DNA from: Oscillospiraceae bacterium
GTDB taxonomy: Bacteria > Bacillota > Clostridia > Oscillospirales > Oscillospiraceae
Assembly: GCA_015068495.1 (NCBI GenBank)
Contig: SVKL01000019.1
Span: 1 to 33,986, forward strand
Length of the DNA stretch: 33,986 bases
Reading direction: 5' to 3'
Part shown: positions 1 through 33,986 of the stretch, piece by piece
Numbering within the stretch: position 1 is the stretch's first letter
How the letters are laid out: each line of letters begins with the position of its first letter
Translations under genes and position numbers: made by a program
Notes under the pieces: model-generated
What the model was told of the DNA's origin: nothing
The model's database searches: none
What the model saw: only the letters and a program-made list of their open reading frames with translations

Positions 1-48
1 CCCAAAAACCCTGTAAAATAAAGGATTTTTAAAACTCTTGGTGAATAC

Positions 49-573
49 TTGACACGTGGAGACGATTTGGGAAGAATTGTGATTCCTAAGGAAATTCGGA
101 GAACTCTCCGCATTCGTGAGGGCGACCCCCTTGAAATTTATACCGAGAAGGATGGCGGCGTGATTTTCCGCAAGTACTCACCTATGAGCGACCTGCAGGA
201 TTTTGCTGTGCAGATTTGCGAATCCATCGGCTCTGCCACCGGCAGAATTGCCGCGGTTTCCGACCGGGATGCCATCATCGCCCTGTCCGGCGCGCCAAAG
301 CGGGAGCTGATGGACAAGCCCAACTCCCCGGAGCTGGATAAGCTGATGGAGCAGCGCACCCACTATCTCTGCAAGCCCGGCGATGCCCCTGTCCATCCCA
401 CCGACAGCACGGAAAAATACCGCTTGGGCGTGGCGTCTCCCATTTTGTCCCAAGGGGATTTGATGGGCTGCGTGATGCTGCTGTTAAACGACGACAGCGC
501 CCCTGTCACCGAGGCCGACCAAAAGCTGACCCAAACCATCGCAGGCTTTTTAGGCAAGCAAATGGAAAGCTGA
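49..573 (+). CDS. spoVT: Stage V sporulation protein T (AbrB-type regulator with GAF-like sensor domain)
   Basis: SpoVT is a forespore transcription factor that modulates the late sporulation regulon. The N-terminal part carries the AbrB/SpoVT swapped-hairpin signature (DDLGRIVIPKEIRRTLRIRE, then GDPLEIYT), and the rest (about residues 45-174) matches the GAF-like C-terminal domain in length and pattern. The total of about 174-180 residues is normal. The start is doubtful. The first permitted start codon in frame is TTG at 49, with no Shine-Dalgarno at a sensible distance, and the frame is open upstream to a TAA at 19-21. The codons for K-T-L-G at 31-42 resemble the usual residues before the conserved R-x-D-D-L-G, so the true protein may begin near 25-31. 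An AAAGGA sits at 20-25 but no ATG, GTG or TTG lies in frame behind it. The family call is secure; the start is not. Confidence 0.88.
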   Translation: MTRGDDLGRIVIPKEIRRTLRIREGDPLEIYTEKDGGVIFRKYSPMSDLQDFAVQICESIGSATGRIAAVSDRDAIIALSGAPKRELMDKPNSPELDKLMEQRTHYLCKPGDAPVHPTDSTEKYRLGVASPILSQGDLMGCVMLLLNDDSAPVTEADQKLTQTIAGFLGKQMES

Positions 574-575
574 GC

Positions 576-618
576 AATTTCCGCTTTTTCCCTGGGGAAA
601 AGCGGAAATTTTTATTGC
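576..618 (+). terminator. Rho-independent terminator after spoVT
   Basis: The 13-bp stem AATTTCCGCTTTT / AAAAGCGGAAATT (576-588 with 598-610), extended by C/G pairs around a short loop, is followed by TTTTATTGCTTTTTT. It lies three bases after the spoVT stop codon. Confidence 0.9.
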
Positions 619-642
619 TTTTTTGCCGTAATATACTATAAT
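615..642 (+). promoter_or_regulatory. Probable sigma-A promoter of the MATE gene
   Basis: TTGCTT at 615-620 and TATAAT at 637-642 are separated by 16 bases. They lie about 35 bases upstream of the chosen ATG at 677. The -35 overlaps the tail of the preceding terminator. Confidence 0.6.
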
Positions 643-676
643 AAACCCGTTGAAATTATCAAAAAGAGGTTATTTT

Positions 677-2068
677 ATGGCGAGTGTAGCAGCTCCCGAC
701 TTGCGGGAGAATAAAATGGGCGTAATGCCCGTGGGAAAATTACTGCTGAATATGGCGCTGCCGCTGGCGATTTCTATGCTGGTGCAGGCTTTCTACAACG
801 TGGTGGACAGCTTCTATGTGTCCCGGATTTCCGAGAGCGCCGTTACCGCGCTGGGTATGGCGTTTCCTGTGCAGAACTTGATGATCGGCTGCGCCACCGG
901 CGTGGGCGTGGGTATGAACGCGCTGCTGAGCAAATCCTTAGGAGAGGGTAACCGGAAGCGGGCCAATCAAGCGGCGGGCAACGGATTGTTTCTGTCCATT
1001 TGCTTCGTGCTGGTGTTTATGGTGTTCGGCTTTGTGGGCGCGAGACCCTTCTACCGGATGCAATCCCAGGTGGCAGAGACCATTGAAAACGGCACTGCTT
1101 ACATTTCCATTTGTTCTATCTTCTCGCTGGGCATTTTCGTGGAAATCATCGGCGAGCGGCTGCTGCAGGGCTCCGGCCGCACGGTGTACACCCTGTTCAC
1201 CCAAGGCTTAGGCGCTGTGCTGAACATCATCTTAGACCCGGTGTTCATTTTCGGTTACGCGCCTTTGGGAATTGCCCCGATGGGCATTGCCGGCGCAGCG
1301 GTGGCAACGGTCGTCGGCCAGTGGGTGGCGGCAATTATGGCGCTGATTTTCAACTTCACCTGCAATCCGGACGTACAGCTGCGGCTGAAATATATGCTCC
1401 CCCGGAAGGAAATTGTGCAGAAAATTTTCGCCGTGGGCATTCCGTCTATTGTGATGATGGCAATCGGCTCGGTGATGAATTTCGGTATGAATCAGATTTT
1501 TCTGAGCTTCAAGGACTATGGCGAGACCGCCGCAGGCGTTTTCGGTATCTACTTTAAGCTGCAAAGCTTTGTGCTGATGCCCCTGTTTGGCATCAACAAC
1601 GCGTCCATTTCTATCATTGCCTTTAACTACGGCGCCCGGCAGCCCAAGCGGATTACCAAGACGCTGAAGCTGGCAGTGGGCACGGCGATGACCATTATGC
1701 TGGTGGGCTTGACCGTATTCCAGCTGTTCCCCGACCAGCTGTTGGGAATTTTCCAGCCCTCGGAAACCTTTATGGCGCTGGGACGCAGCGCGCTGCGGAT
1801 TGTGAGCATCCATTTTCCCATTGCCGCTGTTGGCATCGCCTTGGGCGCAAGCTTTCAGGCGCTGGGCAACGGCATTTACTCCACCATTACCTCCCTGTGC
1901 CGGCAGCTGATTGCGCTGCTGCCTGTGGCGTTTTTGCTGAGTCTAACCGGAAATGTCCACGTAGTTTGGTGGGCATTCCCCGTTGCAGAGGTGGTCAGCT
2001 TAATCGTAACCCTGATTCTCTTTGCAAGAATTTACAAGCAGAAAATAAAGCCTCTTATGGAGGCATAA
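677..2068 (+). CDS. MATE family efflux transporter (MepA/DinF-like)
   Basis: This is a multidrug and toxic-compound extrusion protein, which exports cationic or xenobiotic compounds through the cytoplasmic membrane using a Na+ or H+ gradient. The 463-residue product has about twelve hydrophobic segments in two similar halves. It opens with the typical first-helix pattern (GKLLLNMALPLAISMLVQA), followed by YNVVDSFYVSR-ISESAVTALG, which is characteristic of the family. The ATG at 677 is preferred over the upstream in-frame TTG at 650 because AGAGGT (665-670) sits 6 bases before it. It stands alone between the spoVT terminator and the convergent groEL gene. The substrate cannot be told from sequence. 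Confidence 0.93.
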   Translation: MASVAAPDLRENKMGVMPVGKLLLNMALPLAISMLVQAFYNVVDSFYVSRISESAVTALGMAFPVQNLMIGCATGVGVGMNALLSKSLGEGNRKRANQAAGNGLFLSICFVLVFMVFGFVGARPFYRMQSQVAETIENGTAYISICSIFSLGIFVEIIGERLLQGSGRTVYTLFTQGLGAVLNIILDPVFIFGYAPLGIAPMGIAGAAVATVVGQWVAAIMALIFNFTCNPDVQLRLKYMLPRKEIVQKIFAVGIPSIVMMAIGSVMNFGMNQIFLSFKDYGETAAGVFGIYFKLQSFVLMPLFGINNASISIIAFNYGARQPKRITKTLKLAVGTAMTIMLVGLTVFQLFPDQLLGIFQPSETFMALGRSALRIVSIHFPIAAVGIALGASFQALGNGIYSTITSLCRQLIALLPVAFLLSLTGNVHVVWWAFPVAEVVSLIVTLILFARIYKQKIKPLMEA

Positions 2069-2072
2069 GGAT

Positions 2073-2099
2073 ACGGGCGTGCAGCTTTTGCACGCCCGT
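2073..2099. repeat. GC-rich hairpin after the MATE gene
   Basis: ACGGGCGTGC (2073-2082) pairs perfectly with GCACGCCCGT (2090-2099) across a 7-base loop. There is no T-tract on either strand, so it is not by itself a canonical terminator. It stands in tandem with the terminator at 2121-2148. Confidence 0.6.
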
Positions 2100-2120
2100 A
2101 AAACTTGCCCTTTGCATAGA

Positions 2121-2148
2121 AAAAGCACCCCATACGGGGTGCTTTTTT
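2121..2148. terminator. Bidirectional terminator between MATE gene and groEL
   Basis: AAAAGCACCCC / GGGGTGCTTTTTT forms a stem with a 4-base loop (GCACCCC at 2125-2131, GGGGTGC at 2136-2142). A/T tracts on both sides would give a U-tail in either direction. It ends the convergent MATE and groESL transcripts. Confidence 0.88.
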
Positions 2149-2156
2149 GCGGTATC

Positions 2157-4084
<1,928 letters not shown>

Positions 4085-4147
4085 AATTGTTGCCTCCATA
4101 TTTGTTTTAGATTGCAGGGATGCTGCAAATATCTATATTTTTGGGGT

Positions 4148-4174
4148 TTAGCACTCTTGCCCTTTGAGTGCTAA
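4148..4174. promoter_or_regulatory. CIRCE operator (HrcA binding site) of groESL
   Basis: This is a perfect TTAGCACTC-N9-GAGTGCTAA inverted repeat, the established HrcA operator. Its first base lies at the predicted transcription start (about 4175 on the minus strand), so bound HrcA would block initiation. Confidence 0.98.
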
Positions 4175-4181
4175 CAGCAGT

Positions 4182-4210
4182 ATCATAACAGACTCTATAA
4201 GAAAAAGCAA
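4182..4210 (-). promoter_or_regulatory. sigma-A promoter of groESL
   Basis: On the minus strand TTGCTT (4210-4205), a 17-base spacer and TATGAT (4187-4182) lie directly upstream of the CIRCE element. The predicted start is near 4175. Confidence 0.8.
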
Positions 4211-4322
4211 GAGGTATTTGCGGAATTTCTATGAAAATTTTGTAAATCCTTAACAACACCGTCATTGCGAGGAGCGTAGCGACGTGGCAATCTCCTGCTG
4301 AAACAGAGGATTGCCTCCGGCG

Positions 4323-4354
4323 GGTGACTTTCTTGTTCCGGCAAGAAAGTCACC
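4323..4354. repeat. Perfect 13-bp inverted repeat
   Basis: GGTGACTTTCTTG (4323-4335), a 6-base loop and CAAGAAAGTCACC (4342-4354). Neither side has a T-tract, so this is a palindromic repeat element rather than an ordinary terminator. Confidence 0.8.
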
Positions 4355-4668
4355 AAAGAACCGGCCAAAGGGGGAGCGACCCGACCGCCGCCGGTGGCGG
4401 AAACAGGGAGGGGAGCGAGTGGCAGTGGTCGATAGCTGACGAAGGCGATTAGCCGAGGAAGATATCGGGAACCACAACAGGGACAACGAGACGCCGTATC
4501 CTATTGCGGTGCCCTGTGCGCCTTGGCGATAAAACGCCTGCGTTGCCCACAGACCGCAGCTACTCGCTCGAGTCGCTTAATCTGCCACAGGCAGCGCTCC
4601 TCTCGCTCCCCCTTAAGAATCCCCCGGGCCCTTCTATTTCAGTGCGGAAGAAGGTTTCAAATTCTATA

Positions 4669-4697
4669 TGTAGAGGGTGACCGGTGGTCACCCCTGC
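4669..4697. repeat. Short copy of the TGTAGGGG...CCCCTACA palindrome family
   Basis: An outer TGTAGAGGGTGACC / GGTCACCCCTGCA arrangement with the perfect core GGGTGACC-ggt-GGTCACCC (4675-4693). The ends resemble those of the larger elements at 21450-21524 and 30158-30232. It lies just downstream of the yfbR stop codon and may also slow transcription there. Confidence 0.55.
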
Positions 4698-4705
4698 AAT
4701 TTTAT

Positions 4706-5281
4706 TTACAACTGGTCTAAGTTCAGACGGTAAGGCTCTAAGCAGCTTTGGATAAACCAGTCCAGCTCCGGGCGGTTCATTTTTTCCATAGCCGCCATTG
4801 TCGCCTTTTCCGCGGAATCAAACTCTGTGTTGCCTGCCTTCTGCTCCTCGATACATTTAATATAAGCAGAGAGCTTGTCTGCTGCCTTCACAATGGGGGT
4901 AATTTCCCCGTCGGACTCCAACACATAAGCGGCATAGCTCTCCTGCAAGGCAACCGGCAGCAGGGAAAGCAGCTTTTCTCCGGCAATGCGTTCCACCTGC
5001 TTATAGGCGTCCTGAATGGCGGGGTTATAGTATTTAATCGGTGTGGGCATATCGCCGGTGAGAATTTCTGAGGCATCGTGATACAGGGCAGCCACAGCGC
5101 AGGCGTCCGGATTGGGGGTGGGAAGCTTCAGAATATCCCGCCGGATCAGCGCCAAAGCGTGGGCAAGCACAGCCACTTGGTGGCTGTGCTCCTGAATATT
5201 CTCAGAAAAGGTGTTGCGCATCAGCCCCCAACGGGTGATGTATTTCATTCGCCCCAAAAGGGCGTAAAACTCATTGGCCAT
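4706..5281 (-). CDS. yfbR: YfbR-type HD-domain 5'-deoxynucleotidase
   Basis: This enzyme dephosphorylates deoxyribonucleoside 5'-monophosphates and so trims dNTP pools. The 191-residue product follows Escherichia coli YfbR along its length: RMKYITRWGLMRNT, the metal ligands in ENIQEHSHQVAVLAHALA (His-32/34) and YHDASEILTGDMPTPIKYYN (His-68/Asp-69), then KAADKLSAYIKCIEE. The ATG at 5281 has AAAGGA upstream at good spacing; a TTG two codons earlier is less likely. It overlaps the end of the HAD phosphatase gene by 11 bases, so the two are translationally coupled at the end of the DnaD operon. Confidence 0.93.
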   Translation of the reverse strand: MANEFYALLGRMKYITRWGLMRNTFSENIQEHSHQVAVLAHALALIRRDILKLPTPNPDACAVAALYHDASEILTGDMPTPIKYYNPAIQDAYKQVERIAGEKLLSLLPVALQESYAAYVLESDGEITPIVKAADKLSAYIKCIEEQKAGNTEFDSAEKATMAAMEKMNRPELDWFIQSCLEPYRLNLDQL

Positions 5282-5924
5282 TTTCAATCATTTCCTTTAA
5301 GCAAGCGAATAAATCCTTGGGGTGCTGGCAGAAGTGGGTGGCGCCCTGTTGGGCAAGATACTCCCGTTCCCGGAAGCCCCACAGCACACTCAGACAGGGT
5401 ACGCCGGCATTTTTCGCCGTCTGCACATCCACCTCGCTGTCGCCCACGTAGATGCACTTTTCCACACCGAGGGCCTGCATACCTTGATATAGCATATCGG
5501 GCGCCGGCTTTCTGGGGCAGCTTTCGCTTTCACCCAAGGCAAAAATCCCGTCGCCGAAATACTCCTTGCACAGGGGCTTGGTGGCAATGTCCGGCTTGTT
5601 GGACACCACTCCGATGGGGTACGCCTGTCCAATCTCTGTCAAAGCTTCCAAAATGCCGTCATAGGGGCGGGTTTTGATTTTGGAGTGGGTGGCATAGTAA
5701 GCCTGATAGGTCTTCAGCGCCTCCTGCAAAGGAGGGTCTGTCTCCTTGCCGGGCAGGGCGTAGCGGATCAGGTTCTCTGCGCCGTAGCCCACAAAGGTTT
5801 TTACTGCCTCGATGGTATGCTCCGGGCAGTGATAATAACGCATTGTATAGTTCACGGCATCTGTCAGATCCTCAAGGGTGCTGAGCAAAGTGCCGTCCAA
5901 ATCAAATAAAATACCGGTTTTCAT
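5271..5924 (-). CDS. HAD-superfamily hydrolase, phosphoglycolate phosphatase-like
   Basis: A cytosolic HAD phosphatase of 217 residues. Motif I is FDLDGTLL with nucleophile Asp-8 and acid/base Asp-10; motif II is the VVSNK segment; motif III is the Lys in CPRKPAPD; motif IV is YVGDSEVDVQTAKNAG. A helical cap lies between motifs I and II, as in Gph/PGP-type enzymes. It is coupled by a 4-base ATGA overlap to the upstream helicase-loader gene. Phosphoglycolate or another small phosphate ester or nucleotide is the likely substrate; its coupling to a 5'-nucleotidase gene suggests nucleotide clean-up, but sequence cannot settle this. Confidence 0.88.
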   Translation of the reverse strand: MKTGILFDLDGTLLSTLEDLTDAVNYTMRYYHCPEHTIEAVKTFVGYGAENLIRYALPGKETDPPLQEALKTYQAYYATHSKIKTRPYDGILEALTEIGQAYPIGVVSNKPDIATKPLCKEYFGDGIFALGESESCPRKPAPDMLYQGMQALGVEKCIYVGDSEVDVQTAKNAGVPCLSVLWGFREREYLAQQGATHFCQHPKDLFACLKEMIENGQ

Positions 5925-6901
5925 AGTCTGTTTTTCAGCACGCGAATGTCCTCTCCCACAAAGGGAAGCAGCTGGAAGCTGCCCTGCAAACGGGAAGCAA
6001 TCTGGGGAGAGTATCGCTGGCCAAGTTCCTCCATACTTAAATTGGTAGAGATGAGCATCGGCTTGCCGGAAAGCAGCCGGTCATTTAACAGGGTATACAG
6101 AGCGGCGGTGACAAAATTGCCCGGCAGCTCTGTGCCCAAATCGTCCACAATCAGCAAATCGCAGCCCGTAAGCTTTGCCACCTCCCGGGCGCTGTCCTCA
6201 TCGGGGTGAAAACGGTCCTTTTCCAGCTTGGCAAACAAATGGGCAGCGGTTTCGTAGGCAACCGAGTAGCCCTGCTCCGCCACCTCCCGGGCAACGGAGG
6301 CAGAGAGCATGGTTTTGCCCAAGCCTGTGCCGCCGTTAAACAGCAGGTTGCCGCTGTTTCGGGTAAAGCTTCCGGCATACTTGCGGCAAATTTCCAAAAT
6401 GCGGGTCATAATGTCCCGGGGACTGGCGCCGTACTTGGGGTCGGTTTCCTCGGAATAGTAGTCCAAACGGAAATTGCGGAAGCACTGGTCGTCGGAAGCC
6501 AGCAGGGACAATTCCTTCTTCTGCTCCTGCCGGCACAGCTCCGTTAAGCACCGGCACATAGTGCTGCCAACGTAGCCCGTGCCGCCGCACAGGGGGCAAA
6601 GGGGTTGTTCGTCTAAATATTCCGGAGGGAAAGCCGCAGAAATCAGGTCTTTCCGCTCCGCCTGCAAAGCCAAATTTGCCTGCCGCACCAGCGAAAGGGC
6701 TTCTTTGCCGTCCTCGCCCTTGGCAAAGGAGGCCTGCACTGCCTGCACCATAGAGGCGCGCAGCTGCTTGTCGATTTCCCGGACACGGGGCAGCTTGGCA
6801 TAAATTTCCTGTTGCCGCGCCTGCTGCTTGGATTCGTGATCAGCGCGCTTGCTTTCCAGCGCCCTGCGGGCACGACGTACTACGTCACTGCTGTATGCCA
6901 C
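5921..6901 (-). CDS. DnaI/DnaC-like ATP-binding helicase loader
   Basis: An AAA+ protein expected to load the replicative helicase DnaB/DnaC onto DNA. The 326 residues comprise an N-terminal basic, helical region (1-95), a small Cys4 zinc-binding motif (CPLCGGTGYVGSTMCRC, Cys-102/105/116/118), and an AAA+ core with Walker A GGTGLGKTM (about 190-198), Walker B LLIVDDLGTE and a sensor segment LISTNLS. The start is GTG at 6901, 8 bases after a GGAGG. The gene sits 3 bases behind the DnaD-like gene. That order parallels the Bacillus dnaB-dnaI arrangement and supports a role in primosome assembly or replication restart. Confidence 0.9.
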   Translation of the reverse strand: MAYSSDVVRRARRALESKRADHESKQQARQQEIYAKLPRVREIDKQLRASMVQAVQASFAKGEDGKEALSLVRQANLALQAERKDLISAAFPPEYLDEQPLCPLCGGTGYVGSTMCRCLTELCRQEQKKELSLLASDDQCFRNFRLDYYSEETDPKYGASPRDIMTRILEICRKYAGSFTRNSGNLLFNGGTGLGKTMLSASVAREVAEQGYSVAYETAAHLFAKLEKDRFHPDEDSAREVAKLTGCDLLIVDDLGTELPGNFVTAALYTLLNDRLLSGKPMLISTNLSMEELGQRYSPQIASRLQGSFQLLPFVGEDIRVLKNRL

Positions 6902-6904
6902 GGA

Positions 6905-7777
6905 TTATCCCTCCTTCAAAACCTTTTGAAATGCGGTCAGCTCTGCCTGACCCAGTTTGCCGGACCCACCCTTGGGAACCGGCTTCTTTTCGCCGGAAGC
7001 CACCTGCTCCAAGGTGTAGAGCCCCGCCTCGTGCCAGCGGGTAAGAATTTTGTTCATATACGCCCAGCTAAGCCCGCCGGTGTTCAGGCAGGTGCGCTCG
7101 TAAGCCAGCGCCAAAACGCCGTCCTCAAAGCCCATATCCAGCCAAGCTTTTGCGTATTTTTCCTCGCCTGGGGTCAGATTTCTGCCCCGAATCTGCAAAA
7201 GCTCCATTAGTTTCCCCAGCTGACTGCGGCGCAGGTTTTGGTTTTGGATAAAGGCTACAGCCTCTTCCAAGGTGTCAATGCCTTGCTCCGCCCAGAAATA
7301 GGCTTCCTTTTCGATGGTGCGCAGGCTGGGGTTGCGAAGCTTGCCCATAGCCCGGGAACGCTCCTTGCAGTAGCACACCAGCACCGAAATCACCTCGGCA
7401 GGCAGGCCTAAGTAACGGATAAAGCCCAAAAGAATTTTCAGCTCCTCGGTGTTCAGGTTTCTTCCCAGCACCCGCTGCACCTCTCCGTAGAGGGATTGGA
7501 AGCCCTTGTCTGCGTCCATTGCCAAATATACGTCCTGCTCGGTGTATTGGGGACGCTCGCCGGAAAACACCGGGGTATTTCGCTTCTCCTCCCACAGCCC
7601 CAGCTGCCGCAAGGTCGCCATGGCGCAGGAAATGCGGGTATGGGAAAGCCCCAGCGACTGCTCTGCCTGCGCCGGGTCGTTTCCTGCCGACAGGTAAAGG
7701 AACAAAAGGGCTGCGTCGGGATTTTTTGCGCACAGCAGCTTATGGACTTGGGTTTGGGAGATATGTAGTTCGTTCAT
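6905..7777 (-). CDS. DnaD/DnaB-like primosome protein
   Basis: A 290-residue protein with an N-terminal winged-helix-like segment (QTQVHKLLC, then LGLSHTRISCAMATLRQLGL) and DnaD/DnaB2-type C-terminal repeats. The latter are seen as EELKILLGFIRYLGLPAEVI and again towards the end as LALAYERTCLNTGGLSWAYMNKILTRWHEAGL, which carries the W-Y-x-N-x-I-L-x-x-W pattern typical of DnaD. It should act with the downstream helicase loader at origins or stalled forks. The ATG at 7777 (AAAGGAGCAGCCT before it) is preferred over an in-frame ATG six codons upstream. First gene of the four-gene minus-strand operon. Confidence 0.9.
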   Translation of the reverse strand: MNELHISQTQVHKLLCAKNPDAALLFLYLSAGNDPAQAEQSLGLSHTRISCAMATLRQLGLWEEKRNTPVFSGERPQYTEQDVYLAMDADKGFQSLYGEVQRVLGRNLNTEELKILLGFIRYLGLPAEVISVLVCYCKERSRAMGKLRNPSLRTIEKEAYFWAEQGIDTLEEAVAFIQNQNLRRSQLGKLMELLQIRGRNLTPGEEKYAKAWLDMGFEDGVLALAYERTCLNTGGLSWAYMNKILTRWHEAGLYTLEQVASGEKKPVPKGGSGKLGQAELTAFQKVLKEG

Positions 7778-7810
7778 AGGCTGCTCCTTTCTCAAACGTC
7801 AGTTAGAGTT

Positions 7811-7839
7811 ATTATAACACAGGTTTTTTTGCCGCACAA
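7811..7839 (-). promoter_or_regulatory. sigma-A promoter of the DnaD operon
   Basis: On the minus strand TTGTGC (7839-7834), a 17-base spacer and TATAAT (7816-7811) precede the DnaD-like ATG at 7777 by about 30 bases. Confidence 0.7.
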
Positions 7840-8039
7840 CGGCACAAAGGAGAAGATTTTATAGAAAAATAGGTGTAAATTTTGGAACATCACAGTATCT
7901 TGTGGTGAAAAATTTTTCAACCACAAGTCCTTTTGGTTTGGGACGGCCTGCGGATACAATATATAATGTATAAAAACCCGCCGCCTGCAAATTGCATATC
8001 TTTTCACAGTTTGTTCAAAATATTTTCAGCGGTTTCCTA
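7840..8039. other. AT-rich intergenic stretch between divergent dnaD and hrcA promoters
   Basis: No coding frame is convincing here. It holds a near-perfect inverted repeat at 7899-7927 (CTTGTGG...CCACAAG with GAAAAA/TTTTTC in the centre, one bulged base). A possible plus-strand TTGGGA-N18-TATAAT promoter near 7938-7967 has no obvious gene of its own. It may be a second start for hrcA or fortuitous. Confidence 0.45.
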
Positions 8040-8068
8040 TTGACATTTTTAGCACTCTCTGTTATACT
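8040..8068 (+). promoter_or_regulatory. Consensus sigma-A promoter of the hrcA-grpE-dnaK-dnaJ operon
   Basis: TTGACA (8040-8045), a 17-base spacer and TATACT (8063-8068). The predicted start near 8075 coincides with the beginning of the CIRCE operator. The spacer contains an additional TTAGCACTC at 8049-8057. Confidence 0.9.
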
Positions 8069-8072
8069 CTGC

Positions 8073-8099
8073 TTAGCACTCAGGCGCAAAGAGTGCTAA
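8073..8099. promoter_or_regulatory. CIRCE operator of the hrcA operon
   Basis: A perfect TTAGCACTC-N9-GAGTGCTAA at the predicted transcription start, giving HrcA autoregulation. It has the same placement as at groESL. Confidence 0.98.
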
Positions 8100-8121
8100 C
8101 ACAGAAAAAGGAGGAGCACAA

Positions 8122-9195
8122 ATGGAACTGACAGAACGGAAAAAGAAGGTACTGCGCAGCGTGGTTGACCTGTATATCCAGACCGCTGAGCCTGTAGGTT
8201 CCAAGGCAATTACGGAATTGCCGGATATGAACTACTCCTCCGCAACCATCCGCAACGAGATGGCAGACCTCACCGCCATGGGCTACTTGGAGCAGCCCCA
8301 CACCAGCGCAGGCCGGGTGCCTGCCGCCGCCGGCTACCGGCTGTATGTGGATGAGCTGATGGCAGACTACCGCCTTTCCATCGACGAAACCCAGTCCATC
8401 AACACCGCCATTGAAGAAAAGATGCAGCGTGTGGATAAGATGCTGGAAAAGGTTGCAAAATTAGTAAGCCAAGCCACAGATTTGCCGGCGATTTCCGTTG
8501 CTTCCCGCCACGGCGGCGCAACTGTAAAGCGCTATGACCTGATTTTGGCAGGGCAGGGCAGCGTGATTTTGGTGGTAATGCTTTCGGATGAGCAGGTGGT
8601 CAATAAGCTGATGAAGCTGCCGGTTACCGTAGAGCAAACGGATTTGCAGGTGCTCTCAGCGGTGCTGAACGCCACCATGACCGACCTTTCTCCGGAGGAA
8701 TTCACCCCGGAGCTGCTGGAGCGTGTGATGAGCGCCGCAGGAAATGCATCGGCATTGGTTCCGGTGATTATGGAGTTTACCGCAGAGACCCTCCGGGGAC
8801 ACGGCAGCACCAATATGGCGGTGGCCGGTCAGATGCGGATTTTGGGTCAGCCGGAATACCGGGATGTGGACAAAGCCCAAAAGGTGATGTCCTCGCTGGA
8901 CGAGGAGGCTCTTTCCAACCTGCCTGCCATTATGCAGAACCAAAACGGCACCAAGGTGCTGGTGGGTCCTGAAAATGTGGCGCAGGAGCTGAAGGACACC
9001 TCGGTGGTTATGACCAAATTTGATATCGGCGACGGTATGCAGGGTATGATCGGCGTGGTTGGCCCTACCCGGATGGACTACGCAAAGGTTACCGCAAGAC
9101 TTTCCTACTTTGCAGAGAGCCTGTCCAAGCTGTTTGCCAAACCGGAAACTCCCGCTCTTCCCGGCGGAACAGAAGAAACCCACAAGGAGGCGTAA
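8122..9195 (+). CDS. hrcA: Heat-inducible transcription repressor HrcA
   Basis: HrcA binds CIRCE and represses class I heat-shock operons; GroEL keeps it active. The 357-residue length is typical. The N-terminal winged helix begins LTERKKKVLRSVVDLYIQTAEPVGSKAI and continues with SSATIRNEMADLTAMGYLEQPHTSAGRVP, the strongest HrcA signature. The central GAF-like and C-terminal dimerisation regions follow (DIGDGMQGMIGVVGPTRMDY near the end). AAAAAGGAGGAGCACAA precedes the ATG. First gene of the four-gene operon, 23 bases after the CIRCE whose occupancy it controls. Confidence 0.98.
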   Translation: MELTERKKKVLRSVVDLYIQTAEPVGSKAITELPDMNYSSATIRNEMADLTAMGYLEQPHTSAGRVPAAAGYRLYVDELMADYRLSIDETQSINTAIEEKMQRVDKMLEKVAKLVSQATDLPAISVASRHGGATVKRYDLILAGQGSVILVVMLSDEQVVNKLMKLPVTVEQTDLQVLSAVLNATMTDLSPEEFTPELLERVMSAAGNASALVPVIMEFTAETLRGHGSTNMAVAGQMRILGQPEYRDVDKAQKVMSSLDEEALSNLPAIMQNQNGTKVLVGPENVAQELKDTSVVMTKFDIGDGMQGMIGVVGPTRMDYAKVTARLSYFAESLSKLFAKPETPALPGGTEETHKEA

Positions 9196-9198
9196 AGC

Positions 9199-9720
9199 GT
9201 GGCAAAGAAAAAGGAAGAAAAGACAGAAACTCCCGTAACCGAGGAAGTGGCAGAGGAAGTGGCAGAAGCTGCTACCGAAGCACCCGAGGTGAATGAATGG
9301 GAGGAAAAATACAACGCCGAGCACGACAGCTACCTGCGTTTGGCTGCGGACTACGATAACTTCCGCAAGCGCACCGTTAAGGAAAAGGAAGCCTCCTACG
9401 GCAACGGCAAGGCCGATGCGGTGGAGAAAATCCTGCCGGTGTACGATAACTTGGAGCGTGCGCTGAATCAGGAAACCCAAGACGAGGCCTACAAAAAGGG
9501 CGTGGAGATGACGATGACCCAGCTGGTTGGCATCCTAAACGGCTTGGGCGTGGAGATTTTCGGCAATGTGGGAGATACATTCGACCCTAATCTGCACAAC
9601 GCAGTGATGCACGTAGATGACGAAAACTTCGGTGAGAATACCATCTGTCAGGTGTTCCAAAAGGGCTTCAAGCTGGGCGACAAAATCGTCCGCTTTGCAA
9701 TGGTACAAGTAGCAAACTAA
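9199..9720 (+). CDS. grpE: Nucleotide exchange factor GrpE
   Basis: GrpE releases ADP from DnaK. The 173-residue product has an acidic, Glu/Ala-rich N-terminal part (about 1-35), a long coiled coil beginning with the family motif YLRLAADYDNFRKRTVKEKE, and the C-terminal beta domain ending VFQKGFKLGDKIVRFAMVQVAN. The start is GTG at 9199, three bases after the hrcA stop, with AAGGAGG inside the end of hrcA. The stop codon is immediately followed by a heptamer-repeat element. Confidence 0.97.
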   Translation: MAKKKEEKTETPVTEEVAEEVAEAATEAPEVNEWEEKYNAEHDSYLRLAADYDNFRKRTVKEKEASYGNGKADAVEKILPVYDNLERALNQETQDEAYKKGVEMTMTQLVGILNGLGVEIFGNVGDTFDPNLHNAVMHVDDENFGENTICQVFQKGFKLGDKIVRFAMVQVAN

Positions 9721-9798
9721 ATTGACAATTGAAAATTGACAATGGACAATGAACACATCTTATAACGCAGACATAGCTGAATTGTCAATTGTCCATTA
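9721..9798. repeat. Heptamer-array element A (grpE-dnaK junction)
   Basis: The left arm 9721-9754 is built of 7-base units ATTGACA, ATTGAAA, ATTGACA, ATGGACA, ATGAACA and starts directly after the grpE TAA. The right arm 9780-9798 is the complement type (TTGTCAA, TTGTCCA). The 25-base centre has no strong hairpin. The arms can pair in RNA, placing a stem-loop between grpE and dnaK. Confidence 0.85.
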
Positions 9799-9834
9799 AA
9801 ATTATATATAATTTTCTATTAGGAGGATTTTATT

Positions 9835-11649
9835 ATGGGTAAGATTATCGGAATTGACTTAGGTACAACCAACTCTTGTGTTGCTGTTCTGGAAGGCGGC
9901 GAGGCAGTTGTCATCGCCAATGCCGAAGGCGGCAGAACCACCCCCTCTGTGGTGGCATTCTCTAAGACCGGCGAGCGTATGGTAGGTCAGGTGGCAAAGC
10001 GTCAGGCTGTTACCAATGCCGACCGCACCATCTCTTCCATCAAGCGCCATATGGGCGAGGACTACAAGGTAACCATCGACGGCAAGGGCTACACCCCGCA
10101 GGAAATTTCCGCAATGGTGCTGCAGAAGCTGAAGGCAGATGCAGAAAGCTACTTGGGACAGAGCGTTACCGAGGCAGTTATCACCGTTCCTGCATACTTC
10201 TCTGATGCCCAGCGTCAGGCTACCAAGGACGCAGGCAAAATTGCCGGCTTGGATGTGAAGCGTATCATCAACGAGCCCACCGCAGCTGCGCTGGCTTACG
10301 GCTTGGACAAGGACAGCGACCAGAAGATTATGGTCTATGACCTTGGCGGCGGTACCTTCGACGTTTCCATTTTGGAAATCGGCGACGGCATCGTGGAAGT
10401 GCTGGCTACCGCCGGCGACACCCGCTTGGGCGGCGACGACTTCGACGAGCGGATTATGGACTATTTGGTTACTGAATTCAAGAAGGCAGAGGGCATCGAC
10501 CTGAAAAATGACAAGGTTGCTATGCAGCGTCTCCGCGAGGCTGCCGAGAAGGCAAAGATTGAGCTTTCCGGTATGACCACCACTGCCATCAACCTGCCCT
10601 ATATCACCGCTGATGCTACCGGCCCGAAGCACTTGGATGTGACCTTGAGCCGCGCCAAGTTCGACGAAATGACCCGTGACTTGGTAGAGCGTACTCTGAA
10701 GCCTGTCCGTCAGGCTATGCAGGACGCAGGACTGAATGCTTCCGACCTGCACAAGGTGCTGCTGGTTGGCGGTTCTACCCGTATTCCTGCTGTGCAGGAG
10801 GCTGTTAAGAACCTCACCGGCAAGGAAGGCTTCAAGGGCATCAACCCCGACGAGTGTGTGGCGCTGGGCGCAGCCATTCAGGGCGGCGTGCTCACCGGCG
10901 ATGTGAAGGATGTGGTTCTGCTGGACGTAACACCCCTGTCTTTGGGTATTGAGACCATGGGCGGCGTGTTCACCAGACTGATCGACCGTAACACCACCAT
11001 TCCCGTGCGCAAGAGCCAGATTTTCTCCACCGCTGCTGACAATCAGCCTGCCGTGGATGTTCACGTGCTGCAGGGCGAGCGTGAAATGGCCGCTTACAAC
11101 AAGACCTTGGGCCGCTTTGAGCTCACCGGCATTGCTCCCGCACCCCGTGGCGTACCTCAGATTGAGGTTTCCTTCGACATCGATGCCAACGGTATCGTAA
11201 AGGTTTCCGCCAAGGACTTGGGCACCGGCAAGGAGCAGCAGATTTCCATCACTGCCTCCACCAACCTGAGCCAGGAGGACATCGACAAGGCTGTGAAGGA
11301 AGCTGAGCAGTTTGCCGCTGAGGATAAGGCAAAGAAGGAAGAGGTTGACACCCACAACAACGCCGAGCATCTGATTTATCAGACCGAGAAGACCTTGGGC
11401 GAGCTGGGCGATAAGGCTACTGAGGAAGAGAAGGCTGCGGTACAGGCTGCTATTGACAAGCTGAAGGAAGCCAACAAGGGCACAGACCTGCAGGCTATCA
11501 AGGATGCAATGGACGAAGCCCAGAAGGCTTTCTACCCCATCGCACAGAAGATGTATCAGAACGCCAACCCCGAGCAGGGCTGCGCCGGCGATTGCAATAC
11601 TTGCGGTGACGACGGCGTTGTAGACGCTGACTACACCACTGTAGACTAA
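9835..11649 (+). CDS. dnaK: Chaperone DnaK (Hsp70)
   Basis: An ATP-driven chaperone that works with DnaJ and GrpE. The 604 residues have the nucleotide-binding domain ([14 protein letters not shown] at the start, [15 protein letters not shown] and the [16 protein letters not shown] phosphate loop), the linker and start of the substrate domain ([19 protein letters not shown]), and a helical lid. The tail ends [10 protein letters not shown], a typical Firmicutes ending. Unusually, just before it is CAGDCNTCG: Cys-583, Cys-587 and Cys-590 in a C-x3-C-x2-C spacing. DnaK tails normally have no cysteines there. Ribosome site AGGAGGATTTTATT. Third gene of the hrcA operon. Confidence 0.99.
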
Positions 11650-11659
11650 AAACCAACCC

Positions 11660-11686
11660 AAAGGGGCGGGAAATCCGCCCCTTTTT
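11660..11686 (+). terminator. Intra-operon terminator or attenuator between dnaK and dnaJ
   Basis: AAAGGGGCGG (11660-11669), a 5-base loop and CCGCCCCTTTTT (11675-11686). It is strong enough to end a good share of transcripts after dnaK, which would lower dnaJ relative to dnaK. No separate dnaJ promoter is evident in the 23 bases that follow. Confidence 0.8.
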
Positions 11687-11709
11687 GGACGTATCAGAGG
11701 TGAAACTCT

Positions 11710-12855
11710 ATGGCAGAAGAAAAACGTGACTATTATGAGGTGCTGGGTGTTGATAAAAATGCCAGCGCCGAGGAAATAAAGAAAGCCTACCGCAAGAGCG
11801 CTATGAAATACCACCCCGACCGCAACCCCGGCAACAAGGAAGCCGAGGAGAAGTTCAAGGAGCTGGGTGAAGCGTACGAGGTATTGTCCGACCCGGAGAA
11901 GAAATCCCGTTATGACCAGTTTGGCTTTGCCGGTGTTGACCCCAGCTATGGTGGCGGCGCCGGTGGCTTCGGCGGCGGCTTCGGTGGCTTTGGCGGCTTC
12001 GATTTCGGCGACATTTTCGGTGACTTTTTTGGCGGCGGCGGCCGTCGGCAGAGCACCCAAAATGCACCCCGTCGGGGTGAAAATGTTGGCGCCCGGCTGG
12101 ATCTGACCTTTGAAGAGGCCGCATTCGGCGTAGAGAAAGAGGTTGGCGCCCAGCGAATTGAGAACTGCGCTGTGTGTAACGGGTCTGGCTCTGCTGACGG
12201 AAAGATTGAAACCTGCTCCCAGTGCCGCGGCACCGGTCAGGTATATACCGTGCGGAATATTATGGGTATGCAGATGCAGTCCCAAACCACCTGCCCCCAG
12301 TGCTCCGGCCGGGGTAAGATTATCAAAAACCCCTGCAACACCTGCCGCGGAAAGGGCAAGGTGCGCCGCACCCAAAAGGTGAAGGTGAAAGTGCCTGCCG
12401 GTGTGGATAACGGACAGACCGTCCGGATTCGGGGCGAGGGTAGCGTTGGCGCAAACGGCGGCCCCAACGGGGATTTGATGGTGGATATTTACATCAAACG
12501 TCATCCCATTTTTGAGCGTGACGGTATGAATGTGTACTGTGAGGTGCCCATTTCCTTTACCCAAGCGGCGCTGGGCGCAGAGATTGACGTGCCCACCTTG
12601 GACGGTAAGGTGAAATACGAAATTCCCGAAGGCACTCAAACCGGTAAGATGTTTACCATGCCCGATAAGGGTATCCCCGCAGTCAACAACCCCAGAATCC
12701 GGGGCGCCCATAAATTCACCGTGGTGGTGGAGACCCCCACCAAGCTCACCAAGGAGCAAAAGGAGCTGCTGCGGCAGCTGGATGAAACCTTGGATAAGAA
12801 ATCCAGCCCCAAGCGCAACAAGTTCTTCGATACCATTAAGGATTTTTTTGATTAA
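11710..12855 (+). CDS. dnaJ: Co-chaperone DnaJ (Hsp40, type I)
   Basis: DnaJ delivers substrates to DnaK and stimulates its ATPase. The 381-residue product is a complete type I protein: J domain 1-70 with the essential HPD (His-35, Pro-36, Asp-37), a Gly/Phe-rich linker (about 77-113), four CxxCxGxG zinc motifs ([32 protein letters not shown]), and the C-terminal peptide-binding domains. AGAGGTGAAACTCT precedes the ATG. Last gene of the hrcA operon. The next gene, trxA, has its own promoter and operator. Confidence 0.99.
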
Positions 12856-12864
12856 GCCGCAGAA

Positions 12865-12879
12865 TGTGATATTGTCACA
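12865..12879. promoter_or_regulatory. Crp/Fnr-type operator upstream of trxA
   Basis: TGTGATATTGTCACA is a 15-base imperfect palindrome (TGTGA-N5-TCACA). Its centre (12872) lies 28 bases upstream of the -10 at 12900, i.e. about -40 from the predicted start, the class II activator position for Crp/Fnr proteins. Nearly the same 15-mer occurs before trxB. Confidence 0.8.
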
Positions 12880-12899
12880 GTAAAAGGAAAAAAATATGG

Positions 12900-12905
12900 T
12901 ATACT
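12900..12905 (+). promoter_or_regulatory. -10 element of trxA (activator-dependent promoter)
   Basis: TATACT at 12900-12905. No recognisable TTGACA-like -35 is present at the right distance; the operator at 12865-12879 covers that region instead. Confidence 0.65.
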
Positions 12906-12944
12906 AAGGTTACAAAACAAAAACACCTTAAGGAGGAACACAGT

Positions 12945-13250
12945 ATGAACGTGCTGCATATTACCAAGGAAACTTTTGAAAACGAAGTATTAAAATCCGA
13001 CAAAACCGTGCTTTTGGACTTTTGGGCAAGCTGGTGCGGCCCCTGCCGTATGATTGCGCCATTTCTGGATGAAATTGCCCAAGAGCGTGAGGACATTAAG
13101 GTTTGCAAGGTTGACGTGGACGAAGAGCCGGAGCTGGCTGCCCGCTATCAGGTGGTGAGCATTCCCACATTGCTGGTGATTCAGGACGGAAAGATTGTAA
13201 ATCAGTCCATGGGCGCAAAACCCAAAGAGCAGATTTTGGCAATGCTGTAA
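12945..13250 (+). CDS. trxA: Thioredoxin
   Basis: A small disulfide reductase that passes electrons from thioredoxin reductase to protein substrates. The 101-residue product has the thioredoxin fold with the active site WASWCGPCRM (Cys-31/Cys-34) and the cis-proline segment SIPTLLVI. It lacks extra domains or a signal peptide and is cytosolic. AAGGAGGAACACAGT precedes the ATG. It is separated from the dnaJ stop by a promoter with a Crp-like operator, and lies next to the Crp/Fnr gene and trxB, which form its likely regulatory and reducing partners. Confidence 0.96.
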   Translation: MNVLHITKETFENEVLKSDKTVLLDFWASWCGPCRMIAPFLDEIAQEREDIKVCKVDVDEEPELAARYQVVSIPTLLVIQDGKIVNQSMGAKPKEQILAML

Positions 13251-13257
13251 TCAAAAA

Positions 13258-13280
13258 CCCCGCTTGCTGTGCAAGCGGGG
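13258..13280. terminator. Bidirectional terminator between trxA and the Crp/Fnr gene
   Basis: CCCCGCTTGC / GCAAGCGGGG is a perfect stem with a 3-base loop, flanked on the left by AAAAA (U-run on the minus strand). The right side is followed by TGCTTTCTT. It serves the two convergent genes. Confidence 0.85.
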
Positions 13281-13290
13281 TGCTTTCTTG

Positions 13291-13947
13291 TTATTCGGCC
13301 AAGTCTTCCAGCTTTTTCCGGTCAGTCAGCTCCACCGTGCCCCGGGTGAGCTGAACCATTCCCTCCTGCTGAAAGTATTTCAGCATACGGGTCACAACCT
13401 CCCGGGCTGTGCCCAAATGGTTGGCAATTTTCTCGTGGGTAAGCTTGAGAAGGTCAGTTTCCTCCAAACGGGCCTCCTCCACCAAAAAGGATGCCAGACG
13501 TCTGTCCATACTTTTCCACATAATCTGCTCCATCAGCCACATCACCTCGGAAAAGCGGGAGGCAAGCAATGCGTTTATGTAATTGGCAAGGACAGCCGAC
13601 GCTTCCACCAACCGCTTGTAGATATAGGGCGGAATGATGTAAGCCTCGGTATCCTTTTCTGCCTGAATCATCACCTCAAACTGGACGCTCTGCATCACGC
13701 AGGAGGCGGAAAACAGGCAGATGTCCCTGTCAAACAGCCGATAAAGGGTAATCTCTCTGCCCTCGTCAGACAGGCTGTACGCCCGCAGCTGACCGGACTT
13801 CACCAGCACCAAGCCAGCGCAGTCGGCAGAGCCGTTGTGGAGAATTTCATCCTTTGCAATTTTGCGGGCAACCACAGTCTCCCGCAGGGTTTGCTGCTGG
13901 GAGGGGGTGAGCTGGGAAAACATAGGCAGGTATTCTTCAAAATCCAT
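13291..13947 (-). CDS. Crp/Fnr family transcriptional regulator, likely thioredoxin-system regulator
   Basis: A 218-residue protein with an N-terminal cyclic-nucleotide-binding-like beta barrel (about 1-110), a dimerisation helix (115-145) and a C-terminal winged helix (148-218). The recognition helix reads TAREVVTRMLKYF; Arg-182, Glu-183 and Arg-187 fall exactly where E. coli CRP has Arg-180, Glu-181 and Arg-185, the residues that read TGTGA. The cAMP phosphate-binding signature is not evident. Cys-77 and Cys-83 (CLFSASC) lie in the sensor barrel, and Cys-43 is a third cysteine, so redox or metal sensing is possible. The gene lies between trxA and trxB with matching TGTGA-type operators before both. 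The family call is firm; target genes and signal are inferred. Confidence 0.92.
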   Translation of the reverse strand: MDFEEYLPMFSQLTPSQQQTLRETVVARKIAKDEILHNGSADCAGLVLVKSGQLRAYSLSDEGREITLYRLFDRDICLFSASCVMQSVQFEVMIQAEKDTEAYIIPPYIYKRLVEASAVLANYINALLASRFSEVMWLMEQIMWKSMDRRLASFLVEEARLEETDLLKLTHEKIANHLGTAREVVTRMLKYFQQEGMVQLTRGTVELTDRKKLEDLAE

Positions 13948-13969
13948 AGCGTGTCCTCCTGTTTTCTAT

Positions 13970-13998
13970 ATTATAAAGAAGAAAACGTAAGCTGTCAA
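13970..13998 (-). promoter_or_regulatory. Consensus sigma-A promoter of the Crp/Fnr gene
   Basis: On the minus strand TTGACA (13998-13993), a 17-base spacer and TATAAT (13975-13970): a perfect consensus. Its -35 lies one base from the operator at 14000-14014 that faces trxB, so the regulator may also control itself. Confidence 0.88.
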
Positions 13999-13999
13999 A

Positions 14000-14014
14000 T
14001 GTGATATTATCACG
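14000..14014. promoter_or_regulatory. Crp/Fnr-type operator between the regulator gene and trxB
   Basis: TGTGATATTATCACG (TGTGA-N5-TCACG) differs from the trxA operator in only two positions. Its centre at 14007 lies 29 bases before the trxB -10 (14036-14041), again about -41, and directly upstream of the -35 of the divergent regulator gene. Confidence 0.8.
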
Positions 14015-14035
14015 GAAGGAACAAAAAATACCGGG

Positions 14036-14041
14036 TATACT
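14036..14041 (+). promoter_or_regulatory. -10 element of trxB (activator-dependent promoter)
   Basis: TATACT at 14036-14041, with no -35 consensus. The operator occupies the upstream region as at trxA. Confidence 0.65.
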
Positions 14042-14069
14042 ATAGAAAAAAACGAGGGGAGTTGTTCCT

Positions 14070-14981
14070 ATGAAGAAGCAATATGATATGATTATCGTCG
14101 GCGGCGGACCCGGCGGTTATACCGCGGCGCTTTATGCAGCCCGGGCGGGGATGCAGGTGATTGTTTTGGAAAAGCTGGCAGCCGGCGGGCAGATGGTAGA
14201 AACCCCGAAGATTGATAATTACCCCGGCTTCACGGAAGGGGTGGACGGCTATACGCTGGGTCAGCAGATGCGGCAGGCTGCGGAAAAATACGGCGCGGAA
14301 ACCAAGTTTGCGCAGGTCACCAGGCTGGAATTAACCGGTGAAATCAAGGCTGTGGAAACTGCCGCAGGAACCTTTTACGGCAAAACCGTGGTGATTGCCA
14401 CCGGCGCAAGCCCCAAATACTTGGGCGTACCCGGTGAGCAGGAGCTCTACGGCAGAGGGGTGCACTATTGCGCTTCCTGCGACGGGGCATTTTACCGGGG
14501 GAAAACCGTGGTGGTGGTGGGTGGCGGCAACACCGCTGCGGCGGATGCGCTGCTGCTGTCCCGGGTGGCAAAAAAGGTGATACTGGTGCACCGGCGGGAT
14601 ACCTTGCGCGCCGCTCACGTGTACCATAAACCCCTTCGGGAGGCAGAAAATGTGGAATTCTTTTGGAATTCTCAGGTGCAGGAGATTCGCGCCGGAGAGA
14701 TTGTGCTGAAAAACACGATTACCGGTGAAATCAGCGTCTTGCCCTGCGACGGTGTGTTTGTGGGGATTGGCAGACAGCCGGCGTCCGGACTTGTAGAGGG
14801 TGTGTTGCATCTGGACAGCCAAAATTATATTGTGGCAGATGAGTCCACGGAAACCAATGTTGCAGGCGTGTTTGCTGTGGGAGATGTGCGTACCAAGGCG
14901 CTGCGGCAGATTGTCACCGCGGTGGCAGACGGCGCAACGGCAGTCCACCACGCCGAGGAATATCTGGCCAAATGCGGATAA
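14070..14981 (+). CDS. trxB: Thioredoxin reductase (FAD/NAD(P)H-dependent)
   Basis: This flavoenzyme reduces thioredoxin. The 303-residue product is typical of low-molecular-weight bacterial TrxB: FAD-binding GGGPGGYTAALYAARAG at 11-27, the redox pair CASC (Cys-134/Cys-137), an NADPH-domain GGGNTAAADALLL, HRRDTLRAAH (the HRRxxxRA pyridine-nucleotide motif, favouring NADPH), and a C-terminal GVFAVGDVR FAD motif. The nucleotide loop has GGGNTA where GGGDSA or GGGNSA is usual. AGGGGAGTTGTTCCT precedes the ATG. It forms a functional unit with trxA, 820 bases upstream, and shares an operator type with it. Confidence 0.96.
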   Translation: MKKQYDMIIVGGGPGGYTAALYAARAGMQVIVLEKLAAGGQMVETPKIDNYPGFTEGVDGYTLGQQMRQAAEKYGAETKFAQVTRLELTGEIKAVETAAGTFYGKTVVIATGASPKYLGVPGEQELYGRGVHYCASCDGAFYRGKTVVVVGGGNTAAADALLLSRVAKKVILVHRRDTLRAAHVYHKPLREAENVEFFWNSQVQEIRAGEIVLKNTITGEISVLPCDGVFVGIGRQPASGLVEGVLHLDSQNYIVADESTETNVAGVFAVGDVRTKALRQIVTAVADGATAVHHAEEYLAKCG

Positions 14982-14985
14982 TAAA

Positions 14986-15020
14986 AACAGCCGATTCTTA
15001 GAAAGAATCGGCTGTTTTTT
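14986..15020. terminator. Bidirectional terminator between trxB and the GH25 gene
   Basis: AACAGCCGATTCTT (14986-14999), a 3-base loop and AAGAATCGGCTGTT (15003-15016), followed by TTTT. The A-run on the other side serves the minus strand. The stop codon of the convergent GH25 gene (14998-15000) lies inside the hairpin. Confidence 0.9.
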
Positions 15021-16017
15021 CTTCCCAAGGGAAGTACAGATTGATGTCTACATTTCCGGCGATTCCCGGCACAGAGCCGGTCTCCGAATATTGCCACATA
15101 TCGATTTTGTAGGGATAGTCCAGCACCGTATCATACCGGGCCAGCCAGAAGGGATACTGGGTCAACTCCCGTATGTACACGTTTTCGTAGGAATGGTTGG
15201 TGTTGAAATAAACCATCGGCTGATAGCCGGCCTTGGCAACGGTGTCGCAGAAGGCTTTGGTGCAGTCGGTTAAGGTGCGGGCATCCACGCTTCCCGTGCG
15301 GGAGGTGTCGTCAATATACTCCCAGTCAAAGACCACGGGCATTTCCACGTTCCAGTCCTTGATAATGCTTAACAAGTAATTTGCCTCTTCGGTAGCTTCT
15401 TCCACGCTGATGGCTTGGGAGAAGAAGTAAGCGCCTACCTGAACGCCTGCAGCGGCAGCGCCGGAATAATTGATTTGGGCGTAGGTGTCCTCTGCCAAAA
15501 CCCCTTGCTCCGAGCCCCGCCAGCCTGCCCGAATCATAGCAAATTCCACGCCGGCGGCTTTCACCTGCTCCCAGTCAATATCCCCTTGCCATACAGACAC
15601 ATCGATGCCCAGCACAGAGGGGGTGGACAGGCAGGACAGGTAATCTCCGTCCATATAAAAATCTCCCAAACCGATGGGGTTTGCCTCCGGTGGCGGCAGG
15701 GTTTCCTCGGTGGTTTCCTGTGTGGTGGTTTGGGAGGTGGTGCTATTGGGGGAGGCAATGCTCCAACCGGGGTTGCGCAGGATAATCAAAAGCGCGCACA
15801 TAACGCACAAAAACACCAGCCCGCCAACGGTCAGCTCCCAGAAAAGCAGGGTCTTATAAAAAGGCTTCCGGGGCAGGGCAGGGGCCCCAGTTTCTTCTGC
15901 AGGGGCAACGTCAGCTTCTGTGGATGCCGCGTCGGTTTCTGCAATTTGGGTGGGAAGCGCTTCTGCTTCCTGTTCTTCAAGGGGTGAGTCTTGCAATTGT
16001 GTATTGTCTGTCTGCAT
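14998..16017 (-). CDS. Membrane-anchored GH25 (lysozyme/muramidase-like) protein
   Basis: A 339-residue type II membrane protein: an acidic, low-complexity cytoplasmic tail (1-50), one transmembrane segment (about 56-80, ending CVMCALLIIL), a Thr/Ser/Pro-rich linker (88-115) and a glycosyl hydrolase family 25 domain from about 136 to the end. Catalytic-type acidic residues are visible in GIDVSVWQGDIDWEQVK, GVEFAMIRAGWR and MPVVFDWEYIDD (the D-x-E motif). It should cut the glycan backbone of peptidoglycan at the outer face of the membrane, in remodelling or sporulation. The ATG at 16017 follows AAGGAGAACGCT; an upstream in-frame ATG at 16050 lies in the promoter region. Confidence 0.92.
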   Translation of the reverse strand: MQTDNTQLQDSPLEEQEAEALPTQIAETDAASTEADVAPAEETGAPALPRKPFYKTLLFWELTVGGLVFLCVMCALLIILRNPGWSIASPNSTTSQTTTQETTEETLPPPEANPIGLGDFYMDGDYLSCLSTPSVLGIDVSVWQGDIDWEQVKAAGVEFAMIRAGWRGSEQGVLAEDTYAQINYSGAAAAGVQVGAYFFSQAISVEEATEEANYLLSIIKDWNVEMPVVFDWEYIDDTSRTGSVDARTLTDCTKAFCDTVAKAGYQPMVYFNTNHSYENVYIRELTQYPFWLARYDTVLDYPYKIDMWQYSETGSVPGIAGNVDINLYFPWEEKTADSF

Positions 16018-16040
16018 AGCGTTCTCCTTGGTTTTTCTAT

Positions 16041-16069
16041 AGTATATCATAGCAAGCGCCCCTTGCCAA
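16041..16069 (-). promoter_or_regulatory. sigma-A promoter of the GH25 gene
   Basis: On the minus strand TTGGCA (16069-16064), 17 bases and TATACT (16046-16041), about 24 bases before the ATG at 16017. Confidence 0.8.
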
Positions 16070-16113
16070 GGCGGGATTTTGCGGTATATTTTTCCACCGG
16101 GTGGGTAAGCTAT

Positions 16114-16140
16114 AAAAAGGCTGTTGCCGAAGCAACAGCC
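16114..16140 (-). terminator. Terminator of the ACT-domain gene
   Basis: On the minus strand GGCTGTTGC-ttcg-GCAACAGCC is followed by TTTTTATA. The hairpin occupies 16119-16140 with the U-run encoded at 16114-16118. It lies just after the stop codon at 16148. Confidence 0.88.
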
Positions 16141-16147
16141 TTTGTAA

Positions 16148-16588
16148 TTAACCGGCTAGGATGTCCGCCTTCAATACGCCCTTCATCTGCCGCATCCGCT
16201 GGAGCATCTCCTCCAGCGGTATGTTCAAATCGATGGTTTCTGCGGAGATGGTCACAACGGCGCAGCCGTTGGTGGGGACGATGGAATTGATGGTCATAAT
16301 GTTTGCCCGGTGGTCAGCAAAGATGGTCAGCAGGCTGAACAGAGCGCCGGGCTCATCCTGCAGCAGCAGCTGAAAGGTGATCACCCGCCCGTGCATCATT
16401 TGCTGGAATGGCAAAACCGCATCCCGGTATTTATAAAAAGCGGTACGGCTGATGCCGGTGATACGGGTGGCTTCGTTGACGGTGGAAGCTTCACCGGTGG
16501 ACAGCAGCCGCTTTGCTTCTGCTACCTTCAAAAAGACCTCCGGCAAGGCAGAGGCTTCAATAACATAATACTTAGGGGCGTCTTTCAT
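16148..16588 (-). CDS. ACT-domain protein of the UPF0735/PheB family
   Basis: A 146-residue cytosolic protein with an N-terminal helix-turn-helix-like part (STVNEATRITGISRTAFYKYRDAV, about 35-58) and a C-terminal ACT domain (from about 68: GRVITFQLLLQDEPGALFSLLTIFADHRANI). ACT domains bind small ligands, often amino acids. The Bacillus relative is PheB, encoded beside prephenate dehydratase, so an amino-acid-responsive regulatory role is likely. No aromatic biosynthesis gene is next to it here. AGGAGGACATT precedes the ATG. Monocistronic between its own promoter and terminator. Confidence 0.9.
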   Translation of the reverse strand: MKDAPKYYVIEASALPEVFLKVAEAKRLLSTGEASTVNEATRITGISRTAFYKYRDAVLPFQQMMHGRVITFQLLLQDEPGALFSLLTIFADHRANIMTINSIVPTNGCAVVTISAETIDLNIPLEEMLQRMRQMKGVLKADILAG

Positions 16589-16629
16589 AATGTCCTCCTA
16601 TATGGGACAGTTGTTCCGTCCCTGTGTAT

Positions 16630-16657
16630 ATTGTAGCACAAAAAAAGGAAAAAGCAA
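16630..16657 (-). promoter_or_regulatory. Probable promoter of the ACT-domain gene
   Basis: On the minus strand TTGCTT (16657-16652), 16 bases and TACAAT (16635-16630), about 40 bases upstream of the ATG at 16588. The leader contains a GGGAC/GTCCC inverted repeat. Confidence 0.6.
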
Positions 16658-16689
16658 CCCTGCGGGGAAGAAAAGGAAAGGAGAATTCT

Positions 16690-17751
16690 ATGAGCCGGGA
16701 AAAAGCATACCGTTTTCTCCTTTTGGGCGGCGGTTTTTTGGGAGCGTGGTTAGGTTTGCGCTACCTTTTGCCTGTTTTTCTGCCCTTTTTGCTGGGATTA
16801 CTACTGGCGCTTGCGGCAGAGCCGGCGGTGCGCCTCGGGGTGCGGTGCAAGCTGCCAAGATGGGTTTCTGCCGGTGTGGGCGTCAGCCTGACCTTACTGC
16901 TGCTGATTACCTTAGTGGGGGTGCTGGGGGCAACGCTTGTGAAGGAATTGGGGGTTTTGGCTGGTCGGTTGCCCGACTTGCAGCATACCGCGGCGGAGAC
17001 GGCAGACCGGGTCCGGTATTTTTTGGAGAATGCGGCGGACAAGGCGCCTGAGGGCATCCGTCCTCTGGTGAATCAATCGGTAACACGCCTGTTTTCCTCC
17101 AGCTCTGATTTGGTGGAGCAGGCCACTGTGCGTGTGCCTAAGCTGCTTTCCTCTGTGCTCAGCCGTGTGCCCGACGGGGCGCTGGGCATCGGCACAGGGA
17201 TACTCTCGGGATTTATGCTGTCGGCAAGGCTGCCTGTCCTAAAGAAAAAAGTCGCCGGGAAGCTTCCCGACGGCATAAAAAATCGCGTTCTGCCCGCTTT
17301 GAAACGGTCGAAAAACGCGCTGTTTCAATGGTTAAAGGCCCAGCTGAAGCTGGCGGCCATTACCTATTGCGTGGTGGCGCTGGGGCTACTACTGCTGCGG
17401 GTGCCCTACGGCCCCCTTTGGGCCATTGCGGTGGCGGCGGTGGATGCCGTGCCTCTGCTGGGAACCGGCACGGTGCTTTTGCCTTGGGCGCTGGTGTGTT
17501 TGGTGCAGCGGCAGCATTTCCGGTCCATTGGCCTGCTGTGCATTTACGGGGCGGCGTTTCTCACCCGAACAGCCTTGGAGCCCCGGCTGGTGGGGCGGCA
17601 TTTGGGGCTGGACCCCTTGATTACACTGGTGTTTTTATATTTGGGATACCGGTTTTGGGGCTTTTTGGGGATGCTTTTGGCGCCGATGCTGGCGGCGGCA
17701 ATCGCCGCCGCCGGACAAACAGAAAGTATGGAAAACAATGCTGAAAATTAA
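16690..17751 (+). CDS. ytvI: Sporulation integral membrane protein YtvI (AI-2E transporter superfamily)
   Basis: A 353-residue polytopic membrane protein. A hydrophobic N-terminal pair of helices (about 8-45) and a third helix near 65-85 precede a soluble segment (85-195), followed by four or more C-terminal helices. These include the AI-2E/PerM family pattern, seen as GPLWAIAVAAVDAVPLLGTG, and the last-third segment LVGRHLGLDPLITLVFLYLG. The length and layout match the YtvI group found in spore formers. ATG 16690 follows AAAGGAGAATTCT; an earlier in-frame ATG at 16624 lacks a ribosome site. Its stop overlaps that of the convergent amidohydrolase by 4 bases, with no terminator between them. 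The transport substrate is unknown. Confidence 0.85.
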   Translation: MSREKAYRFLLLGGGFLGAWLGLRYLLPVFLPFLLGLLLALAAEPAVRLGVRCKLPRWVSAGVGVSLTLLLLITLVGVLGATLVKELGVLAGRLPDLQHTAAETADRVRYFLENAADKAPEGIRPLVNQSVTRLFSSSSDLVEQATVRVPKLLSSVLSRVPDGALGIGTGILSGFMLSARLPVLKKKVAGKLPDGIKNRVLPALKRSKNALFQWLKAQLKLAAITYCVVALGLLLLRVPYGPLWAIAVAAVDAVPLLGTGTVLLPWALVCLVQRQHFRSIGLLCIYGAAFLTRTALEPRLVGRHLGLDPLITLVFLYLGYRFWGFLGMLLAPMLAAAIAAAGQTESMENNAEN

Positions 17752-18587
17752 AATTTTGCCTGTATGACGGAAAGGCCACGGGAAAGGGCGTTTTCGTCCA
17801 CGCCTGCCATTGCAAAATAGCCTTCCTCTGTTTCGCTGCCGTGGGGCACAGCCCAAGCGCCTGCGTCTGTGCCGCTGGCTAAAAGACCGCCCATTTGGTG
17901 AAAAGCGACCACGTTCATAATGGCGCTTTCCAAAATTTGTTCCACATCGGCTTCCGAAAAACGCCCTTTGCCCCGCAGATTGCCCACGGTGGACAAAGTA
18001 GGCACCCAAACCGTGCCGGATTCCTTCATTGCGTGCAGGGCTTCGTCATCCAAATATGCCCCGTGCTCCACGGAGTCCACACCGGCCATCGCGGCAAAGC
18101 CCGCGGTGCGTCCGTTGGCGTGGGCCATCACCGGTATACCCTCCTCGTGGGCAATGCGGACAAGCTCTGCAATCTCTTTTTGGGAGAGACCCTCCTCGGT
18201 GAGCACGCCGAAACGGTCAAAATCCATCAGACCGGAAATCATAATTTTGATAAAATCCCCGCCGTTTTCACGGGTATTTACCACCAAATCGGCGTATTCT
18301 TTCAAGGTTTCGTAGGTGATACCGATGAACGCGCCGTAATGCCCCTTGCGGCAGATGGGGGCAAGGGGCGTGCGGTAGGTGATGCCAAAATCGGCTGCTA
18401 TTTCCCGGGCTTTTGCGCCCACGCCCCACCGGTCGCCCCCGTCCCGCAGATAGGTGTAGCCCAAATCCCGGTAGATGCTGAGCGTTTCCCGAATAAACGC
18501 CTCGTCGGGGGTTTCCTTGTGCCGGGCAATGGCCTGCTTCCAATCCACCCCGTCCAGCACCATATGCATATGACAATCCGCTTTCAC
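17748..18587 (-). CDS. Metal-dependent amidohydrolase family protein
   Basis: A 279-residue TIM-barrel hydrolase without the usual N-terminal beta-sandwich. Metal-ligand candidates are His-6 and His-8 (ADCHMHM), His in GIPVMAHANGRT, His in VDSVEHGAYLDD, and Asp in LLASGTDAGAW. The arrangement resembles the imidazolonepropionase/prolidase-like branch of the superfamily. A Lys in GGDFIKIMISG could be the bridging lysine. The start is taken as GTG at 18587, 10 bases after AAAGGA; the open frame extends far upstream across the terminator and into pta, but that part is not plausible protein. The substrate is unknown. Confidence 0.8.
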   Translation of the reverse strand: MKADCHMHMVLDGVDWKQAIARHKETPDEAFIRETLSIYRDLGYTYLRDGGDRWGVGAKAREIAADFGITYRTPLAPICRKGHYGAFIGITYETLKEYADLVVNTRENGGDFIKIMISGLMDFDRFGVLTEEGLSQKEIAELVRIAHEEGIPVMAHANGRTAGFAAMAGVDSVEHGAYLDDEALHAMKESGTVWVPTLSTVGNLRGKGRFSEADVEQILESAIMNVVAFHQMGGLLASGTDAGAWAVPHGSETEEGYFAMAGVDENALSRGLSVIQAKF

Positions 18588-18610
18588 CGCAATCACTTCC
18601 TTTCTTCTAA

Positions 18611-18639
18611 AGTATAGCAAAAAAGCCACCCTTTCACAA
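18611..18639 (-). promoter_or_regulatory. Possible promoter of the amidohydrolase, nested in the pta terminator
   Basis: On the minus strand TTGTGA (18639-18634), 17 bases and TATACT (18616-18611). The -35 covers the loop of the pta terminator hairpin and the -10 follows its U-run. Confidence 0.5.
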
Positions 18640-18650
18640 GGGTGGCTTTT
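18619..18650 (-). terminator. Terminator of pta
   Basis: AAAAGCCACCCTT (18621-18633), a 4-base loop and AAGGGTGGCTTTT (18638-18650). The minus-strand transcript ends in UUUUUU. It lies 13 bases after the pta stop. Confidence 0.9.
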
Positions 18651-18663
18651 GGTTATGGAGAAA

Positions 18664-19662
18664 TTATACCATTGCGCAGGTGATGATGGCCATCTTGTAG
18701 ACCTCGTCAGCGTTACAGCCGCGGGACAGGTCATTGATGGGAGCAGCCAAGCCCTGCAGGATGGGGCCGTAAGCCTCGAAGCCGCCCAAACGCTGAGCAA
18801 TCTTGTAACCGATGTTACCGGCCTCGATGGTGGGGAAGATGAAGGTGTTGGCATAACCTGCAACAGGAGAGCCGGGGAACTTCAGCTGACCAACCTCGGG
18901 AGCAACGGCAGCGTCAAACTGCATCTCGCCGTCGATAGCCAAATCAGGAGCCAGCTCCTTGGCAACCTTGGTAGCCTCATTAGACAGCTTCACAGTGCCG
19001 CCCTTGCCGGAGCCGTTGGTGGAGAAACTCAGCATAGCAACCTTGGGGTCGATGCCGAAAACCTTAGCGGTATTGGCGGTCTCGATGGCTACTTCTGCCA
19101 GCTTTCTTGCAGCGGAAACGGTCACATTGCCTTCCTTGTCTACGGAATCTTCGTAGCTCAGGTTGATGGCGCAGTCGCCCATAGCCAGCTTCTCTTCGCC
19201 GCGAACCATAATGAAGCAGGAGGACACCAGGTTAGCGCCCTTCTTGGTCTTTACCAGCTGCAGAGCGGGACGGACGGTGTCAGCGGTGGAGTAGGTAGCG
19301 CCGCCCAGCAGAGCGTCAGCGTAGCCCATCTTTACCAGCATTGTGCCGAAGTAGTTGCCCTTAGACAGAGCGGCCTTGCACTCATCGGCAGTCATCTTGC
19401 CCTTGCGGAGCTCCACCATCTTCTCAACCATAGCGTCCATACCGGCGTAGGTAGTGGGGTCGAGAATCTCAACACCCTCGATGTTGAAGCCGCCCTTGGC
19501 AGCATTAGCCTTGACTTCCTCAACGTTGCCCACCAGAATGGGGGTCAGGAAGCCGCCCTCACGCAGACGGGCAGTAGCCTCCAAAATACGGGCATCGTGG
19601 CCCTCGGTGAAGACGATTTTCCGGGGATTTGCCTTCAAAACTTCAATCATTGCATTGAACAT
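18664..19662 (-). CDS. pta: Phosphate acetyltransferase
   Basis: Pta interconverts acetyl-CoA and acetyl phosphate, the first step of acetate formation and its attendant ATP gain in fermenters. The 332-residue length fits the short, single-domain Pta class. Family motifs include KIVFTEGHDARILEATARL, DALLGGATYSTADTVRPALQ, MLSFSTNGSGKG and the C-terminal PTIEAGNIGYKIAQRLGG...GPILQGLAAPINDLSRGC. GGAGG lies 9 bases before the ATG at 19662. No acetate kinase gene adjoins it. Its codon use is strongly biased toward a narrow set, as expected of a highly expressed gene. Confidence 0.97.
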   Translation of the reverse strand: MFNAMIEVLKANPRKIVFTEGHDARILEATARLREGGFLTPILVGNVEEVKANAAKGGFNIEGVEILDPTTYAGMDAMVEKMVELRKGKMTADECKAALSKGNYFGTMLVKMGYADALLGGATYSTADTVRPALQLVKTKKGANLVSSCFIMVRGEEKLAMGDCAINLSYEDSVDKEGNVTVSAARKLAEVAIETANTAKVFGIDPKVAMLSFSTNGSGKGGTVKLSNEATKVAKELAPDLAIDGEMQFDAAVAPEVGQLKFPGSPVAGYANTFIFPTIEAGNIGYKIAQRLGGFEAYGPILQGLAAPINDLSRGCNADEVYKMAIITCAMV

Positions 19663-19714
19663 CGTTCATTTCCTCCAATGTTTTTGGGCGTCAGGCCCAT
19701 ATTTTTACATTCTA

Positions 19715-19743
19715 ATTATACTATAGTCATTTCCGAATGGCAA
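19715..19743 (-). promoter_or_regulatory. sigma-A promoter of pta
   Basis: On the minus strand TTGCCA (19743-19738), 17 bases and TATAAT (19720-19715). The leader of about 45 bases contains a small GGGC/GCCC hairpin. Confidence 0.82.
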
Positions 19744-19835
19744 CAGTTTTTCCGAAACTTCCAGCAAAAAATGCTTTACTATGGGACATTTTTCTGCTAC
19801 TCTAAAAGCAGAAACACCGAAAGGAGGCGTTTACT

Positions 19836-20273
19836 ATGGATACATTTTGGTGGTTCGCCTTGCTGATTGTTTTTATCGGGGCAGAGGCGGCAACGGTGAA
19901 TATGGTGTCGGCTTGGTTTGCCGCCGGCGCGTTGGCGGCGCTGGTCACCGCTTTGCTGGGCGGTCAGCTGTGGCTGCAGATTACAGTGTTTTTGGTGGTG
20001 TCTGCTGTATGCCTTGTGCTGCTGCGACCCATTGCCAAGAAGTATTTCACCCCGAAACTCACCCGCACCAATGTGGATGCCCTAGCCGGCAAAACCTGCC
20101 TGTGCGTTACGGATATCGATAATCTCACAGGCGCCGGTCAGGTGAGGCTGGGTGACGTGGAGTGGTCTGCCCGCAGCACCACAGGAGAGGCAATCCCCGC
20201 CGGTACGGAAGTGAAAATCGACCGGGTGGAGGGTGTAAAAGTGTATGTCACACCGGTTACGGTGAAAGTTTAA
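19836..20273 (+). CDS. NfeD family membrane protein
   Basis: A 145-residue protein with three transmembrane segments (about 4-20, 22-45, 48-68) followed by a C-terminal OB-fold domain (about 80-145: LAGKTCLCVTDIDNLTGAGQVRLGDVEWSAR, then GTEVKIDRVEGVKVYV). NfeD proteins accompany SPFH/stomatin proteins and are thought to support membrane microdomain organisation or membrane-protein quality control. AAAGGAGGCGTTTACT precedes the ATG. The SPFH gene follows after 13 bases, the usual two-gene pairing, which supports both calls. A clear promoter was not found in the 170-base upstream gap shared with pta. Confidence 0.92.
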   Translation: MDTFWWFALLIVFIGAEAATVNMVSAWFAAGALAALVTALLGGQLWLQITVFLVVSAVCLVLLRPIAKKYFTPKLTRTNVDALAGKTCLCVTDIDNLTGAGQVRLGDVEWSARSTTGEAIPAGTEVKIDRVEGVKVYVTPVTVKV

Positions 20274-20286
20274 GGAGGAAAAATAT

Positions 20287-21168
20287 ATGCCGTTTATTAT
20301 TGCGCTAATTGTAATTGTGTTTATCATCGTTGTCCGCAACATTGTGGTTGTTCAGCAGTCCAAGGCCTTTGTCATTGAGCGGCTGGGCGCATTTCAGGCA
20401 GTGTGGGGCGTAGGTCTGCACCTGAAAGTGCCTTTTATCGACCGGATTGCCAAGCGTGTGAGCCTGAAAGAGCAGGTGCTGGACTATCCCCCGCAGCCGG
20501 TTATCACCAAGGATAACGTCACTATGCAGATTGACACCGTGGTGTATTTCCAGATTACCGACCCCAAGCTGTATACCTACGGCGTGGAGCAGCCGATGAT
20601 GGCAATGGAAAACCTCACAGCCACCACCTTGCGTAACATCATCGGCGATTTGGAGCTGGACCAGACTCTGACCTCCCGCGATCTTATCAACACCCGTATG
20701 CGTTCTATTTTGGACGAGGCCACCGACCCTTGGGGCATCAAGGTCAACCGTGTGGAATTAAAGAACATTCTGCCCCCGCAGGATATCCAGTCCTCTATGG
20801 AAAAGCAGATGAAGGCCGAGCGTGACCGCCGGCAGGCAATCCTGCAGGCCGAGGGTCAGAAGAAGTCCGCTATTTTGATTGCAGAAGGTGAAAAGGAATC
20901 TGCAATTTTGCGTGCCGATGCAGAGAAGCAGGCGGCAATCCTCAAGGCAGAGGGTGAGGCAGAGGCAATCCGCGCTGTGCAGAAAGCGCTGGCAGACTCT
21001 TTGGAGATGCTGAATAAATCTGCTCCCAACGATCAGGTCATCAAGCTGAAGTCCATTGAGGCGATGGAAAAGGTGGCTGACGGTCAGGCAACCAAGATTA
21101 TCATCCCCTCCGAGATGCAGGGCTTGGTGGGTCTTGCCAACGGCATTGCAGAAGGCGTGAAAAAGTAA
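20287..21168 (+). CDS. SPFH/Band 7 (stomatin/QmcA-like) membrane protein
   Basis: A 293-residue protein: an N-terminal membrane anchor (about 3-20), the SPFH domain (from VVQQSKAFVIERLGAF through the segment ending WGIKVNRVELKNILPP), a long Ala/Glu/Lys-rich coiled coil (about 165-235, repeats of ILxAEGxKxxAI), and a C-terminal tail. Stomatin-like proteins form large membrane scaffolds and modulate neighbouring proteases or channels. It is paired with the NfeD gene immediately upstream. A heptamer-repeat element starts directly after its TAA. Confidence 0.95.
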   Translation: MPFIIALIVIVFIIVVRNIVVVQQSKAFVIERLGAFQAVWGVGLHLKVPFIDRIAKRVSLKEQVLDYPPQPVITKDNVTMQIDTVVYFQITDPKLYTYGVEQPMMAMENLTATTLRNIIGDLELDQTLTSRDLINTRMRSILDEATDPWGIKVNRVELKNILPPQDIQSSMEKQMKAERDRRQAILQAEGQKKSAILIAEGEKESAILRADAEKQAAILKAEGEAEAIRAVQKALADSLEMLNKSAPNDQVIKLKSIEAMEKVADGQATKIIIPSEMQGLVGLANGIAEGVKK

Positions 21169-21200
21169 ATTGACAATTGAAAATGGACAATTGACAATTT
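21169..21200. repeat. Heptamer-array element B (after the SPFH gene)
   Basis: ATTGACA, ATTGAAA, ATGGACA, ATTGACA units in 7-base register, beginning directly after the TAA at 21166-21168. This is a single-arm copy without the internal hairpins. Confidence 0.82.
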
Positions 21201-21232
21201 TACAGATATTCAATTTATGAGGATAGAAGAAA

Positions 21233-21436
21233 GTGGCTAAGAAAGAAAATCGCTTCATAAAGGTTTATTCCCAAGGCGGCGGCTTTACCGGACCCGGTTT
21301 CTATGTGCTTGTGGATAAACAGACCGGTGTAAACTATGTGTATGCCAGCGGCGGCTACGGCGGCGGCATTACACCGCTGCTGAATCGGGACGGCACTCCG
21401 GTGGTCACCCCTGTGCCGAATCAATACGAGGAATAA
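21233..21436 (+). CDS. Small conserved protein, DUF6440-type
   Basis: A 67-residue protein without a membrane segment. The sequence is a short basic start, the stretch FIKVYSQGGGFTGPGFYVLVDKQTGVNYVYA, a Gly-rich SGGYGGGITPLLNRDG and a short C-terminal tail. I associate this pattern with the DUF6440 family of unknown function; that is recall, not a search result. The start is GTG at 21233, with GAGG about 11 bases upstream. It follows the SPFH gene with a repeat element between. The TAA stop is again directly followed by TTGACA of a repeat element. Confidence 0.72.
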   Translation: MAKKENRFIKVYSQGGGFTGPGFYVLVDKQTGVNYVYASGGYGGGITPLLNRDGTPVVTPVPNQYEE

Positions 21437-21551
21437 TTGACACATACAATGTAGGGACCGGCCTCCCGGACGGTCCCTTTCTGACATCTCTCCCAATGGA
21501 CCGTCGAGGACGCCGGTCCCTACAAAATACGATGTATTTCATTTGTCAATT
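21435..21551. repeat. Composite palindromic element (heptamer ends around a TGTAGGG...CCCTACA palindrome)
   Basis: The outer inverted pair is AATTGACA (21435-21442, overlapping the TAA stop) and TGTCAATT (21544-21551). Inside is a perfect 13-bp inverted repeat TGTAGGGACCGGC (21450-21462) / GCCGGTCCCTACA (21512-21524), and inside that GACGGTCC (21469-21476) / GGACCGTC (21498-21505). It joins the two repeat families of this window in one copy. Confidence 0.85.
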
Positions 21552-21584
21552 AAAAAAGAGGAGTGCTTAGCACTCCTCTTTTTT
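21552..21584 (-). terminator. Terminator of rqcP
   Basis: AAAAAAGAGGAGTGC (21552-21566), loop TTA, GCACTCCTCTTTTTT (21570-21584). It ends the minus-strand transcript and could also stop plus-strand transcription from the DUF6440 gene. The rqcP stop codon lies at its edge. Confidence 0.9.
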
Positions 21585-21823
21585 TAGATTTCTTTATACA
21601 TTGTTACCGCGTCGTCCTTGCGGACGTTGTCGGCAACCACCAAGACCTCCACAGCTACGGTGCGGGCGCCTAAGGCGATTTCAATTTTATCGCCGGGCTT
21701 GACCTCATAGCTGGCTTTCACCACACGGCCATTGACGCTGATGCGGCCATTGTCGCAAGCTTCATTGGCAACGGTGCGGCGCTTAATCAGACGGGAGACC
21801 TTCAGGTACTTATCCAGACGCAT
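21584..21823 (-). CDS. rqcP: S4-domain RNA-binding protein RqcP (YabO)
   Basis: A 79-residue protein that is essentially one S4 domain: MRLDKYLKVSRLIKRRTVANEACDNGRISVNG, followed by the PGDKIEI turn. RqcP acts with RqcH at obstructed 50S subunits in ribosome-associated quality control, holding tRNA during C-terminal alanine tailing. It starts one base after the hup stop, so it is translationally coupled to hup. A neighbouring hup and a SpoVB/YabM-like gene also occur around yabO in many Firmicutes. The mazG gene often found in this cluster is absent here. Confidence 0.88.
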   Translation of the reverse strand: MRLDKYLKVSRLIKRRTVANEACDNGRISVNGRVVKASYEVKPGDKIEIALGARTVAVEVLVVADNVRKDDAVTMYKEI

Positions 21824-21824
21824 C

Positions 21825-22100
21825 TTACTTAGCGACGACGTCCTTCAGAGTCTTGCTGGCCTTGAATGCGGGCAGCTTGGTAGCAGGAATCTTGATTTCC
21901 TCCTTGGTGCGGGGGTTGCGGCCAACGCGAGCTTCGCGGGTCTTAACATCAAAAATACCAAAGCCGGAAACGCTGACCTTGTCGCCCTTCACCAGAGAAG
22001 CGGTGATGGTCTCGAAGGTTGCACTAACGACACGCTCTGCATCCTTCTTGGTCAGGCCGGTCTTTTCGGCAACTGCGGCAATCAGTTCGGTTTTGTTCAT
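21825..22100 (-). CDS. hup: HU-type DNA-binding protein
   Basis: A 91-residue nucleoid protein. It begins MNKTELIAAVAEKTGLTKKDAERVV, with the conserved GDKVSVSGFGIFDVKTREAR turn, the beta-arm RVGRNPRTKEEIKIPATKLPAF and a C-terminal short helix. The length is exactly that of HU. It bends and compacts DNA as a dimer. AGAGGTAATTTTCA precedes the ATG. It has its own promoter upstream and is followed at once by rqcP. Confidence 0.97.
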   Translation of the reverse strand: MNKTELIAAVAEKTGLTKKDAERVVSATFETITASLVKGDKVSVSGFGIFDVKTREARVGRNPRTKEEIKIPATKLPAFKASKTLKDVVAK

Positions 22101-22138
22101 TGAAAATTACCTCTTTTCAAAATATTTGGGATGTTTTA

Positions 22139-22167
22139 ATATTATCACCTATTTTTGTATTTTGCAA
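22139..22167 (-). promoter_or_regulatory. Probable promoter of hup-rqcP
   Basis: On the minus strand TTGCAA (22167-22162), 17 bases and TAATAT (22144-22139), about 39 bases before the hup ATG. Confidence 0.6.
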
Positions 22168-22190
22168 GCTTTTTTTGCAAAAATAACCAA

Positions 22191-23789
22191 TTAAAGGTGT
22201 AAAAATTTTGAAATTTTGTCACCTTTTGGCAATAACAAGCAATCTTCTTTGCGAATCGCCTTGAAAAATACCACGCAAATTAGGTAAACGACAACGCCCA
22301 CTGCAATGGGAATACCGCACAGAACGATGCGGCTACCGGTAATTTGCAAGCCGGTAAGCAGCCGGTATACGCCCCAAACGGCGACGCCCATAAATGCCGC
22401 AGGCAGGAACGGGCGCAGCAGATTTTGCAGAATCTTGGGTTTTTGGGGAACGGCCTTACCGATGGCAATCAGATTCATAAGACCGATGCAGGCGTAGCAA
22501 AGGAGCATACCCACAGGCGCGCCAACGATGCCGATATTGGGGTTGCCCACCAGAATATACACCACAACCAGCCGTACGCCGCCGCACACCAGCATATTGA
22601 TGACGGGGATGTGGGCATAGCCGTGGGACTGCAGCACCACGTTGGTGTACTGAATCACGCCGTAGAAGAACACGTTGATACCCAGCACAGCCAAAAGGAT
22701 GCCGGCAAGGGTCAGGTTTTCTCCGGAGTAGCCCCCCAGCAGCGCCATCACAGGCTCAGCCAAAACGGCTAAACCCACCGCGCAGGGCAGGCTTAGCAGC
22801 CCGGTGATTCTGGCGGCAGATTCCTCGGTGGCGCGAGCGCCTGCGTGGTTGCTTGTGGCAAGCAGGGCGGTAATGGCCGGCAGCACCGAGGTGGTGATGG
22901 GCACCATAAAGGAGCAGGGCATATTGAACACCGTCTGACACATATTGTAAATGCCCTTGGTGATGTCGGCTTCTGTTTGGCTCATACCGCCGGCGGTGAG
23001 CAGCTGTCCCATATACAGATTGGTCTCGATAACCGTCAGCACCTGCAGACCGGCAGAGCCGATGGTGATGGGAACGGCGATTGCCAACAGCTTTTTGACC
23101 GTGGAGCCATAGCTTTCGGGAACGTCTTCGGTGGCAGGCAAATCCCTGTAGGCGGGGCGTTGCTGACCGCTTAGGTAGATTGCAGAGACCAGACAGCTGA
23201 CTGTCACGCCCAAAATTGCGCCGCCTGCGGCGTAAGCCACGCTGGAGGTGTATTTCATAATCACCAGCGCCAGCACGAGGCCAATGACCAGCTTAAAGCC
23301 CGCCTCCAAGATTTGGGAATTGGAGGTGGGGCGCATATTGCCCTGTCCTTGGAAGAAGCCCCGGTAGGTTGACATAATACACATCAGCAATGCGCAGGGG
23401 CCCAAACAGAAAATCGCCACCCAAGCGTCAGGCTGCTTTTGGAAAGCCGCCAGCTGGTGGGCAAAGCCCATCATCAGTGCGGTGCTGACTACGCCCAAGC
23501 CAAGGAAAATGCCCTTGGAGGTGGCGTAAACCCGCCGCACCTGATTGTAGTTGCCCAAGGCGCTGGCTTGGCTGATCAGCCGACTCATAGCAATGGGAAG
23601 TCCAGCGGTGGAAATCATCAGCAGCACCATATAAATGTCGTAGGCGGTGACGAAATAGCCATAGCCTTGGTCGCCGATGATCATTTTCAGAGGGATTTTA
23701 TAAAAGGCGCCGATGATTTTTACAATGGCGGTGGCCATTGCAAGCAGCGCTGCGCCGTGGAGGAAGGTCTGCTTTTTCGGTTGACTCAT
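22191..23789 (-). CDS. SpoVB/YabM-like polysaccharide (lipid II-type) flippase, MOP superfamily
   Basis: A 532-residue membrane protein with about fourteen hydrophobic segments. It opens with the family pattern FLHGAALLAMATAIVKIIGAFYKIPL and contains MSRLISQASALGN and YRGFFQGQGNMRPTS, typical of the SpoVB/YabM/YkvU branch. These proteins move undecaprenyl-linked precursors across the membrane for cortex or wall synthesis. The ATG at 23789 overlaps the end of the upstream amidohydrolase by 4 bases (ATGA). Downstream come hup and rqcP, as around yabM-yabO in other Firmicutes. SpoVB itself or the YabM paralogue cannot be told apart by eye. Confidence 0.9.
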   Translation of the reverse strand: MSQPKKQTFLHGAALLAMATAIVKIIGAFYKIPLKMIIGDQGYGYFVTAYDIYMVLLMISTAGLPIAMSRLISQASALGNYNQVRRVYATSKGIFLGLGVVSTALMMGFAHQLAAFQKQPDAWVAIFCLGPCALLMCIMSTYRGFFQGQGNMRPTSNSQILEAGFKLVIGLVLALVIMKYTSSVAYAAGGAILGVTVSCLVSAIYLSGQQRPAYRDLPATEDVPESYGSTVKKLLAIAVPITIGSAGLQVLTVIETNLYMGQLLTAGGMSQTEADITKGIYNMCQTVFNMPCSFMVPITTSVLPAITALLATSNHAGARATEESAARITGLLSLPCAVGLAVLAEPVMALLGGYSGENLTLAGILLAVLGINVFFYGVIQYTNVVLQSHGYAHIPVINMLVCGGVRLVVVYILVGNPNIGIVGAPVGMLLCYACIGLMNLIAIGKAVPQKPKILQNLLRPFLPAAFMGVAVWGVYRLLTGLQITGSRIVLCGIPIAVGVVVYLICVVFFKAIRKEDCLLLPKGDKISKFLHL

Positions 23790-25105
23790 ACTTCCTCCTT
23801 TTCCATCACTTTCGGGATAGCGTACTGCATAATTTCCGACACCACACCGTTTAAATCGATGGTGGGGAATTGACCGTTTTGATAGAGAATTTTGCCCCGA
23901 ACCATGGTCATTGCCACGTCACCGCCCTTGGCGGAGAAAACCAGGCTGGAGATTACGTTGTGGCAGGGCATCAGATGGGGAGTAGAGAAGTCCACAAGGA
24001 CAATATCTGCATCCATACCTTCTTTCAGCATACCGCATTCATCCGCTCGACCTTGCGCACGGGCGCCGCAAACAGTAGCCATCATCAAAGGGGCAATGGC
24101 GGGCATGGCATCGGAATCGCCTCCGGCCTGCCGGACCTGCAATGCCACAGCGCGCATCACTTCAAACATATCCAAATTGCCGCTGGCAACAGCGCTGTCT
24201 GTGCCTAAGGCAACATTCATACCGTTTTTCACGCAATCGGTAATGGGCATTGCGCAATAGCCTTGTTTTGCTGCGGCAATGGGCATCGCTACAGCGGTGG
24301 CCTTGGCTTTGCCCAAGAGCTTTTGTTCCGTTTCTGTCAGATGGATACAGCCGGCAGCGGTCACAGGCACACGGAACACGCCGTGGCAATGCATCAGCTC
24401 TGCAGGGGTAAGACCGGTGCGCTCCTCACAACCGGCAACCTCCTCTGCCGACTCCGACAGGTGCATCTGCAAACCCAAACCTTGCTCGATGGCATAGGCG
24501 GACAGCGCCTCCCACAGTTGGTGATTGGAAGTGAACTCTGCATGGATGCCGGCATCGATTTTGATGCGTCCATTGTCGTAATTGTGCCATTTTTCCACAG
24601 CGATGGCCAAATTTTTGCAGCCGGGATCGGTCTCAAAATCAAAGTCCTCGCTGTCGTCCACAAAACGGGTACCGGCCAAAGCGATATTGGCCTTCATACC
24701 GCATTCTGCCACAATCTCGGCAGTGACTGCCGGGGAATAGTACAGGTCGGAAACGGAAGTGACGCCAAACCGCAGACACTCGGCAAGGGCCAGCTTAATC
24801 GCAGCCCGGCCTGCCCGTTCGTCAATCTTGCTTTGACGGACAAGCAATTCCTTCAGCGCGTCGATTTTGCCGGCATCGTCCAGATAATTCCGCAGCAAAG
24901 CGGTGGGCAGGTGGGTGTGGCAGTTGATAAGTCCGGGAATTGCCACCATACCTGTGCCGTCAATAATGGTCTTGGGCTGCTGCTCCGGGGCAGATTTTCC
25001 CATATAGCTTATTTTGCCGTCAGTGATGCCCAAATATGCACCGAACAGCACGTCGGATTTTTCATTCATTGTCACCAGCGTGACACCGGAAATCAAGGTA
25101 TCCAA
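23786..25105 (-). CDS. Amidohydrolase of the MTA/SAH deaminase (TrzA/AtzA) family, divergent active site
   Basis: A 439-residue cytosolic protein with the composite beta-sandwich plus TIM barrel of cyclic amidohydrolases. The motifs are GLINCHTHLPTALLRNYLDD (metal ligands His-63/His-65), MHLSES (His-215 and acid/base Glu-218), and ALGTDSAVASGNLDMFE (Asp-303). Members deaminate S-adenosylhomocysteine, methylthioadenosine or similar bases. Two usual features are altered: the catalytic His of the A-H-C-V-H-L segment is Gly-252 (AAGCIHL), and the H-N-P-x-S-N motif reads AMPIAAAK (273-280). Activity or substrate may therefore differ. The start is TTG at 25105, with AAAGGA about 10 bases before. 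Coupled to the flippase gene. Confidence 0.85.
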   Translation of the reverse strand: MDTLISGVTLVTMNEKSDVLFGAYLGITDGKISYMGKSAPEQQPKTIIDGTGMVAIPGLINCHTHLPTALLRNYLDDAGKIDALKELLVRQSKIDERAGRAAIKLALAECLRFGVTSVSDLYYSPAVTAEIVAECGMKANIALAGTRFVDDSEDFDFETDPGCKNLAIAVEKWHNYDNGRIKIDAGIHAEFTSNHQLWEALSAYAIEQGLGLQMHLSESAEEVAGCEERTGLTPAELMHCHGVFRVPVTAAGCIHLTETEQKLLGKAKATAVAMPIAAAKQGYCAMPITDCVKNGMNVALGTDSAVASGNLDMFEVMRAVALQVRQAGGDSDAMPAIAPLMMATVCGARAQGRADECGMLKEGMDADIVLVDFSTPHLMPCHNVISSLVFSAKGGDVAMTMVRGKILYQNGQFPTIDLNGVVSEIMQYAIPKVMEKEEV

Positions 25106-25127
25106 AATAACACTTCCTTTGAAAGGT

Positions 25128-25246
25128 GAATTGACAATTGAAAATGGACAATGGACAATTTAGGTGTCGGCAAAGCCGACTTATGAAAACAAATCGCGAA
25201 AAGCGATACCCACAATTGACAATTGTCAACTGTCAATTGTCAATTA
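25128..25246. repeat. Heptamer-array element C (hemZ-amidohydrolase junction), two arms and two hairpins
   Basis: The left arm 25128-25161 has ATTGACA/ATTGAAA/ATGGACA units. The hairpins are GTCGGC-aaa-GCCGAC (25166-25180) and ATCGC-gaaaa-GCGAT (25193-25207). The right arm 25212-25246 is of complementary type (TTGTCAA, CTGTCAA) and ends in the hemZ stop codon. It fills the entire gap between the two genes apart from the ribosome site. Confidence 0.88.
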
Positions 25247-26659
25247 TAAAAGGTCAAACAGCGCCTCTTTCTGTCGAAGAACGCTGTCAATTTGCTGGAT
25301 ATACTGCTCGGGGAATTTGGGGTTGTGGAAACGCTCCAGCTTGCCGCCGGGCAGGTTTACTTTGTTCATTCCACCGCCGCCCAAGGACAAAATGCTGTGG
25401 GTTTCTTCCATCATATAGATGTTGTAAAGGCAGTCAAGCCCATCCCGACTCCAGCCCACATTCTCAAAAGAGCCGGACATATACTTCTGCCGATATAAGT
25501 AATAGGGCTTGTAGCCCAAACTGCGCAAGGTGGCGTTTGCATAGGAAACCATTTGAGAAACCGCGTCAAAGGTAGGCAGCGCCACCCGTTTTTCAAATAA
25601 ATCAGCGCCTTTCTTCAGCGCCAAGGTGTGTACCGTGATGTTGGCAGGCTGCAGTGCTGCCACCGCATCCAAGCTGCGGCAAAAGCCATCGTAGGAATCC
25701 TTGGGAAGCCCTGCAATCAAGTCCATATTGATGGCCTTGAAGCCGGCATCCACCGCCTCACCGTAGCGCTGGAGAATGTCCTGCGCGGTGTGGGGTCTGC
25801 CACAGGCTTTCAAAACGGCATTTTCCATAGTTTGGGGGTTGATACTCATACGGTCAGCCCCGTGGGTACGGATGGTGTTCAGCTTTTCTGCATCCAGCGT
25901 GTCGGGTCTGCCCCCTTCTACGGTGAATTCCAAGCAGCCGGACAGGTCAAAGGCATCGTAAACAGTGTCCAAAAGGTATGCCATTTGGGAAGACGTCAGG
26001 GTGGTGGGCGTGCCACCGCCTATATAGATAGTACGAATGCGCTTGCCTGAATTTGCCAAAAGTTTTGCTGTTAGGGAAATTTCTTTGTAAAGAGCCTGCA
26101 AATAGGGGTCTAAAAGCTCCGTGTGTTTTCCCACGGTGCGGCTGACGAAGCTGCAGTAAGCGCAGCGGGTGGGGCAGAAGGGGATGCCGATGTACAAAGA
26201 GATATCATCCGGCGTGGTTTGCGCCACAGCGTTTACTGTGGAAACCGAGCAGTCCAGCGCCAACTGCCGCCGGGGCTTGCTGACGAAATACACATCCCGC
26301 AGCAGCTTATCGGCGCTTTTCAGACTGCCACCCTCCATTAGATGCTTGGTGGATAGCTTGGTGGGACGTACCCCTGCCAATGCGCCCCACGCCGGCGGGG
26401 AAGCCAAATGGGGAAGGCTGGCAAGATACACACTTTGCTGTAATATCTGACGGCGAAGCCGCACCGATTCCGTCTCTTTTTTCAGCCGACGGGTGGCGCG
26501 GGTTTTCTTGCCGTTTATTTCAATTTCTGTAATGGCGGTGAGGTAGTGCTGACCCCGCGTCAGCTTGGAAAGGGCGTTGCCCTCTACCTGAGGCAGCAGC
26601 GACATCAGCAGCTGCTCCACCGCGTATAGGTCATCGTGACCGTGAATGGTTAGGTTCAT
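25244..26659 (-). CDS. hemZ: Coproporphyrinogen III oxidase-like radical SAM protein HemZ
   Basis: A 471-residue radical SAM enzyme of the anaerobic coproporphyrinogen dehydrogenase family. After an N-terminal extension of about 150 residues, the core begins LYIGIPFCPTRCAYCSF with the C-x3-C-x2-C cluster motif, then IYIGGGTPTTL, EFTVEGGRPDT, and GLPKDSYDGF. The long N-terminal extension and overall length fit HemZ rather than HemN or HemW. The ATG at 26659 follows AGAGGATTTTTTA; an in-frame ATG six codons earlier is less well placed. No other haem genes are nearby. The gene is flanked on both sides by heptamer-repeat elements. Confidence 0.92.
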   Translation of the reverse strand: MNLTIHGHDDLYAVEQLLMSLLPQVEGNALSKLTRGQHYLTAITEIEINGKKTRATRRLKKETESVRLRRQILQQSVYLASLPHLASPPAWGALAGVRPTKLSTKHLMEGGSLKSADKLLRDVYFVSKPRRQLALDCSVSTVNAVAQTTPDDISLYIGIPFCPTRCAYCSFVSRTVGKHTELLDPYLQALYKEISLTAKLLANSGKRIRTIYIGGGTPTTLTSSQMAYLLDTVYDAFDLSGCLEFTVEGGRPDTLDAEKLNTIRTHGADRMSINPQTMENAVLKACGRPHTAQDILQRYGEAVDAGFKAINMDLIAGLPKDSYDGFCRSLDAVAALQPANITVHTLALKKGADLFEKRVALPTFDAVSQMVSYANATLRSLGYKPYYLYRQKYMSGSFENVGWSRDGLDCLYNIYMMEETHSILSLGGGGMNKVNLPGGKLERFHNPKFPEQYIQQIDSVLRQKEALFDLL

Positions 26660-26700
26660 TAAAAAATCCTCTTGCAACAGAAGGCAAATAACCGCCCAGA

Positions 26701-26733
26701 ATTGTCAATTGTCCATTGTCAATTGTCAATTAT
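26701..26733. repeat. Heptamer-array element D (MBL-hemZ junction)
   Basis: A single arm of TTGTCAA/TTGTCCA units (on the minus strand TTGACAA, TGGACAA). On the minus strand it begins directly at the TAA of the metallo-beta-lactamase-fold gene (26730-26732). Confidence 0.82.
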
Positions 26734-27320
26734 CTTAAATAGGGATTGTACATTCTTTCTGCGTCTAATGTGGTTTCCGGGCCGTGACCGGGCAGTACCC
26801 GGTAATCCCCCTCCATAGCGGCAAGGCGGCTGAGGGATTTTTGCATTTGGGAGAAGCTGCCGCCGGGGAAATCGGTGCGGCCAATGGAATTTTGGAACAG
26901 GGTGTCGCCGGCAAAAAGGGTACGCTCTGCCAGCAGACACACAGAGCCGGGGGTGTGACCGGGGGTGTGGAGCACCCGAATGGCAAGGCCGGCAAGGCGC
27001 AAAACATCCCCCTCGCCATAGGTGTCGGTGTAATACAGAGGTCCGGCGGTCATTTGCTCCGGCTGGCTCAGCTCCTTTTCATGCAGATACACAGGGCAGC
27101 CCAACCGTTCTGCTATGCCCCGCACGCCGCCTACGTGGTCAAAATGTCCGTGGGTCAGTAGTATGGCGTCGATTTTCTTTCCCAAATCCTCTGCTTCCAA
27201 AATCACCTGCTCCGGGGCATACCCCGGGTCAATGACAATGCAATCGTCGGAACCGTCGCCCCAAGCGATATAGCAGTTGGTTTGATACGCCCCTAAGGGC
27301 AGAACAGCAATATTAACCAT
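26730..27320 (-). CDS. Metallo-beta-lactamase fold hydrolase (glyoxalase II-like)
   Basis: A 196-residue single-domain MBL-fold hydrolase. Metal ligands are visible in LLTHGHFDHVGG (HxHxDH), LHTPGHTPGSVCLL, LFAGDTLFQ and LPGHGPETT. It matches the small YqgX/GloB-like hydrolases that cleave thioesters such as S-lactoylglutathione analogues. The ATG at 27320 is chosen because AAAGGAGCACGTT precedes it; the upstream open frame runs into repeat element E and is not convincing protein. It lies between dtd and hemZ in the recJ operon, a common neighbour of rel-dtd in Firmicutes. Confidence 0.92.
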   Translation of the reverse strand: MVNIAVLPLGAYQTNCYIAWGDGSDDCIVIDPGYAPEQVILEAEDLGKKIDAILLTHGHFDHVGGVRGIAERLGCPVYLHEKELSQPEQMTAGPLYYTDTYGEGDVLRLAGLAIRVLHTPGHTPGSVCLLAERTLFAGDTLFQNSIGRTDFPGGSFSQMQKSLSRLAAMEGDYRVLPGHGPETTLDAERMYNPYLR

Positions 27321-27337
27321 AACGTGCTCCTTTCGGA

Positions 27338-27428
27338 GTGCAAAGTGTAAAGTGCAAAGTGCAAAGTGAAGGTGTCGCTCCGCGACAAAGAATAATTTTG
27401 CATTTTGCATTTTGAATTTTGCACTTTA
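27338..27428. repeat. Heptamer-array element E (dtd-MBL junction), TGCAAA variant
   Basis: The left arm 27338-27370 has GTGCAAA/GTGTAAA units. A hairpin GTCGC-tcc-GCGAC lies at 27374-27386. The right arm 27396-27428 has TTTTGCA/TTTTGAA units. It abuts the dtd stop (27429-27431) and reaches the ribosome site of the MBL gene. Confidence 0.87.
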
Positions 27429-27893
27429 TTATCTGCGGGGTGTGTCCATCAGCTGATCTGTGTCCAGAATCAGGGTCACAGGGCCGTCATTGACGGATTC
27501 CACTTTCATATCGGCGCCAAACTGACCGTGCTGGGGGGGATATCCCAACTCCTGGCAGATGGCAAGAAACTTTTCGTATAATTCGTTGCCCAGCTGGGGG
27601 TTTGCCGCGCCTACAAAGCTGGGCCTGCGACCCTTGCGGCAGTTGCCGTACAAGGTGAACTGGCTGACCACCAGCACCTCACCGCCCACGTCATCAAGGC
27701 CTAGGTTCATTTTGCCGTTTTCGTCCTCGAACACCCGCAAACCTAACGCTTTTTCTGCCAAATAGCGACATTCCTTCTCGGTGTCCTCCGGACCAACACC
27801 CAGCAGAATCAGAAAGCCCTGCCCGATTTTTCCGTATATTTTCCCGTCGATGGTCACCGACGCGGATTTCACTCTCGTTAATACTGCTCGCAT
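27429..27893 (-). CDS. dtd: D-aminoacyl-tRNA deacylase
   Basis: Dtd hydrolyses D-aminoacyl-tRNAs (and mischarged glycyl-tRNA) to keep D-residues out of translation. The 154 residues begin MRAVLTRVKSASV and carry the two signature loops: SQFTLYG (Ser/Gln/Thr of the active site) and the C-terminal cross-subunit GPVT motif in NDGPVTLILDTD. The length is standard. A GGAGGAGCGTT ribosome site precedes the ATG. It follows rel, as in Bacillus and many clostridia, with repeat element F between them. Confidence 0.97.
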   Translation of the reverse strand: MRAVLTRVKSASVTIDGKIYGKIGQGFLILLGVGPEDTEKECRYLAEKALGLRVFEDENGKMNLGLDDVGGEVLVVSQFTLYGNCRKGRRPSFVGAANPQLGNELYEKFLAICQELGYPPQHGQFGADMKVESVNDGPVTLILDTDQLMDTPRR

Positions 27894-27904
27894 AACGCTC
27901 CTCC

Positions 27905-27940
27905 TGAATTGTCAATTGTCCATTGTCAATTGACAATTAT
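27905..27940. repeat. Heptamer-array element F (rel-dtd junction)
   Basis: TTGTCAA, TTGTCCA, TTGTCAA units and a final inverted TTGACAA give a partly self-complementary single arm. It lies directly after the rel TAA (27941-27943 on the minus strand) and before the dtd ribosome site. Confidence 0.82.
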
Positions 27941-30127
27941 TTAGTTTTGTCCTCTTCTGGTGCCGGTGACGTCCCGGATGTTCAAAAGCTTGTTGCGGAT
28001 GGCATCCAGCTCAGCCACATTTTTTACCTCGAAGCGCACCGTAAACACACTTCTGCCGCCGGGCAAATCCTTGCCGTTGATTTCGTGCATACGGACACGG
28101 GCGGTGGTCATTGTGGTGACAATATCCAAAAGCAGACCGTCACGGGTAATGCAATCCAGCTCCAGCGTGGTATCAAAGGGCTGATCGTCTGCCTCTGCCC
28201 ACTGTACCCGCACCCACCGGGCTGCCTGATGGGGCTCATCCCGATTTTGGGCGTTGGGGCAGTCGATTCTGTGAACAGATACGCCGAAGCCCTTGGTGAT
28301 AAAGCCGATAATGCCGTCTCCGGGAACGGGGGTACAGCACTTGGCAAATTTAATCATACAGGAATCAATATCCTCTACAACGACGCCGTTGACGCCGTGG
28401 CGGTTGGACTTGGCGGCGGTGTCCGGCTTCACGGCTTGCAGAGCCGCCTGCTTTTCGCTGTTTTGCAGCTTCAGCGCCCGGTTGATGTCGTCACGGATTC
28501 TGCCCACGGCTTTCACTGCGGTAAGACCGCCGTAGCCGATGGCGGCGTACATATCATCCCAAGAGTCAAAGGCCAGCTTTTTCAGAAGCTGCGGGCCTAC
28601 CTCCGGGTCTACGGTAATGGCCAGCGGCAGACCCACCCGCTTCATTTCTCCTTCGAAGGAGGCTCTGCCGTGGGTGATGTTCTCCTCCCGCCGTTCCCGC
28701 TTAAACCATTGCTTGATTTTGGTTCGCGCCTGATTGGACTTGCAGATACCCAGCCAGTCCCGGCTGGGGCCCTTGGCGGCCTTGGAGGTGATGATTTCCA
28801 CAATGTCGCCGTTCTGCAAGGTGGCGTCGATATTGCAAATCCGTCCGTTGACCTTGGCGCCTACCAGCGAGTTACCCACGCCGGAGTGAATGGCATAGGC
28901 AAAGTCAATGGGGGTGGAGCCGGCAGGCAGCGGCACAATTTTACCCTTGGGGGTAAAGGTGAAGACCTCGTCATCGAACATATCGATCTTCATAGAATTG
29001 AGGTAGTCCTCAGCATCCGTATCCTGCTGGCTTTCCAAAAGCCGGCGAACCCATTCAAAGTCCTTTTCCTCTCCGTCGCCCATACCCTGCTTATACTTCC
29101 AGTGGGCAGCGATGCCGTACTCGGCGGTTTCGTGCATATCCCACGTGCGGATCTGCACCTCAAAGGGGATGCCCTGGGAGCCGATAACGGTGGTGTGCAG
29201 GCTTTGGTACATATTGGGCTTGGGGGTGGAGATGTAGTCCTTAAACCGCCCGGGCACCGGATTAAACAGGTCGTGGATGTGACCCAAAACGTTGTAGCAG
29301 TCGGGAATGGTGTCCACGATGACACGGAAGGCGTAAATGTCATACAGCTCATCCATGGTCTTTCCCTGAGCGTTCATCTTTCGGTAGATGGAGTACACGT
29401 GCTTAATCCGTCCGTAAGCGGTGTTTGCAATGCCCGTGGCAGTCAGCCGGTCGGAAATTTTGTCCTGAATGGTGCGCATAAAGGCCTCATCCTTTTCCTT
29501 GTGGGCAGACAGATAGGACGTAATATCCTGATAGCAGGTGGGGTCAAGATACCGCAGGGCGATATCCTCCAGCTCCCATTTCATCTTCTGCATACCAAGG
29601 CGGTGGGCCAAGGGAGCATAGATATCCATAGTTTCCCGGCACTTGAGAATCTGCTTTTCCGGCGTTTGGTACTGCATAGTACGCATATTGTGAAGCCGGT
29701 CGGCAATCTTAATCAGCACCACGCGGATGTCCTTGCTCATTGCCATAAACATCTTCCGGAGGTTTTCCATCTGCGCCTCTTCGGTGGAGGAGAAGTTGGC
29801 GCGGGTCAGCTTGGTGACGCCTTCCACCAGTTCGGCAACCGAGGGGCTGAACAGACGGGCAATTTCATCAAAGGATGCATCTGTGTCTTCAATGCAGTCG
29901 TGGAGCAGCGCGCCGAGAATGGCATCTATATCCAAGCCCATTTCTGCAACGATTTCTGCCACAGCCAAGGGGTGGATGATGTAGGGAGAGCCATCCTTCC
30001 GCTTTTGATCCTTATGTTTTTCCCGGGCGTATTCCACCGCCCGGTCAATGGTTGTTATATCCGCGCCGGGCAGGTGCTTGTTCACTGCCTGACACATAGA
30101 ACTGTAATGTTCAGAAAAAGATTCCAT
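27941..30127 (-). CDS. rel: Bifunctional (p)ppGpp synthetase/hydrolase Rel
   Basis: Rel makes and degrades the stringent-response alarmone. The 728-residue protein has all domains: a hydrolase HD domain with His-52, His-76/Asp-77 and Glu-80/Asp-81 (LLHDCIEDT), a synthetase domain (YDIYAFRVIVDT, then RFKDYISTPKPNMYQSLHTT), a TGS domain (VFTFTPKGKIVPLPAGSTPIDFAYAIH), a zinc-finger-like helical region (IKFAKCCTPVPGD) and a C-terminal ACT domain. The intact HD motif indicates a bifunctional enzyme. AAGGAG precedes the ATG. It is second in the recJ-rel-dtd operon; the apt gene often found between recJ and rel is missing. Confidence 0.97.
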   Translation of the reverse strand: MESFSEHYSSMCQAVNKHLPGADITTIDRAVEYAREKHKDQKRKDGSPYIIHPLAVAEIVAEMGLDIDAILGALLHDCIEDTDASFDEIARLFSPSVAELVEGVTKLTRANFSSTEEAQMENLRKMFMAMSKDIRVVLIKIADRLHNMRTMQYQTPEKQILKCRETMDIYAPLAHRLGMQKMKWELEDIALRYLDPTCYQDITSYLSAHKEKDEAFMRTIQDKISDRLTATGIANTAYGRIKHVYSIYRKMNAQGKTMDELYDIYAFRVIVDTIPDCYNVLGHIHDLFNPVPGRFKDYISTPKPNMYQSLHTTVIGSQGIPFEVQIRTWDMHETAEYGIAAHWKYKQGMGDGEEKDFEWVRRLLESQQDTDAEDYLNSMKIDMFDDEVFTFTPKGKIVPLPAGSTPIDFAYAIHSGVGNSLVGAKVNGRICNIDATLQNGDIVEIITSKAAKGPSRDWLGICKSNQARTKIKQWFKRERREENITHGRASFEGEMKRVGLPLAITVDPEVGPQLLKKLAFDSWDDMYAAIGYGGLTAVKAVGRIRDDINRALKLQNSEKQAALQAVKPDTAAKSNRHGVNGVVVEDIDSCMIKFAKCCTPVPGDGIIGFITKGFGVSVHRIDCPNAQNRDEPHQAARWVRVQWAEADDQPFDTTLELDCITRDGLLLDIVTTMTTARVRMHEINGKDLPGGRSVFTVRFEVKNVAELDAIRNKLLNIRDVTGTRRGQN

Positions 30128-30157
30128 ACTGAAAACTCCTTAGGGATTGGCAGGGAA

Positions 30158-30232
30158 TGTAGGGGCGACCATCGGTCGTCCGCAGAATGATTTGCTTGCA
30201 GGGGTAACGGACGAGCATTGCTCGCCCCTACA
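30158..30232. repeat. TGTAGGGGCGA...TCGCCCCTACA palindromic element (recJ-rel junction)
   Basis: An 11-bp perfect terminal inverted repeat (30158-30168 / 30222-30232). Inner palindromes are GACC-atc-GGTC and CGAGCATTGCTCG, and a CGTCCG/CGGACG pair lies between them. It lies 5 bases after the recJ stop codon and upstream of the rel ribosome site. No gene is inside. It resembles non-autonomous (MITE-like) elements. Confidence 0.82.
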
Positions 30233-30237
30233 AGCAC

Positions 30238-32295
30238 TTATTTATCCAATGCGGCAGTTAACTGCTGCATTGTACGGCTGGTGGTCAAATCCGCCTTGGT
30301 TTCCGACGGAAGCAGCCGGATCACAATGTTTTTGTGCAGCCGCTGAATCTCTAAAAGTCCTACGTCGGCAAAAATATCCAAGCAGGTGAGCAGCTGACCC
30401 AAGTGCAGGCAGCAGCCGGACCAACGGACAATTTTCCGGCACAGGCAAATGGGTGTTTCCTGTAAAGGGCTACTCTGGCAGGACAAATACCGCCAAACCA
30501 CACCCAAGGTCGCCCGGTCCGGCAGAAGTTTTTCTGCCGTCTGGGCATCCAGACAATCGCTCCGCAGGCGGAGATAGTCATCGATATCGCAGGAGACCTC
30601 CTGCCTGCAGGCAGGACGAATATCCTGCAGATGCAGCTGCACAGACCGTTCACCCCGGAATTCGTTGATTTGGGGAATAAATGCCACATCCACCAAATCT
30701 CCCTGATTGACAGAGGCGCTTTCGGCAGTGGTGGAGAAGAAAATGCCGTTGAAGCTGTGGTGCTGGCTTTGCAGCCGCAAACGCAGATGCCGTCCGGCGC
30801 CCACCTGATTCATCCGTTCCACCATCAGATTTTCCATTACCAAAACAGGCTTGGGACAGCCGTTGCCGCAGGGCTCAAGGGCATCTAAAGAGATTACGTT
30901 GGGCAGGGTCAGCAGCTCCGGAGAAATGCTGCAATCTGCCTCCAGCACAGTTTTCGGCCCGGATGCGCAATAAAAATCCTTAGCCAAACGGCAGATTTCC
31001 TGCCGGAATGCAGGAATTTGCTCCCGATGTATGGTAAAGCCTGCCGCCAATTCGTGACCGCCGTAGCTTTCCAAAAGGTGGGATAAGCTGGACAGCGAGG
31101 AGAACAGGTTGAAGCCGCCGAAGCTGCGGGAGCTGGCCTTGCCGTGGTCGCCGTCTAAGCAGATTAAAAAGGTGGGGCAGCAGTATTCCTCGGCGATTCT
31201 GCTGGCAACAATGCCCACAACCCCTTGGTGCCAGCTTTCGTCTGCCAGCACGATGGCTTCCGGGGTCTGACCCGGGGGGAGCATTTCCACAGCCTGCTGG
31301 TAGATTTCTTTTTCTACCGCCTGCCGCTCCTTGTTCAGCTCGCACAGAGCCCGCGCCAGTTCCTCACCCTTTTTCGGGTCGTCGGTTAAAAACAGCTCGA
31401 TTGCCAAATCAATCTGCCCCATACGCCCGGCGGCATTGATCCGGGGGCAGAGCATATAGCCCACCGAGGACGCAGTGATGGATTCCGGCTCGCAGCCGCA
31501 CTGGTGCATCAGCGCTGCAAGACCGGGACGGGTGGTTTGCCGGAGCATCGCAAGGCCCCGGGAGACAATGGTGCGGTTTTCACCCTGCAGGGGCATTACG
31601 TCCGCAACCGTGCCCAAGCAAACCATATCTGCGTAAAAGTCAAGAATGTCCTCTTGGCTTCCCGACAGGGCGGCTGCCAGCTTAAAGGCAACACCTACGC
31701 CGCTGAGGGCTTTGTGGGGATAGCCGCCGTCGGGGCGGTGGGGGTCTACCACTGCAATGGCCTCCGGCAGGGTGTCTTTACATTCGTGGTGGTCGGTAAT
31801 GACCAGATCAATGCCCAGCTGCCGGCAGAGCAGCGCCTCTTCCATAGCGGTGATGCCGCAGTCTACGGTGATAATCAGCTTGACACCCAGCCCGTGGAGA
31901 TATTCAATGGCAATGGGGTTGAGCCCATAGCCCTCCTCCAGACGGCCGGGGATGTAAGGCGTTACGTCGCAGCCGTGCTTGCGGAGAAAATCCGTCAGCA
32001 GGCACGTGGCGGTGATGCCGTCCACATCATAGTCGCCAAAGACGGCGATTTTTTCGCCCTGTTCCATAGCAACGGCCACCCGCCCTGCAGCCAAAGCCAT
32101 ATCCGTAAGCAGATAAGGGTCCGGCAGGGACGCGTGGCAATCTAAGTATCGGTCAGCAGATGCCTGATCCTCCAAGCCTCTGGAGGACAGCACCATTGCT
32201 GCCAGCGGTGCGTAGCCACCCCGGACCAACGCATTGACAGCGTCTACCCTCGGCGTAGCCGTTTTCCAAATTCCGTATTTCAAACCATAACACAT
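30238..32295 (-). CDS. recJ: Single-stranded-DNA-specific exonuclease RecJ
   Basis: A 5'-3' ssDNA exonuclease of the DHH family used in recombination and repair. The 685-residue product has the phosphoesterase motifs: GDYDVDG (Asp-88, Asp-90, Asp-92), VDCGIT (Asp-145), TDHHE (168-171), the Gly-rich SGVGVAFKL, and DHHA1-type elements later (SYGGHELAAGFTI), followed by an OB domain and a C-terminal extension. The start is uncertain: ATG at 32295 or TTG at 32283 (giving a family-like M-K-Y-G-I-W), neither with a Shine-Dalgarno. First gene of the recJ-rel-dtd-MBL-hemZ operon. Confidence 0.95.
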   Translation of the reverse strand: MCYGLKYGIWKTATPRVDAVNALVRGGYAPLAAMVLSSRGLEDQASADRYLDCHASLPDPYLLTDMALAAGRVAVAMEQGEKIAVFGDYDVDGITATCLLTDFLRKHGCDVTPYIPGRLEEGYGLNPIAIEYLHGLGVKLIITVDCGITAMEEALLCRQLGIDLVITDHHECKDTLPEAIAVVDPHRPDGGYPHKALSGVGVAFKLAAALSGSQEDILDFYADMVCLGTVADVMPLQGENRTIVSRGLAMLRQTTRPGLAALMHQCGCEPESITASSVGYMLCPRINAAGRMGQIDLAIELFLTDDPKKGEELARALCELNKERQAVEKEIYQQAVEMLPPGQTPEAIVLADESWHQGVVGIVASRIAEEYCCPTFLICLDGDHGKASSRSFGGFNLFSSLSSLSHLLESYGGHELAAGFTIHREQIPAFRQEICRLAKDFYCASGPKTVLEADCSISPELLTLPNVISLDALEPCGNGCPKPVLVMENLMVERMNQVGAGRHLRLRLQSQHHSFNGIFFSTTAESASVNQGDLVDVAFIPQINEFRGERSVQLHLQDIRPACRQEVSCDIDDYLRLRSDCLDAQTAEKLLPDRATLGVVWRYLSCQSSPLQETPICLCRKIVRWSGCCLHLGQLLTCLDIFADVGLLEIQRLHKNIVIRLLPSETKADLTTSRTMQQLTAALDK

Positions 32296-32297
32296 CC

Positions 32298-32345
32298 ATT
32301 ATATCATTTTCTTACCATTATATCAAAAAAACGTCCAATGCACAA
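32298..32345 (-). promoter_or_regulatory. Tandem sigma-A promoters of recJ with almost no leader
   Basis: On the minus strand there are two: TTGTGC (32345-32340)-17-TATAAT (32322-32317), and TTGATA (32326-32321)-17-TATAAT (32303-32298). The second would start transcription at about 32291, inside or just after the recJ ATG; the first would give a leader of about 15 bases. Confidence 0.65.
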
Positions 32346-32391
32346 TAGAAAAGTTCTAAATACCGGACAGGCGGCATAGATTTGAAGCAGA

Positions 32392-32507
32392 AATGCAAAA
32401 TGCAAAATGTAAAATGCAAAATGAATCTGTCGGCAAAGCCGACACATTAAAATATATCGCCTGCGGCGATACCTTCACTTTGCACTTTGCACTTTGCATT
32501 TTACACT
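32392..32507. repeat. Heptamer-array element G (recJ-carboxypeptidase divergent gap), TGCAAA variant
   Basis: The left arm 32392-32424 has ATGCAAA/ATGTAAA units. The hairpins are TGTCGGC-aaa-GCCGACA (32428-32444) and ATCGCC-tgc-GGCGAT (32456-32470). The right arm 32475-32507 has CTTTGCA/TTTTACA units. It lies between divergent genes, the only copy not placed after a stop codon. Confidence 0.88.
32480..32507 (+). promoter_or_regulatory. Possible promoter of the carboxypeptidase gene inside the repeat arm
   Basis: TTGCAC (32480-32485), 16 bases and TACACT (32502-32507), 19 bases before the ATG at 32526. Both boxes are made of heptamer-repeat units. No better promoter is visible in the gap. Confidence 0.4.
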
Positions 32508-32525
32508 CTAAAACAGGAGGTTTTT

Positions 32526-33662
32526 ATGAAAAGACTGTTTTGTTTACTTTGTGTGTTGCTGCTTTTGCCGGTGATTGCCGTGGGGGCGGTGGAAATGGAC
32601 ATTCCTGCCAAAAGCGCAGTGCTGATGGATGTGGCGACGGGGACGGTGCTCTATGAGCAGGATGCCCATACGCCGCTGGCGCCTGCCAGCGTCACCAAGG
32701 TGATGACAATGCTTTTGATTATGGAAGCGGTGGACGATGGACGCATCAAATGGGATGATACGGTCACCGCCTCCGAGGCGGCGGCGGCAAAAGGGGGCAG
32801 TCAGGTCTATTTGAAGGTGGGGGAGACGATGCCTGTTTCCGATATGGTCAAGGCAATTGCCGTGTCCTCCGCCAACGATTGCGCCTGCGCAATGGCTGAG
32901 CATCTTGCAGGCAGTGAATCGGCGTTTGTGGACCTGATGAACAGCCGCGCCAAGGAGCTGGGGATGCAGGACACCCATTTTGTGAATTGTACGGGGCTGG
33001 ACGACAGCGAGGAGGCAAAAAATCACAAAACCTCCGCCTACGATATTGCCCTGATGTCCCGGCAGCTGCTGAAAAACCATCCGGACATTAAAAAGTTCAC
33101 CACCATTTGGATGGACACGGTGCGCAATGGGGAATTTGGCCTGTCCAACACCAATAAGCTGGTGCGGTTTTACCAAGGGGCAACCGGGCTGAAGACCGGC
33201 TTTACCTCTCAGGCAGGCTACTGCCTTTCCGCCTCGGCGGCCCGGGAGGATATGGAGCTGGTGGCAGTGGTGATGGGTAGCGAGAGCTCCAAGGAACGGT
33301 TTGCCGCCTGCAAATCTATGCTGGATTACGGCTTTGCTTCGTATGCCTTGATTACACCGGCCACAGAAAAGGCGCAAATCCCTGTGAAATTGGGAACTGC
33401 GGATGTTGCTACAGCCGTTCCTGCGGGTGAGGACGCGGTGCTGATAGAAAAGGCGCAGAAGAATCAGGTGACCCAGCAGGTGGTTTTGGAGGAGCAAGTG
33501 GATGCGCCTGTGAGCAAGGGGCAGCGGCTGGGTACATTATATATTAAGGCAGGGGAGCAAGTGCTGAAGGAAATCCCTATGGTAGCAGAGCAGCCGGTAG
33601 AAAAGCTCACCTTTTGGCAGATGCTCGGCAGACTTTTCCGGAAGCTGGTTATGGCGGATTAA
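32526..33662 (+). CDS. D-alanyl-D-alanine carboxypeptidase (DacF/PBP5-type)
   Basis: A low-molecular-weight penicillin-binding protein that removes the terminal D-Ala of peptidoglycan stems. The 378-residue precursor has a signal peptide (about 1-21). The serine-acyltransferase triad is complete: SVTK (Ser-55, Lys-58), SAN (115-117) and KTG (223-225). A C-terminal PBP5_C-like beta domain (about 275-360) is followed by an amphipathic, hydrophobic tail (FWQMLGRLFRKLV) that likely anchors it to the membrane. ATG 32526 follows ACAGGAGGTTTTT. DacF-type enzymes act in vegetative wall or spore cortex trimming; which applies here cannot be said. Confidence 0.95.
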   Translation: MKRLFCLLCVLLLLPVIAVGAVEMDIPAKSAVLMDVATGTVLYEQDAHTPLAPASVTKVMTMLLIMEAVDDGRIKWDDTVTASEAAAAKGGSQVYLKVGETMPVSDMVKAIAVSSANDCACAMAEHLAGSESAFVDLMNSRAKELGMQDTHFVNCTGLDDSEEAKNHKTSAYDIALMSRQLLKNHPDIKKFTTIWMDTVRNGEFGLSNTNKLVRFYQGATGLKTGFTSQAGYCLSASAAREDMELVAVVMGSESSKERFAACKSMLDYGFASYALITPATEKAQIPVKLGTADVATAVPAGEDAVLIEKAQKNQVTQQVVLEEQVDAPVSKGQRLGTLYIKAGEQVLKEIPMVAEQPVEKLTFWQMLGRLFRKLVMAD

Positions 33663-33663
33663 T

Positions 33664-33757
33664 AATTGACAATGGACAATGGTCAATGGACAATTAAGGG
33701 GTCGGCGATGCCGACGAATAAAATAATTGTCAACTGTCAATTGTCAATTGTCCATTC
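33664..33757. repeat. Heptamer-array element H (after the carboxypeptidase gene)
   Basis: The left arm 33664-33696 (ATTGACA, ATGGACA, ATGGTCA, ATGGACA) begins just after the TAA at 33660-33662. A hairpin GTCGGC-gat-GCCGAC lies at 33701-33715. The right arm 33725-33757 has TTGTCAA, CTGTCAA, TTGTCAA, TTGTCCA. It lies between convergent genes. Confidence 0.88.
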
Positions 33758-33770
33758 ATTAGGGCATAAG

Positions 33771-33801
33771 AAAACCCCGGATGCAAACGCATCCGGGGTT
33801 T
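33771..33801 (-). terminator. Terminator of tsf
   Basis: AACCCCGGATGC (33773-33784), a 4-base loop and GCATCCGGGGTT (33789-33800). The minus-strand transcript continues TTCTTATG after the TTTT at the stem foot. It lies 15 bases after the tsf stop. Confidence 0.85.
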
Positions 33802-33815
33802 GTGATGATGTGAAA

Positions 33816-33986
33816 TTACTTGTTAGCGCCGGCGATCTGTGCGGCAACTTCATCAGCGAAGTTCTCTTCCTTCTTCTCGATGCCTTCACCCTTGATGTAG
33901 TGAATAGCGTCAACGAAGGTAACCTTACCGCCCAGCTTCTTGGCAGCGTCGGCAATGTAGCCGGCTACGTCGCCCTTGAACAGGTC
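33816..33986 (-). CDS. tsf: Elongation factor Ts, C-terminal fragment (runs off the window)
   Basis: The last 56 codons of EF-Ts on the minus strand, ending in TAA at 33816-33818. The residues read GGKVTFVDAIHYIKGEGIEKK followed by EENFADEVAAQIAG and the terminal ANK. The GEGIEKKEENFA(x)EVA pattern is the characteristic C-terminus of EF-Ts, the guanine nucleotide exchange factor for EF-Tu. The rest of the gene, and rpsB expected upstream of it, lie beyond base 33986. No start codon is in the window, so this is a cut at the window edge, not a pseudogene. The strong codon bias fits a translation factor. Confidence 0.9.
   Translation of the reverse strand, partial: DLFKGDVAGYIADAAKKLGGKVTFVDAIHYIKGEGIEKKEENFADEVAAQIAGANK

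Follow-up and report, generated by a model that had tools for sequence, protein, structure and literature searches.

Among described bacterial repeats, REPINs and BIMEs consist of paired inverted hairpins whose short foot is conserved, are extragenic, are dispersed as a unit and have heterodimeric halves (PMC3116915, PMC2817692; these and the following reports as far as their accessible text goes). GTAG and CGTC REPs are short palindromes that often form dimers, some of the dimers lying inside longer palindromes; the GTAG type often supplies stop codons (PMC3733652). Heptamer repeats have been reported case by case from several phyla, slippage being the explanation proposed, and in an earlier survey heptanucleotides were the most abundant class of long repeats in most genomes (cited in PMC4679880). 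The TAACTGA repeats of Beggiatoaceae, Cyanobacteria and Bacteroidetes are direct heptamer repeats in spacers, mostly just upstream of start codons and with two to six or up to 43 units (PMC4679880). The GGGAATC / GGGGAYT repeats of Xanthomonas and Nostoc are intergenic heptamers near or overlapping coding-strand stops, those of Xanthomonas also occurring as inverted pairs (PMC4692102). In the plasmid centromere parS of pSM19035, 7-bp WATCACW sites are contiguous and direct or inverted, with four or more needed for full activity (PMC9499535). The element reported here has the listed features of REPINs and BIMEs, but its foot is GGT and not GTAG, it has heptamer arms outside the hairpins, and no RAYT correlates with it. 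It resembles the REPs in its paired palindromes and, like the CGTC type, is without a known transposase (PMC3733652); it differs in lacking the GTAG tag and in its heptamer arms, which are absent from the accessible REP description (PMC3733652). It has the tandem 7-base units of heptamer simple sequence repeats (STRR / LSSR), and shares with the Xanthomonas pairs an inverted arrangement. However, the accessible text describes neither fixed arm length nor coupled hairpins for the Xanthomonas and Nostoc repeats, G-rich units treated there as simple repeats (PMC4692102), and no hairpin pair for TAACTGA (PMC4679880) or parS (PMC9499535). In the titles and displayed text searched, mostly outside subscription papers, we found no description of fixed heptamer arms around hairpins.

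The DNA analysed (the window) is a stretch of 33,986 nucleotides from an Oscillospiraceae bacterium (contig SVKL01000019.1 of assembly GCA_015068495.1). The original prediction placed nine intergenic copies of a heptanucleotide element in it, and all nine were located where it had put them (Table 1). The predicted period of seven was recovered by Tandem Repeats Finder in eight of them (12 rows; one further row, over copy D, has period 21), copy C being the exception. The two-arm inverted layout ascribed to the copies holds for five (A, D, F, H and I); only one arm is present in each of B, E and G, and C is a different inverted repeat. Internal hairpins, also ascribed to them in general, number two in D and H and one in F and I, with none in A. 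The gene names given agree with Pfam apart from hemZ, for which Pfam gives only Radical_SAM. No Rfam family matched the window above its gathering score.

Table 1. Element copies and their parts in the window.
Feature	Position	Strand	Description
Copy A	9721..9798	+	left arm 9721-9755, right arm 9780-9798 (short); directly after grpE stop TAA
Copy A, middle	9756-9779		AT-rich, without hairpin
Copy B	21169..21200	+	single arm, sense to transcription; directly after stop of SPFH/Band_7 gene
Copy C	21435..21551	.	GTAGGGACCGG-type inverted repeat between remnant AATTGACA/TGTCAATT ends; overlaps DUF6440 stop, adjoins terminator-like hairpin; no true heptamer array
Copy D	25129..25246	-	full element (predicted from 25128); right end at stop of minus-strand radical-SAM gene (predicted as hemZ)
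Copy D, left arm	25129..25162	+	34 nt, (ARTKNAN)x4 + 6; half pattern matches exactly at 25136-25167
Copy D, GGT + hairpin 1	25163..25180	+	GTCGGC-AAA-GCCGAC
Copy D, hairpin 2 + ACC	25193..25210	+	ATCGC...GCGAT
Copy D, right arm	25211..25246	-	
Copy E	26701..26733	-	single arm, sense to minus-strand metallo-beta-lactamase-fold gene, at its stop
Copy F	27338..27428	-	arms 27338-27370 and 27395-27428, RTGCAAA class; after dtd (Tyr_Deacylase) stop
Copy F, GGT + hairpin	27371-27386		exact half match at 27344-27375
Copy G	27905..27940	-	single arm, sense to and after minus-strand rel (RelA/SpoT) gene
Copy H	32392..32507	.	full element, RTGCAAA class; between divergent recJ-like and carboxypeptidase genes
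Copy H, parts			hairpin 1 32429-32443; hairpin 2 + ACC 32456-32473; right arm 32474-32507
Copy I	33664..33757	+	left arm 33664-33697, hairpin 33701-33715, right arm 33726-33757; follows D-Ala-D-Ala carboxypeptidase stop

At full length the mobile hairpin element measures 114-118 bp (~115) and comprises two halves in opposite orientation, each made of a 34-nt arm (four heptamers and 6 bases, with the layout (ARTKNAN)x4 + 6), then GGT, then a hairpin. The 34-nt arms represent terminal inverted repeats of fixed length, as in MITEs, and complete copies on phage contigs are 114-116 bp long. The two heptamer variants of the window had been said to share no obvious sequence, which proved wrong, since AATTGAC/AATGGAC and AATGCAA/AGTGCAA both fit the skeleton ARTKNAN once they are phased by the hairpin. 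Arm phase is locked to the hairpin in 116 of 125 arms, and the distance from arm start to GGT has a median of 34 nt (exactly 34 in 36/125). In the host genome (G000), all 15 exact halves have 2 bases between the last ARTK and GGT; none was found at the seven other ARTK-GGT gaps tested, nor at period 6 or 8. Arms accompany 12 of the 23 GGT-hairpins in this genome compared with 8 of 308 other hairpins. Hairpin 2 covaries: 91.9% of its cells are paired versus 70.7% in shuffles, double-changed cells number 22 versus 7.5, and pairing falls to 28-55% when the partner is shifted by 1-3 columns; two of the five measures were not above shuffles (double-change pairs, 4 vs 3.5; further pair types, 9 vs 8.9).

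The element is mobile, as seen from its reciprocal presence and absence in the relatives G207 and G396 and from near-identical copies in phage contigs. An insert of ~116 bp in G396 (L248 3980-4095) is missing in G207, and one of ~108 bp in G207 (C13:140143-140250) is missing in G396. Phage contig L408 carries three copies with 91-96% identity between unrelated flanks (50-60%), and L417 carries five at 96-100%, their flanks being 60-80% identical. These insertions and phage copies back the earlier suggestion of a MITE-like mobile element. All window copies but C are rather likely to represent one such non-autonomous element of 114-118 bp, in full, deleted or single-arm form. Many orthologous junctions in relatives are empty, and at the site of copy B both G188 and G198 read TAATG. 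By eye, no clear target-site duplication was found at two empty/filled pairs or at the three L408 copies; the first pair has a 10-base overlap within an A-tract. The site of copy H holds AATTGAA-type arrays in G188, G207 and G396. Class switches at one site can be read as recurrent insertion, as an alternative to turnover in place.

Eight of the nine window copies either overlap a TAA stop codon or start 0-3 bases behind it, much as predicted, the exception being copy H. In the host genome 11 of 21 tandem sites are stop-adjacent, as are 16 of 49 at other loci of the genus. The idea that the copies are anchored at stops survives as a preference, though not as a genome-wide rule. The preference stands against a uniform null and also, with less strength in the host genome, when the null leaves ribosome-binding sites free. 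Stop adjacency is partly forced by short spacers, and terminators form a second, weaker insertion site. Gene 3' ends would accumulate copies through insertion preference together with tolerance.

Alternatively, the copies could be RNA elements kept by the host, 3'-UTR or intercistronic structures that selection retains at stops and that serve to protect the mRNA upstream of them or as targets of RNase III cleavage. We regard this as rather unlikely, even though stop adjacency exceeds the spacing null and two-arm copies fold strongly. Long RNA stem-loops had been foreseen for the inverted arms, and they are predicted for D, H, F and I (z -7.6, -7.9, -4.8 and -4.4), with a weak signal for A (z -1.7). 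The covariation of hairpin 2 also favours such a role. In addition, phage contig L438 holds three single halves among head genes, all in sense orientation. Against host retention stand the many empty junctions, the two sites at which the close relatives G207 and G396 differ, and the occurrence of copies between divergent genes and as single arms without a partner. For a mobile element, transcribed copies would still fold into long hairpins and may alter local mRNA stability, probably as a side effect and not as the reason for their existence.

We propose that the element may spread in a REPIN-like manner, its paired GGT-hairpins being the substrate of a trans-acting enzyme. Since there is no clear target-site duplication, the intermediate would probably be a hairpin or single-stranded. 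We found no mobilising enzyme, nor, in the ~2.4 Mb of DNA examined for it, an autonomous partner with the same ends. An autonomous element between facing arms was considered and rejected, as the 13 genes scanned there include no transposase and are ordinary host genes (11 with Pfam matches to housekeeping-type or unknown domains, two without a match).

It is unlikely that these are true RAYT-mobilised REPINs, with the GGT-hairpins as REPs moved by an IS200/IS605-like Y1 transposase. Such an origin would fit the pair of inverted hairpins, their short conserved foot, the heterodimers and the lack of a clear target-site duplication, and 76 of the 136 genus genomes carry Y1 genes. However, the GTAG tag is absent, the foot of phased halves being GGT in a search that started from GGT and could miss other feet, and the two Y1 genes of the host genome hold GTAGGG-type repeats instead. 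Moreover, G398, G375, G367, G396 and G207 carry cores (15, 8, 6, 6 and 3, respectively) with no Y1 match in these incomplete MAGs; G375, G367 and G207 score 0 for Y1, and G396 and G398 are absent from the 76 matching genomes. Among incomplete MAGs, Y1 was found in 11 of 16 genomes with at least two cores and in 65 of 120 others (p 0.30), and RAYT mobilisation was rejected as a candidate. Many hairpins show ATCCGTCGGC on their opposite strand, a possible counterpart of the CGTC REP tag; that tag stands unpaired before the stem, and GTC is paired in the hairpins here.

The heptamer arm of the mobile element may serve an oligomeric partner as a binding site with regular spacing, the partner's specificity drifting from one lineage to the next. 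Heptamer letters 5 and 7 vary between genomes and agree within one arm, a natural case of a repeated motif changing letters across whole arms. The commonest units are AGTGAAG and AGTGAAT, and in G107 the unit seems, by eye, to vary with position in the arm. Sharing between the two arms of a pair is 0.38, against 0.36 with other elements of the same genome and 0.17 across genomes; arms of one element are thus no more alike than arms of different elements in a genome, and co-evolution of the two arms at the level of the element was not found. Tentatively, we suggest that the elements belong to a new mobile system present in Bacillota and in phages of these bacteria. They would be non-autonomous, and their ends would consist of some five heptads in a lattice that an oligomeric protein reads. 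Letters 5 and 7 would act as a lineage-specific address that changes arm-wide, and the elements would be moved to gene 3' ends without target duplication.

A further but improbable explanation is that the arms are heptad arrays of the centromere or operator type, to which a ribbon-helix-helix protein binds, as at pSM19035 parS. Unit length and contiguity agree with what the accessible text reports for parS, where full activity needs four or more units (PMC9499535), and WGTGATW, the reverse complement of the parS heptad, resembles AGTGAAG and AGTGAAT. On the other hand, the coupled hairpin has no counterpart in that description of parS (PMC9499535) and the placement at gene ends differs. Omega_Repress matched none of the 136 genus genomes, a weak test because no control genome matched either.

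Heptamer microsatellites arising by polymerase slippage, as proposed for other bacteria, are very improbable here, for although heptanucleotides abound in the earlier survey (PMC4679880, in its accessible part) and some long arrays exist (G375 L244 541-680), arm length is mostly fixed, phase is locked, whole units are copied together with hairpins and the G107 unit seems position-dependent. Here the heptamer repeats instead form the arms of a defined mobile element whose length, phase and hairpin are fixed. This offers a concrete explanation, other than slippage, for heptamer arrays in other bacteria, and the degenerate half pattern is a probe with which to test it there. Copies among phage structural genes suggest one way in which the element might spread, and they might also affect phage transcripts.

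At least four genera within a single family carry the element. The core pattern GGTGTCGN{5,7}CGACTTAT matched one of 300 family genomes, the host itself, and is too strict to be useful; a looser pattern matched 38 of 136 genus genomes, its reversed control also matching in many, mostly once each. In the near-complete host genome (22,223 of 1,774,978 bases missing or masked), the segment finder returned 47 arrays of period 7 and 33 of period 14, a multiple of 7. Periods 4, 5, 6, 8 and 9 gave 0, 0, 6, 2 and 13 arrays, and periods 10, 11, 12, 13 and 15 gave 1, 2, 16, 1 and 10. Array density is very uneven, with 35 per 100 kb on contig C12 and 0-2 on most long contigs, and array-rich contigs are higher in GC. 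Contamination, in the form of a chimeric bin, is a possible source of this unevenness, but composition is continuous, and among the relatives G188 matches C12 as well as C9 best.

The element works much as REPIN and BIME pairs of REP hairpins do, but departs from the GTAG REPs in two of their defining tests; it is therefore a variant of the REP-type miniature elements rather than a true GTAG REP, and its heptamer arm is the new part. Its architecture is fixed. A full element of 114-118 bp has two halves facing each other, and each half consists of four heptamers plus six bases, GGT and a hairpin, since the median distance from the start of the arm to GGT is 34 nt (exactly so in 36/125; 10th and 90th percentiles 27 and 41) and its phase is held constant. 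The best phase relative to GGT was identical in 116 of 125 distinct arms, seven phases being possible, and in the exact halves of the host genome G000 the gap from the last ARTK to GGT was two bases in 15/15, with none at seven other gaps tested.

In fetched DNA, with stems of at least 5 for GGT-hairpins and at least 6 for hairpins without GGT, a period-7 arm was found in the 40 nt before 128/277 GGT-hairpins vs 23/747 of the others; the same GGT flanks gave 3 arms at period 5 and none at periods 6, 8 and 9. Since the fetched loci were mostly selected by the core (the GGT-hairpin pattern) or the heptamer, the fairer figure is that from G000 under a single stem rule, where arms adjoined 12/23 GGT-hairpins vs 8/308 others (p 4e-11). 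The unit can be written ARTKNAN, with A at position 1 (94%), A or G at 2 (96%), T at 3 (79%), G or T at 4 (92%) and A at 6 (85%), the percentages at positions 1-3 being favoured since the phase was picked on them; positions 5 and 7 are free. Over 196 arms (best phase and strand, rounded) the fit was 5/5 in 149, 4/5 in 44 and 3/5 in 3. The skeleton is not universal, and GATATAA of the relative G203 fits it poorly.

The window spans the entire contig C12 of G000 (a 1.77 Mb metagenome-assembled genome) and was inspected as sequence and with Tandem Repeats Finder. Eight of the nine copies that the original prediction had built from 7-base units are indeed period-7 arrays where it placed them, the exception being copy C. 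The two-arm layout with internal hairpins, which had been proposed for the family, is found in copies D, H, F and I and does not extend to the single-armed copies or fully to copy A.

Layout of the nine copies in the window
Copy	Start	Layout
A	9721	one full arm and one short arm
B	21169	single arm
C	21435	GTAGGGACCGG-type inverted repeat flanked by remnant heptamers
D	25128	complete: arm, hairpin, AT-rich spacer, hairpin, inverted arm
E	26701	single arm
F	27338	two arms and one hairpin
G	27905	single arm
H	32392	complete: arm, hairpin, AT-rich spacer, hairpin, inverted arm
I	33664	two arms and one hairpin

As RNA, the two-arm copies are much more stably folded than their shuffles (z -7.6, -7.9, -4.8 and -4.4), with z -1.7 for copy A and -3.6 for the single arm B, and any RNA hairpin formed by transcribed copies may have a function. 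The window had no match in Rfam. Inverted repeats of the GTAGGGACCGG/GTAGGGGCGG type occur within heptamer elements or take their place at the same junctions, both at window 21435-21551 and in relatives.

The second hairpin covaries. It was examined in elements chosen via the first hairpin and anchored on an A[CT]ACC-like foot, present in 24 of 29 elements (18 distinct; the five omitted mostly look broken at that place by eye). In these 24, pairing reached 91.9% of cells vs 70.7% shuffled, doubly changed cells 22 vs 7.5 and the covariation score 0.556 vs 0.231, comparisons in which kinship alone can beat shuffles without structure; when the partner was slid, a control that retains relatedness, pairing dropped to 28-55%. 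Pairs with a double change (4 vs 3.5) and further pair types (9 vs 8.9) were not above shuffles.

At position 5, agreement between two units was 80% for units of the same arm, 45% for different arms of one genome and 32% for different genomes, the values for position 7 being 63%, 43% and 29%. An element's own two arms shared 5-mers at 0.38 vs 0.17 across genomes (permutation p 2e-4, 32 two-arm elements), but not above same-genome pairs at 0.36 (within-genome permutation p 0.68, 23 elements). Since own arms are no more alike than other arms of the same genome, the heptamer is a property of a genome's population of halves. In G375 the arms were of different classes in 6/6 listed elements (sharing 0 in five and 0.11 in one). 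At L311 184 and 1404, the left arm and first hairpin are shared while the right arms and second hairpins differ, as if halves had been exchanged.

Our own array finder, applied to G000 with 22,223 of 1,774,978 bases missing or masked, found 47 period-7 arrays dispersed in the genome; periods 4, 5, 6, 8, 9, 10, 11, 12, 13 and 15 gave 0, 0, 6, 2, 13, 1, 2, 16, 1 and 10, and period 14, a multiple of 7, gave 33. Shuffled sequence from part of G000 gave zero arrays at periods 5-11. Density is uneven, with 12 arrays on C12 and 0-2 per 100 kb on most long contigs. A mixed bin is neither claimed nor excluded, since contig composition is continuous and G188 is the best relative match to both C12 and C9. 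The array-rich contigs C12, C15, C16, C21, C25 and C39 are short and of higher GC than most array-poor long contigs, and several contigs terminate close to an array.

Placement at gene ends is biased. A codon-based gene caller allowed 24 of the 36 elements in G000 to be placed (of the rest, 5 overlapped gene calls and 7 were at contig edges), and 72 of 104 at other loci (3 overlapping, 29 at edges). Between tandem genes, 11/21 G000 elements lay within 6 nt of a stop, where 4.1 were expected under a uniform null (p 4.5e-5) and 8.1 when 18 bp before the next start were spared (p 0.027); at other loci the figure was 16/49, against 4.0 (0 of 200,000 simulations reached it) and 7.3 (p 4.5e-5), the elements not all being independent. 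The anchoring at TAA stops originally predicted thus holds as an enrichment, with many tandem copies beyond 6 nt. The stop was TAA in 28/33 stop-adjacent junctions vs 68.6% among 1,959 gene calls (p 0.03). Single arms overall had no orientation bias (20 sense vs 17 antisense, p 0.74); 14/15 beside a stop pointed with transcription vs 6/22 elsewhere (p 1.2e-4), some of the latter being right arms of elements with a left arm under the threshold. A terminator-like hairpin abutted 14/128 elements vs 228/6,000 intergenic points (p 4e-4), 2 of the 14 being the element's own hairpin.

Elements have been gained or lost at single sites. In all, 15 kb of the window was compared with 61 genomes of the genus, one of them G000 itself. 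Of 20 stretches fetched from relatives, seven held arrays above threshold, many of these built from heptamers other than those of the window: AATTGAA, AATTGAG, AATGCAT, GATATAA and GGAATTA. Orthologous junctions gave a mixed answer, several being occupied as in the window (the copy H site in G188, G207 and G396, for example) and empty in many other relatives. An insert of about 116 bp in G396 (L248 3980-4095), at the A-tract of an intrinsic terminator by eye, is absent from G207, where the aligned segments have a 10-base overlap; conversely, G207 has an insert of about 108 bp, directly after a terminator T-tract by eye, that G396 lacks. No target duplication was clear by eye at either site. 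Two species (L210, L213) also have an element between the tRNA-Arg and tRNA-His genes, and G000 has one just before tRNA-His (C39:60-250); in G190 the order of the two hairpins is interchanged.

We suggest that the element would be mobilised in trans and that its arm may be recognised by an oligomer. A Y1 transposase is disfavoured as the mover, as Y1 genes do not follow the element, and the 13 genes scanned between facing arms were ordinary host genes with no transposase. Two Y1/RAYT-like genes of G000 (C9:33955-34197 and C14:64105-64479) carry GTAGGG-type hairpin repeats inside the coding sequence; in G203, G198 and G367, short near-perfect matches to the stretch around the C9 gene turn up on many contigs. 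The search for an omega-type heptad binder gave no match, a weak test since controls gave none either. AGTGAAG and AGTGAAT, the units found most often, are similar to WGTGATW, which is the omega heptad (PMC9499535) read on the opposite strand; we take this as no more than a lead.

The core GGTGTCG...CGACnnAT is common to 38/136 genus genomes, its reversed control also matching, mostly singly; in fetched copies it adjoins ATTGACA, AATTGAA, RTGCAAA, RTGAATA, ATGCTAA, ACTGAAA, ATTGATA and other units. The half pattern ARTKNANARTKNANARTKNANARTKNNGGTRT, at up to one mismatch, gave 110 matches in 15/110 family genomes vs 7 in 6 genomes when reversed, with 12-21 each in G000, G001, G107, G066 and G006 (four genera). 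At two mismatches it matched 50/398 phylum genomes and the reversed pattern, by our count, 34, mostly once; a clear forward:reversed excess was seen in G000 (26:2), G066 (32:0), G472 (36:3), G732 (11:0, its listed matches mostly without GGT) and G523 (7:0). Among six short stretches fetched, all three from G066, of another genus, had the same arm and GGT hairpin; the two from G472 kept the phase and contained GGGAT with no clear hairpin there, and the one from G523 had no clear hairpin. In a scan of named genomes, arms with the core were found, among the matches listed, in Clostridia, several of which their titles identify as Oscillospiraceae MAGs from the ruminant gut; in one contig from Alistipes only the right side had period-7 units. 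The hairpin without heptamers occurred in Caulobacter and others. In those of the loci L262-L341 that lack arms, a hairpin GGTGTCGGC...GCCGACGGAT is preceded by GAGAA or GGGAA and followed by GAGGG; this hairpin without heptamers is frequent in Caulobacterales and occurs also in Clostridia and Bifidobacterium.

Exact halves were also present in 58 viral stretches. Five 116-bp elements in L417 are 96-100% identical, three in L408 91-96% and two in L440 85%. The copied unit in L417 may be larger than the element, since the flanks of its copies are alike too (60-80%); those of L408 and L440, at 50-60%, are about the level of unrelated flanks. The longer shared flanks in L417 resemble a further pair of outer hairpins. 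PHROGs assigned eight of ten proteins from four such contigs to portal, terminase, head protease and major head or tail, with no match for two. L438 carries three single halves among head genes, in sense orientation. In the phage contigs L417, L408, L395, L440 and L438, as many as 13 exact halves fall within 10 kb, amid structural genes.
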